DNA of 64,000 nt from Acidobacteriota bacterium. Lineage in GTDB: Bacteria > Acidobacteriota > Terriglobia > Bryobacterales > Bryobacteraceae. The DNA lies in the NCBI GenBank assembly GCA_003223115.1, contig QHXW01000225.1:19114-83113 (forward strand), written 5' to 3'. Under the pieces are notes generated by a model. That model was given only the letters and a program-made list of their open reading frames with translations, ran no database searches and was not told the DNA's origin. Made by a program: the position numbers and the translations under genes. Shown in pieces: positions 1 to 64,000 of this stretch. Position 1 is the stretch's first letter. Every line of letters begins with the position of its first letter.

Positions 1-498
1 GGCTGGAGTATGCGCGAGAAGGGCAACTACGCGCCTGCAGCCCGCGTTTCGCGGCACATGCTGCACCTGGGAATCATTGTTGGAAATCTCGATGCGGCAA
101 TGCGGTTCTACCGCGATATTCTGGGGTTCACCGAGATCTGGCGTGGATCGAGCGATGGCAAGACGCTTTCGTGGGTAAACATGAAAGTTCCCGACGGCGG
201 TGATTACATCGAGTTCATGCTGTATCGGGACTTGCCGGCGGCCGATAAGCGTGGCGTGGTCCATCACATCGCGCTCGAAGTTCCGGATATGACGGAGGCA
301 CTCGCGGTGCTCGAGGCCCGTCCGTATCGAAAAATGTACACCAGGCCGCTCGAGGCACGCGTTGGGAAAAATCGCCGGCGGCAATTGAATCTGTTCGATC
401 CGGATGGCACGCGAACGGAATTGATGGAACCGAATACGGTGGACGGTAAACCAACGCCATGGTCGGAAGCGCCAGCGCTGGTTGCAACGGGGCACTGA
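1..498 (+). CDS. VOC (glyoxalase/bleomycin-resistance fold) protein, probably the C-terminal part
   Basis: The product has the vicinal-oxygen-chelate fold: two beta-alpha-beta-beta-beta halves, with metal-ligand-like positions at HLG (about residue 20), YIEF, HHIA and TELME. These enzymes bind a divalent metal and act on small molecules as lyases, dioxygenases or epimerases; the substrate cannot be told from sequence. The first ATG is at position 10, but codons 1-9 are open in the same frame. The opening residues also read like a linker between two VOC domains, so the gene may begin outside the window. It converges on the agmatine deiminase gene, with a short repeat between them. Family assignment is secure; the start is uncertain. 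Confidence 0.8.
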   Translation, partial: GWSMREKGNYAPAARVSRHMLHLGIIVGNLDAAMRFYRDILGFTEIWRGSSDGKTLSWVNMKVPDGGDYIEFMLYRDLPAADKRGVVHHIALEVPDMTEALAVLEARPYRKMYTRPLEARVGKNRRRQLNLFDPDGTRTELMEPNTVDGKPTPWSEAPALVATGH

Positions 499-581
499 GC
501 TTGTAGTGCGGAGCGCGGTGAATGCCGATCGCGCGGGTTTAAAGGCCGCAAGTCTCGGCAAACGCGCCGATAGCGTCGACA

Positions 582-626
582 GGCGGAAGCCCGGATGCAA
601 CGCGGGCGCGACGCCTGGCCCAACTT
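582..626 (+). repeat. Short dispersed GC-rich repeat, copy 1 (REP-like)
   Basis: This intergenic stretch carries the core GAAGCCCGGAT, then CGCGGG, then GACGCC and CCAACTT. Two further copies with the same order of blocks lie at 18937-18985 and 19001-19052. It sits between two converging genes, the usual place for REP-like elements. Similarity was judged by eye. Confidence 0.5.
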
Positions 627-629
627 GTG

Positions 630-1670
630 CTACAACGGTTGCTGCTGGGTCATGCAGTGCAGCGTGCCCAGACCCCATACCAGCTCGGTCGAATGGATCC
701 CCACTACTTCGCGGTCCGGAAAGACGCGCCCGAGCGTCGCTAGGGCCACGCGGTCATTCGGATCGTTGAAGGTCGGCACCAGCACCAGGCGGTTGGCGAT
801 ATAGAAGTTCGCGTAGCTGGCGGGGAGGCGTTGGCCGTCGAAAATCACTGGACGGGGCATGGGCAACTTCACGACGTGGAGCGGTTGGGCACGCAACAGA
901 GCCAGGTTCTCGCGCAAGGGCTCGTAATTCGGATCGGACTTGTCTTGTTCCGAGGCGACAACCACGGTGTCGCGATTGACGAAGCGCGCCAGATCGTCGA
1001 TGTGCCCGTGCGTGTCATCGCCGGCGATACCGTTTCGCAGCCAAATCACTTTCCGCGCGCCCAGGTAATCGGCAAGCGCGCGTTCGATCTCGGGGCGGCC
1101 GAGCTTGGGATTGCGCGCCTGCACCGGACTGAGCAGGCATTCTTTTGTCGTGAGCAATGAGCCGCGTCCGTTGACGTCGATGCTGCCGCCTTCGAGCACC
1201 AGGCCCGGGCTCCAGACTTGCATTCTGACGCGGCGCGCGAGCTGGGCCGTTACAGCGTTATCGTGTTTCCAGTTGTCGTACTTGGCCCAACCATTGAAAT
1301 TCCAGTTGGTGATGGCCACTTCGCCCCGTTTATTGCGGACGAAGATCGGCCCGTAATCGCGCGTCCAGGAACGGTTGGTGGCGCAGCGGAAAAACTCCAC
1401 GGCATCCAGGTCGGCGTCGATTTTCTTCAGAATACGCCGCGCACCGTTTGCGAGATCTTGATTCTCGACCAGGATGCGCACGCGTTCCACTTGAGCCAGC
1501 CTACGCACAATCTCGCCGTAGACCCAAGGAATAGGGGCGAAGCGACCGGGCCAATCGTCCCGATTGTGCGGCCACGCGATCCAGGTGGTTTCATGCGGCT
1601 CCCACTCAGCGGGCATGCGGAAACCCAGCGCCCGCGGGGTTGGTGCGGTCGAGCGCGCAATCTGCTTCAT
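630..1670 (-). CDS. aguA: Agmatine deiminase (peptidylarginine-deiminase fold)
   Basis: This enzyme hydrolyses agmatine to N-carbamoylputrescine and ammonia, the second step of the arginine-decarboxylase route to putrescine, in the cytoplasm. The 346 residues match the family length. Visible active-site motifs are WTRDYGPIFV (about 102-111), the histidine motif DDTHGHIDDLARF (about 216-228), and the nucleophilic cysteine in GTLHCMTQQQP near the C-terminus (about residue 339). Its ATG overlaps the stop of the upstream gene by one base (TAATG), so the two should be translationally coupled. The partner encodes the next enzyme, which supports the assignment strongly. Confidence 0.93.
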   Translation of the reverse strand: MKQIARSTAPTPRALGFRMPAEWEPHETTWIAWPHNRDDWPGRFAPIPWVYGEIVRRLAQVERVRILVENQDLANGARRILKKIDADLDAVEFFRCATNRSWTRDYGPIFVRNKRGEVAITNWNFNGWAKYDNWKHDNAVTAQLARRVRMQVWSPGLVLEGGSIDVNGRGSLLTTKECLLSPVQARNPKLGRPEIERALADYLGARKVIWLRNGIAGDDTHGHIDDLARFVNRDTVVVASEQDKSDPNYEPLRENLALLRAQPLHVVKLPMPRPVIFDGQRLPASYANFYIANRLVLVPTFNDPNDRVALATLGRVFPDREVVGIHSTELVWGLGTLHCMTQQQPL

Positions 1671-2551
1671 TAATCGTTCAGCCGGTTGAGAATGGGCGAG
1701 TAGGCATCAATGCGGCGGTCGCGCAGGAAAGGCCAGTTGCGCCGCACCTCTTCGATGCGCTTGCGGTCACACTCGACGACGAGCGTTTCTTCGCGATCGT
1801 GCGCAGTTTCGGCCAAAACCTGTCCGAAGGGGTCGGCCACGAAAGATGCTCCCCAGAATTCCAGACCTTGCTCTGGCGATCCTTCAAATCCCACGCGATT
1901 CACCGCCGCTACGTAGAGCCCGTTCGCGATGGCATGCGAGCGCTGGATGGTACGCCAGGCGTCGTATTGCACGGCGCCGTACTGGTCCTTCTCCGAAGGG
2001 TGCCACCCGATCGCGGTCGGATAGAAAATGACCTCGGCGCCGTTGAGCGCGGCCAGCCGCGCCGCCTCCGGATACCACTGGTCCCAGCACACCAGCGGCG
2101 CAATGCGCGCATAGCGTGTATCGAAACTACGGAAACCGAGATCGCCCGGCGTGAAGTAGAACTTTTCAAAATAGAGCGGATCGTCGGGGATGTGCATCTT
2201 GCGGTACATTCCGGCCAGCGAGCCGTCAGCGTCAATCACGACGGCGGTGTTGTGATACACGCCTGCGGACCGCCGCTCGAAGATCGGCGCTATCACGACC
2301 GCGCGCAACTCCTGTGCCAGGCGCCCCAGGGCTTCGGTGGTCGAACCGGGAATGGGCTCGGCGAAATCGAACAGGCGCGCATTTTCTTCGCGGCAGAAGT
2401 ATTGGGAACGGAACAGCTCCTGCAAGCAAATAATCTGAGCGCCACGTCCCGCAGCTTCGCGAATGCGCCATTCGGCTTTGGCCAGGTTCTCGGAAGGGTC
2501 GGGTGAGCAAGCCATCTGGACCAGACCCACCCGGAACTTCGAATCGGTCAC
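1670..2551 (-). CDS. aguB: N-carbamoylputrescine amidohydrolase (carbon-nitrogen hydrolase)
   Basis: The protein hydrolyses N-carbamoylputrescine to putrescine, CO2 and ammonia. The nitrilase-superfamily catalytic triad is visible: Glu in CLQELFRSQYF, Lys in MYRKMHIPDDP and Cys in PLVCWDQWYPEAAR. The start is most likely GTG at 2551, giving VTDSKFRVGLVQMACS; an in-frame GTG at 2578 would add nine residues of poor coding character. A TACAAT sequence sits immediately before the 2551 start, so a very short leader is possible. It is divergent from the HAD gene and forms a two-gene operon with aguA. The neighbour and the wide active-site aromatics favour the polyamine substrate over other nitrilase substrates. 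Confidence 0.92.
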   Translation of the reverse strand: MTDSKFRVGLVQMACSPDPSENLAKAEWRIREAAGRGAQIICLQELFRSQYFCREENARLFDFAEPIPGSTTEALGRLAQELRAVVIAPIFERRSAGVYHNTAVVIDADGSLAGMYRKMHIPDDPLYFEKFYFTPGDLGFRSFDTRYARIAPLVCWDQWYPEAARLAALNGAEVIFYPTAIGWHPSEKDQYGAVQYDAWRTIQRSHAIANGLYVAAVNRVGFEGSPEQGLEFWGASFVADPFGQVLAETAHDREETLVVECDRKRIEEVRRNWPFLRDRRIDAYSPILNRLND

Positions 2552-2612
2552 AATTGTATTGTATGATCGGCGCGGCACGAATCACGCTCCTTCAGGAGAT
2601 TTTTCGCACGGC

Positions 2613-3308
2613 ATGAACCCCGTCCCGGCTTCCGCGTTGGTGCTTTTCGACATCGACGGCACTTTGATCCGGCGTGCCGGCCCGCATCACCGGCAGGCGC
2701 TGGTGGAGGCAGTACGGTCGATCACAGGGTTGGATACGACCACCGATCACATTCCGGTGCACGGCATGCTGGACCCCGACATCCTCTCACGCATGATGCA
2801 CGATGCTGGCGCTTCGAAAGCCGCCATTCGCCGCCAGATGCCTGATATCATCAAGCGGGCCCAGACGATTTATGTACGTAGCTGTCCGGACCTGCAAAGG
2901 AAGACTTGCCCCGGCGTTCGGGGCTTGCTGTATTTCCTGAATCGGCGCGCCGTGCCGGTGGGCCTGGTGACCGGTAACCTGACGCGCATTGGGTGGAAGA
3001 AAATGGAACGCGCGGGCCTGCGTCATTATTTCCGTTTTGGCGTGTTTGCAGAGATGGCGCCGAACCGCTCCGAATTGGCGCGAATGGCCATCGAGCATGC
3101 ACGCGAGCGCGGCTGGATCGAAGCCAACGCCCGGGTCTCATTAATTGGCGACGCGCCGAGCGACATCATCGCGGCCCATGAAAATGGAGCGCGCGCCATA
3201 GCAGTGCACACGGGCATTTCCACCCGCGAGGAACTGACGGCGCTGGGGCCCGATCTGCTGCTCGAAGATCTGCGCCAGCTTAGCCTGGAGACGTTGCTGC
3301 ACGACTGA
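2613..3308 (+). CDS. HAD-superfamily phosphatase (phosphoglycolate-phosphatase-like)
   Basis: HAD hydrolases remove phosphate through an aspartyl-phosphate intermediate. Motif I is VLFDIDGTLI at about residues 10-19, motif II is the LVTGN threonine, the motif III region surrounds the conserved lysine, and motif IV is LIGDAPSDIIAA. A helical cap follows motif I (residues about 25-95), as in the Gph/beta-phosphoglucomutase group. The open frame extends upstream to 2463, but ATG 2613 is preceded by CAGGAGAT and avoids overlap with the divergent aguB. The product is about 231 residues, normal for the group. The substrate is unknown; phosphoglycolate is only one option. Confidence 0.85.
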   Translation: MNPVPASALVLFDIDGTLIRRAGPHHRQALVEAVRSITGLDTTTDHIPVHGMLDPDILSRMMHDAGASKAAIRRQMPDIIKRAQTIYVRSCPDLQRKTCPGVRGLLYFLNRRAVPVGLVTGNLTRIGWKKMERAGLRHYFRFGVFAEMAPNRSELARMAIEHARERGWIEANARVSLIGDAPSDIIAAHENGARAIAVHTGISTREELTALGPDLLLEDLRQLSLETLLHD

Positions 3309-3324
3309 GGCTCCCGGGCAAGAC

Positions 3325-4011
3325 TTACGAGGCGGGCTTGCGCAACCAGATGTAGCAATGGTTCCCGATCTGCCGGGCGCGGGCGGAACGAAACAAGATC
3401 AAATCCAGATACCGGAAGGGAAACAACAGCCATCCCAGAGCGCCGTGGGCGACCGCGCGCAATGGCCGCCACGGCAGCCACACTTTGACGTATTCGAGTA
3501 CGAACACCAGGAGTGTGGCGGTGGGCCCGGTCCTCCAGCCTTCCGCGATCACTTGAAGGCCGTTCGAATACTGACGCAGGCCGTCCGGCGTGAAGCGGCG
3601 GAAATCCCGGGGATACTCGTGAAAGGGATGGCAGAACGGAACCACGACGTGGGCGAAGCCGCCGGGTGCAAGCACGCGTGTGATTTCGGCCATGACGCAC
3701 TCAGGATGCTCCACGTGCTCGAGCACCGCGTCGCATTCCACGCGCTGGAACAGATTCGAGCGGAAGGGCAACTGCTCGGCACTGCCGGCGACATTCACTC
3801 CCGCAAGCGGAACCAAATCGATACTGACGTAGCCATCCACCACAGACCCCGCACCGCCGATGTATAGATTCCAGCGGCCCAGAGGCGCATCGATCTCGAG
3901 TTCTCGCGGATTCCGGAGCAGAGGATCGGGCGGCCGTAGCGCGCGGGCCAGGCGGCTGGTCCAGCTCGGAGAGGTGCGCTGGCAATAGAGATTCTCGACG
4001 TTTCCACTCAC
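3325..4011 (-). CDS. Class I SAM-dependent methyltransferase
   Basis: The core looks like a Methyltransf_11 Rossmann fold. A degenerate glycine-rich motif (NLYIGGAGS, about 48-56) is followed by the acidic VSIDLVPLAGV strand end, then SAEQLPFRSNLFQRVECDAVLEHVEHPE and VLAPGGFAHVVVPFCHPFHEYP. The C-terminal part has a hydrophobic stretch (about 165-205) that may touch the membrane. The GTG start directly abuts the stop of the permease gene upstream, so it is the third gene of a lysS-permease-methyltransferase operon. Similar enzymes modify lipids, quinones or glycans; the substrate cannot be read from the sequence. Confidence 0.82.
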   Translation of the reverse strand: MSGNVENLYCQRTSPSWTSRLARALRPPDPLLRNPRELEIDAPLGRWNLYIGGAGSVVDGYVSIDLVPLAGVNVAGSAEQLPFRSNLFQRVECDAVLEHVEHPECVMAEITRVLAPGGFAHVVVPFCHPFHEYPRDFRRFTPDGLRQYSNGLQVIAEGWRTGPTATLLVFVLEYVKVWLPWRPLRAVAHGALGWLLFPFRYLDLILFRSARARQIGNHCYIWLRKPAS

Positions 4012-5247
4012 CTATTCGTACCGCAGCACTTCAGTGGGCGTGAGCCGGCTGGCGCTGCGCGCCGGATAAATGGTCGCCAGGAAACTGATGACAATCGCGA
4101 CCGCCGCCACCCAGACACCGTCCCAGAGGCGCGGCTCTAAGGGCACGTAACTCAGGGCGTACACCTGCTCGTCAAGGCGGATCCAGCGATACTTGGCCGC
4201 GAAATAGCAAAGCGTATACCCGACCGCCAGCCCAACGATGGTACCAGTGACACCGATCAGGACGCCTTGCATCATGAAAATCTTGCGGATCTGATTGCGG
4301 CGGGCGCCCATGGACATCAGCACGGCGATATCGCGATACTTTTCCATCACCATCATGACCAGCGAGATCAAGATATTGAGCGCCGCCACTAGCACAATCA
4401 GCCCGATGGTCACAATCGTGACCACTTTCTCCATCTTGAAGGCGTTGAGCAACTGGTGATTCTGTTCCATCCAGCTCATGGCCGTGAGGTTCGGACCCGC
4501 CATTTTGCCGACACTGGCGGCCACCTGAGGCGCTAAGTACAGGTCATCGAGTTTCAGCTCGATTTCGTTGACCACATCAGGCAGAGCAAAGGTCTCCTGC
4601 GCTGTTTCGAGCGACGTGTAAGCCCAGTTGTCGTCGTACTGATAAAAGCCCGATTGAAAAATGCCCACGACGCGAAAGCGCTGGTAGCTGGGCTTCGGGC
4701 CCACGGGCGTCATGACTCCCTGCGGGCTGATGACCGTGACGAAACTGTCGAGCAGCATGCCGGTGTCGCGCGCCAGATCGGACCCGAGAATGATGCCCCG
4801 AGAAGCGCCTTGACCGCGGAGCCGGTCGAGCGAACCCTCTTTCAAATGCGTCAGCACATCACTGACTTGAACTTCGGCGCGCGCATCGATCCCCTTGAGA
4901 ATTGCGCCTTGCGCACGCAGCGGCCCGGTGAGGAAAACCTGGCCGTAGAGCGCCGGCGCCGCGCCAATCACGTGCGGCAGCTTGCGAAGCTTTGGAATCA
5001 GGTCGCGCCAATTGTCTATGCCGTTTCCAGCCACCTTGGGGATAACGTCCACGTGCGCGGTGGCGCCTAACAAGTTCTTTTGCAGCTCATTGCGAAAGCC
5101 ATTATTCACCGCAAGCGCGATGATCAGCGCCATGACGCCCGCGGCCACGCCGATCACCGAGATGACGGTGACCACCGAGACCACGGCTTCTTTGCGCCGG
5201 GCCCTCAGGTAGCGCTTAGCAACGAAAAGTTCGAAGGTTGCGGGCAC
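4012..5247 (-). CDS. LolC/LolE-type lipoprotein-releasing ABC transporter permease
   Basis: Lol permeases extract outer-membrane lipoproteins from the inner membrane with the LolD ATPase. The N-terminus reads FELFVAKRYLRARRKEA, followed by one membrane helix (about 20-45), a large periplasmic region, and three C-terminal helices (about 275-300, 320-345, 375-400). The cytoplasmic coupling segment EKYRDIAVLMSMGARRNQI and the terminus YPARSASRLTPTEVLRYE are typical. GTG 5247 lies five bases after the lysS stop and gives 411 residues; an earlier GTG at 5283 would overlap lysS. No lolD gene is adjacent, although lysS-lolC/E-lolD is a common order, so the ATPase must be encoded elsewhere. Confidence 0.88.
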   Translation of the reverse strand: MPATFELFVAKRYLRARRKEAVVSVVTVISVIGVAAGVMALIIALAVNNGFRNELQKNLLGATAHVDVIPKVAGNGIDNWRDLIPKLRKLPHVIGAAPALYGQVFLTGPLRAQGAILKGIDARAEVQVSDVLTHLKEGSLDRLRGQGASRGIILGSDLARDTGMLLDSFVTVISPQGVMTPVGPKPSYQRFRVVGIFQSGFYQYDDNWAYTSLETAQETFALPDVVNEIELKLDDLYLAPQVAASVGKMAGPNLTAMSWMEQNHQLLNAFKMEKVVTIVTIGLIVLVAALNILISLVMMVMEKYRDIAVLMSMGARRNQIRKIFMMQGVLIGVTGTIVGLAVGYTLCYFAAKYRWIRLDEQVYALSYVPLEPRLWDGVWVAAVAIVISFLATIYPARSASRLTPTEVLRYE

Positions 5248-5251
5248 AAAA

Positions 5252-6754
5252 TCAGGATTCGAGCGCGCGCAGGCGCCCGGCAATTCCGATCTCGCCTTCA
5301 GGCCGCAGCAGCGGGAATAGAATCACATCGCGGATGGAGCGCGAGTTAGTGAGAATCATGGTCAACCGGTCGATGCCGACACCTTCTCCGCCGGCGGGCG
5401 GCATACCGTAGCACAAAGCCCGAATGTAATCCTCGTCCATCTGGTGCGCCTCTTCGTCGCCTTTCTCGTGCATGGCAATCTGCATTTCAAAGCGCCGCCG
5501 CTGCTCCTGCGGGTCGTTCAGCTCGGTATATGCGTTTGCGATTTCCATCCCGGCGGCGTAAATCTCGAAGCGCTCGACGAATTCCGGATCATCCGGCTTG
5601 GCCTTCGAAAGCGGCGAGGTTTCAACCGGATAATCATAAATGATGGTCGGCTGTATGAGCTGCTCTTCCACGGTGTTCTCGAAAATCTCGGTGAGCGCCT
5701 CGCCGGGCGAACTCTTATGCGAATGCTCTTTGAGCCACTCGGGATCGCGGACATTGTCGAGCGTCGGCCGGTTGTCGCCCTTCCAGAACTCCACCACGGC
5801 TTGGCGCATGGTGAAGCGGCGCGGAGCGCTGAAATCGAGCTTCGCGCCTTCGTATCCCACTTCGGTTGACCCAGTTGCATCTAAGGCTACTTGACGGAGC
5901 AGGTCAGCCGAAAGGTCCATCAAACCGCGGTAATCGGTATACGCCTGATAAAACTCGAGCATGGTGAATTCGGGATTGTGTTGCGTTGACAAGCCCTCGT
6001 TACGGAAATTCCGGTTGATCTCGTAAACGCGGTCCAATCCACCCACCACCAGGCGTTTCAGATACAGCTCAGGAGCAATGCGCAGGTAGAGATCAATATC
6101 CAGCGTGTTGTGATGCGTCACAAACGGACGAGCCGTGGCGCCTCCATAAAGCGGCTGCATCATGGGAGTCTCCACTTCGATGAAACCCCGTTCTTCAAGC
6201 TGCCGCCGCAACGACGCAATGATGCGGCTGCGCACGACAAACACCTTGCGTGATTCCGGATTGGCGATCAAATCCAGATAGCGCTGGCGATAACGCATCT
6301 CGATGTCCTCGAGGCCGTGCCACTTTTCGGGCATCGAAAACAGAGTCTTCGCCAGGAATTCGAGATGCTCCACATGAACGGTCAGCTCGCCGGTGCGCGT
6401 GCGAAACAGATAACCTTCGGCGCCGATCACGTCCCCGATATCGAGTATCTGGAACAGGCGAAAATCCGAGGGACAAACGGCGTCGCTACGGACGTAGATC
6501 TGCAGTTGCTCGCCATTCTGGGAGAGGTGCGCGAAGCCGGCCTTACCCTTACTGCGAAAAGTCTTCACGCGGCCCGATACGCGCACCTTAAAATCGGGTG
6601 ATAGCTCTTCGGCTGTTTTGGCGCTGTACTCGTTCAGAATCTGGGGAACGGTGTGCGTAAAATCGTACTTCCTGCCGTAGGCGTGGAAACCCAGGCTTTC
6701 GATTTCGCGTATGCGTTCCCAGCGCTGCTTGAGCAGCTCATCTTCAAGCGACAA
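5252..6754 (-). CDS. lysS: Lysyl-tRNA synthetase, class II
   Basis: It charges tRNA-Lys with lysine in the cytoplasm. The 500 residues are full length: an N-terminal OB-fold anticodon-binding domain (about 55-165, with [19 protein letters not shown]), then the class II catalytic core. Motif 2 is [18 protein letters not shown] and motif 3 is [20 protein letters not shown]. The start is TTG at 6754, supported by AAAGGAGAT about five bases upstream. It heads an operon with a Lol permease and a methyltransferase and is divergent from a glycosyltransferase. Confidence 0.97.
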
Positions 6755-6782
6755 TCAGATCTCCTTTTGAGGGAAATAGGTT

Positions 6783-6790
6783 ATTATAAT
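6783..6790. promoter_or_regulatory. Palindromic -10 element shared by lysS and the divergent glycosyltransferase gene
   Basis: The octamer ATTATAAT is its own reverse complement and contains TATAAT on both strands (6785-6790 plus, 6788-6783 minus). It lies about 30 bases from each start codon. No good -35 hexamer is seen at 16-18 bases on either side, so the promoter call is tentative. Confidence 0.4.
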
Positions 6791-6825
6791 TCACGCGCCT
6801 TGATCTTCCTGGACCGACGCAGCCT

Positions 6826-7548
6826 TTGACTCGCTCCCTATCCATCATTATCCCCGCATACAACGAGGAAAAGCGGCTTCCAGCCACGCTCGAACGCATC
6901 TCATCTTACCTGGGACGTGCCGGCTGGGAATTTTGTGAGGTGCTGGTGGTGGACGACGGCTCCACGGATAATACCGTCGCCGCGGCCGAGAGAGCCCGAA
7001 AGTGTACCGTGCGCGTGCTGCGCAATCCAGGCAATCGCGGGAAAGGTTATTCCGTACGGCATGGCATGACCGAGGCCAAGGGCGAGTGGCGGTTATTCAC
7101 GGATGCCGATCTTTCCGCTCCCATTGAAGAGCTGCAAACGTTGTGGGCGGCTGCGGAGAAATCGGGTGCACAGGTTGTGATCGGCTCGCGGGCGCTCGAC
7201 CGGTCGCTCATCGGAGTACATCAATCCGTGTTTCGGGAAACGGCCGGCAAACTGTTCAACCTGGCAGTTCGCGTGATGACCGGATTGCCTTTCTGGGACA
7301 CACAGTGCGGATTCAAGCTGTTTGAAGCGCGTGCGGCGAGGGAGATTTTCAGCCGTCAGCAGCTCGAGAGGTTCGGCTTCGACGTGGAAGTCCTGTTCAT
7401 TGCGCGCAAGCTCGGCTACCGCGCCATCGAAGTCCCGGTGCACTGGAACGACGTGACCGGCACTAAAGTCGGCGCCGTCGGAGGGCTCTCGGCGTTTCTG
7501 GATCCGCTGCGGATTCGGGTCAATCAGCTCAAGGGAAAATACCGGTAG
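6826..7548 (+). CDS. Family 2 glycosyltransferase, dolichyl-phosphate glucosyltransferase-like
   Basis: The GT-A fold is clear: LSIIIPAYNEEKRLPATLERI at the N-terminus, EVLVVDDGSTDNT (about 40-52), RNPGNRGKGYSVRHGM, and the metal-binding motif LFTDADLSAPIEEL (about 90-103). QCGFKLFEA and FGFDVEVLFIARKLGYR follow, and these place it near the DPG/DPM synthase group that loads a sugar onto a polyprenyl phosphate. There is no C-terminal membrane domain (240 residues), so it should be cytoplasmic or peripheral. The start is TTG at 6826; the upstream region shares a palindromic -10 with lysS. Confidence 0.88.
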   Translation: MTRSLSIIIPAYNEEKRLPATLERISSYLGRAGWEFCEVLVVDDGSTDNTVAAAERARKCTVRVLRNPGNRGKGYSVRHGMTEAKGEWRLFTDADLSAPIEELQTLWAAAEKSGAQVVIGSRALDRSLIGVHQSVFRETAGKLFNLAVRVMTGLPFWDTQCGFKLFEARAAREIFSRQQLERFGFDVEVLFIARKLGYRAIEVPVHWNDVTGTKVGAVGGLSAFLDPLRIRVNQLKGKYR

Positions 7549-7564
7549 TTACCGGCCGATCAAT

Positions 7565-8245
7565 CTAGCGGCGGACGATCAGCTCACGCAATTGTTCGCG
7601 CGTGAGGAAAAACTTCACCGAATCGAAACTCTGGAACAGCTTCTCCAGGCTGCGATTGTTGAAAAGTTGGGCGGGTTTGCGGAAACCGCGTTGTGCCAGA
7701 AGAACCGTTTGTTGGTCCTTGATGCGGAAGGAATAAAAAGGAACCTGGCGCGATTTTTCGTCAGCATGGAAATAGGCCAGCATATAGCTCTTGGGACGCA
7801 CGATGCGCCCCAGCCGCTCGAGAGTGGCCGCCAGCAAGACACTAGGCAGGAACTGGAGCACGTCCCAAACCAGCACGGCATCGAACTGCTCCGTATCAAA
7901 GTTCAGGTTGTGCCCAAGAAAACTCTCAATACGAGCGGAATTTGCCAGCTCGGCCGGATCCTTTCCGGCAAAATTGTCGTCCAGACTGCGTAAGAAGTCC
8001 TCAGAGTATAACCGATGGCCCAGATTGGTGATGAAGTTGATATTGTCCTGGCTGGCACCGGCGAGGTCCAGCACGGAAAGGCCCTGCTGGCCGCGGATGT
8101 AGGCGAAAAACTGCTCGAGTCCCCGGCTCGGACGCGTAGTTACGATTTCCTACTCAACCTGCCTGGAGCCCGGTTCGTGATTGTCTCGACCAAGAGACCC
8201 GGGACCAGGGGGCAACGTAGCTCCTGGACGACGGAGCATGCTCAT
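7565..8245 (-). pseudogene. SAM-dependent methyltransferase split by an in-frame amber codon
   Basis: An ATG at 8245 opens a frame of 31 codons that ends in TAG at 8152-8150. The same frame then continues without a start for 25 codons (EIVTTRPSRGLEQFFAYIRG and onward) into the conserved-looking region VLDLAGASQDNINFI (glycine motif), DAVLVWDVLQFLP and a helical C-terminal part. The usable downstream start is a GTG at 8074, which would delete the segment before the SAM motif. The upstream segment is Pro/Gly-rich. A point nonsense mutation is the simplest reading; amber read-through is a less likely alternative. The gene follows bactofilin on the same strand with a gap of about 40 bases. Confidence 0.6.
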
Positions 8246-8286
8246 GAATCTGTCCGTAATCAACTACGCAGTCCCCCTCGCCCAAA

Positions 8287-8865
8287 CTAGCGCTTTACCT
8301 CGGCACCAGCGGCTGCGGTCTGCGTGTGACCCGTCGCAGGGGTCGACGCGTTTTGCGGTCGAGGCTGCTGCTGTTGTGCAGGGGACTTAGACGGCTCAGA
8401 TTTGACGATGTCGATGCTTCCTTTGAAGTACGCCCCGTCTTCGATGATGATGCGGGCGGTCTTGATGTCTCCAACAAGCCGGGCGTCTTTCCGGATCTCC
8501 AGGCGGTCGCTGGCGTCCACGTTGCCCTGAATGGTTCCGAGGACCACGACTTCGCGCGCTTTCACAGTGGAGTGCACTTTACCGTTCGGTCCGATCGTGA
8601 GCCTGTGCTCTTGCAGTTCGATACTGCCTTCCACGTCGCCGTCGATATAAAGGTCTTCTTTGCTAAAGATCTGACCGTTGATTTTAACGGCTTTCCCGAT
8701 GCTGGCCGAACCACGCGCGCTGTCCGGCTCCGGAGTCGTTTTAAATGGCATGCTCGACAAGGGTGTTGCCTCCTTCTTGGTTTCAATAGGATTCGACGGC
8801 TGAGCCGCCTGTTTGGGCGCGGGCGGAGTGTCTTCCGAACTGCGTTGTTTATTAAATATACTCAC
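8287..8865 (-). CDS. Bactofilin (polymer-forming cytoskeletal protein)
   Basis: Bactofilins self-assemble into filaments that organise cell shape and envelope enzymes. The central domain (about residues 60-150) shows the repeating beta-helix pattern: SASIGKAVKINGQIFSKEDL, IDGDVEGSIELQEHRLTIG, AREVVVLGTIQGNVDASDRL, KDARLVGDIKTARIIIEDG. It is flanked by Pro/Ser/Gln-rich, disordered-looking tails. The start is GTG at 8865, with AAGGAGGGCC eight to ten bases upstream. A candidate promoter lies at 8922-8949. The amber-split methyltransferase follows on the same strand. Confidence 0.93.
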   Translation of the reverse strand: MSIFNKQRSSEDTPPAPKQAAQPSNPIETKKEATPLSSMPFKTTPEPDSARGSASIGKAVKINGQIFSKEDLYIDGDVEGSIELQEHRLTIGPNGKVHSTVKAREVVVLGTIQGNVDASDRLEIRKDARLVGDIKTARIIIEDGAYFKGSIDIVKSEPSKSPAQQQQPRPQNASTPATGHTQTAAAGAEVKR

Positions 8866-8921
8866 GATTGCGGCCCTCCTTGGTATAAAAAATTACCGTT
8901 GCACTCCTGCTGACTTCTTAG

Positions 8922-8949
8922 TCTATAGGGGAATGTGGAAAAAAGGCAA
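8922..8949 (-). promoter_or_regulatory. Candidate sigma-70 promoter of the bactofilin gene
   Basis: On the minus strand TTGCCT (8949-8944) and TATAGA (8927-8922) are separated by 16 bases, about 55 bases upstream of the GTG start. The match is reasonable but not perfect. Confidence 0.35.
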
Positions 8950-9007
8950 ACTATCCTATGGTTATGAAGAGGCCATGTTGATCCGGCGTCATTTAAATAG
9001 CCATCGG

Positions 9008-9595
9008 TTACTGGTGGGCACCCCCGCCACAGCCCTCAAATTCCCCGTGGGGCGGCCCATCCCAGCCGAGTTCGCGCAGGCCGGTTTCCGAAGAATAAAA
9101 GGCCCGCGCCACCCAATCTTTGAGCCTGCGAAAGTGTTCATAGCCGGGATCTTCGCGCGCGACATCAGTGCCCCAGGTACTCAAGGAGTGAGGATACGCC
9201 AGCAAGTGCAGGAGTTCGAGCTGGCTCGCCTGGGGCGCGTAACGAAACGCGCTACGGTACCGGGACAGGCACTCGCCATCGAGAAATGCCAGGCTGTCCA
9301 CGAACTGCCGTTGCATATCCGGCGTCTCGGCGGCCAATAGCTGATCGATAAACCGGTTGGCCAGTGCCAGTTTAGCGCCCGGCGTTTCGGTAGCAGGAAT
9401 CAGGAGGTCGCTGAGAATGACGAGGGTCTCGTTCTGGTGCTCATCCAGGAACTGAGGCTTCCAATCGGACCGGGCAAGCTCTTTTGAGGCATCATAGTCC
9501 GCCGGGAATTCCCGCGCGACAGCCTGGGGAGCTCCGCCAGCCGCAATTCCGGCCGCACCCATCACGGTTCGCCGAAAAAGCTCTCGACGATTCAC
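9008..9595 (-). CDS. Gluconate 2-dehydrogenase subunit 3 family protein with Tat-type signal
   Basis: Subunit 3 proteins accompany membrane-linked GMC flavoenzymes and often carry the export signal for the complex. The start is GTG at 9595, with AAGGAGG six bases before it. It gives VNRRELFRRTVMGAAGIAAGGAPQA, a twin-arginine-like signal. The mature part contains ETLVILSDLLIPATETPGAK and the C-terminal RAFYSSETGLRELGWDGPPHGEFEGC, both typical of the family (about 195 residues). It is divergent from the GMC gene at 9718 with a gap of about 120 bases, whereas the second module in this window (51565-53918) is co-directional. The substrate of the complex is unknown. Confidence 0.85.
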   Translation of the reverse strand: MNRRELFRRTVMGAAGIAAGGAPQAVAREFPADYDASKELARSDWKPQFLDEHQNETLVILSDLLIPATETPGAKLALANRFIDQLLAAETPDMQRQFVDSLAFLDGECLSRYRSAFRYAPQASQLELLHLLAYPHSLSTWGTDVAREDPGYEHFRRLKDWVARAFYSSETGLRELGWDGPPHGEFEGCGGGAHQ

Positions 9596-9717
9596 GTAGC
9601 CTCCTTCACAATTCAAGAGTTCATCATAGCGCTTTCCGCAGGAGCCGGACTTGCCTCGGCGCATTGGCGGTGACACCATGGATTTTCTAAAAGACGATCA
9701 GGGAGGAAATTCCATCT

Positions 9718-11400
9718 ATGCCACAGGACTCTCGCACCGAAGTATACGACGCCATCGTGGTGGGCTCAGGCGCAACCGGTGGATGGGCGGCGAAGCGATT
9801 GTCCGAGGCCGGTCTCAAAGTGGCGCTGCTCGAAGCCGGGCGCAATATTTCGCCCAGCGAGTTCACCGAGCACATGCCCGCCTACAAATTGAAATATCGC
9901 GATCTCTCACCGGAGATCGCGCGCACGCGGCCCGTGCAGAAGCAGTGCTACGCGTGCATGGAGTACAACTACGACTGGTTCGTGGACGATGTGCAAAACC
10001 CGTACAGTACGCCCGCGGGAAAACCCTTCACCTGGCAGCGGCTGCGGATCGTCGGCGGGCGAACGCTGGTTTGGGGCCGCCAGAGCTACCGCTTGAGCGA
10101 CCTGGATTTCAAAGCCGCCTCGCACGATGGTTACGGCGAAGACTGGCCATTCTCCTACAAAGACCTGGCGCCCTATTACGACATTGTCGAAGATTATGTG
10201 GGCATCAGCGGCGCGGCAGAAGGGAATGACGCCCTGCCCGACGGCCACTTTTTACCTCCCATGAAAATGACCTGCGGCGAGGTCCAGCTGCGCGATCGCG
10301 TGAAGGATAAATTCCGGCGCACTGTAACCATTGGCCGCACAGCGATTCTGACGAAGAATCACAACGGGCGCGCGGCATGCCACTACTGCGGACCCTGCGA
10401 GCGGGGCTGCGTGACGTTTTCCTACTTCAGCAGCCCGTTCACCACCGTGAAAGATGCGCTGAAAACCGGCAAGTGCAAGCTGATCACCAACGCCGTGGTG
10501 AGCCACATCGACATGGACAACGGTGAGAACAAAGCTCAGGGAGTGACGTACGTCGACCGGGTCACGCATATGACATACCAGGTCCGCGGGCGGGTAGTTA
10601 TTCTGTGCGCGCAGGCGCTCGAATCGACACGCCTCCTGCTCAACTCGAAAACACGCGTTTACACAAATGGACTCGGGAATTCGAGTGGCGCATTGGGCCA
10701 CTATCTGATGGACCACGCGGTGGGAGCAGGCGCGGCAGCCGAAATACCGGAGTTGGCCACCAAATACAGCGCCAGCCAGCCGCACCGCGCGAATGGAATT
10801 TACCTAATCCGTTTTCGCAATCTGCACAAGGGGCCGCAACATCAGCGCTTCATTCGCGGATACGGATATCAGGGCGACGCCGGCATGAGTTTTAACTTTG
10901 GCGCCGAGGGATTCGGCGCACGATACAAAGCGGCGGTGGTGCGCGGAACGTATGGGATCTCGCTCGGTGCATTCGGCGAGTCGTTGGGTCGCTGGGACAA
11001 TTTCTGCGAAATCGATCCGAACCTGAAAGACGCCTGGGGAATCCCGGCGCTGAAGATCCAGATGACGCACGGCGAGAACGAAGCCGCCATGATGGAGGAC
11101 GCCGCCGTAGCCGCCGCCGAGATGCTCGAAGCCGCCGGTGCGCAAAACATCCGGATCACCAGCAGGGTGGAGATGCCCGGCATGGCCATTCACGAGGTGG
11201 GCACGGCGCGCATGGGAAACGATCCAAAGAAATCGGTGCTCAACGCTTATAACCAGACGCATGATGTGAAAAATGTGTTTGTGACCGATGGCGCGTGCTA
11301 CGTCTCGTCGGCCTGCCAGAACCCCACGCTCACGATGATGGCGATTACGGTGAGAGCGAGCGACCACCTGGTGGAGCGGTTCAAGAAAAACGAGGTGTAA
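9718..11400 (+). CDS. GMC-family FAD oxidoreductase (sugar/alcohol dehydrogenase large subunit)
   Basis: The FAD-binding motif DAIVVGSGATGGWAAKRLSE is near residue 10. A four-cysteine motif CHYCGPCERGC (about 221-231) is in the position where some GMC dehydrogenases ligate an iron-sulfur cluster. The C-terminal GMC domain has HEVGTARMGNDPKKSV and NVFVTDGACYVSSACQNPTLT, containing the catalytic His/Asn region. Length 560 is typical. GGAGG lies 11 bases before ATG 9718. It should oxidise a sugar or polyol in the periplasm together with the divergent subunit-3 protein. It is paralogous to the protein at 51565-53259. Substrate unknown. Confidence 0.9.
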   Translation: MPQDSRTEVYDAIVVGSGATGGWAAKRLSEAGLKVALLEAGRNISPSEFTEHMPAYKLKYRDLSPEIARTRPVQKQCYACMEYNYDWFVDDVQNPYSTPAGKPFTWQRLRIVGGRTLVWGRQSYRLSDLDFKAASHDGYGEDWPFSYKDLAPYYDIVEDYVGISGAAEGNDALPDGHFLPPMKMTCGEVQLRDRVKDKFRRTVTIGRTAILTKNHNGRAACHYCGPCERGCVTFSYFSSPFTTVKDALKTGKCKLITNAVVSHIDMDNGENKAQGVTYVDRVTHMTYQVRGRVVILCAQALESTRLLLNSKTRVYTNGLGNSSGALGHYLMDHAVGAGAAAEIPELATKYSASQPHRANGIYLIRFRNLHKGPQHQRFIRGYGYQGDAGMSFNFGAEGFGARYKAAVVRGTYGISLGAFGESLGRWDNFCEIDPNLKDAWGIPALKIQMTHGENEAAMMEDAAVAAAEMLEAAGAQNIRITSRVEMPGMAIHEVGTARMGNDPKKSVLNAYNQTHDVKNVFVTDGACYVSSACQNPTLTMMAITVRASDHLVERFKKNEV

Positions 11401-11502
11401 AGGCTTCGTTGGAGACGCCCAGGCGTCGCGGCATAATGATTGCGGTGGCGAAGGCGTGCATGTACAGTGCGCCGATGCCGTCATCTGAAGGACAATGAAA
11501 CC

Positions 11503-11694
11503 ATGAGCGGAATTCAGTACGTGACCGACGAGAAGGGCCGCAAGGTCGGTGTTCTGATCGACCTGAAAAAACACGGGGCCATCTGGGAGGACTTCTGGGA
11601 CGGTCTGGTCTCTGAATCGCGCCGGAAGGAAAAGGGCATTCTTAACGAGCAATGCCGCGCAACCCGCCTGAAACGCACTCGCCCGCGTGGTTAA
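11503..11694 (+). CDS. Putative antitoxin of a RelE/ParE-type pair
   Basis: This is a small 63-residue protein, MSGIQYVTDEKGRKVGVLI and onward, with a beta-strand-rich start and a basic tail (RLKRTRPRG). ATG 11503 is preceded by GAAGGACA. The last eight bases overlap the toxin gene, the standard arrangement of type II toxin-antitoxin operons. It resembles short antitoxin or prevent-host-death-like proteins found next to RelE toxins; I call it mainly from position and size. Confidence 0.7.
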   Translation: MSGIQYVTDEKGRKVGVLIDLKKHGAIWEDFWDGLVSESRRKEKGILNEQCRATRLKRTRPRG

Positions 11695-11947
11695 ATATTC
11701 TCTCGAAATCAAGCGGTCGGCGCAAAAGGAATTGGATGCGCTCGATGATGCGTTTTTCACCCGCATGGACCGGAAAATTCTGACGCTCGCGGACAATCCC
11801 CGGCCCGCAGGATGCAAAAAGTTGAAAGGCTACAAGGACCAGTGGCGCGTTCGGGTCGGTGACTGGCGCGAGGTGTACATCATCGACGACGCGTCGAAAC
11901 TCGTCAGCATCACTCGCGTTGCTCATCGCCGTGAGGCTTACGAGTAA
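11687..11947 (+). CDS. RelE/ParE-family toxin
   Basis: The 86-residue protein begins VKYSLEIKRSAQKELDAL and contains LADNPRPAGCKKLKGYKDQWRVRVGDWREVYII, the hallmark of RelE/ParE folds. Toxins of this kind cleave mRNA at the ribosome or poison gyrase; which one applies cannot be told here. The GTG start lies inside the antitoxin gene, implying coupled translation. The basic residues K50, R57, R59 and R64 sit where RelE-type catalytic or binding residues are expected. Confidence 0.88.
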   Translation: MVKYSLEIKRSAQKELDALDDAFFTRMDRKILTLADNPRPAGCKKLKGYKDQWRVRVGDWREVYIIDDASKLVSITRVAHRREAYE

Positions 11948-12488
11948 GACCAAGAACTTTCGAGCGGCCGTGTTGCGGACTGTCCGGAAATGGGATTTTG
12001 GTTCGTTTCGCGAGAACGCCGTGAGGCACGCCATGCGCCACTTTTTCAATCGGTTGGACAACATAGCTCATGCATAACACGAGGCGCAGCGGGATTTTGT
12101 CAGGGAAGGAAGGTTTTGACCGGCGGTCAGGTTTCGAAGAACTAACGGAACTGGAAACTTTGAGATATAAAGAGGCAATGCCTAGCTTAGAAATGCCTAG
12201 CTTGGCTATGCCTAGCTACCAATGGTCTCCAGGAACGCTTGGCATGCTGTTTGGCCGGATGAGTTGATTCGGCTCGGTGACAAGATCCTACCGGCCGATC
12301 ACAGGACCCGGTGCTACAGGCGGCGCTGCAGAGGTTAAGCCGTGCTCGTCCGGAGTCGACCGGTCTGCGACCACCGGGTTGAGAGGATCAAGAGAAGCGA
12401 GGTGTAGACACGCGGCGCTTGTCCGGTGATTCAGCAGCGCCGATCCGCAACTGCTCAGGTTCCCGCCAAACTGACTAATATAGAATCC
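11948..12488. other. Non-coding stretch with a 15-bp CTAG-containing tandem repeat
   Basis: About 540 bases separate the toxin gene from the M24 peptidase, and no reading frame here has convincing coding character. A frame at 12070-12267 encodes a pentapeptide repeat (MPSLE, MPSLA, MPSYQ), but only because it crosses the repeat at 12178-12219. There is no clear promoter or hairpin. Confidence 0.4.
12178..12219. repeat. Three 15-bp tandem units ATGCCTAGCTT-
   Basis: Units begin at 12178, 12193 and 12208. The first two share ATGCCTAGCTT and the third reads ATGCCTAGCTA. Each contains CTAG, a tetramer that is sparse in the rest of the window. Confidence 0.75.
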
Positions 12489-13760
12489 ATGCTCACACGC
12501 CGCCGCATGCTGGCCGGCGCCGGTCTCTCGGCCAACTCCGCACTTGCCCAATCCGCCAAACGTGAAAATGCTGCCCCGGATGCGCGGTTCGCACATCTCA
12601 AGCGCCGCCGCGACGAGGCCAAACCCATTACCGTAGAGGAACGGCGCGAGCGCATTGAAAGAGCGCACCATCTGATGACCGAAGGCAAATTGGATGCCAT
12701 CGGCATGATCGGAGGCACTTCGCTGGTTTACTTCACCAACATCCACTGGTGGAACAGCGAGCGCTTTTTTGCCATGGTGATGCCGGCGCGCGGCGAGCCG
12801 TTCTACGTCTGTCCGGCATTCGAAGAGGCGCGGGCGAGAGAGCAGATTGCCTCGGGCCCCGGTGGCTCAAACGCTCAGGTGCTGACCTGGCAAGAGGATG
12901 AAGATCCGTACAAACTGTTCGCCCAAGGGCTGAAGCAGCGTGGGCTCGCGACCTCACGTTTGGGGATGGAGGAAGAGATTCCGTTCGTTTTCGCGGATGG
13001 AATCGCGAAGGCTGCGCCGTCGCTGACCATCAGCAGCGCAACACCGGTCACCGCGGGCTGCCGCCAGATCAAGAGCGCGCATGAGATCGAGCTGATGCGG
13101 CTGGCCTCGCACGTCACGCTAGAAGCTTACGAGGCCGCGTGGAAACTTCTCCGAGATGGTATGACGCAGAACGAATTTGCGGGATTGGTTTCAGCGGCTC
13201 ACGACAAGCTCGGATTTCAGGGAGGCGCCGGGGTGCAGGTGGGCGAGTACTCTGCCAACCCGCATGGGTCGCGCAAGCCACAGGTGATCCGCCAAGGCGC
13301 CATTCTGCTGATCGACGGCGGATGCAAGGTGGAAGGTTACCAGTCCGATATCAGCCGCACATTTGTTCTCGGGAAACCCACGGACAAGATGCAACGCGTC
13401 TTCGAGATCGTGGACAACGCCCAGGCCACCGCACTGAAGACGGCCCGGCCGGGCGTGGCATGCGAAGCCGTGGATCACGCAGCGCGACAGCTCATCGAAG
13501 AAGCCGGCTTTGGACCGAGGTATAGATATTTCACGCATCGCGTGGGGCACGGCATCGGCCTGGACGGACACGAATGGCCGTATCTCGTACGGGGCAACAG
13601 ATTGCCGCTACAAGCACACATGACGTTGAGTGATGAGCCTGGTATCTATATTCCCGGGGAATTCGGCGTGCGCCTGGAAGATGACATGCACATCACCGAG
13701 GACGGCGCCGAATTATTCACGCCGCAGAGCCCGTCGCTCGAGCATCCGTTCGGGGGCTAG
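12489..13760 (+). CDS. M24-family metallopeptidase (Xaa-Pro aminopeptidase-like), exported
   Basis: The protein has a signal peptide (MLTRRRMLAGAGLSANSALAQ), a creatinase-type N-terminal domain (about 50-190, with GGTSLVYFTNIHWW) and the pita-bread catalytic domain. The five metal ligands can be placed: Asp in LLIDGGCKV, Asp in YQSDISRTFVLG, His in HRVGHGIGLDGHEW, Glu in LSDEPGIYIPG and Glu in FGVRLEDDMHI. It should remove N-terminal residues preceding proline, or act on a related small substrate, in the periplasm. The frame is open from 12426, but ATG 12489 starts the signal peptide. The product is about 423 residues. Confidence 0.9.
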   Translation: MLTRRRMLAGAGLSANSALAQSAKRENAAPDARFAHLKRRRDEAKPITVEERRERIERAHHLMTEGKLDAIGMIGGTSLVYFTNIHWWNSERFFAMVMPARGEPFYVCPAFEEARAREQIASGPGGSNAQVLTWQEDEDPYKLFAQGLKQRGLATSRLGMEEEIPFVFADGIAKAAPSLTISSATPVTAGCRQIKSAHEIELMRLASHVTLEAYEAAWKLLRDGMTQNEFAGLVSAAHDKLGFQGGAGVQVGEYSANPHGSRKPQVIRQGAILLIDGGCKVEGYQSDISRTFVLGKPTDKMQRVFEIVDNAQATALKTARPGVACEAVDHAARQLIEEAGFGPRYRYFTHRVGHGIGLDGHEWPYLVRGNRLPLQAHMTLSDEPGIYIPGEFGVRLEDDMHITEDGAELFTPQSPSLEHPFGG

Positions 13761-13815
13761 CGCACAAAAGACCGCGCGTTGCCGAACATTGGTTCGGTGA
13801 CGACAATAGGGGGTC

Positions 13816-16217
13816 ATGCGCCCGAGACCCGCTCTGTTGTTTCTCGCATTGATGATCGCTTCCCTGCCCGTCGCCGCCCAGGACTTCAAAGAATCAGCCG
13901 GAACTGAAGCACGGATTGACGCGCTGTTGTCGCAGATGACGACCGAAGAAAGGCCGGTCAGATGACGCAGGTGACCATCGACCTGATATCGAAGCCTCCC
14001 CGCCCCGGCGCACCGCATGAACTCGATGCGGCGAAGCTCGAGACCGCAATTTGGCGCTACAAAGTGGGCTCGATTCTCAATGTCCAAGAGCACTCCTACA
14101 CCGTCGAGAACTGGCAGCAGATTATCAATCAGATTCAGGACGCCGCCGCTAAGACCAGACTCAAGATACCGGTGCTTTACGGTTTGGATTCCATACATGG
14201 CGCCGATTACGTAACGGGGGCGACGCTATTTCCCCAAGTCATCGCGACGGCCGCGACGTGGAATCCGGAGCTGGCACAGCGAGCTGGTGAAATTTCGGCG
14301 TTTCAGACGCGGGCGGCAGGCGTGCCGTGGAATTTTTATCCTGTGCTGGACATCGGGCGGCAGCCGCTGTGGCCGCGCATGTGGGAAACATTCGGTGAGG
14401 ACGTCTTGCTGGCGACCGAGATGGGAAAAGCCTACATGCGAGGCTTGCAGGGCAATGACATCGGCGCCAAAGACAAAGTTGCGGCATGCCTTAAACACTA
14501 CGCCGGTTACAGTCTGCCGATGAATGGCCAGGACCGCACTCCGGCCTGGATTGACGAGCGTACGCTGCGGCAATATGTCTTGCCGACATTCGAAGCCGGT
14601 GTCAAAGCAAGCGTCGCGACCGTGATGTTGAACTCCGGCGAGATTAACGGCGTTCCCGGGCACGCGAACGATCACCTGTTGACCGAAATTCTAAAACAAG
14701 AGTGGGGGTTCAAAGGCTTCGTTGTGTCTGATTGGGCCGATGTCAAGCGGCTGCACACGCGGGATCGTGTGGCGGACTCGCCCAAAGCCGCGGTGCGAAT
14801 GGCCGTGATGGCGGGCGTCGACATGAGCATGGTGCCGATGGATTACAGTTTCTACGACGCCGTGCTTCAGTCGATCAAAGATGGCTCGGTTCCGATGTCG
14901 CGCATTGATCACGCCGTGCGGCGCATCCTGCTTGTGAAATTCATGACCGGGCTGTTCGAGAACCCTAGACCCGACCCCGCCATGCAGGCACGTTTCCATC
15001 AGCCCGAATTCGACGCCGCGAATCTCGAAGCGGTGTACGAATCCATCACCCTGCTGAAAAATGGCAGCGTTCTGCCTCTGGCGCACGAACGCAAAATTCT
15101 GGTGACGGGTCCCACAGCGAACTTGTGGTCGGCGCTCAACAGCGGCTGGACCATTACCTGGCAAGGCGATCAGGAAGATCTCTATCCCAAAGAAAGCCGA
15201 CGATCGTGAAAGCCATCCAGACCGCGGCGGGTGAGGACAAGGTGACTTCGTACCAGGAACCACGTTTGATCGGGAGATTGATATCGGAGCGGCAGTATCG
15301 GCGGCTGCCAAGGTGGACGTGATTATCGCCTGCCTGGGTGAGAGAGCCTATTGCGAAACGCCCGGCAACATCAACCCAAAAACGGCGGTTAAGAGCCCGC
15401 CATATGAGCGTTCCTCTTCAGCCGCAAATATTTGCAGCAATGGCATTTGTCACCCATTGGGTGAAGTGCGCAGCAGTTGGAACACCAGACAGGTCTCGGA
15501 CGTGCCAAGAGGGCTCAGCGTCAATTGCCTTTTGTAGGATCAAAGACCTCACGTTGGATGAGGCCCAGCGTCGGCTGGTCGCCGAACTGGCGGCCACGGG
15601 CAAGGCCGATTATCACCGTCCTCGACGAGGGCCGCCCGCGCGTAATTCGTGACATTGTGCGGCATTCTCAGGCGGTGGTCATGGCCTACCTGCCCGGAAT
15701 GGGAGGCGGCCGGGCCATTGCAGACGTGCTATTTGGCGCGGTGAATCCAAGCGGTAGGCTCCCGGTCAGTTATCCGCGCTTTCCGAACGGATACACAACC
15801 TACGATTACAAGGCGGCCGAAAATCTGGAGGGAAACCGGGTAGAGCCGGAGTTCGAATTCGGATCGGGCTCGAGCTACACGACCTTTGAATATTCCGGCT
15901 TGAAATTGAGCGGCGACGCGCTTTCGCATGCGGGTACCCTGACGGTCAGCGTGAATGTGAAAAATAGCGGTTCGCGGCAGAGAAAGGAAGTTGTGCAGCT
16001 GTATGTGTCCCAGCTTTGCCGCAGCATTTCACCGCCGAACAAGGAGCTGAAGGGATTTCGAAAAATAGATTTGCGCGCGGGTGAAACGAGCGCCGTCACG
16101 TTCACGCTGAGCGCTGCTGATCTCGCGTTCGTGGGCTTGAATAACACATGGGTGACCGAGCCAGGCCGGTTTCGGGTGAAGGTCGGTCAGTTGACGAAGG
16201 AGTTTACGCTCGAATAA
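13816..16217 (+). pseudogene. Glycoside hydrolase family 3 (beta-glucosidase type), frameshifted and interrupted
   Basis: ATG 13816 opens a signal peptide (MRPRPALLFLALMIASLPVA). The GH3 N-terminal barrel follows, with QMTQVTIDLISK, LDIGRQPLWPRMWETFGED, KHYAGYS and the nucleophile motif GFVVSDWADVK. The C-terminal domain includes CLGERAYCETPGNI, AYLPGMGGGRAIADVLFG, PSGRLPVSYPRFP and a fibronectin-like end. The frame breaks at about 13951 (AAA where AAAA fits), 15195 (AAA for AAAA), 15256 (GG for GGG) and 15604 (an extra G). A 164-bp insertion occupies 15375-15538. Removing the insertion with one 5-bp repeat restores GNIKDLTLDEAQ exactly. It would have released glucose or xylose from beta-glycosides; it is not functional as written. 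Confidence 0.9.
15375..15538. mobile_element. 164-bp MITE-like insertion in the GH3 gene with 5-bp target duplication
   Basis: The segment is flanked by ATCAA at 15370-15374 and 15539-15543. Its ends form an imperfect inverted repeat: CCCAAAAACGGC on the left and CCTACAAAAGGC on the right (reverse complement), both continuing to AGCCC after about 20-26 bases. The inside has a 12-bp palindrome GCAAATATTTGC (15424-15435) and a CACCCATTGGGTG hairpin. There is no transposase, so it must have been moved in trans. Confidence 0.7.
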
Positions 16218-16364
16218 CGCGGCTGATCGCGGAACGCCGGCTCGAACCACCACTCACTTACGTTCGTGGCTCGGACGCGTTCGTTGAATTTCGCGGGCTT
16301 GGGCCCTGAGCAATCAGCTTTCACTGAGTTGCACTACGCCTGCCGATGCGTTGTTATAGAACGG

Positions 16365-17543
16365 ATGAAAACAACCCGCCGTTCGTTTGTCCTTAGAGCC
16401 GCGTTTCCCGCGGCGTTCGCCGGCCTTCCACTCGCGTCCAGAGGGGCGCGGCCAAGTGGCAAGGGCGAATACTTCGCCTACATCGGCACGTATACAAAAG
16501 GAAAGAGCAAGGGCATCTATGCCTACCGTTTTGATTTCGGCACTGGAAAACTCTCGCCCATAGGCCTGGTGGCGGAATTGGCCAGCCCATCGTTCCTGGC
16601 TGTGGATCCCAAGAGCAAGTACCTCTATGCCGTGAAAGAGGTGAACACGTTCAATGGGAAGAGGGCGGGCGCCGTAAGCGCATTCGCAATCGAGGGCGGC
16701 GGCAAGCTGCGCCTTCTGAACGAGGTCTCTTCTGGCGGCACAGGACCGTGCCATGTCGCGGTGGACAAGACCGGCAGTGACGTTATGGTGGCGAATTATG
16801 ACGGTGGGAGCATCGCGATATTGCCGATCGAGCCTGACGGGCGCTTGAAAGAGGCATCGGCGTTTGTGCAGCACAAGGGGAAGAGCGTAAACCCAGAGCG
16901 CCAGGAAGCTCCGCACGCGCACTGCATCAACACTTCACCTGACAATCATTTCGTGCTGGTGGCGGACCTGGGTCTGGATGAAGTTTTGATCTACCGTTTC
17001 GACCCGGCGCGCGGGTCTGTGACTCCGAACAATCCGCCATTTGGCAAAACGCCGCCAGGCGCCGGTCCGCGTCACTTTGCTTTTCATCCGAACGGGAGGT
17101 TTGTGTACGTGATCAATGAAATTCAATGCACCATGACAACCTTCGCCTGGGATCCAACCCAGGGAAGCTTGACCGCTCTGCAGACCCTTTCGACAGTCCC
17201 CAAAGATCATAAGGTCACCAAGGACGACAGCACGGCCGAGGTGCGCGTCCACCCGTCGGGAAAATTCGTTTACGGTTCAAACCGCGGCCCGGATAGTATT
17301 GCGGTCTTCGGAGTGGATGCCAAAAAGGGAACGCTCACGCCCATTGAGCACGCTCCCACACAAGGCAAGACGCCGCGAGGTTTCAATCTCGATCCGAGTG
17401 GAAATTACCTGATTACGGGCAACCAGGACAGCGACAACATTGTGGTGTTCAAGGTGGACTCCAAAACCGGCAAGCTCACCTCCACGGGCCAGAATTTCGA
17501 AGTGGGCGCTCCCGTCGATGTGCTGTTCGTGCCGGCAAAGTGA
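16365..17543 (+). CDS. Lactonase family protein, seven-bladed beta-propeller (6-phosphogluconolactonase-like)
   Basis: The signal peptide MKTTRRSFVLRAAFPAAFAGL precedes the propeller, which begins YFAYIGTYTKGKSKGIYAYRFD. Blade repeats such as PSFLAVDPKSKYLYAV, GTGPCHVAVDKTGSDVMVANYDGG, GPRHFAFHPNGRFVYVINE and PRGFNLDPSGNYLITGNQDSDNI are evenly spaced. Family members hydrolyse sugar lactones, or act on related rings. Here the exported location suggests a periplasmic aldonolactonase. ATG 16365 is chosen because it starts the signal; the frame is open to 16266. The dehydratase gene follows after 85 bases, consistent with sugar-acid catabolism. Confidence 0.88.
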   Translation: MKTTRRSFVLRAAFPAAFAGLPLASRGARPSGKGEYFAYIGTYTKGKSKGIYAYRFDFGTGKLSPIGLVAELASPSFLAVDPKSKYLYAVKEVNTFNGKRAGAVSAFAIEGGGKLRLLNEVSSGGTGPCHVAVDKTGSDVMVANYDGGSIAILPIEPDGRLKEASAFVQHKGKSVNPERQEAPHAHCINTSPDNHFVLVADLGLDEVLIYRFDPARGSVTPNNPPFGKTPPGAGPRHFAFHPNGRFVYVINEIQCTMTTFAWDPTQGSLTALQTLSTVPKDHKVTKDDSTAEVRVHPSGKFVYGSNRGPDSIAVFGVDAKKGTLTPIEHAPTQGKTPRGFNLDPSGNYLITGNQDSDNIVVFKVDSKTGKLTSTGQNFEVGAPVDVLFVPAK

Positions 17544-17628
17544 AACTGGATGGTTCAAATGAGAGAGATCGTCGAGAATTCGCCGCGCATTCTCCAGGCA
17601 GCCGCGTGCGGGATGGGAGATTGAGGGC

Positions 17629-18864
17629 ATGACTCCTCATATGAGTCGTCGCAATTTGCTGCGGCTGGCTTTGACGCTCCCCGCAGGTCCGTGGCTGGCG
17701 CATTACACAGCACTGGCGACACCTTACCGGAACAAGGTCAGGATCACCGGCATCAAAGCCATGGGAATCAAGACTGCCACGGGCAATTGCCTCATTCGCG
17801 TCGACACCGACGCCGGTCTGACGGGCTATGGAGAAGCAGGAGCCACGGGGGCGATGGCGCGCGCGCGCATCAAAACAATGGAGACGCTGTTGGTGGGTAA
17901 AGACCCTCTTGCCATCGAGCAGCACTTCCACAACATGACTTCGCTGATGCACACTTACATGGCGCACATCCCGACCATCAGCGGTATCGATCTCGCCTTG
18001 TGGGATCTCGCTGGAAAGATTACGGGCCTGCCGGTCTGCGTGCTGCTGGGCGGACCGTTTCGCGATTCCATACAGATGTACTCGCACGGCAACAACGTGG
18101 ACATGCTCGATCCGGGATCGTGCCGCGAGTGGGCCCAGCGCATCAAGCAACAGCCCGAAGGCTTCACTGCATTCAAGATCGGCATTGATACGGCGCTTGG
18201 AATTCCGCCTGCACGCTATACATCGACGCTGGATAAAGCTCAGTTGCGAACCGTGTCCCGCGCGTACACTAACGTGCGAGAGGCCTTGGGCCCCGACATC
18301 GAGATTGCGGTGCACTGCCACAACGAGTTCGACACGCCCAGTGCGATCGGCGTCGCGAAAGCCGTGGAGCCGATGGATCCGCTGTTCCTAGAAGATCCTC
18401 TCAACGTGCCGTATTCAGAAGGTTGGGTGGCGGTCAAACGTTCCGCGCGCATTCCAATCCTGACCGGCGAAAAGCTGGAGATGGTGCGAGGGTTCAGGCC
18501 ATTCCTGGACAATCAGGCGGTGGACATTATTCATCCCGACCTGGCTTTTGCCGGCGGCATCACCGGAACACGAAAAATCGCCGATTACGCGCAGCTCACC
18601 AGAACGCCGGTGGCGCTGCACAATGTGGGCACGCTGGTGTTGACGTACGCCTCCGCGCATTTTGGCACTTCGATCCAGAATTTCTACCGTTCCGAAAGCG
18701 CGCTGGGGCGGCCTACCAGGCAGGTGGAAGATATGGCGTCCTCGAATCCGCCCGAGGTAAAGAACAGCAAGCTCAAAGTACCGATGGAACCCGGGCTTGG
18801 AGTGGATCTCAACCCAGACTTCCTGCGCCGGAACCTGGCAGACGGCGAGGAGTGGTGGGGATGA
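17629..18864 (+). CDS. Enolase-superfamily sugar-acid dehydratase (mandelate racemase/galactonate dehydratase-like)
   Basis: The N-terminus MSRRNLLRLALTLPAGPWL resembles a twin-arginine signal (ATG 17641 is an alternative start). The capping domain is followed by a barrel with ISGIDLALWDLAGKITGLPV, AFKIGID, the metal-ligand region EIAVHCHNEFDTPSAI, PLFLEDPL, ILTGEKLEM and the histidine strand TPVALHNVGT. Such enzymes abstract a proton next to a carboxylate and usually dehydrate aldonates or aldarates to 2-keto-3-deoxy acids. Length 411 is normal. The preceding lactonase fits a path lactone to acid to keto-deoxy acid. Export of an enolase-type enzyme is unusual but occurs in this phylum by inference. 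Confidence 0.85.
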   Translation: MTPHMSRRNLLRLALTLPAGPWLAHYTALATPYRNKVRITGIKAMGIKTATGNCLIRVDTDAGLTGYGEAGATGAMARARIKTMETLLVGKDPLAIEQHFHNMTSLMHTYMAHIPTISGIDLALWDLAGKITGLPVCVLLGGPFRDSIQMYSHGNNVDMLDPGSCREWAQRIKQQPEGFTAFKIGIDTALGIPPARYTSTLDKAQLRTVSRAYTNVREALGPDIEIAVHCHNEFDTPSAIGVAKAVEPMDPLFLEDPLNVPYSEGWVAVKRSARIPILTGEKLEMVRGFRPFLDNQAVDIIHPDLAFAGGITGTRKIADYAQLTRTPVALHNVGTLVLTYASAHFGTSIQNFYRSESALGRPTRQVEDMASSNPPEVKNSKLKVPMEPGLGVDLNPDFLRRNLADGEEWWG

Positions 18865-18936
18865 GGGCGCGCTCCGTCGACCGGTGACGGCGGAAACGAT
18901 CGGAAAAAATATCGCTCGCTGACGGTCGCGGTCAGA

Positions 18937-19052
18937 CCGCCGGAAGCCCGGATAAGGCGCGGGTTCCAGACGCCGATCCCACTTGACAGGCAAGACGCAG
19001 ACCGGCGAAGGCCCGGATAAACGCGGATTCCAGGAAAGCCGGCCCCACTGGG
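18937..19052 (+). repeat. Two tandem copies of the GC-rich dispersed repeat
   Basis: Copies at 18937-18985 and 19001-19052 share CCGG, GAAG(G)CCCGGATAA, CGCGG, TTCCAG and a terminal CCCACT. The copy at 582-626 has the same block order. They occupy most of the 455-base gap after the dehydratase gene. The rest of that gap shows no gene. Confidence 0.6.
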
Positions 19053-19319
19053 CGAAACAGCGCAGGCGGCGGGATCTCGCTGAATGGTCTCACTGCAACG
19101 AAATCGCGGCACGTACCACCCAACATTTTCGTCAACTCAGTCATAATGGCGGTCTATGCGGCACCTGTTCGCATTATTGGCCGGGGCATGAAGTCACTTT
19201 TCCTTTAAGCCGTTTCAATTTTGGAAGATTCAGTACGTTTTCCGGATTTTCACCAAGCGTGAATTGTGACGCTCTGGCGGGCCGCGGCGTACTCTCGAAG
19301 AGGCCGTGGTGAGAGCGCG

Positions 19320-19954
19320 ATGAAAGTTCTTATTTTGGTACTGGCGCCCTTGTTTGTATGGGGCGGCCATGCACTCGCCTGGACTCCCGCCGCAGACAAT
19401 AGTCCGGATGACTCAAGCCATCGACATCCGGCGCCCGGAGCCTCCATTGTCCGCTTCGCGCAAGTGGATGACGGCGTGTACAGAGGCTCCAGGCCGAAAA
19501 ATGACGCGGATTTCAAATTTCTTCAATCCAAACACATCAAATGTATTCTGGAGCTGAAGTTTCATCCTTCCTGGATCGATCGGAAAAACGAAAAGCCAAT
19601 CATTACGCCATCATTTTTTAAAACAGCCCTGATGAATGCCTCCCGAGTGCGCCGTCGGAAAAGCACGTGGTTCAGATCATGCATATTTTGAGGGACAAAC
19701 GCTATCTGCCGATCTATTTTCACTGCGATATCGGCCGGGATCGCACCAGCTTGATCGCTGGACTGTACCAGATTTATTTCCGGGAAATGTCGCCTCAGGA
19801 AGCCTGGCGGGACATGACACATTTTGGTTTCAAGGACTCCTGGACACTTCGCGGTCTGAAACGCTATTTTGAAAAGCACGAGCGGCGGCCGCGGTCCCTG
19901 GACACAGAGCCATTGAAAACCCTCGAGCTTTCCTTTATGTGGAATCACCCTAAG
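19320..19954 (+). pseudogene. Exported tyrosine/dual-specificity phosphatase-like protein, frameshifted
   Basis: ATG 19320 starts a signal peptide (MKVLILVLAPLFVWGGHALA), then FAQVDDGVYRGSRP and CILELKF, as in DSP-type phosphatases. After a one-base loss at about 19642 (GTGCGCC where GTGGCGCC fits), the frame continues with SEKHVVQIMHILRDKRYLPIY and the active-site signature HCDIGRDRTS, a CX5R motif. It ends with REMSPQEAWRDMTHFGF. No stop separates it from the following phospholipase region, so the two read as one frame. It would remove phosphate from phosphoproteins or phosphoinositides in the periplasm. Confidence 0.75.
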
Positions 19955-21261
19955 ATGCGGAGAAGGTCTTTCTACACGGCCCCGGCCATGCTGTGTATGG
20001 CGATTTTCTTTCATCCGGCGCTCGAGGGCTATTCCGTGCTCAGCCACGAGGCGCTGGTCGACGCGGTGTGGGACCCGCTAATCAAGCAGCTGTTGCTGCG
20101 CGCCTATCCGGACGCCTCGGAGGCAGATGTAGTCAAGGCCCATACTTACGCTTACGGGGGCAGCGTCATTCAGGATATGGGCTATTACCCGTTTGGCAAC
20201 CGTTACTTTAGCGACCTGGCCCATTATGTCCGCAGCGGCGATTTCATCAAATCTCTTTTTGACGAGGCGCAGGACATCGACGAATACGCTTTCGCATTGG
20301 GAACCCTGGCGCACTACGCCGCCGACAATTACGGTCACCCTCTGGCAGTGAATCTTTCGGTTCCTGAGATGTATCCCGAGCTCCGGAAGAAGTACGGAAA
20401 GTCCGTCACATTTGCGCAAGACCCGAAAGCGCACGTGATGGTCGAATTTTCATTCGACGTAGCGCAGGTGGCCGGAGGCGGTTACTTGCCGGGGACATAC
20501 CACAACTTCATCGGCTTCGAGGTCGCACAAAAGTCATTGGAGCGTGCTTTAAGAAAACGTATGGTCTGGAGTTCAAGGATCTTTTCTTGAGCGAAGATCT
20601 TGCCATTGGAACGTTCCGGCGCGGAGCCAGCGAGGTGATCCCACGGATGACTGCGATCGCATGGAAACAGAAGAAAAACGAGATCCAAAATTTGAACCCG
20701 GGCATGACGCGCAAGAAGTTCGTGTACACCCTGACGCGGTCCACTTACGAGAAGGAGTGGGGAGCGAAGTACAGGAGGTCGAGACTTTCTTTCCGGAGGT
20801 GGGGGGAAGGCGACGCGCAGATGGGAGTCCTTGCGCGATTTATGGTTTTCCTGTTTCAACTGCTGCCCAAGGTAGGTCCGCTGCAGACTCTCAATTTCAA
20901 GCCGCCGACACCGGCCGCTCAGGCGCTATTCGCGCAAAGTTTTCAAGCCACGCTCGACCAGTATCGAAGACTGCTGGATCACGTTCAGAAGAATCAGTTG
21001 CTGCTCGAAAACAAAGACCTCGACACCGGAAAGTCAACCAGGCCGGGCGACTATGAACTGGTGGACAAGACCTACACAAAGCTTCTTCACAAGCTGGCCG
21101 AAGATCATTTCCGCGGCGTGACGCCGGAGCTCAGAAATAATCTTGTGGCGTTCTACGACCTGGACGCACCGTTTGCAGCTAAGAAGGACGCGGCGGAGTG
21201 GCAAAAGACTTTGCATGAGCTCAAGCTGCTGGAAGGCACTCCCGCGCCGGCAACGAGGTGA
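19955..21261 (+). pseudogene. Zinc-dependent phospholipase C-like protein, frameshifted
   Basis: A possible start at 19955 gives a signal-like sequence (MRRRSFYTAPAMLCMAIFF), then YSVLSHEALVDAVWDPLI, ASEADVVKAHTYAYGGSVIQDMGYYPFG and FALGTLAHYAADNYGHP. These His/Asp-rich motifs match the zinc-dependent phospholipase C / S1-P1 nuclease fold. The frame breaks at about 20550 (TTT where TTTT fits). It continues as KKTYGLEFKDLFLSEDLA to the stop at 21261, with a long helical C-terminal domain. The phosphatase in front is in the same frame without a stop, suggesting either a fusion or a lost stop. Confidence 0.72.
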
Positions 21262-21349
21262 GCGGGATGCGCAACGACTGTGCGCGCAATTGTTGCGGTT
21301 CGTATTTCGAAACGAATCCGGCAGCAGCCCCCCTCTCCAGGGTCATCGA

Positions 21350-21716
21350 CCATGTAGGAGCGGCACAGCCGCCTCCGGCGAAAGACAACGAACGGGAGAT
21401 GCGCCAAGTCCCGCTGGATCCCTAGTCACGATACATTCGCACCCGGCCAGTTGTGCGGCAGCGGCGCTAACCGCGTCCTCGAAATCGGCAATGGCAATTC
21501 GAGCGCAAGTTGAATGACTGCGCCATCGACTGACGCGACGCCGAAAACCCTCAACATCGCGGCAACCGCGCGCTTCGCTTTGAGCGCGCCCAGCTGTCTT
21601 CGAATCAAATAATGAATTGTCGTTACCGCGTGAGCCGTAAGTAACCCGCGCGAGGAGCCTGCCTCGATGACGGCCCAAACGGCAGAACTAGCTTCCACAT
21701 AGGTTTTCCGGTCCAC
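21350..21716 (-). pseudogene. PIN-domain toxin remnant
   Basis: The minus strand encodes EASSAVWAVIEAGSSRGLL, TTIHYLIRRQLGALKAKRAVAAML and ALELPLP. After a shift at about 21491 (CC where CCC fits) it continues DFEDAVSAAAAQLAGCECIVTRD. These are the middle and end of a PIN (VapC-like) RNase. The N-terminal strand with the first catalytic aspartate is missing, and no antitoxin gene is seen. It lies directly after the TPR gene on the same strand. Confidence 0.65.
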
Positions 21717-21754
21717 GCGAAAAGAGTGTCATTCATCCGCTAGCGTCGACGTCT

Positions 21755-23113
21755 CTACTCGCGCGCCGGCGCGTGTTTCTCTACCGGTCCTGGCATGAGC
21801 GTGTTCTGCTTTTGCTGGGACAATTCGACCTGGTGTTTCCGTAGATCGGCCGCTCGCGCCGCGAATTTCTTTGCGTTTGATGCATCGCCCAGCTTGGCGT
21901 AAACCCGGCTGAGCTGGAAATGAGCGCCGAGGTGTTTCGGGTCCAACTCGATGGCGCGCTGCAGTTCTGCTCTCGCATCCTCCGTACGCCCCAGCTTGAA
22001 CAGCAGCTTGCCTGAATGAAAATGCGCTTCAGGCACGGCCGGACTTAGCTCACTCGAGCGGGAGAATGCTTCCGCCGCTTGGGAATCCCGATCGAGCCTC
22101 TCGAGCGCTAGGCCATAGAAGTATTCCAGCAGGAAATCCGCAGCCAGTTTTCCGCGGGCTTCCTCCAGGACGGCGACCGCTTCGGGGCCACGGCCGCTTT
22201 TCATGAACACTTTGGCGAGCGCGATGTAGCCCAACGGCACCTCAGGATGCATGGCGATGGCTTCGCGGAAGGAGCCTTCCGCCTTTTCGGGGTTGCCCTT
22301 CATCAGCTCTGTGGCTCCCAGCCGCAGGTGCAAGGCATAACTGTCTTGCGCCTTCTGCAATCCTTCTCGAACCGCCTTGATGGAGTCATCAAAACGATCC
22401 AGATCCAATAGCAGGCGCGTGTAATCCAGATAGCGATCCTGGTTGCCGGGATCGAGGCGCACGGCCCTGTCGTAGTTTTCGAGCGCGCGCGGAAGGTTGC
22501 CAGAAGACTCGTAGGCCAGGGCCAGTAGCGCGGCGGCATCCGCATCCGTTGGACGCTGGTGTGTCACGGATTCGAGCAGTTCCACGGCCTTGGGGAATTG
22601 CCGTGAAGCCAGGTACGCGCGACCGAGGCCGAGCGATACCTGCTGCTCGCGATCCACAAGCGACCGGGCTCTTTCCAAATGCGCGATCGCATCAGCCGCA
22701 CGCCCTTGCCGAAGATAAACCGTTCCGAGCCCGTAATGCGCGAACTCATCAGTTGGATTCAGCTTCAGGGCCGCTTGAAAGGACTGTTCGGCCTCCGCTT
22801 CCTGGCCCGACGTCCAGTAATTGAATCCAAGATTTTTGTGAGGGTCGGCAAGTTTCGGATTCAGCTCGACGGCCTTACGGAAGTCTTTGTTGGCTTCAGG
22901 GATACGGCCGAGCTTGGTGAGGGTGATGCCAAGAAGATTGTAAACCTGTGCCTGGGAGGGCAACGTGCGCTTTGCCGTTTCAAGCGCATCAAGAGCTTCT
23001 TGGTAGTGTTGCCGGCGGAGAAGCTCGAGTCCCCGCTCGAGCGCCGCGCGCCCATCCTCGGCAGACGAGGCCGCACTCAGAGCAAGCAGCAGGCAGATAA
23101 TTCTAGCGATCAA
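21755..23113 (-). CDS. Exported TPR-repeat protein
   Basis: A signal peptide (MIARIICLLLALSAASSA) precedes about 11-12 tandem 34-residue TPR units through residue 430, with recurrent A-x-x-x-F/L-G and DP/NP turns (ALKLNPTDEFAHYGLG, AVRLDPGNQDRYLDY, AIELDPKHLGAHFQLS). The start is TTG at 23113, overlapping the preceding TPR gene by 11 bases. TPR proteins scaffold other proteins; no enzyme domain is present. It is the last gene of the receptor-TPR-TPR group and so probably acts at the envelope with the receptor. Confidence 0.85.
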   Translation of the reverse strand: MIARIICLLLALSAASSAEDGRAALERGLELLRRQHYQEALDALETAKRTLPSQAQVYNLLGITLTKLGRIPEANKDFRKAVELNPKLADPHKNLGFNYWTSGQEAEAEQSFQAALKLNPTDEFAHYGLGTVYLRQGRAADAIAHLERARSLVDREQQVSLGLGRAYLASRQFPKAVELLESVTHQRPTDADAAALLALAYESSGNLPRALENYDRAVRLDPGNQDRYLDYTRLLLDLDRFDDSIKAVREGLQKAQDSYALHLRLGATELMKGNPEKAEGSFREAIAMHPEVPLGYIALAKVFMKSGRGPEAVAVLEEARGKLAADFLLEYFYGLALERLDRDSQAAEAFSRSSELSPAVPEAHFHSGKLLFKLGRTEDARAELQRAIELDPKHLGAHFQLSRVYAKLGDASNAKKFAARAADLRKHQVELSQQKQNTLMPGPVEKHAPARE

Positions 23114-25058
23114 GCTGCCGTACCCGTTCGGCTCTGTCCTGGGCCTGCTTCAGCTTTGCCGCTTTAATGCGCGCCACCGTGGCAAGCGCTTCCTCGGCTT
23201 CGCGGGTTCGGCCAAGTTGCCGGTAGGTGCGGGCCAGCAGGTAATGGGTCGAGCCGTCGCCATCCGCGGCGGCGGCCTTCTGCAGTTCCGCCTCGGCCTT
23301 GTTGTACTGTCCAACGCCGTAATAGGCCTTGCCGAGGCGCCGGTGGGCTTCCGTGAGACGGGGCTGCACCTGCAAAGCGCGCTCGAGCAGCGGAACAGCT
23401 TTTTCCGGTTGATCCTGATTGACGTAGATGCCGCCCAGATCCGTGTTGGCGTCGGGATCGAATGGATTAATCCCCAGCTCCTTTTGGAACTCGAGCGCCG
23501 CTTCCTCGAGGCGCAGATTTTTCAGATGCACGCGCCCAATCCCGAGATGTAAACCCGGCAGGGAGGACCGAGCCACGAGGGCCGCGCGATATTCGGTGAT
23601 TGCCTTGTCATCCTGATTTTTCGCTTCGTAGGCTTGGGCTAGTAACTGATGGGTACGATAGGAATCCGGCTGGAGCGTGATGATGCGCTCGAAGGTTGCC
23701 AGCGAGAGATCCCGATAAGATTTCCCCAGCCAGAGGTGCGCCGAGACGTGTTTCGGATCCCGTTCGAGCACACGACGCAGCTCTCGCGCAGCCTGGGCCG
23801 GCTGGTGGGTTTCCAGATAAGATTGCGCCAAGGCAAACCGCGCTTCCACGTCCTGCGGCTGAGCCTTGAGATGGCGGCTCAGGCCACCGATGGCCGCTTC
23901 GTACTGGCGCTTCCGCACGCTCTCGAGGGAGGCACTCCGTGAGGCTGGCTCAGGTATGGCGGACGGCGCCGGCAAGCGCATGGTTTCGAGTTGCTTCTGT
24001 GCCTCTGCGGACTCGCCGATTCTGGTGTACGCCAGCGCGAGCCCGAGCGTTTCCGCAGGCTCCGGCCTAGCTGCCGGCTTGCTCCATTCCTCGATGGCAG
24101 CCTGATAGCGCGCACGAAGCGTATCTGGCAGGCTTTCCGTGGGCGTGCCGGCGGATTCCACGCAAGCGATTGCCTGGTCCGGCCGAATGTTGCGGGCGCT
24201 ACGCAGCTGCACGAGAGCCTCGGGCAGCCTGCCTTCCATCAGGAACCCTTCCGCAAGACCGCAGTAGGCTTCGACGGAATAGGAGTCGGCGCGCAATTCT
24301 GCCTCAAACTGCTCGACCCCTTCCTCGACTTTCCCCTGGCGCAACAGAATGGTTCCAAGGCCGAGGTGGGTACCAGCCGGCGGCGAACCCTGTTCCAGCA
24401 GCTTCCGGTAGTAAATCTCGGAGGCCATCAACTCCTGTTGGGAGAGGAAGCTTTCAGCGAGAAGGAGCCGGCGCTCGACCGAAGCCGGCGCCAAGTCCTT
24501 TACTTGCTCGGACTCTTCGCGCGAGGCTTTCTGGTACGCTTCGCCCAGCAACTGCAGAATATCCACGTCGTCGCGAAGAGTTTCCGCAGCCTTCTCAAGC
24601 TCAAGAACGGCTCGGGCCGGCTTGCCGAACTCGATTAGCGCCGTCCCCAGCCAGAATCGCGCCTGTTTGTTTGCGGGCTGCTCGGCGGCGGCCGTGGTCA
24701 GGAAGGGAACGGCCTCCACGGGGCGGCCTAGTTTGCAATAGTTGATTCCCTGAAACAACATTGCCGCGAACTGGCCGGGCTTCACCTTGAGGCTTTTGGC
24801 GAGAGCGTTAGCCGACTGGTCAAACTTATTCTGTGCGTGCAAGACCAGCCCGAGATTCATGCGGATTTCAGCGAAGTCAGGTTTGAGCGCCAGGATGGCA
24901 CGGTATTCGCGAGCGGCCGTATCCAGGTCGCCGGATCGTTGGGCGCTCTGGGCCGCAATAAAGTGCTCCTGGATCTGTGAATCGACGTCCGGCTGCTGCG
25001 CCGCGGCACGATAAAGGAAGACAAACAGACACGCGCTGCGCAACAGAATCCCACTCAT
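23103..25058 (-). CDS. Large exported TPR-repeat protein
   Basis: ATG 25058 (one codon after a TTG) begins MSGILLRSACLFVFLYRAAAQQP, a signal peptide. Some 16-18 TPR units follow over 620 residues (for example AILALKPDFAEIRMNLGLVL, VLERDPKHVSAHLWLGKSY, ALQVQPRLTEAHRRLGKAYY). A central Pro/Ala-rich break lies at about 315-375. It begins 30 bases after the TonB-dependent receptor stop and overlaps the next TPR gene, indicating one operon. It is probably a periplasmic or outer-membrane-associated scaffold. Confidence 0.86.
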   Translation of the reverse strand: MSGILLRSACLFVFLYRAAAQQPDVDSQIQEHFIAAQSAQRSGDLDTAAREYRAILALKPDFAEIRMNLGLVLHAQNKFDQSANALAKSLKVKPGQFAAMLFQGINYCKLGRPVEAVPFLTTAAAEQPANKQARFWLGTALIEFGKPARAVLELEKAAETLRDDVDILQLLGEAYQKASREESEQVKDLAPASVERRLLLAESFLSQQELMASEIYYRKLLEQGSPPAGTHLGLGTILLRQGKVEEGVEQFEAELRADSYSVEAYCGLAEGFLMEGRLPEALVQLRSARNIRPDQAIACVESAGTPTESLPDTLRARYQAAIEEWSKPAARPEPAETLGLALAYTRIGESAEAQKQLETMRLPAPSAIPEPASRSASLESVRKRQYEAAIGGLSRHLKAQPQDVEARFALAQSYLETHQPAQAARELRRVLERDPKHVSAHLWLGKSYRDLSLATFERIITLQPDSYRTHQLLAQAYEAKNQDDKAITEYRAALVARSSLPGLHLGIGRVHLKNLRLEEAALEFQKELGINPFDPDANTDLGGIYVNQDQPEKAVPLLERALQVQPRLTEAHRRLGKAYYGVGQYNKAEAELQKAAAADGDGSTHYLLARTYRQLGRTREAEEALATVARIKAAKLKQAQDRAERVRQLDR

Positions 25059-25088
25059 CAAGAACTCATTCTAAATAAAAAACAGATG

Positions 25089-28000
25089 TCAGAATTCGAC
25101 CTTGGCGCCGAGTTGTATGTGTCTCGGCGGGTAAAAGCTGCTGCTGATAATCCCGAAACCGGCTGGATTGGATGTGTCAGCGGCGGGATAGACCGAAAAC
25201 GTCGTGTGATTGAATACATTGAAGAACTCGCCGCGGATGATGAAGCTTACGCGTTCATGAATGGTGGTTCGCTTTTGAAGCGTGAGACTTTCATCGTTTC
25301 GCTTGGGGGTGCGAACTCCTGGAATTGCAATAGGGGCGGTGCCGAAGCTGAAATTGGGCGGCGTCGCGAACGCAGCCGGATTGAGGTAGCGGTCCACACT
25401 GGGATCAAAGTGCCCGCTAAAGCCCTTGAGCTTTTGGCCGGGAACTAGGTTGGGCCGGAGGCAGTCGAACCAGTCGTCCTTGCCGTACAAGCCGGTATTG
25501 ACTCCGCAGGAAATCGCGCCGACCGGGATGCCGCTTTGGTATCGCTGGATAGCCCCAATACTCCAGCCGCCGAAAATCACGTTCGACGGTCCGCCAGCGC
25601 TCATCAGCCTCTTGCCCTTGCCAAGCGGCAACTCATACGTGTAGCTGAGAACCAGGGCGTGCGGAGTATCGAGCTGGCTGAGTGTCTTTTCCACCTTGCG
25701 GTTGTAATTATCCTGAGCCAAGAAGGCGCCACTGCCGAAGAATCCGGAACCACCCAATGCATCCGACTCGGAGTTGGTCAGGTTCTTGGACCACGTGTAA
25801 CTCACTAGGAAAGTCAGGCCGGCTGAGAAGCGTTTTTCTACTTTGGTCTGAAGCGAGTGATACGTGAATGAACCCGACTTGTCGGGTGTGAAGGAGTAAT
25901 CGTTGATATCGAAGTGTCCCACTTGCGGGTAGGGGCGCAGAGCGCGGCCCACGGTTGCGCCATTGGCTCCGGTACCCCACAGGTTCACGAAACTCGAGAA
26001 CGGCAGCGGGACAGGATCCTTGCCGGCGCAGCGGGGATCGGTTGCCTGTTGCGTGATGATGACGGCCAGGCAGGAGCCATAGCTCAAGTATTTCGGATCC
26101 GCCTGGTTCGGGTGTTGCAGTGTCGAAGTGAGATGATCGCCTTTCGAGGCGACGTATCCGATGTCGAACAGGATGTCTTTCGCGAGCTGCCGCTGGATGT
26201 CCAGAGTCCAGTTCTGGACCATCCCAGGCCGGCCGCCGCTGCGATCGAGGAATGCAATGTGACTCTGGCCATTCTGCCCGGAGGGATCGAGGTTTGCCGA
26301 GTAGGATGGGAAGCCGTCATCCCAATTAAAGTTCGAAGGAGATGCTTGCGCCGCGAAGCCGATGGTGTCCTCGCCGGCATATCCGGACTCTTTCAAGGGC
26401 GTATAGGAGATGCCGTACCCGCCGCGCACCACGGTCTTGGGATTCACCGAATAAGCAAACCCAAAGCGCGGGCCGAAGGACTTGAAGAAGGTGTCCTGCG
26501 GGTGCCGCCGGCCATTGCGTCCCGGTCCTTTACCGAAATAGACGTACGCTCCCAACCTGCCATCCGCGCCGGGATTGGGAATGCTGGTATCGAACCCGGA
26601 TAGACGGTCGTGCGCTTCCGCCACGGTGTAGGGAATTTCGTAGCGCATGCCGTAGTTCAGCGTCAGCTTGGGAGTGACCTTGAAATCATCCTGCGCGTAA
26701 AAAGCGTAGTAGTTCCACTGGTTCCGGACGTTGATGCCGACGCGCAGGTTGGAGCTCTTCACCTGGCCGAGCAGGAAACTGGCCCAGGCGTGCCCACCAG
26801 GACTGGTGACATTGGCTGGATCGGAGGTGGTCTGCGGGTTGAATTCGAACAGGCCGGAACCGTTCTCGCGGCGAGCGACATTGAATTGCTGGCGGCGTGT
26901 TTCAGCGCCAAACTTCAGGCTATGCCGTCCGTGCACCCAGGAAACGTCTTCGTTGAGCTGCGTGGATTGGTTTACAAAGCGTGAAAATTCCGAGCCGCGC
27001 GAGAGGAATGAAGTGCCGGTCCAGCCGATGCCGGGAAAAGTCAGGTCTGGCACGTTCTTGAGGCCCAGAGCGCTCGGTTGATATTGCGGCAAGCCCGCGG
27101 TGTTCACGTTGCGCGCATCCGGACTTCGTGACAAGCCATAGTTAAAGTGATTCAGGAGATTCGGTTTGAAGATGTAGTCGTGACTCAAACGGATGTAGGT
27201 GGTCGACGTTCCACCGGTATCGGAGTAGATAGGGCCGAGGCTGCTGGTATTGTTCGAGTTCCTGGGCCCGCGCGTGATGCTGCCCGCTATCTTTTGCTTG
27301 TCCGATACATTCACATCACCTTTTTCTGTGTAGAAGTACGCATTCACGGGACTCCTAGTGATGTTCTGGGCGTTGTTCAACAGCGCGTCGGAGCCTTTCG
27401 GCAGCAACGCCATGACATTTTTAGAAACTGCGCTGAACCTCGCCTCCGGTATCTGGTTGTTGGAAAACGGAACGCAAGTGCCCTGAATGCATGTTGCCGG
27501 GTCATAGATAACGGTGCCCGGCAGCAAGGCCGAGAGATCGCCGCGTTTGAAAGCTTCGGTAGGCACTGTAACCAACGCGAACCCGGCGCCGGGATATCTG
27601 TACTTTTCGAGCGATGACATCCAGAACAACTTGTTCCTGCCGTCATAGATCTTGGGGATATAGACCGGACCCGAGGCGACAAAGCCGTAGTCGTGCTGGT
27701 TTTTCGAGCGATTATCGTGGCCGGCGAGGTTGGAGAAAAAGTCGTTGGCATCCAGGGCCTTGTTGCGCAGGAACTCGTAGCCGGTGCCGTGGATGGTGTT
27801 CGTGCCCGATTTCATGACCAGGTTAACGATGCCCGATGATGTTCGTCCATACTCGGCCGCGAACCCGTTGGTTTGCACGCGGAATTCCTGGACTGCCTCG
27901 ACCGAAACGCCGTAGTTAAAGGCCGGGATGCTGGGACGCGTGAGCTGGATGGTCGCGCCGTCCACAAAAATGTCGGTGCCGTACCACTGGCCGCCGTTGA

Positions 28001-28550
28001 CTTTGTTATACCAGTTGCCGGCTATTTCTCCCGTGTAGCCCGGCACCAGCGACATGAAATATACCGGGTTGCGAACGTTTCCGTCCACGTTCAGTGGCAG
28101 GTCAAGGATGTAGTCGGATGCAACAGCGGTCGAAATCTCCGAGGTGTCCGCCTTCAGTTGCGGCGCCTCGGCGGTCACCACCACTCGGTCACTGGTGGCG
28201 CCCAGTTGTAAGTTGATATTCACTGTAACCGTGTCCCCGACAGAAACCGTCACGCCCTTCTGCGTGTAGTCGCGGAATCCGGACGAGGAGACATCGATGG
28301 TGTACGCGCCGGGAACCAGGTTCGAAAAGTAGTAATTGCCGGCGCTACCGCTCTGGCCGGTGGTCTTCACGCCAGTGTCCAGGTTGGTGAGGGTAATGGC
28401 GGCATTGGGTACGCCTGCGCCGGTGGGATCTGTGATGGTTCCGGTCAACGTACCGCGGCCAATCTGTGCGACGGCGATACAAGCCACCGCGATCAGGCTG
28501 ATGATGAGCTGAATCAGTCGAAAACTAGACAATGAACGGACTGGGTTCAT
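25089..28550 (-). CDS. TonB-dependent receptor, Oar-like, with N-terminal carboxypeptidase-regulatory domain
   Basis: ATG 28550 has GGAG six bases upstream and opens a signal peptide (MNPVRSLSSFRLIQLIISLI and onward). Residues about 30-115 form the regulatory-like beta sandwich (GTLTGTITDPTGAGVPNAAI). The plug follows, with VEAVQEFRVQTNGFAAEYGR and SGIVNLVMKSGTNTIHGTGYEF, then a large barrel ending LGAKVEF, with a C-terminal aromatic residue as expected for outer-membrane barrels. It is about 1153 residues. Such receptors import large ligands with TonB energy, often oligosaccharides. Neighbouring GH78 and GH28 genes suggest a pectin fragment. Confidence 0.92.
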   Translation of the reverse strand: MNPVRSLSSFRLIQLIISLIAVACIAVAQIGRGTLTGTITDPTGAGVPNAAITLTNLDTGVKTTGQSGSAGNYYFSNLVPGAYTIDVSSSGFRDYTQKGVTVSVGDTVTVNINLQLGATSDRVVVTAEAPQLKADTSEISTAVASDYILDLPLNVDGNVRNPVYFMSLVPGYTGEIAGNWYNKVNGGQWYGTDIFVDGATIQLTRPSIPAFNYGVSVEAVQEFRVQTNGFAAEYGRTSSGIVNLVMKSGTNTIHGTGYEFLRNKALDANDFFSNLAGHDNRSKNQHDYGFVASGPVYIPKIYDGRNKLFWMSSLEKYRYPGAGFALVTVPTEAFKRGDLSALLPGTVIYDPATCIQGTCVPFSNNQIPEARFSAVSKNVMALLPKGSDALLNNAQNITRSPVNAYFYTEKGDVNVSDKQKIAGSITRGPRNSNNTSSLGPIYSDTGGTSTTYIRLSHDYIFKPNLLNHFNYGLSRSPDARNVNTAGLPQYQPSALGLKNVPDLTFPGIGWTGTSFLSRGSEFSRFVNQSTQLNEDVSWVHGRHSLKFGAETRRQQFNVARRENGSGLFEFNPQTTSDPANVTSPGGHAWASFLLGQVKSSNLRVGINVRNQWNYYAFYAQDDFKVTPKLTLNYGMRYEIPYTVAEAHDRLSGFDTSIPNPGADGRLGAYVYFGKGPGRNGRRHPQDTFFKSFGPRFGFAYSVNPKTVVRGGYGISYTPLKESGYAGEDTIGFAAQASPSNFNWDDGFPSYSANLDPSGQNGQSHIAFLDRSGGRPGMVQNWTLDIQRQLAKDILFDIGYVASKGDHLTSTLQHPNQADPKYLSYGSCLAVIITQQATDPRCAGKDPVPLPFSSFVNLWGTGANGATVGRALRPYPQVGHFDINDYSFTPDKSGSFTYHSLQTKVEKRFSAGLTFLVSYTWSKNLTNSESDALGGSGFFGSGAFLAQDNYNRKVEKTLSQLDTPHALVLSYTYELPLGKGKRLMSAGGPSNVIFGGWSIGAIQRYQSGIPVGAISCGVNTGLYGKDDWFDCLRPNLVPGQKLKGFSGHFDPSVDRYLNPAAFATPPNFSFGTAPIAIPGVRTPKRNDESLTLQKRTTIHERVSFIIRGEFFNVFNHTTFSVYPAADTSNPAGFGIISSSFYPPRHIQLGAKVEF

Positions 28551-28712
28551 GATGGGCTCCGTAAACAAGATGAGTACAGAAGCCGGGCACACTGCACCCG
28601 GTGACCTGCTGAGCCTGTTTCTAAATTGCCCCCGAGAACTGCTGCGGTTTTTGGCCCCCACGGCCGCAGCCAAATGCCTTATAGCATTATCGTATTATGA
28701 AAGACCTTTAAC

Positions 28713-28741
28713 TTTTTACAACGTGCTCTCCGAAAAGTCAA
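28713..28741 (-). promoter_or_regulatory. Candidate promoter of the TonB-dependent receptor gene
   Basis: On the minus strand TTGACT (28741-28736) and TAAAAA (28718-28713) are 17 bases apart, about 160 bases upstream of ATG 28550. The -35 is good and the -10 weak. The 250-base gap to the regulator gene gives space for an operator. Confidence 0.4.
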
Positions 28742-28803
28742 GAATTTTTCGGTGTTGCCGGTGTTGGAGTCGTTCGACGCTGTTAAGTCGCGATGCCAGA
28801 GAC

Positions 28804-29607
28804 CTAAATCGGGCGAGAGGCTGTCTTCCCGGCCGGCGCGGCAATAGCGGATAAGCTACTGGCGGCGCGGTCTTGTCCCTTGGGCCGGTCCTCGATCACG
28901 GCCAGTCCCCAAAAATGCCCGACCGACTTCATGTGAGCCATCATGGCCTGGCGCGCCTTATCCGGATTGTGTTCTTTGATCGCTCTAAAGATACGCTTGT
29001 GATCCCGCAAACCAACCTCGGCGGAGTGGGGCACGCGATTGGTGCGGCGGCGTTGTTCCGTCAGAGGCTCTGAGATCATCTCCAACACCGCGACCCCGAA
29101 GGGATTCTTGGAAGCCTCGGCTATGGCGGCGTGAAAGGCAAGGTCCGCGCGGTATGCGATGCCATCCTTTTCCAAGGCTCGTTTGTGATCTTCCATAGCC
29201 TGCCGCATGGCCGCGAGATCGTTGTCCGTGGCTTTACGGGCGGCGAGAACCGCTAACCCTACTTCGATGATGGAGCGGAACTCGACCAGGTCATCGGTAT
29301 CCTGCAGATGTGCCAGCGTGGAGAACGACTGTCCATGAAACAATGACGTGGGGGCGGGGATCAGGACAACCGCCCCGATCTTGGGGCGAACGCTGATCAG
29401 GCGGAGGGATTCGAGCGACTTCATCGCCTCGCGGACGCAAGTCCGGCTGACCCCTAGGGTCTCGGTGAGTTGCTTCTCGGTCGGTAATTTCTCGCCGGGC
29501 TTGACCTGGCCGCTCTTGATGAGATCGAGTATATGATCGATCACTTGAGACGTAAGCGTCTGACGTCTGATCACGAGAAACGGCCCTACAGGATTTGGAA
29601 TAATCAT
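28804..29607 (-). CDS. GntR-family transcriptional regulator, FadR subfamily
   Basis: The winged helix-turn-helix lies at about residues 13-80 (SQVIDHILDLIKSGQVKPGEKLPTEKQL in two parts, then LGVSRTCVREAMKSLESLRLI). A FadR/FCD-type all-helical ligand domain follows (LVEFRSIIEVGLAVLAA, DLAFHAAIAEASKN, DHKRIFRAIKEHNP). FCD proteins commonly sense uronic or other organic acids. It sits between the pectinase gene and the receptor gene, so it probably controls this locus. ATG 29607 is almost leaderless; GTG 29574 with an upstream AGGG is a plausible alternative. Confidence 0.9.
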   Translation of the reverse strand: MIIPNPVGPFLVIRRQTLTSQVIDHILDLIKSGQVKPGEKLPTEKQLTETLGVSRTCVREAMKSLESLRLISVRPKIGAVVLIPAPTSLFHGQSFSTLAHLQDTDDLVEFRSIIEVGLAVLAARKATDNDLAAMRQAMEDHKRALEKDGIAYRADLAFHAAIAEASKNPFGVAVLEMISEPLTEQRRRTNRVPHSAEVGLRDHKRIFRAIKEHNPDKARQAMMAHMKSVGHFWGLAVIEDRPKGQDRAASSLSAIAAPAGKTASRPI

Positions 29608-29653
29608 CCTATAATATGAACAATAAAAAGTAAACTGCGCGTCGATGTCGCGT

Positions 29654-31282
29654 TCATCGCGAGATGTTGTTCATTGACTTCACTCCGTCGCTTTTCACCT
29701 CGGAGTCCATGCGGTAAGGCACCTTGGCCTTCACCAGGTCATTCCCCACGAGGCGCACTCCTTTGGTTTTGTTGCCCTTCACCTGCAAAAAAACCGACGT
29801 TCCCTCCGCGGCTTTCGAATCGCGGATGGTGGCGTCCTCTACCTGATTGAGCACGATGGCCGGCATATCCGCACCCAGTTTCGCCTGGCGTCCGCCAAAC
29901 CCCTGTATTTCGAGAACGTTCACATCTTCCACATTGAGCGCGCTTTGCCACTTGCCGGATTCCGGCTTGTCCCAAAACACTTCGACGTCCTTCAGTTTCA
30001 GGTTTTTTGCCCACCGGACTTTCATGGCGTCCACGGCCTTTTCGAGCGGCGATTCCGGATCGTGCGACAGCCAGAGCTTGACGTTCTCGAGGCTCACGTT
30101 TTCCAGCCAACTGTCGGGGTGCCCGTTAATGCCGCTGGTTCCTTTGCCGCGTGCAATCACGTTACGAATAATCACGTTGCGGATGGATCCGGCGGGCGGC
30201 TCATTCTGCCGCGCTGTTCCGTCCACCTCGCTGCGGCGCTTGATATTGAAGTGAATGGGATCGCCGTCACCCCACCAGAACCAGCCATGACGCGTGCACT
30301 CGATGGTGAGGTTGGAGAGCACAACATCGCTGACGTAGCCTCCATCGAACACCATGAAAGCCAGTCCCCGGTTGGAATTGGTAATCACGGTGTTGTCGAT
30401 GGTGACTTTACGGACAGCGACGCTATTGCCGTCACAGAACTTGATGGCGCTCGAAGCCGACGACAAGCGACAGTTGGTTACGGTCAGGTTCTCACAGGGG
30501 AGCGCCGGACCCCAGGTCGTGGAGGAGTAGAACACGATGGCATCGTCACCGGTTTCGATGGTGCTATTGGCGATGCGAACGTCTTTGCAGCCGTCCGGAT
30601 CGATGCCATCCGCCCAAACTGCGTCCTTCAAACTGGAATAAATATAAACGCCGTCGATGACCAGGCGCTCGCACGCATAAGGATTGATGGTCCAGCTTCG
30701 CGACCGGATAAAGGAAAGCCCGGCGATGCGCACATCCTTGCACCGCATCATGAGGACCAGCCGCGGATACACGATTTCCGTGGGAAAGCCTTTGGGAAAT
30801 GAGCGAAACAGCGGCCGCCCAGCAGCCTTGGTCAGTAGCATGTTTTCGCGTATGTAGGCATCGTCAAAATCAGTGAGCGTACGCCATTCGTAATCCGCCT
30901 GGCCGTCGACCGTGCCACGACCTTCAATCGTAATATTCTCCACGTCCTGCGCATAAATCAACGCCGCCTTGTCTTTGTCGAAGGCCTTGCCATCGAGCGA
31001 GGCGAAAAGCGTGGCTCCTGAATCGATGTAGAGCCGCACATGACTCTTGAGCCGGATTTGGCCGGACGTGTACTCGCCGGCGGGCAGAAAGACGGTGCCG
31101 CCACCGGCCGCCACACAGGTGTCGATTGCCTTTTGAATTGCAGGCAGAGCATCGTCCGATTTTCTGCCTGTGGCCCCGAAATCCCGGACGTTGAAGACTC
31201 CCTTCTGGGTTTGGGCTTGCAACGAAGCGCACCACGACAAAGCAATGAATCCAAGCAAGACGTGTTGAAAAAATCGATGCAC
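29654..31282 (-). CDS. Glycoside hydrolase family 28 (polygalacturonase-like), exported
   Basis: The signal peptide (VHRFFQHVLLGFIALSWCASLQA in two halves) precedes FNVRDFGATGRKSDDALPAIQKAID, the classic start of the pectin-lyase-like right-handed beta-helix. Catalytic-site strands include DGIDPDGCKDVRI and IETGDDAIVF, followed by turns of the helix to residue 540. GH28 enzymes hydrolyse galacturonan or rhamnogalacturonan. GTG 31282 has AAGGAG eight bases upstream; a TTG at 31288 is too close to that site. The GH78 rhamnosidase upstream suggests joint action on rhamnogalacturonan. Confidence 0.9.
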   Translation of the reverse strand: MHRFFQHVLLGFIALSWCASLQAQTQKGVFNVRDFGATGRKSDDALPAIQKAIDTCVAAGGGTVFLPAGEYTSGQIRLKSHVRLYIDSGATLFASLDGKAFDKDKAALIYAQDVENITIEGRGTVDGQADYEWRTLTDFDDAYIRENMLLTKAAGRPLFRSFPKGFPTEIVYPRLVLMMRCKDVRIAGLSFIRSRSWTINPYACERLVIDGVYIYSSLKDAVWADGIDPDGCKDVRIANSTIETGDDAIVFYSSTTWGPALPCENLTVTNCRLSSASSAIKFCDGNSVAVRKVTIDNTVITNSNRGLAFMVFDGGYVSDVVLSNLTIECTRHGWFWWGDGDPIHFNIKRRSEVDGTARQNEPPAGSIRNVIIRNVIARGKGTSGINGHPDSWLENVSLENVKLWLSHDPESPLEKAVDAMKVRWAKNLKLKDVEVFWDKPESGKWQSALNVEDVNVLEIQGFGGRQAKLGADMPAIVLNQVEDATIRDSKAAEGTSVFLQVKGNKTKGVRLVGNDLVKAKVPYRMDSEVKSDGVKSMNNISR

Positions 31283-31371
31283 CGTCAATTCTCCTTGTTC
31301 CTATGGAACGTTCTAGAATCTACTGCTCTGGAAGACTTGCGAGTATACGCCATAACGGCTGGTCTCGCGCG

Positions 31372-34191
31372 CTAGATGAAAGGCGCGGTGAACACGTATT
31401 CACCGGAGTCAACGCGAAAACGCGCGGCATCAGTCTCTGGCTCGAGAGTTTTGACACCCGGGGCTTTGCCGGCGATGCGGCCGCTTTCGCGTACGGCCCC
31501 GGTATCCTTTGTTGGAACCGAGACGGTGGCGGAAGTATTCGGCGGCACCACAACACGCAAACGGATCACGCCGCCCTCAATGCGCCAGTCCGACACAATG
31601 CGTCCGCGTATAGATTCATATTCGCCGCGTGCCCACGTCAACCCGCCGCCCGGCTGCGGTCGGATGTAGAAATGACGAAAGCCGGGCGATTCTTCGTCCG
31701 GATTGATGCCGGCGATGGTGCGCCACATCCACTCTCCTACCGATCCAAGCGCCCAGTGGTTAAATGAATTCATCTCCGGGTTTTGGAATCCCCGGCCTTT
31801 CACATAGCCGTCCCAGCGCTCCCAAATCGTGGTCGCACCGTTGGTAATCATGAATCCCCATGAAGGAAAAGTGCGTAGATTGAGCAGCCGATAGGCTTCA
31901 TCGGAGCGGCCGCCGCGCGTCAACTCGAGTAGCAGACGGTGAGTCGATTGAATTCCGGTGGACAAGTGACCGTTGTATCGCGCAAAGGCCTCCAGCATGC
32001 GCGTGAACACCTTGGATCTCGACTCGTCCGGCAGCAGGTTGAAGTTTAGAGCCAGCGCGTATCCAGCCTGCGTGTCGCCCTGGATTTCCCCGTTTTCTTT
32101 CACGTAGGCGCGGTTGAATGCGGACTTGATGTGATCAAAAAGCTGGCGGTAATGTTCGGCGCCTTCCGTGCGGCCGAGCACGGCAGCCATTTTCGCCACG
32201 ATGTCCGTCGAGTGCGCAAAAAATGCAGTCGCGAAAACCGGCTGTGGTACAGCGCCACCCGTTTTGGGCCAGCCCTCGAACATCAGTGTGTCGGCGTTCA
32301 GCCAATCGTTATAGTCGTTGCCCCGCGCCTTTTCCCAGAGCAGGTTTGAGTTACTGCGCTCGATGAAATCCACCCACCGCCGCGCGGCCTCAAAGTGCTC
32401 CGCGAGAAGCTGCCGATCGGCATAGTTCTGATACATGCGCCAGGGCACCACGGTGCCGGCATCGCCCCATGCAGGCGCACCGAAAAACTGGTCATGCTTC
32501 AGGACGGTATTCGGATTGGGCGCGAAGTCGGGAAACCGGCCGTCGGGGAGCTGATCGTCACGAACATCCTGCAGCCACTTGGTCAAGAATGCCGCCACGT
32601 CCATGTTGAAAATAGCGGTCTGGCCAAAGGCCTGAATATCGCCCATCCAGCCAAGCCTCTCATCGCGTTGCGGGCAGTCCGTCGGAATGCTGAACAGATT
32701 GGCTCGCTCAGTCCACACGATATTGGTCATCAGTTGGCTCACGTATGCGCTTGACGTTTCGAACACGCCGGTTTCGGGCGCTGCCGAGTGAATCACGCGG
32801 GCCACGAGCGCGTTCTCGGAGGGACGCTCCGTCAAGCCGCGCACTTCGACATAACGAAAGCCGTGGTAAGTGAAGCGGGGTTCATACACCTCTTCATCGG
32901 CGGTGCGGGTGAAGTACCGGTCTGTCACCATGGCGCCACGCAGGTTTGCGGTGTAGAAGGCACCATTGTCGTCGAGCATTTCCGCGTAGCGTATCGTGAT
33001 CGGTTGGCCTGGACGACCCTTGATTTTCAGCCGGCACCATCCCACCAGGTTCTGGCCCAGATCGAACACCCAAACGCCGGACACGGGTTCCGTGACGGCC
33101 ACCGGCCTGATTTCACGTACGATGCGTAGCGGTTCGTTTCGCTGGGACACCAGCCGGCTCGAGCCCAAATCGGCCTCGGCCGAAACAACAGGCCAGTCCC
33201 GGTCAGAAACTGCAGGTGAGTCCCAGCCTGCCGGCTCCTTGCGGGCATCATAAACTTCGCCGTCCAACATATCGGCCGCAATGAACGGCGATTCGGGAGC
33301 ATGTCGCCAGGACGCATCACTGACCACGGTTTCCGTTCGACCATTCGCCATCTCTGCATCGAGACGAAGCAGCAGTTGCGGGACATTGCCATAAATCTGA
33401 CGCCCTTTAAACAACCCGATTCGTCCCACGTACCAACCCGCGCCCAGCAGCGCGGCCATCACATTCTCTCCAGCGCGCACCTGTTTGGTGACATCGTAAG
33501 CCTGATATTGCAGCCGCTTGCCATAGCTGGTCCACTCGGGAGCGAGCACGTGATCGCCAACCCGCTGGCCATTGATTCGTAATTCGTAAAGGCCGCGCGC
33601 AGTGACGTAGACCATGGCTCTGCCGACCGGCGCCGAAAGTCGAAATTGTTTGCGCACGAGATCTGCCGGTTGCGATGTAGCGGCTTCAACGGCGGCCTTC
33701 GGATTCGAGATCCACTGCGCTCGCCATTCGGATTGATTGAGCAGCCCCATGGACCACATGGCTGGAGCGCTCCAGGGCGAGGGCTGACCGGCGCCATCCC
33801 ATACGCGGACTTTCCAAAAGCACGCCATGCGGCTGGCGAGAGGTTTGCCAGCATACACAATATGGATGGTTTCGCCGGAAGAGATTTTCCCCGAGTCCCA
33901 GAGGTCGCCCGTGTCTTTCTTAAGCAACTCGGGTGTGCTCGCTACCAGAATGCGGTAAGCCGTCTGCTTCTCGCTTCGCGCGCCGGTCGATTCAGTACGC
34001 AGGACCCAACTCAACCGCGGCTGCGTGACATCGATGCCTAATGGGTTGGAAAGATACTCGCAGCGTAGCCGCTCCAGCGTAAGTGCCGCGGCAGCCGAGC
34101 CAGTAATCATTGAGCCGAGCGCATAGGCCAGCGCGAAAAAGCGGGCGCGCCTCAGAAAAACCCGCCTCTGAGGAGTGCCTGCTCCGTGCAC
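31372..34191 (-). CDS. Alpha-L-rhamnosidase, glycoside hydrolase family 78
   Basis: The protein releases terminal alpha-L-rhamnose. Visible parts are the N-terminal beta domain (LERLRCEYLSNPLGIDVTQP), the second beta domain (FRLSAPVGRAMVYVTARGLYELRINGQRVG), and the (alpha/alpha)6 barrel with the signature PTDCPQRDERLGWMGDIQAF that carries acidic catalytic residues. The C-terminal domain has GFRHFYIRPQPGGGLTWARGEYES. The start is inferred at GTG 34191 (VHGAGTPQRRV), because the partial copy at 40050-40229 is conserved from that codon on; GTG 34221 is the longest option. A signal-like segment (FFALAYALGSMITGSAAAA) follows. First gene of the minus-strand locus. Confidence 0.92.
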   Translation of the reverse strand: MHGAGTPQRRVFLRRARFFALAYALGSMITGSAAAALTLERLRCEYLSNPLGIDVTQPRLSWVLRTESTGARSEKQTAYRILVASTPELLKKDTGDLWDSGKISSGETIHIVYAGKPLASRMACFWKVRVWDGAGQPSPWSAPAMWSMGLLNQSEWRAQWISNPKAAVEAATSQPADLVRKQFRLSAPVGRAMVYVTARGLYELRINGQRVGDHVLAPEWTSYGKRLQYQAYDVTKQVRAGENVMAALLGAGWYVGRIGLFKGRQIYGNVPQLLLRLDAEMANGRTETVVSDASWRHAPESPFIAADMLDGEVYDARKEPAGWDSPAVSDRDWPVVSAEADLGSSRLVSQRNEPLRIVREIRPVAVTEPVSGVWVFDLGQNLVGWCRLKIKGRPGQPITIRYAEMLDDNGAFYTANLRGAMVTDRYFTRTADEEVYEPRFTYHGFRYVEVRGLTERPSENALVARVIHSAAPETGVFETSSAYVSQLMTNIVWTERANLFSIPTDCPQRDERLGWMGDIQAFGQTAIFNMDVAAFLTKWLQDVRDDQLPDGRFPDFAPNPNTVLKHDQFFGAPAWGDAGTVVPWRMYQNYADRQLLAEHFEAARRWVDFIERSNSNLLWEKARGNDYNDWLNADTLMFEGWPKTGGAVPQPVFATAFFAHSTDIVAKMAAVLGRTEGAEHYRQLFDHIKSAFNRAYVKENGEIQGDTQAGYALALNFNLLPDESRSKVFTRMLEAFARYNGHLSTGIQSTHRLLLELTRGGRSDEAYRLLNLRTFPSWGFMITNGATTIWERWDGYVKGRGFQNPEMNSFNHWALGSVGEWMWRTIAGINPDEESPGFRHFYIRPQPGGGLTWARGEYESIRGRIVSDWRIEGGVIRLRVVVPPNTSATVSVPTKDTGAVRESGRIAGKAPGVKTLEPETDAARFRVDSGEYVFTAPFI

Positions 34192-34247
34192 TCTGCCGTA
34201 TACACTTTGTTCCGCTTTCACGAAGGTGCAGTATACAACTCACGCCA
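34070..34247. repeat. GH78 promoter and signal-peptide segment, duplicated at 40050-40229
   Basis: This segment and 40050-40229 align along their whole length, with identical blocks such as AGGCCAGCGCGAAAAAGC, TTTCACGAAG and GCAGTATAC. It covers the upstream region and first codons of the GH78 gene. By eye about three quarters of the bases match. Confidence 0.7.
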
Positions 34248-34309
34248 TGGCGTTATGCGAGACTTCACTCAGAAGGCTTCACTCAGAAAGCCCGGGAACT
34301 CATTGAAGG

Positions 34310-36753
34310 TTGAAGACCTTTGTATTACTGTATGGCGTAGCCTCGAATCAGAGCCCGTATGGACACTCACGCCATCCGCAGCAAGGTAAATCCGCCAGCA
34401 TGGAGCCGAGTTGCGGGCGCCAGGGCACGACCGTTCAGGGCGTAATCGGCGGCAAATTCCTTGATGGATCGTACGCGCTTTGGTTTGCCGATAAGGGACT
34501 GAGTGGACGGATCTTCAGAACCGAGGAGGTTCGAGAAGAAGTCAAGGGTGACGCCACTCCCGGCGAGAAGCCTAAAGACCCTCCCCGCATTTATCGCACT
34601 TTCGTCGAGTTACAGATTGAACCGGCAGCCCGCCTCGGGGACCACTATGTAAAAGTCGTCACCCCTTACGGGCTGTCAAACGCTGTGACTTTTAACGTAA
34701 TCAGCGACCTGCTGGTTATGGAGACGGCGCAACGGCATTCGAGCGCGAAGTACGCTCAAGTAGTGGATCTGCCTGCCCTGATCAACGGGCGCTTGGAAAA
34801 ACCGGGAGAGCTGGACTTCTACGCAGTCGACGCCAAAGCGGCTCAGGAACTTTCCTTCGAGGTTGTGCAGGCCGAAGGTTTCGATCCGCACCTGGTTCTG
34901 TATCGTCCGGGCGGAAGCTGGTTCGATCCGGATCGGCCGAGTCGAATTCTATTCGACCAGGAACCAATTTCAGACCTGATGCCGCTCAAGGCTCAGGGGA
35001 CGTTTCGAGTTCCACAGAGTGGGCGATATCTCGTGGAGGTCTCCTCGATCTTTGGCCGAGGCGCCAGCGACTGCACTTATCTTTTACGGATTTCTCTCGC
35101 GGGCGACCCGAGGCCGGCAAATGTTCAAACCCCACGCCCACAGCCGGAATGGCAGGAAAGAAGTTTCCTTCGAAAACTGCAAACCGATTGGGCCACCATC
35201 CTGGAATCCAGATCGGCCCACGAGATGGAACACCCCGCGGGGCAAGCGCGCGGTGGCTCGTCAAATCCCCGGCCGCCGTCGGATGCAGACAGAAAACCGG
35301 AGCAATCACCGGCTAGCGGCACGCACGCACCTGTTTCGGCGGTTGCGGAACGCGAGCCGAACGACGCCGTCGCCCAGGCACAGGAGATTCAGATTCCTGC
35401 AATGATCGAAGGCGCAATCGGGCATCCGGGCGACCTGGATAACTTCCGATTCAAAGTAAGTCCGGGCCAGAAGCTTGTTTTCGAAATTGAAACGCCGGAA
35501 CTAGCGCGAGTTTCCTAGGGCGACAGCACGATTCTTCCGCAAGGCATTGGCAGGAAAGGAGATGGCGCGGCCAATGCGTATATACGGAAATCAGGCGAGT
35601 AGTTTTACCGTAGTGTCAATATAAGGCGGTTTGACCGAATAAGCTGGACATTTGAAGCGAGAAATTGTACGATACCGTCATGGCCTCGGTTCGGATAGCG
35701 ATTTGAAAGATCCCCACATGCTCTCTCCACTCGACACAATTTCACTGGACCGATCAGAAACTGCACGTGCATGCTTTCATGTGTGTGACGGCCTATCTGC
35801 TGGTCACGCTGCTGCACCTGCGAGCGAAACAGAAAACCACCTTTGCTGGCGGCCCTCGCCGGCTGTTGGCCGAGTGGGCCGAAGTCCGCTGTTGCCGTCT
35901 GATCGATATGACTGGTAACAAGGGCCGACCGCGCGTGCGCTGGCAGATCCAAGAGTTTGATCAGGACCGCAAGCCCATGGTGGAAGCTCTTCACGCGCTA
36001 CCCGTCGTCGGCTGACCGCGTGGTATATACGGAATACCCGCGCTATCCTCCTCATCCTGGAAAGGATACCCCACCTTTCCTTTCGCGTCGTGGGAAAACT
36101 CCCGCTAGGGACGCTAGCTAGGGCCGCCTCAGTTCGTTCCCAGGTTAGGAGTCGTGGACAATCGGGATCAGGAACTGTTTTCAAACGTCCACCGGCGCGT
36201 ATCGGTTTATAACAACAACGCCGACCCGCAGGTGTATCTCAAGGGAATTGAGCCCAAGGCCGAGTATACGTTTGAGCGCGGCGAGTACGTCCTCCATGTC
36301 CGCGACGTAACATCGCGTTACGGCAAGCCGAGTTACCGTGTTCTGGTGCGGCGGCAGATTCCACACGTAGGTGAAATATCGATCAGCGAGGGAGATCACA
36401 TCAACCTGGTTCGCGGCCGGGCCCGGAAGCTGACCCTCACCACCTCATACGAAGAAGGCTTCACCCGAGACGTTTCGTTCTCATTCGTCAGACTGCCCGA
36501 TGGCGTGACGGCATTACCGGCCGCCGAGTTCCACGATGACCGCGCGCCCACGGACATTGACGAGAATGCGGAGGCGCTGGTTCCCAAAATTCAAAAGGCC
36601 ACGATCGTTCTGCTGGCGGATACCAACGCGCCCTTGACGTCCATGCCAAAGATTGTTCAGCTTCACTGCCAGCCTATAGTAGGCAGTCGGCCTGATCCCA
36701 CCATTCTCGTTCGGGAAATCCCTTTGATGGTGGTGAAGGCTTCGGAGCCATGA
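34310..36753 (+). pseudogene. PPC-domain (pre-peptidase C-terminal) exported protein, interrupted by a 600-bp element
   Basis: The first part (34310-35504) contains SYALWFADKGLSGRIFRTEEV, the IYRTFVELQI strand and one PPC-like beta sandwich (LPALINGRLEKPGELDFYAV). A second begins with AEREPNDAVAQAQEIQIPAM and GHPGDLDNFRFKVSPGQKL. The second part resumes at 36122 as PPQFVPRLGVVDNRDQELFS and runs through VLHVRDVTSRYGKPSYRVL to 36753. Deleting 35505-36121 joins ETPEL to GPPQFVPRLG in frame. Its stop overlaps the next ATG (ATGA), so it formed an operon with the DUF1549 cytochrome. The role is unknown; probably an envelope partner of that cytochrome. Confidence 0.85.
35505..36104 (+). mobile_element. 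600-bp deleted IS1634-like element with CTAG target duplication
   Basis: The element is bounded by CTAG at 35501-35504 and 36105-36108. Its ends are inverted repeats CGCGAGTTT and CGGGAGTTT. Inside, 35652-36015 encodes the C-terminal part of a DDE transposase with one frameshift: LKDPHMLS, then FHWTDQKLHVHAFMCVTAYLL, VRCCRLIDMTGNKGRPRVRW. These motifs fit the IS4/IS1634 group. The N-terminal and most of the catalytic domain are gone, so it is non-autonomous. Thirteen further bases with two CTAG sites (36109-36121) lie before the gene resumes. Confidence 0.82.
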
Positions 36754-38284
36754 GAATTCTCGCGGCTATTTGTGGCTTCCTGTCTGCGTTCGGCGTCGCT
36801 CTGCTCTGCGGACAGGCGGCTCATGACATTCGCCTGTGCCCCGACAACATCACGATTTGGGGGGCGCAGTCAACGCAACATTTTCTCGTGCTGGGCCAAC
36901 AGGCTGGCCTGGAGCGCGACGTCACTTCGAGTGCCCGGTTCTCTGTTTCGCCCGCCGGGATAGGCGAGGTCGACAAATCAGGAGTGTTCACTCCAAAAGC
37001 GAACGGTCCGGCTACGATTACAGCCGAGTTCCAGGGAAGAATAGCGAAAGCCGGCGTCCGCATAGAAGCGTTTGCAAAGCAGCGCTCCTTCAGTTTCGCG
37101 CACGACATTGCGTCGATTTTCACGAAGCGGGGATGCAACAACGCGGATTGCCACGGCAGTGTGAAAGGCCGCGGCGGATTCAAGCTCTCGATGAACGCTC
37201 AGTTCCCTCGGCAGGATTACACATTATCGTGGAAGGCGGGACCTTCCACGTGCTCACTCCCGACGTCGAGCCCAAGGTCGCGCGCATCAATATCAATGAG
37301 CCTGAAAAAAGTCTGCTGCTGAGGAAACCAACCTTTCAAGTGCCGCATGGCGGCGGGTTGCACTTCACGACCGGTTCCGCCGATTACGAAACGATTCTGA
37401 AGTGGATCCGTGCCGGCGCGCCGTATGGTGAGAATTCACAGCAGAGTGATACGACGGCAGAGCGCGTGGACGTCTTTCCCCAGCAGGTTGTGCTGAACTC
37501 CGGCGCGTGGCAGCAACTGCTGGTTACCGCGCATTTTCGAACGGGCATGGCGAAGATATCACGGATCAGGTGCGCTACATCGTCAACGACGAGGCCATCG
37601 CCCGCGCTGGCGAAGACGGTGTGATCGAGGCAAAGAAACCCGGTGAGACCGTGGTGCTGGTCCGAGCCCCCGGCCGCACCGTCAGCCTCCAAGTGGGCGT
37701 CATCGAAAAGCCGATAGCCAATTATCCAAAGCTCGAGGCCCGCAACTATATTGATGAGTCTGTGTTCGCCAAGCTTCGCAAGTTCCAGATACTGCCATCG
37801 GAGATGTCGGACGATTCGGAATTTCTCCGGCGCATCTGTCTGGATTTGACCGGCACCTTGCTTCCACCGGTATGCGTGCGCGAGTTCCTGGCCGACAAGA
37901 ATCCACGCAAACGCGAGGAGCTGATTGAACAGCAAGCTGATTGAACAGCTGTTGAACTCTCCCGAGTACGTGGATTTCTGGAGCTTTCGTTTCGGCGACC
38001 TGCTGCGCGTGACTTATAACACCGTCCAGGACCTCCGCATGACCAAGGCCTATGAGGATTGGATCGTCGAGAGCGTCGCCTCCAACAAGCCTTATGATCA
38101 GATGGCCCGCGAGCGCATCGCGGCACAAATGCCGCAGCCGCGCGAAATTTCTACTACATTACGGAGATCCAGCGGCCCGAAGTCACCATGCCAGAACTGG
38201 TTCGCGTGTTCTGGGGCCGGCGGATGGAGTGCGCGCAATGTCATGATCACCCGTTTGAGACTTGGAGCCAAAACCAGTTCTACT
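36750..38284 (+). pseudogene. DUF1549-type cytochrome with bacterial Ig-like domain, frameshifted and truncated
   Basis: The N-terminus has a signal peptide (MRILAAICGFLSAFGVALLC), an Ig-like domain (FSVSPAGIGEVDKSGVFTPKANG) and a cytochrome c motif CNNADCHGS. After a shift near 37220 it continues TFHVLTPDVEPKVARININ and HFTTGSADYETILKWI. A shift near 37536 leads to EDITDQVRYIVNDEA, then YIDESVFAKLRKF, the DUF1549 start. A 16-bp tandem duplication (37923-37950 region) and another shift near 38146 follow. The last recognisable part is VFWGRRMECAQCHDHPFETW, ending at a junction near 38284; the DUF1553 half is missing. Confidence 0.85.
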
Positions 38285-38289
38285 CGCCA

Positions 38290-38941
38290 TCTCTCCTTGT
38301 GGTTGTGGAATAGGGTGCGCAGCGAATTGGTGGGAGCTTACCGAATCGGCAGCGCAGATGAGATTCTTAGCCTGTTTGGCCTGAGAGGACTGTATACCAG
38401 CACCCTGTTCCATTACGATTCGGAATTCTTTCGGCGGATTGGGCCGGCCCTGGAGCTGGGACGCTCGTTCATCCGGCCCGAGTATCAACGTCTTTAACGC
38501 CGCTGCTGCTGTTGGCCGCCCGTTCATGGTCAACTCAGGAGGCAACCTGAGCAACGCGATCGACAAGTTTGGCGCCGCAACGGCCCTGCCGACTGTGATT
38601 GGAACACCGCTTCTGGTAGAGAACGTTGACTGCTGGTTCTACGCCTCCCGCAACCAGGCTTGCGGTGCGCTCGCATCGAACGCGACAGATGCTTTCGCAT
38701 TGCAGCAGCTGCGGGCTCCGGGAACAAAGTCTTCGATTTCGCCATCCACCGGGAATTCCCGATCCGGGAAGCCACAGCCTTGAAGCCACAGCCTTGGAGT
38801 TCCGGTGGGAGATTTTCAACCTGACCAACACTGTGCAGTTTGGCTTCCCGAACCGCGACTTCAGCAGCAGCGCCGCAGGCACCATCAACCCTCGCCAGCG
38901 ACCCGCACCTGATGCAATTCGCTCTTCGGCTGAAGTTCTAA
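38290..38941 (+). pseudogene. C-terminal remnant of a TonB-dependent receptor
   Basis: Recognisable pieces are GGNLSNAIDKFG, DCWFYASRNQACGALASNATDAFAL, VFDFAIHREFPIREATAL and the barrel strand EFRWEIFNLTNTVQFGFPN. A final shifted MQFALRLKF stop at 38941 is a typical receptor terminus. A 14-bp tandem duplication (GAAGCCACAGCCTT twice, about 38768-38796) breaks the frame. The part before 38500 is too degraded to assign. Confidence 0.75.
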
Positions 38942-38964
38942 AACCCCGGTATGATGGAACCCTC

Positions 38965-40033
38965 ATGACCACCAGGACCGTCGCTGCATTCTGTGCACTG
39001 TTGTTGGCAGCTCAGAATATCGCTGCCTGGGGTGTGCGAGGTCACACGCTCGCCAACCTCGCCGCAGTTGAAATGATCCCGTCAAACTGACCCATTTTTT
39101 GAAGGCGTATAAGGCTTACATCGGACATCTGGGGACCATTTCCGACACGTGGCGCAGCGTGGCCGAAGCGTACTTGCGGATCTCCGAAGATGCGAACCAT
39201 AGCTGGTACACCGAGGGCTTCGATTTCATTCCTGAGCCGGCATTCGCGAACCGAGTTTATCCTTCGCGTCCACGACGAATATCTGCGGGTCAGCAAGACC
39301 GATCCCGAGCGCGCGAAACTGTTGAACATTCGCTACACGGGCCTCCAGGCTTACTCGATCATCGAGGGCTATGAGCGTATGAAAGCCGGCATGCGGCTCT
39401 ATCGCCACGTTTTCGATCAGGATTCGCGGCCGTTTTCTAATATCTCCTCGCTTTACAGGCAGATTTCGCAGGCATTCCCGCATTTCAGGATGCCGAACGG
39501 GTCAAGGAGATGCTCACCACCGACATCGCGTTTTATATGGGATGGCTCGGCCATTATGTAGCCGATGCCGCCATGCCGCTCCACGACTCGATTCATCACG
39601 ATGACTGCGTCGGCGACAACCCCAAAGGATACACACGTGATCCGAACATTCACGGACGGTTCGAATCTGAATTTGTGGATCTGATTGCCACCACTGAGTC
39701 GAACCTGACGAAGTACGTGCCGCGAGAAGCGCGGTATCTGGACAACGCGTGGCGGCTGCGCTAAATTACTCGCTCGATGCACGTAATTTCGTGGAAGACG
39801 TCTACAGGTTGGATCGTGCCGGAGCGTTTCGGGACAAGGATAACCAGGAAGCGCGAGCTGGTCTATAAGAGGATCGCGGCAGGAGCAACTTTTCTGCGGG
39901 ACTTAGCGTACACGGCCTGGGTCGAAAGCGCGAAGCCGTTCCACAGGTGGAGCCTATCTATCAACCGCACAATCCTCGAAATCCGCATTACACTCCAGCG
40001 GCTGGTTCGGCGCCAGCCCGGCGCAATAGTTGA
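38965..40033 (+). pseudogene. S1/P1-nuclease-like (zinc phospholipase C fold) exported enzyme with several frameshifts
   Basis: ATG 38965 opens a signal peptide ending in AQNIAAWGVRGHTLANLAAVEMI. The mature N-terminal Trp and nearby His are metal ligands in S1/P1 nucleases. Later pieces carry EDANHSWYTEGFDF, WLGHYVADAAMPLHDS (the H-x3-D and H ligands) and HGRFESEFVDL. The frame breaks near 39084, 39245, 39485, 39757 (GG for GGG) and 39930. The C-terminal tail YQPHNPRNPHYTPAAGS ends at 40033. It would cleave nucleic acids or phospholipids outside the cell membrane. Confidence 0.78.
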
Positions 40034-40049
40034 GGTTCGCCGCAGCCCC

Positions 40050-40229
40050 GCAGCGCAGCCGCTCCGGCTAAATGCCCGCGACAGCCGTGCCATCAGTGCG
40101 CCGAGCGCGCAGGCCAGCGCGAAAAAGCACGCGCGTTCTAGGCAAACCCGTTTGTGAAGAGTGGTCGATTCGTGCACTTTTCTTGCACACGTCGCTCTGT
40201 TTTCACGAAGCTGCAGTATACACTCACGC
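40050..40229 (-). repeat. Degenerate second copy of the GH78 upstream region and signal peptide
   Basis: On the minus strand a GTG opens VHESTTLHKRVCLERACFFALACALG, which parallels VHGAGTPQRRVFLRRARFFALAYALG of the GH78 protein (shown in part). In a shifted frame ERLRC follows, and then similarity stops. The copy ends where the nuclease pseudogene begins, so it is a partial segmental duplication or the stump of a lost GH78 paralogue. Confidence 0.68.
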
Positions 40230-40236
40230 GCCGGCA

Positions 40237-40269
40237 GTCCGTGTCGAGGTCCGTGTCGTGTCCGTGTCG
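40237..40269. repeat. Three tandem GTCCGTGTCG units upstream of a receptor promoter
   Basis: GTCCGTGTCG occurs at 40237, 40249 and 40260, with a degenerate fourth start at 40273. It ends nine bases before the -35 box of the receptor gene, where an activator or repressor could bind. Confidence 0.6.
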
Positions 40270-40277
40270 GTCGTCCG

Positions 40278-40306
40278 TTGACATCGGCTTACGATGGTAG
40301 TATAAG
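40278..40306 (+). promoter_or_regulatory. Sigma-70 promoter of the TonB-dependent receptor gene
   Basis: TTGACA (40278-40283) and TATAAG (40301-40306) are separated by exactly 17 bases. The start codon ATG 40340 is about 27 bases past the expected transcription start, with GGGAGG (40329-40334) as the ribosome-binding site. Confidence 0.75.
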
Positions 40307-40339
40307 TGCCTCCACATTGGACACGAACGGGAGGCTGTT

Positions 40340-43300
40340 ATGTCGACCTTTTTCTACAGGTTCTGCCTGTTCGCTCTGTGCTTCGTTATTCTGGCTGCTC
40401 AGATTGGCTTCGGACAAAGTTCAAATGCTACCCTTACCGGCGTGGTTTCGGACCCGGCGGGAGCCGTGGTTCCCGGCGCCGAGGTAAAACTGACGAACAC
40501 AGCCACTGGAACGGTCACCAGCCTGAGCACCGCTACCGACGGTCTTTTCTCGTTTCCCAACCTGCAGCAGTCAACCTACGATCTGCAGGTGGCTGCGAAG
40601 GGGTTCCGGGACTTCGTGCAGAAAGGCATCACGGTCCATCTGAATGAATCGGTCCGAGTGCCGGTCATGCTCCAGGTAGGGACAGCCGAACAGACGATCG
40701 AAGTGGTTGCCGACGCCTCCCCGTTAAACTTCGAAACCGGCGAGGTCAAAGGAGCCATCGCACGTACGGAAATAGAAACTCTCCCTCTGCAGGTCGCGGG
40801 TGGCCAGCGTTCGGCCGCTGTATTCGTAACCCTTTTGCCAGGCGTGAATGCGGGAGGCACTGCAGACGCTTTCACGGCACGCTTCAACGGCGGCCAACTG
40901 TTTTCCGATGAAGCCGTTCTCGACGGCGTCAGCATGATGGAAGGGCTCTTGAGCCAGAGCGGCATGGTCGCCATCCACAACGACTTCCCCATCTCGCCCG
41001 AATCGGTCGGTGAAATCAGCGTCCTGATGTCCAACTTCGATCCGCAATACGGGTCGTCAGCCGCCGCTGTAATTGTTGCCAGCACGAAGGAAGGCACCAA
41101 TAATCTACACGGCGGAGTGTATGAGTACCATCGCAACAGCTTCTTCAATGCGCGCCAGTTCGGTGTCGCCCGCAAATCGAAGGACTTGGAAAACGACTTC
41201 GGGGCCTACACCGGCGGCCCACTCAAACTGCCGTTGTTCTGGTCTGCCCGGAAGAAGTCGTACTATTTCGTCAACTTCGAAGGTTACCGCTCGGTGGGTT
41301 CTACCAACAAGCCGATTCTGACTGTTCCCACAGAAAAAATGCGTAAGGGCGATTTCAGCGAATGGCCGAATCCGATTTTCGACCCCGACACAACCCGAAC
41401 GGTCAACGGCAAGAGCGTGCGCAATCAGTTCATGGGTTGTGACGGTAAGACGCCCAACGTGATCTGCCCCACGGATCCGCGCCTCGCGGCTTCTCTCGCG
41501 CCAGGATGGCTGAAATTCGTTCCGACGCCCAACCGTCCCGGGATAAGCGCGAATTGGGAATCTCCAAACGGCCTGGCGAGCTCGCTTAATGCGAACACTG
41601 ATCAGTGGGACGTCCGCGGGGACCAATACTTTGGCGACAATGACCACTTCTCTTTGACGTATCACTACCGCGGTACGCTTCCGTTCACCCAACACGCATT
41701 TCCCGCGGTTATCGACGGGAGCCAAACACGCATACCGAACTACAGTCACGTGGCCCGATTCAACTACGATCACACTTTCCAGCCAACTCTGCTGAATCAC
41801 TTCGCGGCAGGTTATCTCGATCTTCCCACAAAGCTCTACACCTCGAGTGACTGTTGTGTGAGCCAGCTCCCGTTGATCCCCGGCGTCTACAATCACGCGC
41901 ACGCTTCGGGCATCAGTTTCAGCGAATATGACGGCTATGGAGGCTCGGGAGACTTTTACACCCGGCGGCCGACCTGGGTCTTCAACGACACGCTGACCTG
42001 GGTGCGCGGAAAGCATTCGCTGCATTTTGGCGGCGAATACCGCAATGTTCAATATCCAACCCATACCGAAGCCAATGGCGCGGGGAGCTTTTTCTTCTCG
42101 GATCTGAATACGGGTCTTCTCGGAATCCCCAGCGGGAATTCTATGGCCAGCTTTCTTTTGGGTGACGTGGCCTCCGCCAGCGCAACATTCTATACTCTGC
42201 CCGATTGGAAACCAAAGGGCGACGCGTTTGGCTGGTTCGTTTCCGATAACTGGAAGGCGACGAGCAAGCTGAGCCTTACGCTCGGTCTGCGTTGGGATGT
42301 GTTTGAACCATCGGTAGAGAAAAAAGATCGGACTTCGTTTTTCGACCCGGTTGGCCCGAACCCAGGAGCCGGCGGCCGACCCGGAAGGCTGGCGTTCGCC
42401 GGAAAGAAGTGGGGCGATGCCAGCTATGGCGACCGGCACCCGGAAAAAAGTTTCCATAAGGGCTTTGGTCCGCGCCTGGGTCTGGCGTACGCCCTGAACC
42501 AGAAAAATGTAGTTCGCGCCGGCTACGGCCTCTTTTTCGAGCAGAATTTCTACCCTGGGTGGAATGGCGGCATCGCCACCGATGGATTCAATGCCAATGT
42601 GTCCTTCAATAGCTCGCTGGGCGGTCTGCAGCCCGCGTTTCTGCTTCAGAACGGCTTCCCGCAAAACTTCGCGCATCCGCCGTTCATCAATTCGACTTAT
42701 TTAAACGGACAGAATGCGCCTAACTATCGTCCCCTGGACGCCAATCAGCTCCCATATGCCCAGCAGTGGAACCTGTCGCTCGAGCACCAGTTCACAGAGA
42801 ACACGTATGTGGCAGTCGCTTACGTCGGAAATAAAGGGACTCGCCTTCTTTCCCAGATCGCCCCGGTCAACGCTCTGAACCCCAGCCTGCTCTCCATGGG
42901 CAATCACCTTTATGATCAATTCGAGCCTGGCCAGACGCAACTGGACGGTGTGTCCATTCCTTACTCCGGTTGGGTGGAACAAATGACCGGTTGCGCGCCG
43001 TCGGTGGCACAGGCGCTGCTGCCGTACCCGCAGTATTGCGGCAACATTTACGGCCAAAACGAAAACGTCGGCAACTCCACCTATAACTCCCTGCAGATCA
43101 AAGCAGAGAAACGCTTCTCGCACGGCGTTTGGATGCTGGCTTCCTACACGTGGTCGAAGACTATCACCGACGCCGAGAGCGCGCAAAGTGCGACCGGGGC
43201 GTGGAGCGGCTTGACCGGCGTGATCTCGCCCTTCGAACGAAAACGGAATAAGTCACTGGCTTCAAGCGATGTCCCGCAGATCCTGTCGGTGTCCTTCACT

Positions 43301-43858
43301 TACCAATTGCCTTTCGGTACGGGCAAGCGCTTCCTGAGCAAGAGCTCCCTGCTGGACAAAGTAGTAGGTGGGTGGGAACTGACCAGCATCATCCGCTATT
43401 CGTCGGGTCAGCCGATTTATTTCCGTTCGAGCAACTGCAATATTCCGGGACAGTTTGCCATGGGCTGCATTCCAGCCTTCCTGCCTGGCGGAAACCCCTT
43501 CGCCCAGGACAAGAGTCAATTTGATGTCAACAAACCGCTATTCAACGCGTCCGCCTTCCAACCCGCCAACATCTTTAACTTTTACGGCGGAGCGGGACCG
43601 CGTGTCTCGAGCATTCGCGGATTTGGATATCACAACGAAGACCTGGGGCTAACCAAGAAGACGCAAATCACCGAAAGAATATCGCTGCAGATTCGCGCGG
43701 AGGCCTTCAACGTGTGGAACTGGCACATTTTCACGGCATCGAACTTTTCCGGCTTCAATCCGGTGAACACCGATGTGGCTAGCCCGTCGTTTGGGATGTG
43801 GGGCGGAAGCGTCAGTGCTCCGCGGAACATTCAGCTGGGTGCGAAAATCGTCTTCTGA
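40340..43858 (+). CDS. TonB-dependent receptor, Oar-like, with N-terminal carboxypeptidase-regulatory domain
   Basis: MSTFFYRFCLFALCFVIL begins a signal peptide. The beta-sandwich domain follows (about 30-115: ATLTGVVSDPAGAVVPGAEV), then the plug with EVVADASPLNFETGEVKGAI, VGEISVLMSNFDPQYGSSAAA and GTNNLHGGVYEYHRNSFF. The barrel runs to RNIQLGAKIVF at residue 1172, with the terminal Phe. It is full length with no frameshift. A strong promoter, a tandem repeat and a partial GH78 copy lie upstream; the PSD1 cytochrome gene lies downstream after about 95 bases. The ligand cannot be deduced, but the family handles large substrates such as glycans or peptides. Confidence 0.93.
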   Translation: MSTFFYRFCLFALCFVILAAQIGFGQSSNATLTGVVSDPAGAVVPGAEVKLTNTATGTVTSLSTATDGLFSFPNLQQSTYDLQVAAKGFRDFVQKGITVHLNESVRVPVMLQVGTAEQTIEVVADASPLNFETGEVKGAIARTEIETLPLQVAGGQRSAAVFVTLLPGVNAGGTADAFTARFNGGQLFSDEAVLDGVSMMEGLLSQSGMVAIHNDFPISPESVGEISVLMSNFDPQYGSSAAAVIVASTKEGTNNLHGGVYEYHRNSFFNARQFGVARKSKDLENDFGAYTGGPLKLPLFWSARKKSYYFVNFEGYRSVGSTNKPILTVPTEKMRKGDFSEWPNPIFDPDTTRTVNGKSVRNQFMGCDGKTPNVICPTDPRLAASLAPGWLKFVPTPNRPGISANWESPNGLASSLNANTDQWDVRGDQYFGDNDHFSLTYHYRGTLPFTQHAFPAVIDGSQTRIPNYSHVARFNYDHTFQPTLLNHFAAGYLDLPTKLYTSSDCCVSQLPLIPGVYNHAHASGISFSEYDGYGGSGDFYTRRPTWVFNDTLTWVRGKHSLHFGGEYRNVQYPTHTEANGAGSFFFSDLNTGLLGIPSGNSMASFLLGDVASASATFYTLPDWKPKGDAFGWFVSDNWKATSKLSLTLGLRWDVFEPSVEKKDRTSFFDPVGPNPGAGGRPGRLAFAGKKWGDASYGDRHPEKSFHKGFGPRLGLAYALNQKNVVRAGYGLFFEQNFYPGWNGGIATDGFNANVSFNSSLGGLQPAFLLQNGFPQNFAHPPFINSTYLNGQNAPNYRPLDANQLPYAQQWNLSLEHQFTENTYVAVAYVGNKGTRLLSQIAPVNALNPSLLSMGNHLYDQFEPGQTQLDGVSIPYSGWVEQMTGCAPSVAQALLPYPQYCGNIYGQNENVGNSTYNSLQIKAEKRFSHGVWMLASYTWSKTITDAESAQSATGAWSGLTGVISPFERKRNKSLASSDVPQILSVSFTYQLPFGTGKRFLSKSSLLDKVVGGWELTSIIRYSSGQPIYFRSSNCNIPGQFAMGCIPAFLPGGNPFAQDKSQFDVNKPLFNASAFQPANIFNFYGGAGPRVSSIRGFGYHNEDLGLTKKTQITERISLQIRAEAFNVWNWHIFTASNFSGFNPVNTDVASPSFGMWGGSVSAPRNIQLGAKIVF

Positions 43859-43951
43859 TCGGCGAATGGCTTTGCCGGCGGGATGATCCGCGGCGGAACC
43901 AAATGTTACAATCCGCTTACGCTGGCAATGAGTGGCCTGACTACCAGAAAC

Positions 43952-46900
43952 ATGAAAAATCGACCAAGAACACGAATGAGTTGGGCGGGTGCGCTCGGCC
44001 TTATTTTTCTATTTATAAACTCCGCGCCGGGTCCACGAGCACAGGCACAAACAGCGGCATCCACCAAAATCGATTTCTCGAAAGACATCCAGCCGATCTT
44101 TGAGACCTTCTGCTATGCCTGCCATGGCCCGAAATTGCAAATGTCGGGATTGCGGCTGGACTCGGCGAAGGCGGCACTCGCCGGCGGCCAATCGAGTGTT
44201 GTCATCGTTCCGGGCAAGGCGGCAGAGAGCGCACTATACCGCCGTGTCGCCGGCATCGGCGAACAAGTTCGCATGCCCATGAACGGCAAACCGCTCGAAG
44301 ATGCACAGATCGCCCGGATACAGGTGTGGATCGATCAGGGCGCCGAGTGGCCGGAGAACGCTCGCGTCGAAACCTCGCCGCAGAAGAAGCATTGGGCGTA
44401 TATTCCGCCCACGCGGCCGGCGCTGCCGAAAGTCGCGAACAAGGCCTGGCCGAAAACTCCCATCGATCAATTCGTTCTGGCGCGCCTGGAGAAAGAAGGA
44501 TCGTCCCCGAGTCCGGAAGCCGATCGCGTGACACTCTTGCGCCGGCTCAGCCTGGACCTCATCGGGTTGCCGCCGTCTGTCGAAGAGGTGGATTCGTTTT
44601 TGAACGACCGCGGCCGCAACGCATACGAAAAGCAGGTGGACCGGCTGCTGAACTCTCCGCATTATGGCGAGCGTTGGGGACGGCTCTGGCTGGATGCGGC
44701 GCGCTACGCCGATTCGGATGGTTACGAGAAGGACAAGCAGCGCTGGGTCTGGTTCTACCGCGATTGGGTGATCAACGCGCTCAACCACGATCTGCCGTAC
44801 GATCAGTTCGTCATTGACCAGATCGCGGGCGATGAGTTGCCCAATGCCACGCAGGACCAGATTGTCGCCACCGGGTTTCTGCGTAATTCCATGATCAACG
44901 AGGAAGGCGGCATCGATCCGGAGCAGTTCCGCATGGAATCCATGTTCGATCGCATGGACGCCATCGGCAAGGGCATATTGGGCGTGACCATTCAGTGCGC
45001 CCAATGCCACAACCACAAGTTCGATCCGCTCACGCAGGAAGAGTATTACCGCCTGTTCGCGTTCCTCAACAACTCGCACGAAGCCAACATTGCCGTATAT
45101 ACGACCGAAGAGCAGGCCAAACGCGCGGAGATTTTCCGGCGTACTCGGGAGGTCGAGGCGGATATCCAGCGACGTAACCCGGCTTGGACCGATCGCATGC
45201 AGGCCTGGGAAGAAAAAGTGAAAACGGATCAGCCGGAGTGGACCGTAGTGCGGCCCGAGATCGAAGACATTTCGACGGGCGGACAACGTTACCTCCCGAT
45301 GAAAGACGGTTCACTGCTGGCTCAGGGATATGCGCCAACCAAACACCGTGTGAAGCTGATTGCGAAAACCGATCTGCAGAACATCACCGCGTTCCGGCTG
45401 GAACTTCTGAACGATCCGAACTTGCCGCGAGGAGGCCCGGGGCGTTCCATAAAAGGGACAAGCGCGCTCACCGAGTTTGAAGTGGAGACCGCTGCGGCAA
45501 ACGCGCCGGAGAAGACGGCCAAGGTCAAATTTAGCAAAGCCACCGCGGACATCAATCCGCCCGAGACGCCGCTGGACGCGATCTACGATGACAAGAGCGG
45601 AAAGCGTCGAGTCACAGGTCGGGTCGAATTCGCGATCGACGGCAATGAGGACACAGCCTGGGGCATCGATGCGGGTCCCGGACTCCGTAACCAGCCGCGC
45701 AAAGCCGTATTCACGGCCGCTGCTCCTGTTTCGAATGCGGGCGGGACGATCCTTACTTTTTATTTGAGCCAGAAACACGGCGGCTGGAATAGCGACGACA
45801 ATCAAAACCATAATCTCGGGCGATTCCGGCTCGCGATCACTACCGCCGCGAATGCCATTGCCGACCCTTTGCCGCAAGCGGTCCGCGATGTACTCGCCAT
45901 TCCGCGGGAGCAGCGCACTCCAGCGCAGATTGCTACAGTGTTCGGCTACTGGCGTACGACGGTTCCCGACTGGCGCGAATCGAACGCGAAGATTGCGGAT
46001 TTATGGCGCGAGCATCCCGAAGCATCAACGCAACTGGTGCTCGAGGAGCGCGACGAGCCGCGCGAGACGCACATCCTGACCCGCGGTGACTTTCTTAAGC
46101 GGACCAAACTCGTCACTCCGGGTGTGCCGGCATTCTTGAATCCCCAGCCCCAAGGCTCCGCGCCCCCGCGTCTGACTTTCGCGCGGTGGCTGGTGGACCG
46201 CAATTCTCCCACTACGGCGCGAGCGTTTGTGAATCGTACGTGGCAGGCTTACTTCGGCATCGGCCTGGTGGCAACCGCCGAAGATCTCGGCAGGCAGAGC
46301 GAAGTGCCGTCTCACCCCGAGCTTCTCGACTGGCTGGCAGTCGAATTCATGGACCGCAACTGGAGCATGAAGGCCGTGCACCGGCTGATTGTGACCTCTG
46401 CAACTTACCGCCAATCGTCGCGGGTGACACCGCAGATTTACAAGCGCGATCCTTACAACCGTCTCCTCTCCCATGCGCCGCGTATTCGCGTTGATGGCGA
46501 AATCGTACGCGACATTGCTCTCTCCGCTAGCGGCCTGCTGAATCCAAAGATCGGAGGCCCCAGCGTCTACTCACCGGCGCCTGAATTTTTATTCCTTCCA
46601 CCGGCCAGTTACGGCCCGAAGATCTGGAAAGAGGCAAGCGGGCCAGACCGCTACCGGCGTGCGCTTTATACATTCCGATACCGCAGTGTCCCTTACCCCA
46701 TGCTGCAGAATTTCGACGCTCCCAACGGCGATATTTCCTGCGTGCGGCGCGCCCGGTCCAACACTCCTTTGCAGGCATTGACCACGCTGAACGAGACGCT
46801 GTTCATGGAATCCGCGCAGTCGCTGGCTCTTCGCAGTTTGCGCGACGGCGGCGTGACGGACCAAGCCCGATTAACCTACGCGTTTCAACGGTGCCTTGCC

Positions 46901-47119
46901 AGAAAGCCCACCGAGCCCGAGTTGGCCGAGTTGCTGCGGCTGCTGAACAAGCAAAAGCAGCGGCTGACCGAAGGCTGGCTGAGCGCGTTGAATCTGGCGG
47001 GAATCGACGCAACGCATCCGCTCAAGCTTCCGCAAGGAACCACGCCTGTGCAACTCGCGGCCATGACGGTGGTATCGCGGGTGCTGCTGAATCTAGACGA
47101 AACCATCACGAAGGAATAG
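43952..47119 (+). CDS. PSD1 and planctomycete-type cytochrome c domain protein (DUF1549/DUF1553)
   Basis: The signal peptide ([21 protein letters not shown]) is followed by a PSCyt1 heme-binding region with CYACH at about residue 55 of the mature part, DUF1549 ([36 protein letters not shown]) and a second CXXCH-like motif [13 protein letters not shown] beta-rich insert occupies about 430-640, and DUF1553 ([35 protein letters not shown]) closes the protein. Length is about 1055, as usual. The frame is open from 43883, so the start is inferred from the signal. One base separates it from the DUF1501 gene. It is thought to act in periplasmic oxidation linked to polymer breakdown; the reaction is unknown. 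Confidence 0.93.
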
Positions 47120-47120
47120 C

Positions 47121-48563
47121 ATGAGCTGCCACGATAACTTGTACCGGAATTTGCACCCCCGGCACGTCAGCCGCCGCTGGTTCTTTGAGCAGTGCGGCAT
47201 CGGTTTGGGCTCCATGGCGCTGGGCAATCTCCTGGCAGGCGCCGCGTCTGCCGCTCCGTCTAATTCTGCCCCCGACGATCCGCTTGCGCCTAAGAAGCCG
47301 CCCCTAACTCCAAAAGCCAAGAACGTGATTTTCCTGTTCATGGCCGGCGCGCCAAGCCATCTGGAACTGTTCGATTTCAAACCGCAACTGGCGAAGTACG
47401 ACGGTACCCTGCCGCCGGCTGATCTGCTGAAAGGTTATCGCGCGGCCTTCATCAACCCGAGTTCGAAACTCCTCGGACCCAAGTTCAAATTCGCGAAGTA
47501 TGGCAAGTCGGGAGCTGAAATCTCCGAGCTGCTGCCGCATCTCGCGACCGCGGTCGACGACATCGCGATTGTGAAGTCGATGACCACCGATGCATTCAAC
47601 CACGCTCCAGGGCAGCTTCTGATGAATACGGGCACGCAGCAGTTTGGCCGGCCCAGCATGGGTGCGTGGGTGCTTTATGGATTGGGCAGCGAGTCGCGCG
47701 ACCTTCCGGCTTTCGTTGTCTTCAGCTCTGGCGCCAAGGGGCCAAGCGGCGGCAATTCCTGCTGGGGCAGCGGCTTTCTGCCAACGGTTTATCAAGGCGT
47801 TCAATTCCGGTCGAGCGGCGATCCGGTGCTTTATCTTTCCAATCCGCGCGGCGTGGACCAGGAACTCGACCGCGATTCGCTCGATTCCATACGTCGCCTG
47901 GACAAAATGCGCCTCTCCTTGACCGGTGACCCGGAGATCGCGACGCGCATCAGTTCGTTTGAGATGGCGTTCCGCATGCAGTCGAGCGCGCCCGAGCTGA
48001 TGAATCTCTCACGCGAGCCGAAAAGCGTGCTCGAAATGTATGGCGTGGAGTTGGGCAAGCCCTCATTTGCCAATAACTGTTTACTGGCGCGGCGGCTCGT
48101 AGAACGCGGCGTGCGCTTCGTGCAGCTTTATCACGAGGCTTGGGACCAGCACGGCAATCTGGTCAAGGACATCACGAAAAACTGCCACGATACCGATCAG
48201 GCTTCGACAGCTCTGATCCGCGATCTCAAGCAGCGCGGATTGCTCGATTCCACCCTGCTCATCTGGGGTGGTGAATTCGGCCGGACCCCCATGAGCCAGG
48301 GCGGCGACGACGGCCGCGACCACCACCCCAACGCGTTCACGATGTGGCTCTCTGGTGGTGGGATCAAACCCGGCATTACGCTAGGCGAAACAGACGAGCT
48401 GGGTTTCAACACGGCGAAAGATCCGGTACACGTGCACGATCTCCACGCGACCATCTTGCAATTGCTCGGCTTCGACCACACGAAGCTGACTCACCGCTTC
48501 CAGGGGCGCGATTTCCGGCTGACCGATGTGCACGGAAACGTGGTGAAGCAGTTGCTGGCATAG
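47121..48563 (+). CDS. DUF1501 domain protein (sulfatase-like fold), exported
   Basis: The N-terminus has [21 protein letters not shown], a twin-arginine-type signal. [21 protein letters not shown] and [25 protein letters not shown] are the defining DUF1501 motifs, related to alkaline phosphatase/sulfatase folds. The protein ends with [20 protein letters not shown]. It has 480 residues. ATG 47121 lies one base after the PSD1 stop, a near-universal pairing. The biochemical role is not established; the metal-ligand-like Asp/His residues suggest hydrolysis or metal-dependent chemistry. Confidence 0.93.
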
Positions 48564-48594
48564 AGGCGTGTAGGGATCGGTTTGTAGCCGGGAC

Positions 48595-48630
48595 TACACA
48601 CGTTTGCAATTCAAGATACACACGTTTGCA
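48595..48630. repeat. Direct repeat TACACACGTTTGCA, two copies 22 bp apart
   Basis: Exact 14-bp copies start at 48595 and 48617, one to two helical turns apart. They end 15 bases before the -35 box of the receptor gene at 48681. Spacing close to two DNA turns is typical of a dimeric regulator site. Confidence 0.55.
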
Positions 48631-48645
48631 GGCTGCTAAAAATCA

Positions 48646-48674
48646 TTGACAGTCTGGCGCAGATCGAACATAAT
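48646..48674 (+). promoter_or_regulatory. Sigma-70 promoter placing the transcription start at the receptor ATG
   Basis: TTGACA (48646-48651) and CATAAT (48669-48674) have a 17-base spacer. The expected transcription start, six to seven bases later, is the A of ATG 48681, so the transcript may be leaderless. No Shine-Dalgarno sequence precedes this ATG. Confidence 0.65.
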
Positions 48675-48680
48675 CCCGCT

Positions 48681-51553
48681 ATGCTCAAACGTGCGTGTGC
48701 TCTCGTTCTGTTTCTAGTCCTGGTTTCCAGCCAGGCCTTTGCGCAAAAAGACTCGGCAACCCTCCTCGGGACAGTGCGTGACGCCAGCGGTGCACTTGTG
48801 CCCCGTGCCGACGTGACAGCCCGAAACCTCTCCACCAACGTGGCAGTCAGCACGTCCACAAACCAGGGGAATATCTGCTGACCCCACTTCATGTGGGCGA
48901 ATACAGCTTGAATATCCAAGCCTCCGGCTTTGCTCCAAGCACTTTTGAGCGCATTGTCCTGGACGTGGATCAGCGCTTGCGGGTCGACGCGGTTCTGGCG
49001 CTGGTCAGCAACGAGCAGCGAGTCACCGTGTCCGACGTGCCTCCGCCCCTGAACACCGAGGATATGACGATGGGGCAAGTGATTCAGAACCGTCAGATTC
49101 AGGACATGCCCCTGAACGGACGCAACTTCCAGCAGCTTGCGTCTCTGGTGCCTGGGGCGATTCCCAGTTACGGCGCACGCGATTCCGGGCAGGGCGGCGT
49201 GAGTTTGAGCGGCGCCAGGTCATTCGACAATTCTTTTCTGCTCGACGGAGTGAATAACACCACGAATACCGCGGAGATGCCGACGCGCGTCAACGTAGCG
49301 GTCTCCCCGAATCTGGCCGCCATTCAGGAGTTCAAGATTCAAAGCAGCTCTTATGACGCTCAATATGGGGGCTCGGCGGCCGGAACCATCAACATCGTCA
49401 CCAAGAGTGGCACGAACCAATTGCACGGCACGCTTTACGACTACTGGCGGAATTCCGACCTCAACGCCAACTCCTGGGAGAACAATCGCGCGGGCATTCG
49501 CCGGGGATTCCGGAATCGCAATCAGTTTGGCGGGGTCGCCGGCGGACCGGTACTCATCCCGAAAGTCTACGACGGCCGCAATAAGACCTTCTTTTTCGTG
49601 GATTACGAGGCCGTCCGCGACATCACCCCGCCCGGCCTGCAAACCATCAACGTACCCGACGGTAAGATGCGCGCGGGCGATTTCTCCGAATTCCTGTCGG
49701 GCTCAAGCTCGAATCCAAGCGGGGCGTCGTTCGTCCTGGCCAGCCCCTATGAAAATAATGTCTTGCCGGCCAGCCTGATCGATCCGGTCGCCAAAGGTCT
49801 GGCGGCGCTCTACCCGGAACCCAACATTCCGGGAACTTTGCAATACCAGACCAGCATCCCGCACACCTTCAACTCCTCCAACTTCGGAACGCGCATAGAC
49901 CATCGCGTCTCTGACAATGACTCGCTGTTTGGCCGATACAGCCAAAACGGCCTGACCGCCAAGAACGGAACCTGGAACAACCTGATCGGGCCGGTGAATC
50001 AGAACAAGACCGACGGAATGGTGGCCTCGGTGGGCTTTGCTCAATTCCTGTCGGGCATGCCATCACACATCTCCTTCTCGACGGCCAACGACATCATCTA
50101 TCGCCAGTGGAACACTTCGTACTACTTCCAGGACACTTATCGGGTTGCGAAGAATTTCACGCTGAATCTGGGCCTGCGGTATGAGTACTTCACTCCCGTT
50201 ACCGAGCGGCACGATAATCAGGCCGTCTTCGATCTCGACCGCGGCGTGTTCATCCTGCCCGGCACGAGAACTTATACCCTTCCGGCCAGTTTTCAGGGAA
50301 TTCAGGTGGATCCAAAGGGCTCTCGCGGTCTGGTGCAGACGGACAAGAACAACTGGGCGCCCCAGCTCGGCTTCGCATTTTCTTTGAACCAGAAGACGGT
50401 TTTGCGCGGAGGGTTTGGCATCTATTACGGATTCCAGGAGATTGGTCCGTGGAGCTATCCGAGTCCCGGCTATAATCCGCCGTTCAATCTGGTCTATAGC
50501 CCCGCGAACCAGCCGCTGCACTCCAATTTTTCGCTCAACCCGCTGGCGGATCCCAATGCGCAGTTCCAGATTGCCAGCCTGCCGGCGCACTTGCACACGC
50601 CGCGCCTGGAGCAGTGGAACTTTTCGGTGCAGCGGGTTGTGACCAAAGACATGACCTTCGAAGCCAGCTACGGCGGTGCAGCCGGCCACAGCCTGTACAC
50701 TCTCATCTACTTCAACCAGGCGTTTCCGGGCACAACCTTTGACGATATCAGCTCGCGGTGGCCCTATCCGTACCTCCAGGACACATCGCAGCAGAGCAAC
50801 AACAACGGTTACTCCCGGTACAACGCCCTTCTGGTAAAACTGGACAAGCGATTCTCCAGCGGGCTATCGTTCCTGGCTTCGTATACGTACGGCCACACTC
50901 TCGATAACGCTTCCGACGCCAATTTGGGCAGTGCTCACGCCGGTGATACTTTTCGCGATCCGCGCCACGCCAACTGGGAGTATGGAAACTCGGATTTCGA
51001 TGTCCGCCAGTGCTTCGTGTTCAGCAGCATTTACGATTTGCCGTTCGGTAAAGGGCGTCATTTCGCCTCGAACCTGCCGGCCTTCGCCAACGCGCTCATC
51101 GGCGGCTGGGAATTGAACGGCATCTGGGCGATGCAGACGGGCTACTGGTTCACGGCTTTTGGTGTGAACGATTCCTGCTTCTGTAACGACGGCAACGCAA
51201 GCTCGCTGCGCCCCGACGTGGTGTCCGGACACAATCCCAATAGCGGGCCGAAAACTCCCGAGCAATGGTTCAATCTGAACGCCTTCAACGTGGATGTGCC
51301 CGCAGGACGCCATGGCAACGCCGGCCGTAACAATATTCTGGGCCCCGGACTGGTCAACGTGGATCTGGGTCTACACAAAGATTTTTCGCTGGTTGAAGGG
51401 CTTCGCCTGCACTTCCGCAGTGACTTCTTCAACCTGTTCAACCATGCAAAATTTAACGCGCCCGTGACGGACCACAGCAACGGGAACATCGGGCGAATTC
51501 TCACGACCGCCGGCCCTCGCGAGCTGCAGCTTGCTCTGAAGCTGATCTTCTAG
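48681..51553 (+). pseudogene. TonB-dependent receptor, Oar-like, with one frameshift near the N-terminus
   Basis: ATG 48681 gives a signal peptide (MLKRACALVLFLVLVSSQAF) and the start of the regulatory beta sandwich (TLLGTVRDASGALVPRADV). At about 48870 a run of GGGG stands where GGGGG restores TNQGEYLLTPLHVGEYSLNI. The long downstream frame begins at 48893 and has the plug motifs QMPLNGRNFQQL-like (DMPLNGRNFQQLASLVPGAI), AAIQEFKIQSSSYDAQYGGS and KSGTNQLHGTLYDYW. The barrel ends at ELQLALKLIF. The rest of the gene is intact, so this shift could be a recent mutation, a phase-variable G-tract or a base-calling error. The GMC gene follows after 11 bases. Confidence 0.85.
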
Positions 51554-51564
51554 GCCGGATATCG

Positions 51565-53259
51565 GTGAGCCAACAGGTCAAGATTTACGACGCCATTGTG
51601 GTTGGTTCGGGGGCTAGCGGTGGCTGGGTCGCCAAGGTGCTCTGTGAGAAAGGCGCCCAAGTGCTCATGCTGGAGGCCGGGCCGCCACGCATTCCCACGC
51701 GTGACTTCACCGAGCACGTTTGGCCCTACCGAGTCCGTTTCCGCGGATTCGGCGACACGAAAACCTTTCTCGAGAAGCAGCCGGTCCAGAGGCTTTGCGA
51801 CGCCTGCGACGAGTACAGCAACCAATTCTTCGTCGACGACACCGAAAATCCGTACACCTCGGACCCGGATAAACCTTTCATGTGGATTCGCGGCCGGCAG
51901 GTTGGCGGGAAGACTTTCTGCTGGGGGCGCGTCAGTTACCGCTATTCCGATTACGAATTCCAACCCGCATCGCGCGACGGGTACGGCGAGAATTGGCCGG
52001 TCACGTATCGCGACATCGAGCCCTACTACGATATGGTCGAGTCGTACATCGGCGTCAGCGGGAGCCGCGAGGGGCTTCCGCAGTTTCCCGATGGCAAGTT
52101 TCTGCCGCCCATGCGGCTCTCTTGCGGCGAGGTCTATGCGCGGGACATCATCGGCAAGCAGTTCGGCTGGCGCCTGATGCCGGACCGCAGCGCGAACCTG
52201 ACGGTTCCGCTCAACGGGCGGCCCGCGTGCCACTACTGCGAGCAGTGCCAGCGCGGGTGCTTCACGGCATCGTATTTCAATAGCCCGTCCGTCACGCTTC
52301 CTGATGCGGCGCGGACCGGACGTTTCACGCTGGTGAGTGACGCCGTTGTCAGCCATCTCGCGATGGACGACCGCGGCAAGGCCTCGGGAGTTGTCTTCCT
52401 CGATCGCAATACGCACGCCGAGCGAGAGGCGCGAGGCCGCGTGGTCGTACTCGCCGCCAGCACGCTCGAGTCCACGCGTATTCTGCTCAACTCGCGGTCG
52501 CGGCGTTTTCCGGATGGAGTAGGCGCATCATCCGGCACGCTCGGACATTACCTGATGGATCATTTCACCGTCGAGAGTGCCAGCGGCGTGATCCCTTCGC
52601 TGAGATCATCGCGGCGCGAGCCCGTCGGCCGGCCCATGGGTTTCATGATTCCGAAGTACGTCAACGCTGACGCGCGCTTCTCCGACAAGCGCTTCCTGCG
52701 GGGCTATTATTTGGCCGGCGACGGTCGCCAGGACCTCTATGCATACGCCTACGGAATGCGCGGATTCGGCCGCGAGCTGCGCCGCAAGATTCGGGAAGAG
52801 ATCCCTTACATGTTCACGATCTATGCACAAGGGGAGCCTTTACCGCGCTACGACAACTACGTTGCGCTGGACCCGCGGGTGAAAGATGCGTGGGGCGTTC
52901 CCACGCTGCGCTTCCGCGCCAGCTATGGCGAAAATGAACTCGTCATGGCCAAAGCCATGGGCGATAAGCTCGGCGAGATTGTGGATTCGCTCAAGCTGGA
53001 GAACCCCGCGCCTATTCCCCAGCGCCTCAGTATTTTTGGCAAGAACATCCACGAGGCCGGCACGGCGCGAATGGGCGACGATCCGAAAAAGAGCGTAGTG
53101 AATCGCTTCAACCAAGTACATGATGCGCCGAATGTCTTCGTGACCGACGCCGCCTGCTTCGTGACGCAGGGCTGCTACGAGCCGACCTTGACCATCATGG
53201 CGCTTTCGGCCCGCGCAGCCGACTACATCGCCTCTGAATACCTGAGGAAACCGGCATGA
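51565..53259 (+). CDS. GMC-family FAD oxidoreductase (second copy)
   Basis: YDAIVVGSGASGGWVAKVLC is the FAD-binding motif. PACHYCEQCQRGCFTASYF carries the same four-cysteine pattern as the paralogue at 9718. HEAGTARMGDDPKKSVVNRF and NVFVTDAACFVTQGCYEPTLT are in the C-terminal domain. The start is GTG 51565, 11 bases after the receptor stop, and the stop overlaps the subunit-3 start by four bases (ATGA), so the pair is coupled. It is 564 residues. It should oxidise a sugar or alcohol in the periplasm. No dedicated cytochrome subunit is adjacent. Confidence 0.92.
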   Translation: MSQQVKIYDAIVVGSGASGGWVAKVLCEKGAQVLMLEAGPPRIPTRDFTEHVWPYRVRFRGFGDTKTFLEKQPVQRLCDACDEYSNQFFVDDTENPYTSDPDKPFMWIRGRQVGGKTFCWGRVSYRYSDYEFQPASRDGYGENWPVTYRDIEPYYDMVESYIGVSGSREGLPQFPDGKFLPPMRLSCGEVYARDIIGKQFGWRLMPDRSANLTVPLNGRPACHYCEQCQRGCFTASYFNSPSVTLPDAARTGRFTLVSDAVVSHLAMDDRGKASGVVFLDRNTHAEREARGRVVVLAASTLESTRILLNSRSRRFPDGVGASSGTLGHYLMDHFTVESASGVIPSLRSSRREPVGRPMGFMIPKYVNADARFSDKRFLRGYYLAGDGRQDLYAYAYGMRGFGRELRRKIREEIPYMFTIYAQGEPLPRYDNYVALDPRVKDAWGVPTLRFRASYGENELVMAKAMGDKLGEIVDSLKLENPAPIPQRLSIFGKNIHEAGTARMGDDPKKSVVNRFNQVHDAPNVFVTDAACFVTQGCYEPTLTIMALSARAADYIASEYLRKPA

Positions 53260-53918
53260 CGCATGACGAAGTGACGCGGCGCTCCTGGATTCTTCGCCTA
53301 GGAGGCGCAACCGCTCTGACCGGCTTCAGCGGCACGCTGGTAGCCGCGGAGCCACCCCTGCCGCCGGGCCTGTACGAGCCGTCGCTCGACCATCTGGCAC
53401 ACTCGCTGAAGACGGCGACCGCGCCTATGCCGGATCCACCTCCGCCACGCTATTTCGCGCCCGAAGACTTCTCGCTGATCCAGGAACTGGTTGCGCTGAT
53501 GCTTGGTGAGGAGCCAGCAGTGCCGCCGGTGCCGGAGATCGCGGTTTGGATTGATCTGATCGTGGGGCGTTCGGATAGCGTTCGCACCGCGGCGCGCTCG
53601 CTCACACCCGCGCACCGCCGCTTGGCGGTAGATTTCTACGGCCAAGACACTGTGCGCGAACTGGAAAGCGAAGAGCCCCAGGCGATTTGTCGCGCTGGGC
53701 TCGCAGCGTTAAAGCGGGGCGGCTTCCGAAATCTCGATACGACCGCGCGCATGGCGCAGTTAGTCGAATTGGAAAACGCAGGCAATCCATTTATTGCCTG
53801 GCTCAAACGCCGCGTGCTGGACGGCTTTTATACCTCCAGGCAAGGGCTTCAGGAACTGGACTACAAGGGCAACGCGTTCTGGCCGGAATCGCCTGGCTGC
53901 GGGCATGATCATTCGTGA
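53256..53918 (+). CDS. Gluconate 2-dehydrogenase subunit 3 family protein (second copy)
   Basis: The start MTHDEVTRRSWILRLGGATAL resembles a twin-arginine signal. Mature motifs FAPEDFSLIQELVALMLGEE and RRVLDGFYTSRQGLQELDYKGNAFWPE correspond to the family pattern seen in the protein at 9008. It has 220 residues. It overlaps the GMC gene by four bases and should export and anchor the flavoprotein. Confidence 0.85.
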   Translation: MTHDEVTRRSWILRLGGATALTGFSGTLVAAEPPLPPGLYEPSLDHLAHSLKTATAPMPDPPPPRYFAPEDFSLIQELVALMLGEEPAVPPVPEIAVWIDLIVGRSDSVRTAARSLTPAHRRLAVDFYGQDTVRELESEEPQAICRAGLAALKRGGFRNLDTTARMAQLVELENAGNPFIAWLKRRVLDGFYTSRQGLQELDYKGNAFWPESPGCGHDHS

Positions 53919-53971
53919 GGGGCCGGCCGGGCCAGCGAGGGGGACGCACGTCCAGATACTGAAGGGAAAAT

Positions 53972-55165
53972 GTGAAACGGCCCGTCTCCATTAAAGACAT
54001 CGGCCGCATTGTCGGCGTTTCTCATTCCACGGTTTCTAGAGCTCTGCGGCAAAGCCCCGTTGTGAATGCCCAAACGGCCGAGCGAATTTGTCAGGTCGCG
54101 CGCGAGCAAGGTTACCGGGCGAGCCTGATCGGACGAAGCCTGGTGATGCGACGCTCCATGACGGTGGGCTGCGTCGTGACGGACATCGCCGACCCATTCG
54201 TGGGGGGAGTTGTGGATGGCATCGAAAAAGTGGCCAACCAACATGGCTACGCGGTTTTTCTGGCCAGCTCTCACGCGGATCCAAAGCGAGAACTGGAAGT
54301 CGTACGATCGTTCCATGAAAGGCGTGTGGATGGCGTAATCGTTCCCTCGTCTCGCGTCGGGTTCCAGTATCTTCGTCATTTATCGGCGTTGCAGATCCCC
54401 ATCGTCCTGCTCAACAACCAACATCCCGGCGCGTACACACGTTCCGTGAATATCGACAACCTCGAAGCCGGACGGCGCCTGACGGTCCATCTGCTAGAAC
54501 TCGGCCACCGGCGCGTGGCGTACATCGGAAGCCGCCACGGGAATCAATCCGACGCGGACCGTCTGAGCGGCTACCGCAGCGTAATTGAGGAGGCCGGGCT
54601 GCCATTTATTAACGACCTGGTTGTGCACACGGACCCGACGCCGCCAGGCGGCCATTAAACCTAAATCCGGCAGTTCGGCCTTCGCCGCATTCTGATACGC
54701 TTTTGCCGACTACGAGTTCCAACTGCTGCGCAGATCACCTTCTGGGTGACAACCGCTTTTTCTGCAATGAGTTGCGGCAACAAGTAGATGGCGGAATCTG
54801 GCGGCCCCAACTGCCAGATTTAGGTTAAACGACTGCTTGCGCTTCGCCGGCGCCCCACGGCCGTCCTCTGCTATGACGATCTCACCGCTCTCGGCCTACT
54901 CGGCGGCGCGCGTACCGCTGGCATCGCGGTGCCGGGCGATCTGTCGGTGACCGGCTTCGATGATCTCTATATCGCCTCCTACAGAGACCCGCCGCTCACG
55001 ACCATCCGCCAGCCGATGCACGAAATGGGGGCCCGGGCCGCGGAAATCCTGCTGGGACTGATGCGTGGAGAGGTGTCGGCAAAGAACGTAACGTTGTCAG
55101 GAAAGCTGGTGGTGCGTGACTCAACTGCGCCGCCTCAGGTTTTACACGCGGTGCGCGCGCGATAA
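53972..55165 (+). pseudogene. LacI-family transcriptional regulator interrupted by a 166-bp element
   Basis: The helix-turn-helix is clear (VSIKDIGRIVGVSHSTVSRAL), then the periplasmic-binding-like core: MTVGCVVTDIADPFVGGVVD, VDGVIVPSSRVG, IPIVLLNNQHPG, RRVAYIGSRHGNQ. It stops in a TAA that belongs to the insertion site at 54656. The second part resumes after the element with RRRPTAVLCYDDLTALGLLG and continues DLSVTGFDDLYIASYRDPPL to 55165. It lies directly upstream of the broken YncE/phosphatase gene and downstream of the GMC pair, and would have controlled local sugar genes. Confidence 0.88.
54659..54824. mobile_element. 166-bp MITE with 17-bp terminal inverted repeats and TTAA target
   Basis: TTAA at 54655-54658 and 54825-54828 flanks the element. 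Its ends are ACCTAAATCCGGCAGTT and, reverse-complemented, ACCTAAATCTGGCAGTT, 16 of 17 identical. It has no coding capacity. Precise removal leaves the regulator frame one base out, so an extra indel is also present. Confidence 0.82.
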
Positions 55166-55796
55166 CCCGGAAGCTCGGTCCCGAGGATACGACAAATGAT
55201 TAAGACTCCATTCGGCATCTTGGCTTTCCTCTCGATCGCCTGTGCGGCTCCGGACAGATCATCTGTGGCAACTCGCGTGGCTGGAGGGGACCAGCCGTTC
55301 AATCTCATCGAGATCGAGGGCCGATTCCTGATCAGCACCAACAACGGCTACAACGCGAACTATTTGCAGGCGTACGACGAGTCCCGCGGGCAGGTGGTGG
55401 ACAAGCTGGAACTGCCGAGTTTGTTTCGGGCTCGCCTATGAGCCGAATGAGAAGCTTCTCATCGCTTCTAACGGCAGCAGTGGCGTGTACGTCGTCCCGT
55501 TCGAAGCGGGCATTTTCGGTAAACCAAGACTAATGAAGATCGGTGGATGCAAGCTGACGGCGGGGTTGTTCATTCAGGATCGCACGACCGCCATTGTTGC
55601 GTGCAACCAAAATCATGAACTGTCGTGGTTTGATTTGCGCAGCGGAGACGTGCGCATTCGCTTGCGTCGTGGGCGAGTTTCCGTTCGCCATTCAGCACTT
55701 ATTGGGAATCGCATCGCGGTCTCTAACTGGGGCCAATCGTCGGTCACGGTGATCGACACCTCCAGCCTGTCCAAAGTGACGGAGATCAAGGTCGGT

Positions 55797-56831
55797 CGAT
55801 GTTGCGACATTGTGCTATACCTCGCTATCCCTCTGAAAATATTGATTGCTGACCTTTGGCGGATCGCTTCTGAATCCAAGGCTTCCATCGGAATCTGCCA
55901 CGGCGCACAGAGCACCACTTGACGCGCTGGCAGTATTTTACCGGCGATCTGGAGCGCGGAGACGACCACTAACCAGGAACGGAAACAGTTGCTGCGCATG
56001 GCGATTGAATCCGCGTTGATTCCAGTCTGTTTGCCACTCATCCAGTTCAGCTTAAAGCAGCCAGAACGATTTGTCCAGAGAAATCGAACAAAAATAATCA
56101 AAAATGTTTCAGCGTTGCGATTGGGTCTCCAACACACCCGCTTCCGCTCGGCCTTCGACGATCCCCCAATCATTGAGCAGATGCACGACGACGATGCGTT
56201 GGAAACCCAGCGTGCGGGCTCGATCCGCGAGACCGAATTGGAGGCGTGTGCTTTCTCGGTTGTGAATCAATTGGCTAGGTTTGGACTGACGGATATAAAC
56301 GAGAGCTTTCCGAGAAAGGCGTTCAGGCGTGAGTTTCGGATTCATCCTCTCCTCAGTTTCCAGGCTGCTCGCTTTTAGCTTCTGCCGCGCTGATTAATAG
56401 TTCCCTCAGGGCGATGGTCAGTTCGTTCTGCTGCCCCTCGGGAGTTGCTGTTGCAGGCATGTTGAAGAGGGAAAGATTCATTTGCGGGTAGAGTGGCTTT
56501 GCCGATCGTTTCATCTAGGCCCTCCTTGGGCGATGAATTCAGACCAGCTTTAGCGCAATCGACGTGAATAGGCAAAGTCGTGAGCAGATCGTGAAGTTCA
56601 GAAAGTGCTTCTGTAGAAACCAGCGCAGCGCCGAGCGAGAATTGCGAGCACTCCGGACTCAACATCCAGCTCGGAAGGGGATATATTTTTCCATCTGACT
56701 CGCAGTAGATGCATTCGCCGTCGCGGTCTTTTCGTCGCTTTCGAACAGGTAGGGACAAACCGAAGAGCGGATGCCATCGGTAGTAGATGGTGACCGTCTC
56801 GAAATCATAAGCATTATGTAATGTAACTGGA
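55797..56831 (-). mobile_element. About 1-kb remnant with serine-recombinase N-terminus and a DUF5372-like gene
   Basis: TCGGT at 55792-55796 and 56832-56836 flanks the segment. On the minus strand 56345-56109 encodes LSRKALVYIRQSKPSQLIHN, the catalytic N-terminus of a resolvase/invertase (Ser in YIRQS). Only about 55 residues are preserved before the sequence diverges. Upstream of it on the same strand is a small protein gene. No inverted-repeat ends were found, so the exact borders depend on the 5-bp repeat. Confidence 0.7.
56109..56345 (-). pseudogene. Serine recombinase, N-terminal fragment
   Basis: MNPKLTPERLSRKALVYIRQ and ESTRLQFGLADRARTLGFQR match the resolvase catalytic domain of large serine recombinases. 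The expected D-x-G-R-S-G loop and the DNA-binding half are absent. Confidence 0.72.
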
Positions 56832-56842
56832 TCGGTAGCCAT
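56375..56842 (-). CDS. Small element-borne protein, y4bD/y4pK (DUF5372)-like
   Basis: The core YDFETVTIYYRWHPLFGLSL and LPSWMLSPECSQFSLGAAL resembles the short proteins often found beside transposases and serine recombinases in soil bacteria. The function is unknown. The ATG at 56842 lies in the host gene, and the first five codons are host sequence, so the native start may be lost. The C-terminal third looks like low-complexity run-on. Confidence in the family is moderate. Confidence 0.5.
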   Translation of the reverse strand: MATDPVTLHNAYDFETVTIYYRWHPLFGLSLPVRKRRKDRDGECIYCESDGKIYPLPSWMLSPECSQFSLGAALVSTEALSELHDLLTTLPIHVDCAKAGLNSSPKEGLDETIGKATLPANESFPLQHACNSNSRGAAERTDHRPEGTINQRGRS

Positions 56843-58314
56843 CCCAACCAGATGTTAGTCATTCCCGAGGCGAAGGTGCTGGCGGTAAGCTGCTCCGACT
56901 CCGATTCGATCTCACTGATCCATCTGGAAACGTCGCGGGAAATCCGCCGCATCGACCTGCGTCCGGTGGGCGGCACGCTGAGCGGGTGCAGCCCAACACG
57001 CTGTCATACGACCACGGCAGGCTCTTCGTGGCGCTTGCCGGCGTGAACGGCGTGGCTGCTTTTCGCGTGGAGCAAGAGAAGGATCTCGAGATCGCATTCG
57101 AGGGCGTGCTACCCGTTGGCGCGTACCCTGCTGCGCTGCTTTACACCGCTCACATCAAGACACTTTTCATCGCAAACGGCCGCCGGAGTTATGATCAAGT
57201 CCTGGGCGACATGCCTGAGGGTAACGGCAGTCCAGAGTTGACGCTGTTCGGCGAGAGGGTCACTCCCAATCATCACGCACTAGCGCGCGAGTATATCCTG
57301 TTCGATAACTTCTACGTGAATGGCGATGTCAGCGCTGATGGTCACTTCTGGTCGACGGCCGGAACCAGCACCGAATACGTGGACAAGATGTGGCCGCACG
57401 AATACTCGCAGCGCTTGCCCGGGATATTGGATGCGCCGTATGACGGCGATGCGGATCATGACCAGCCAGTCGCAGCCCCGCAGTCGGGATTTCTGTGGGA
57501 CCGGCTGCTGAAAGCAGGCATCAGCTTCCGCAACTACGGCGAGTGGTACGCGCACGAACAGCAAGATCCGAAGAAAGTGCACGTCTATCTGGCTGGGTTG
57601 AAGAACCACTCCGACATGAATTTTCGCGACGACCTGGGAGACGTCACCGATCAGCAACGCGTGAACGAGTGGGAGCGGGAGTTCACTGAGTTCGAAAAGA
57701 ACGGTCAACTGCCGCGCTTTTCCCTCATCTACGTGCCTGCGACCACACGGTGGGGACCGAGCCCGGCTTTCAAACGCCAACAGCCATGGTTGCGGACAAT
57801 GATCTGGCGCTGGGACGCATCGTCGAGCGCATCTCGAAGAGCCGCTATTGGCCGAAGAGCGCCATTTTCGTGCTGGAGGATGACGCCCAGCACGGGCCTG
57901 AACATGTGGACGCGCATCGCTCGCCCCTGTTGGTCATTTCGCCCTATACGAAGCGGCACGCGGTTTCGAGTAAATCGTACTCGACAGTGTCGGTGGTGAA
58001 AACCATGGGCCAGTTACTGGGTATCAAGAGCCTGACATACTTCGATGACCGGGCGTCCAGCTTGCTCGGCGAGTTTCAGACAAAGGCTTCCACCGGAGCC
58101 TATCGGTGCCGCCAGCCAGGGGTCTCACTGGAAGAGAAGAATCCGGAAAATGGCCCGGGCGCCAACGAGTCCGCTCAGTGGAATTTCCGCGGACAAGATC
58201 TGGCGCCGTGGTCTGAGCTGAATCGCGTGATCTGGCAATCCGTAAAGGGTGCGGAATCGGAACCGCCGCCGCCCGTATTCCGGGTCGCCTCTTCCGGCAT
58301 CTGATCTGGAGGCG

Positions 58315-59331
58315 TTACGATTTGCCGACGATCAGCACTGCGAATGACCCCGGCTTCACCCTGCGCTGAGGCCGCTTCGACGGATCGCTTGCGGGGATTT
58401 CCACGAATTCGGCCGCCGGAAGAAAAATCTTCTTGGTCTTCGGATCGAATGCCATGGTCTTCGCGCTCCGCTGTGTCATGACGGCTCCCGCGTCTTCGTA
58501 TTCGTCCGCGGACTTTTCATGGTAGACGCTCAGAGTGCCATCTCCGCACGAAAGGAAAATCAAACCCGACCCTGGGTCAAAGGCGGCAAAGTCGACGCCC
58601 GAGCCAATTGGAAAGCTGGTAATCACCTTCCCAGTGCCGGAATCCATGACGACCAGCTTCGGCTCTTTGCGGCAGCCGATGAATAAGCGGTTGGTCTTGG
58701 CATCGTACGCCAGGCCCGTCGGAGTCTCCGCCACGCCGATGGGAAATCGCTTCTTTACTTCCAGCGTTTTCGGATCAAAAACCACTACTTCGGCAGTGTC
58801 CTCGCTGTTGACATAAATCATGCCATCGGCGCCGATGACGGCCTGCTCGCCGTCGCCCTCCGCTTTCACCGTACCTACAACCTCGCCGCTCGCGGCGTCG
58901 ATGGCGCTGATGTCGTGAGAGCCGTGGTTATTGGTAAATACGCGCTTGGTGGCAGGATCGTAGTAGATGCCGTCCGGCCCCTTACCCACATCGATTTTCT
59001 TGATGAGCTGCAGGGACGACGGATCGAACATCGATACTTTGTTCTCCCGGCCATTGCTGGTGAATCCATGCTTGAAATCGGATGCGATCGCAATTCCGTG
59101 AACCCCGGGCGTATCCGGAATTGCGCCAACAACCTTTCCGCTATCCGCGTCCAGGACGTCCACCTGCGTGCCGTGCGAAAGATAGATCCGCCGGGCCGAA
59201 CTGTCTAACGTCACGTAGTCAAAACCGCCGTCGCCCGGAACCGGGTACCGGCCCTCCACCTTGTAGTGAGTCGCGCCTTGCAACAGCAGCGCAACGGAAA
59301 AAACAAAAACGTGTTTCGTGTACCGCATCAT
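58315..59331 (-). CDS. YncE-family beta-propeller protein, exported
   Basis: ATG 59331 (GGGAGAGAA just upstream) begins a signal peptide (MMRYTKHVFVFSVALLLQGA). Seven blades follow, for example GDGGFDYVTLDSSARRIYLS, VHGIAIASDFKHGFTSNGRE, GPDGIYYDPATKRVFTNNHG and TPTGLAYDAKTNRLFIGCRK. It is about 338 residues. YncE-like proteins bind nucleic acids or metals or act as periplasmic scaffolds; no catalytic residues are obvious. It converges with the broken YncE/phosphatase gene, and the propellers resemble each other only at fold level. Confidence 0.88.
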   Translation of the reverse strand: MMRYTKHVFVFSVALLLQGATHYKVEGRYPVPGDGGFDYVTLDSSARRIYLSHGTQVDVLDADSGKVVGAIPDTPGVHGIAIASDFKHGFTSNGRENKVSMFDPSSLQLIKKIDVGKGPDGIYYDPATKRVFTNNHGSHDISAIDAASGEVVGTVKAEGDGEQAVIGADGMIYVNSEDTAEVVVFDPKTLEVKKRFPIGVAETPTGLAYDAKTNRLFIGCRKEPKLVVMDSGTGKVITSFPIGSGVDFAAFDPGSGLIFLSCGDGTLSVYHEKSADEYEDAGAVMTQRSAKTMAFDPKTKKIFLPAAEFVEIPASDPSKRPQRRVKPGSFAVLIVGKS

Positions 59332-59427
59332 TTCTCTCCCGCGTCGACGCTGAGACATGGTCTGCCCAGGCGCGTCGATCCATCCGAAGTTTACATAAAT
59401 TACGCGTCAGGGACAATCAGCGAATTG

Positions 59428-60979
59428 TTACAATCGGCCCCGCGATGTCTTAGACTCCCTTGCGCCAGTCTTTGTCGGCGTTGCTTGGCGCTGGTAGTCG
59501 ATCAGTCCAGGAGGTGATGCGCGAGAACCCTGGCTCAATTGGACGGTCATAAAGCCGTCCGGATTCAGGGGCTGTGCGCAAGCCCAGCGGATAGCATGGC
59601 GGATGCCGGCTTTGACGCCTGCCGGACCTTTCCGGCGCGCGGCTCTCCGGCATCGAGTGAGCCGCTGCGACAGAACTTGCCATCCGGGCTTTCGATGCGC
59701 GCAACACTCCGGGACCCCCGCGACTCCATCGTTCGCAAATCCGGCGATCACCTCCGCCGTTCCGTAACGTTTTCTTTGCCAGATCCATACCGGCCGAACG
59801 CGATAACCCATGCGCCGCTGCAATGCGCGGAACCCGTTGGGATCGCGGTCGTGGTAGCGCACGAGATTCCGGCCTCCGTCCAGAGCGATCAATAGTTCGC
59901 TCCCAGGTCGAGCACATGCAGCATGGCGTTTTCGCGTAAATTGACGCCCGCAGCATCCACCGGAATCGTGTTGATGTCGTAATCGTGATGGGAGCCGTCC
60001 TCCATCACCACCGGGAGCCACGGCGGACGATTAGCGAGGCTCTTCAATCCGGATGGGCTCTTCCACCAGAATGCTGTCGGAGTGCAACCAGCAGCCAGCG
60101 CGCACCGCCATGTCGACGACCTCGCAATTCCCTACGTATTGCTGATATCCGGCTGCGTGTTCACCGCAAGTGGCGTACGCCTCCAGGTGTCGAGCTGCAG
60201 TCGCGTCATGGCGACGAAGGTCCTCTCGGCAGTGACGTAATCCGGAAAAGGGTTCGGCAAAGGGCTGGTGTGGCCTTCACCCCAAAAACCGTACTGCATC
60301 AGGTCCATGTACTCGACCAGGGGATTCGAATCGAACTCCGCCGCCCGCAGCTCGTTCAAATCACGAAATGCTTTCTGAAATTCCGGATGATCATAGCGGG
60401 GCTCGACGGCATGGAAATCCCGGCCGTGGCGCCCGAGTTTACCGATCTTGGCCACAGGCACCGGATCGTGCAGAAAATCCGGCATCGCAATCTTAGCGGG
60501 CTGAATTTCCGATTGGAAAGTTGCACACGGAACGCGACTCGCAGGCCGAGCCGTTTGGTCACGTCAAAAGTCAGCTTCCAGATGGGATGCAAATCGAGCT
60601 TGCCGGCCCGGCTCTGCACGTCACGCCAGTCACAGCGGATATACAAGACGTCAACGAACGGAAGCGACGAGAGTTTTTCGACGTGCTGCTCGATGGTTTC
60701 CTCGCCGCGGCGCGCCGCAAGCGACGGCCCGCTTTCTTCCCAGGTGTAACCCACCAGTCCGCCCCCAGTTGCGGATGGGTTGATCGGAGGGTGTGGTTGC
60801 CGCGATGGTGAACCAACCCTCGTCCTGGTCGATCCCGAATGGCCCCTGGTTGAGGCGGTCTCTCGGCAGGCCCTGGGCCGAAATCGTAACCCTCCCAGCG
60901 ATGTGGAGGAACGTCGGGCCAGTGCCGGGATCACGGACAGCGGCCCGGCGCGCAGCAGATTGCGGCGGGAGAGTTTCAT
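59428..60979 (-). pseudogene. Exported TIM-barrel-like (glycoside-hydrolase-like) protein, frameshifted
   Basis: ATG 60979 opens a Tat-type signal (MKLSRRNLLRAGPLSVIPAL). Pieces in different frames include GYTWEESGPSLAARRGEETI, LPFVDVLYIRCDWRDVQSRA, RLGLRVAFRVQLSNRKF, EYMDLMQYGFWGEGHTSPLP, NLVRYHDRDPNGFRALQRRM and WIWQRKRYGTAEVIAGFAND. The order (signal, barrel strands, beta sandwich with GFANDGVAGVPG) suggests a glycosidase-like protein, possibly the DUF4832 type. At least three shifts occur (near 60890, 60480 and 60020). The exact 3' end is uncertain. Confidence 0.6.
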
Positions 60980-61121
60980 AGGTACGTCGACTGCGCGTGC
61001 TTCGCGGTCTTTCTGTTCGCAGCCGCTTAATCGGGTTCTTACACTCATCATAGCTGCTACGGTTCCGGACCATGGCTTCCTGGCAAATGGGGCGGACATC
61101 ACTGCTGTAACATCCGTAGAG

Positions 61122-61980
61122 ATGCAGAATGAGCGACCCTTCCCCGCAGTGGTTCACCTCGTCGGCATCGTAATCCTCTCCACCACCTTGCTGGCCATCG
61201 GCCTTGAGCGTGCCGGGGCCGCCAGCCCTTTTTCGGACCCCGTTTCGCGAATTCGCGCCCAGGACGAATCGAATTACGTCAGCGGTGCAGTCCACTTGGC
61301 CACTGAAGGCGGCTGGTTAACACCGAAAGTGCTCGGCAGATATTTTCTGTACAAGCCGCCGCTCCTCGTCTGGCTGGCGGGACTTTCTATGAAGCTTTTC
61401 GGCATCGCCCTCTGGGCGGTTCGATTGCCTGCTCTCGCGGCAGCTGTGTTTGCGACAACCGTGCTGTTCTGGTGGACGCACGCTGCTAGATCGGCTGTGG
61501 TGGCTTGGTCCACGGCCCTTTTACTATTGTCCGACCCGCTGTGGCACATCTTCACGCGCCTTTGCTATACCGACATGCTCCTTGTGGCATCGACTACAGG
61601 CGCCGTGGCAAGCCTCTATGGGGACCGGACGTTATCGAGGACATCAAGTTTCTGGGGATTCGCGCTTTGTACCGCAGCCGGAGTCATGGCGAAGAATGTG
61701 TCCGGTGGACTCCCGGTGCTCGTAGTGCTCTTGTACTGCGTGCTCGCTCCAAAAAACGAGCGCCCAAGGCTCTCGCGTATCGCCAGCAACCGCGGCAGCG
61801 CTCGCGCTCACGACCTCTACCAAATTTTTGTTCACCCAAAATGGTTCTGGGCGGATTACGTCGAGGTCCAACTCCTGGGTTCCGGGATCAGCCCGCCTGG
61901 CCAGATGTCCGGAGACGGGCCAGTCTGGTTCTACCTGCGCCGGCTGAGGTACGTGCGGCGGGTTTTCTACTCGTCCACCG
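61122..61980 (+). pseudogene. Truncated membrane glycosyltransferase (ArnT/PMT type)
   Basis: The N-terminus has a membrane helix, then RIRAQDESNYVSGAVHLATE, containing the acidic DE of GT39/GT83 enzymes, and LYKPPLLVWLAGLSMKLFG. Several further helices follow, then DLYQIFVHPKWFWADYVEVQ. Family members transfer sugars from polyprenyl phosphate and are 500 or more residues. Here similarity stops near 61960, and the frame runs into the antisense of the desaturase gene until 62072. The C-terminal half is therefore missing. Confidence 0.72.
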
Positions 61981-61981
61981 C

Positions 61982-62836
61982 CTATGCGGCTTCCCGTTCG
62001 GCCATCGCGCTGTTGATTTTCGCGACCCGCACGGATTTCGCTATGCCCAGGAACATGAGGATCTTGATCTGAATCCAGGACAAATCGAACTCATACCATG
62101 CCAGTCCATGGCGCGCTGAGGTCGGGTGAGCGTGGTGGTTGTTGTGCCAGCCCTCGCCTGAGGTCATCAGGGCAATCAACCAGTTATTGCGGGAGTCATC
62201 GCGGGTGGCGAACCGGCGCGTTCCCCACATGTGTGTTGCGGAGTTGACCAGCCAGGTAGTGTGCAGACCCACGACGACGCGAAGGCAGACTCCCCATAGC
62301 ACGAACGAAACACCGCCGAGCGCAAAGAGCAGGACGCCCAGCACGATCATGGGAACCCAATGATAGTAGTCGAGCCAGACGTAGAAGCGATCTTTCGCCA
62401 GATCTGGCGCGTACCTCGACATCTGCGGGGCGTCGCTATGCTTGCTCTCCCCCACCAGAAGCCAGCCCATGTGAGCCCACCAGCCGCCATCGCGGGGTGA
62501 GTGCGGGTCGCCAGGCTGATCGGATTTCTGGTGGTGGATCCGATGCGTGGCCACCCAGAAAATTGGCCCTCCTTCGAGCGTCAATGTCCCGCAAACAGCA
62601 AAAAAGTACTCGAGAGCCAAGGGCACTTGATACGACCGGTGAGTGTGCAGCCGATGGTAGCCCATGCTGATGCCGAGGCCGGTACACATCCAGTAGAGGA
62701 AGAGTGCGACGGCAAGTGCATGCCAACTGAACATGAATAATGCCGCCACGGCTCCGAGGTGGAAAAGGCCGAAGGCGATGCAATTGGTCCAGTTTATCTT
62801 TTGAGGGTCAGATGTATCGACCAAATCGGCGCTCAC
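61982..62836 (-). CDS. Acyl-CoA/acyl-lipid delta-9 fatty acid desaturase
   Basis: The three histidine boxes that bind the di-iron centre are HRLHTH (about 61-66), HRIHHQ (about 98-103) and HNNHHAH (about 232-238). They lie between four predicted membrane helices, with GWWAHMGWLL and FDLSWIQIKILMFLGI typical of the family. Length 284 is normal. The start is GTG 62836, with AGGAGG seven bases upstream. It introduces a double bond into acyl chains in the inner membrane, using an electron donor encoded elsewhere. It is intact, though both neighbours are decayed. Confidence 0.93.
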   Translation of the reverse strand: MSADLVDTSDPQKINWTNCIAFGLFHLGAVAALFMFSWHALAVALFLYWMCTGLGISMGYHRLHTHRSYQVPLALEYFFAVCGTLTLEGGPIFWVATHRIHHQKSDQPGDPHSPRDGGWWAHMGWLLVGESKHSDAPQMSRYAPDLAKDRFYVWLDYYHWVPMIVLGVLLFALGGVSFVLWGVCLRVVVGLHTTWLVNSATHMWGTRRFATRDDSRNNWLIALMTSGEGWHNNHHAHPTSARHGLAWYEFDLSWIQIKILMFLGIAKSVRVAKINSAMAEREAA

Positions 62837-62868
62837 GGGAGCCTCCTAATTGTCGCTCTACCTCCAAA

Positions 62869-63526
62869 CTAACAGGGAGTTGACGTGCGGTCTGTAATGA
62901 TTCTGTAATTTTGAAGGCGCCAGGGCTCACCGCGGAAGGTATTCGCGCAGCACCGGGTACAAATTTCGAGCAAACCCGGTGGCGACGGCTGTTGCCGCGG
63001 CGTCTCTGCCGTCGGCCGACCATCGTCCAGAATATTGCCTTCCCGGATGACTCCGATTCCAAACGCCGTCAAGATGCCCGCAGCCATCCGGCTAGCTAGC
63101 AAGTAGTTGCAAGGGCAGCGTCACCTGGTTGTAGACCAGTGCCAGTTTCGGCAACATGAAAAGTCCCAGCAGCAGCGGCAAAGCCCACGCGCGCAGCCAG
63201 TCGACACCTCCGAGGTAAAGAATTGCGCCGGCAACCGATACCAGAAACGCCAGCGAGCCCGCGCAAAGACCTGCGCCGAGCGTGGCTGCGAACTGCTGGC
63301 CGGCGCCCACCGCCAGAACCGCAAGACCCTACTAGTTTGGTTCGGCCGGCAGCCGCCGCCACCACCGCTCGCGCTCTCTCCACACGATCCATAGGATGAC
63401 AATCGGCACCACGACGCCGTGCGACATGTCTTCGTCGTTCGACCATTGCTGGAACATCCCTCGCAGAGTAGGAGCGTAACAAACCGAAAGCGCTACTGCA
63501 GATAGGACGACAACGGTTTGGCGCAT
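62869..63526 (-). pseudogene. Exosortase remnant with CTAG scars
   Basis: ATG 63526 begins MRQTVVVLSAVALSVCYAPT, then MSHGVVVPIVILWIVW, typical of exosortase (XrtA-type). Two adjacent amber codons (63329-63334) interrupt the frame, which continues AATLGAGLCAGSLAFLVSVA and LGGVDWLRAWALPLLLGLFM, then YNQVTLPLQLLAS. A 4-bp CTAG duplication (63092-63099) then shifts to SRMAAGILTAFGIGVIREGN. The conserved catalytic Cys/Arg/His part is absent. Exosortases process PEP-CTERM proteins; this copy cannot. Confidence 0.8.
63092..63099. repeat. CTAG tetramer duplication causing a frameshift
   Basis: The sequence GCTAGCTAGC contains two adjoining CTAG copies. Deleting one copy (4 bases) restores LLASRMAAGI in the exosortase frame. 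Confidence 0.75.
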
Positions 63527-63553
63527 CCCCTTTGACGGCAGACAGGCTGCCAC

Positions 63554-63866
63554 GGCCTTGAGATGCTAGCCTAGGCCTAGCTTAGCTAGCTAGTGTTCTG
63601 TGTCAGAAGTTTTTGTAACGTGACCGTATTAAGTACAGCGGCTCGGAAACTGCTGGGAGAACGGAGGCGTCTCGGCTGATGCGTTGATACGGTGCCTGGG
63701 CAGAAGCGTGTGGCTTCAAGCGCCTGTATCCGATTGTGTTGACGTCAGCGTTTGGGCGAGTGGAGGAAGCGGCGCGGCTTCGCGAAAGGCGACTGGCAGT
63801 GGCGCCACCGCCGGGTCGGTTGGGGGAATCTTTTGGGAAGACTTGCGAACACTGTCTCCAACTCTG
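63554..63866. other. Non-coding stretch with a five-CTAG cluster
   Basis: No reading frame here has coding character. The notable content is 63565-63593, where CTAG occurs five times in 29 bases (63566, 63571, 63577, 63586, 63590), forming overlapping GCTAGC, CCTAGG and AGCT palindromes. Confidence 0.5.
63565..63593. repeat. Cluster of five CTAG tetramers
   Basis: CTAG starts at 63566, 63571, 63577, 63586 and 63590. Elsewhere in the window it occurs roughly once per kilobase, so the density is striking. Confidence 0.8.
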
Positions 63867-64000
63867 TCAGGTCGGTGCGGGGGTGAGATTTGGAGGATTG
63901 AAATAGCGTTCGATACTGGCTAGGGCGGCGGAGGGTTTCTGGGCTGCGTAGCGGTCGTGCAAAGATTGCCACGCCCGCTTCACTTTCTGCAGAATATCGT
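63867..64000 (-). CDS. C-terminal end of an unidentified protein (runs off the window)
   Basis: The minus strand is open from the window edge to a TGA at 63869-63867 and encodes about 44 residues: VKRAWQSLHDRYAAQKPSAA, then ASIERYFNPPNL. I do not recognise the family. Confidence 0.35.
   Translation of the reverse strand, partial: DILQKVKRAWQSLHDRYAAQKPSAALASIERYFNPPNLTPAPT

What the first reader, a model, noticed from the sequence alone, without database searches (positions are those of the whole stretch)
35501..63593. CTAG clusters as possible scars of a CTAG-targeting element
CTAG is sparse overall (about one per kb by eye, below expectation for this GC content). It is packed at 12178-12219 (3), 35501-35517 (2), 36105-36121 (3), 63092-63099 (2) and 63565-63593 (5). 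The exosortase case is a pure CTAG duplication that causes a frameshift, as expected after precise excision leaving a target duplication. The 36105-36121 cluster sits at the junction of a real CTAG-flanked element.
Basis: partly seen in the sequence, partly recalled or inferred. Interest (0 to 1): 0.7.

Follow-up and report, generated by a model that had tools for sequence, protein, structure and literature searches.

The report
Genome-wide scars at doubled CTAG sites
In this draft bacterial genome the four-letter words CTAG and CTAA stand doubled (as in CTAGCTAG) 4 to 19 times more often per base than in its two nearest held relatives, and these doublets are likely footprints left when small jumping DNA elements that duplicate CTAG on insertion jumped out again, in several cases leaving a broken gene.

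Summary
CTAG is depleted in the window (57 against 98 expected), yet 10 of 56 spacings are 16 bp or less (0.8 expected). Whole-genome CTAGCTAG counts: 154 here, 6 and 9 in the two same-genus genomes. The strong excesses of doubled tetramers are all YTAR words (CTAG, CTAA/TTAG, TTAA) or their rotations. Three of five orthologue alignments show a net 4-bp addition at the doublet; one paralogue shows 12 bp. Seven of 10 doublets with coding sequence on both sides shift the frame (controls 5-10%). Elements flanked by exact CTAG exist: a 198-bp MITE (6 of 6 places) and an IS1634-derived 600-bp element in the window (35505-36104). An intact orthologue shows that this element sits at one former CTAG that is now four. 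The exosortase doublet is real. Two of the five reported clusters are something else: 12182 is a 15-bp tandem repeat, and 35515 lies inside the element's end. Excision is inferred: no locus was seen both filled and scarred, and no mover with CTAA flanks was identified. Some CTAG tracts look like landing pads of short IS110-type elements.

The parts
34310..35503 (+). Left piece of the interrupted gene (relatives carry a PPC domain, PF04151); start codon not established
   Evidence: Intact relative P0002, 592 aa, 87% identical; alignment A1
35501..35504 (.). CTAG, left copy of the target
   Evidence: Codon L of the host gene; directly left of the element
35505..36104 (+). 600-bp mobile element derived from an IS1634-family insertion sequence; ends CGCGAGTTT and CGGGAGTTT (inverted); contains the CTAG at 35515
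   Evidence: Same ends on contigs C517 and C163; right end followed by CTAG in 5 of 5 places, the window included
35740..36012 (+). C-terminal piece of an IS1634-family transposase
   Evidence: NF033559.2, E 2.8e-7, 29.9 bits, below the whole-protein cut-off of 100; no Pfam hit
36105..36108 (.). CTAG, right copy directly after the element
36109..36121 (.). GGACG and a further CTAGCTAG doublet at the same former CTAG, read as an added footprint
   Evidence: Sequence; right gene piece resumes at the last CTAG
36118..36750 (+). Right piece of the interrupted gene
   Evidence: Alignment A1 with P0002
63098..63526 (-). Exosortase-like gene, upstream part (two pieces, 63335-63526 and 63098-63328, split by two stop codons)
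   Evidence: PF09721, 43.3 and 31.9 bits, gathering score 25.7; frames
63092..63099 (.). CTAGCTAG doublet at which the exosortase frame ends in a stop and continues in another frame
62872..63090 (-). Downstream piece of the exosortase-like gene, other frame
   Evidence: Reading by eye; no Pfam or NCBIfam hit by itself
63566..63593 (.). Tract of five CTAG with spacers C, GC, CTTAG and none, about 400 bp from the end of the contig
   Evidence: contig length
12182..12215 (.). Three CTAG within a 15-bp tandem repeat; not counted as a scar
   Evidence: Read by eye

Best explanation
The doubled CTAG (more widely YTAR) sites are likely footprints of DNA elements that insert at CTAG, duplicate those four bases, and later excise, leaving both copies behind. 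Shown by calls: the doublets are in large, species-specific excess; the strongly doubled tetramers are YTAR words; at three of five alignable doublets there is a net addition of 4 bp; the genome holds elements with inverted ends and exact CTAG on both sides. Inferred: the elements leave by double-strand cuts, and host end joining (three Ku genes are present) seals the flanks with 0 to about 10 filler bases; each footprint turns one target into two, so clusters grow by repeated visits to one site. The likeliest movers are the IS1634-derived group and its MITE with ends CGsGAGTTT, because their CTAG copies abut the element directly, which predicts the commonest state, no filler.
For: CTAGCTAG 154 here against 6 and 9 in the genus. 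Doubled tetramers in 1.31 Mb: CTAG 54 against 1.10, CTAA/TTAG 25 against 2.07, TTAA 8 against 1.13; ranks 1, 2, 4 of 126, ranks 3, 5 and 6 being rotations of CTAG or CTAA (the sample was chosen partly for CTAGCTAG). Independent whole-genome test: CTAACTAA, both strands, 129 here against 23 and 9 in the genus. Net 4-bp additions at L153:18297, L019:5093 and L148:12997 (identities about 60-74%). Paralogue: CTAG against cCTAGactaagaCTAG in an IS200-type gene. Frame shifts at 7 of 10 coding doublets against 16 of 313 and 28 of 287 in controls (Fisher 4e-7 and 2e-5). MITE with CTAG on both sides in 6 of 6 places, IS1634-derived right ends followed by CTAG in 5 of 5. In the window one CTAG of an intact relative corresponds to four CTAG and an element. 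Ku: 3 genes here.
Against: No locus was seen both filled and scarred. The filled sites with CTAG do not explain the CTAA and TTAA doublets; one weak inverted-end hit with CTAA flanks (L017:12599-13033) was not followed. One of five alignable doublets is native (L022:3675) and one is at a stop codon in a poor alignment (L022:16933). Of the 7 frame shifts, 2 are not those of a 4-bp addition, and one of the other 5 (L011:10444) may be an ordinary gene boundary (and by eye). The relatives' sample also has 2 CTAGCTAG against 0.15 expected. Ku number does not track doublets: G010 has 3 Ku genes and 7 CTAGCTAG, G040 has none and 28. G003 has 12 IS701 matches but 10 CTAGCTAG. The recurrent fillers CTTAG, CTATAG and CTTAGCTAAG are unexplained.
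Confidence: 0.6

Rival explanations
1. A YTAR-specific staggered cut without any inserted element: a nuclease, or a transposase that cuts its target and fails, leaves 5'-YTAR overhangs that are filled in and joined, which also doubles the four bases.
For: Zero filler is the commonest state (54 pairs); the CTAA class has no identified element; Ku genes are present.
Against: Elements with exactly this target sit in the same genome, and at 36105-36121 the extra CTAGs stand beside one of them at the same former CTAG. No such nuclease was looked for.
Confidence: 0.2
2. The tracts are a native repeat family (REP-like palindromes built of CTAG, CTTAG and CTAAG) that spreads as a unit; IS110-type elements land in it.
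For: Recurrent palindromes CTAGCTATAGCTAG and CTAGCTTAGCTAAGCTAG at different places; 12 of 16 distinct right borders of the 300-bp repeat read CT-AGCT.
Against: Most tracts are the bare doublet, the flanks of most are unique, and three orthologue alignments show net 4 bp only. Some of the recurrent palindromes are counted at borders of the 300-bp repeat itself.
Confidence: 0.1
3. Assembly or sequencing artefact, such as an all-frame stop linker or a misjoin.
For: The genome is a draft of 594 contigs; CTAGCTAGCTAG stops all six frames.
Against: CTAACTAA shows the same excess; the doubled bases match the flanks of real elements; added lengths of 4 bp fall inside otherwise collinear genes. Raw reads were not seen.
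Confidence: 0.05
4. Chance or a general tendency to small tandem duplication.
For: A few doublets are native.
Against: The median doubled tetramer is at 0.86 of expectation, and tandem copies of other unit lengths are about as common in the sister genome.
Confidence: 0.01

Closest known systems
Target-duplication footprints of cut-and-paste transposons (eukaryotic hAT, Harbinger and mariner; recalled)
   Same: Doubled target with small filler at the former site, frameshifts in genes
   Different: Here in a bacterium, in excess over the whole genome, with a CTAG/YTAR target; excision not observed. A passage in PMC3119063 names the target duplication as a possible footprint in Halobacterium, without such a tally in the passages seen
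IS1634 family insertion sequences
   Same: Transposase pieces in the window element and on C177 match NF033559.2
   Different: All transposase pieces are fragments below the family cut-off; the short copies lack a transposase; exact CTAG duplication in the copies seen
IS701 family insertion sequences
   Same: An element on the window's contig is over the family cut-off (NF049999.1), with CTAG at its borders
   Different: Its CTAG repeats lie one or more bases outside its own terminal CTAG, also in 5 of 7 related loci of other genomes, which predicts a spacer in the scar. Passages of PMC8024623 give 4-9 bp repeats for two Geobacillus members
IS110 family (RNA-guided) insertion sequences
   Same: The 300-bp repeat shares both ends with an element that encodes an IS110 transposase (L136; NF033542.1, 142.8 bits, cut-off 140)
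   Different: Lands in CTAG tracts; guide RNA not tested. Landing of IS621 in REP palindromes is recalled, from no call

Membership tests
Excision footprint of a DNA transposon | Short added copy of the target at a site that is single in relatives | tested here: met
   3 of 5 alignable doublets show a net 4-bp addition; 1 is native, 1 unclear
Excision footprint of a DNA transposon | Same target duplicated around elements still present | tested here: met
   MITE 6 of 6 places with CTAG on both sides; IS1634-derived right ends 5 of 5. Only for CTAG, not for CTAA or TTAA
Excision footprint of a DNA transposon | The same locus filled in one genome and scarred in another | not testable with these tools
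   No closer genome than the two same-genus ones was at hand; no such pair seen
IS1634 family (window element) | Transposase of the family | tested here: inconclusive
   Window piece 29.9 bits, C177 pieces 90.7 and 46.4 bits, all below the whole-protein cut-off of 100, as expected for fragments
IS1634 family (window element) | Inverted ends and target duplication | tested here: met
   CGCGAGTTT and CGGGAGTTT ends, CTAG on both sides in the window and on C163; the C517 copy begins at the contig start
IS701 family (L053 element) | Transposase over the curated cut-off | tested here: met
   223.9 bits, cut-off 170; frame broken near the C-terminus
IS110 family (300-bp repeat) | Shares ends with an element that encodes the DEDD transposase | tested here: met
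   L136: PF01548 90.2 bits, NF033542.1 142.8 bits; ends
IS110 family (300-bp repeat) | Bridge RNA that pairs with the target | not tested
   No RNA model was built

The most novel reading that the evidence does not exclude
A bacterial genome shaped by transposon excision in the manner of hAT elements: CTAG-targeting elements cut themselves out, host end joining seals the gaps and leaves doubled targets with filler, each footprint turns one target into two so that hot spots feed themselves, and a second, RNA-guided group of IS110-type short elements has come to use these growing scars as landing pads.
Probability: 0.3. Interest if true: 0.78.

Novelty: new variant of a known kind. Interest (0 to 1): 0.6.

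Why it matters
Bacterial insertion sequences are usually counted by the copies present; departures are thought to be rare or invisible (recalled). If these doublets are scars, one genome carries a countable record of well over a hundred departures, with target, repair filler and gene damage readable at each. Excision by end joining in wild bacteria would become measurable, and short frameshifts in such draft genomes would be suspected transposon scars before assembly errors. Scars that serve as targets of IS110-type elements would be a chain in which one mobile element builds the landing site of another.

Tried and rejected
Linker artefact: CTAGCTAGCTAG stops all six frames and could be an assembly linker; set aside because of the CTAACTAA excess, the 4-bp additions in collinear genes and the element ends. 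The 300-bp repeat as maker of the tracts: its variable TAG-rich borders first looked like a tailed retroelement; dropped after an IS110 gene was found between the same ends, which makes the tract its target. Hairpin (P-nucleotide) fillers: CTTAG/CTAAG and CTATAG fit, but P-type fillers of CTAA are not in excess (6 against 12 expected) and that class shows CTTAA instead; left open. IS701 as main maker: its border spacing predicts a spacer, and G003 has 12 matches with 10 CTAGCTAG. DNA search of 56900-63560 in seven relatives gave no hit over the exosortase part. The reading of 35515 as a scar was dropped. The MITE, IS701, IS1634-derived and IS110-type elements gave no blastn hit in 656 kb of relatives' stretches, too little to call them absent there.

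Paper searches (open-access library; one search found no paper) listed no report of genome-wide target-doublet scars in a bacterium, as far as titles and abstract starts show. I read passages of PMC8024623, PMC3119063 and PMC2170065 only.

Sample limits: the 1.31-Mb sample of the own genome (and the window) was chosen partly around listed CTAGCTAG places, so its 54 doublets exceed the genome rate; whole-genome numbers are. TTAATTAA was not counted in whole genomes. Of 143 doublet or spaced sites set against relatives, 8 had a spanning alignment; two of these are the own IS701 element matching its own locus, and L137:5803 (CTAGaCTAG) gave no clear answer, which leaves the five CTAGCTAG sites reported. 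At L019:5093 the second relative shows 3 gap columns at the site, the first 4.
Full report
Observation. The window holds 57 CTAG against 98.3 expected from dinucleotide shuffles. Ten of 56 spacings are 16 bp or less, 0.79 expected.

Genome scale. The window is contig C140:19114-83113 of a 9.14-Mb draft genome of 594 contigs. CTAGCTAG occurs 154 times there, 6 and 9 times in the two same-genus genomes, and 0 to 28 times in 58 further relatives, with 4 to 28 in genus g37 of another family. In 1.31 Mb of own sequence every doubled tetramer was compared with a Markov-3 expectation: CTAG 54 against 1.10, CTAA/TTAG 25 against 2.07, TTAA 8 against 1.13. These rank 1, 2 and 4 of 126 classes; ranks 3, 5 and 6 are rotations of CTAG or CTAA; the median class is at 0.86. 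Together they are the set YTAR. In the relatives' sample of the same call CTAA and TTAA doublets are 0 (0.53 and 0.18 expected), but CTAG doublets are 2 (0.15 expected). The own sample is enriched for CTAGCTAG by choice; scaled from its expectation the genome should hold about 8, so 154 is about a 20-fold excess. The YTAR idea was then tested on whole genomes with CTAACTAA, both strands: 129 here against 23 and 9 in the genus, and 2, 13, 21, 16, 6 and 1 in six others. Tandem copies of other unit lengths from 3 to 25 show no clear difference from the sister genome.

What a doublet is. Five CTAGCTAG sites could be aligned across in a relative. Three show a net addition of 4 bp (L153:18297, L019:5093, L148:12997), one is native sequence in an open gene (L022:3675) and one sits at a stop codon in a poor alignment (L022:16933). 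Within the genome, near-identical paralogues show CTAG against cCTAGactaagaCTAG, a 12-bp addition, in an IS200-type transposase gene (L008 against L133), and CTAA against CTAGCTAG (L008 against L145, 91% identical). Codon-based frames could be called on both sides and on one strand at 10 of 52 doublet tracts: 7 shift, 5 of them by the amount of a 4-bp addition, of which one (L011:10444) may be a gene boundary. Controls shift at 16 of 313 (sample of other doubled tetramers), 28 of 287 (single CTAG) and 3 of 33 (GATCGATC). Forty of the 52 were not coding on both sides and two changed strand. Spaced CTAG pairs gave 3 shifts in 6 callable of 60.

The window. The 36105-36121 cluster is the right border of a 600-bp element, 35505-36104. 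Its ends recur on contigs C517 and C163, and the right end is followed by CTAG in 5 of 5 places, the window included. It carries the C-terminal piece of an IS1634-family transposase; a longer relative on C177 encodes more of it in two frames. The interrupted gene has an intact relative of 592 aa, 87% identical (P0002), which reads ETPA-L-GPPQ; the window's left piece ends ETPE-L at 35503 and the right piece begins L-GPPQ at 36118. So the place of one CTAG now holds CTAG, element, CTAG, GGACG, CTAG, CTAG. The exosortase doublet at 63092-63099 lies between pieces in different frames; the two pieces before it match PF09721, the piece after it has no profile hit by itself. That gene also holds two stop codons at 63329-63334.

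The elements. A 198-bp MITE with inverted ends CGGGAGTTTACT is flanked by exact CTAG on both sides in 6 of 6 distinct places (C249 was listed twice). An IS701-family element lies on the window's contig (L053). Seven related loci were found in other genomes; the 5 that hold both ends have a CTAG one or two bases outside the element's own terminal CTAG on both sides. A 300-bp repeat has 24 matches at 22 places (two places are split). Of 16 distinct right borders 12 read CT-AGCT, 2 CT-AGTTA, 1 CT-AGCCC and 1 CT-CGTT. It shares both ends with an element that encodes an IS110 transposase, so I read CTAG tracts as its target.

Mechanism. The simplest account is insertion at CTAG with a 4-bp duplication, excision by double-strand cuts, and end joining that keeps both copies. 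Ku genes: 3 here, 1 in each same-genus genome, so the repair route exists, but Ku number does not track doublets (G010 has 3 and 7 CTAGCTAG; G040 has none and 28). Between successive CTAGs the filler is 0 in 54 pairs and 1 to 8 bases in 72 pairs, against about 1 expected per length. The recurrent fillers CTTAG/CTAAG (7), CTATAG (4) and CTTAGCTAAG (3, two of them at borders of the 300-bp repeat) are not explained. Shown: insertion, element identity, the 4-bp additions. Inferred: excision and end joining. A YTAR-specific cut without an element is the main rival, helped by the lack of an identified element with CTAA or TTAA flanks.

Known and new. Footprints that keep the target duplication are textbook for eukaryotic transposons (recalled) and are mentioned for Halobacterium in a passage of PMC3119063. 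IS701 and IS1634 members move in Geobacillus, with 4-9 bp repeats over the families studied (PMC8024623, passages). The searches named under Tried and rejected listed no genome-wide tally of such scars in a bacterium. I file it as a new variant of a known kind.

Noticed in passing
L136:9988-11744 and L076-L099: A 300-bp repeat at 22 places shares both ends with an IS110-type element; 12 of 16 right borders read CT-AGCT, often within CTAG tracts.
   Followed up: partly
L231-L235: IS701-type elements in other genomes, among them one binned as Nitrosomonadales, have CTAGnCTAG or CTAGnnCTAG at both borders.
   Followed up: partly
G038, G040-G043, G045, G046, G051, G052, G055, G056 (genus g37): Genomes of this genus in another family have 4 to 28 CTAGCTAG; G040 and G045 have no Ku match and few CTAACTAA.
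   Followed up: no
G000:C217, C519, C86: Three Ku matches in the own genome, one in each same-genus genome.
   Followed up: no
L136:3372-3398: A tract of CTAA units with CTTAA between them resembles the CTAG tracts with CTTAG.
   Followed up: no
L145:413-619: A repeat of about 180 bp lies between TTAGTTAG and CTAACTAA, a few bases from each.
   Followed up: no
window 63329-63334: Two in-frame stop codons in the exosortase-like gene, overlapping another CTAG.
   Followed up: no
window 63594-64000: The stretch between the five-CTAG tract and the contig end gave no family hit in the two pieces tried; contigs often break at repeats.
   Followed up: partly
window 37925-37965: A short direct duplication in a gene with a DUF1549-type domain, read by eye.
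   Followed up: no
L007:3260-3385: A tandem copy of about 65 bp that includes the end of the 300-bp repeat and its CTAGCTAG.
   Followed up: no
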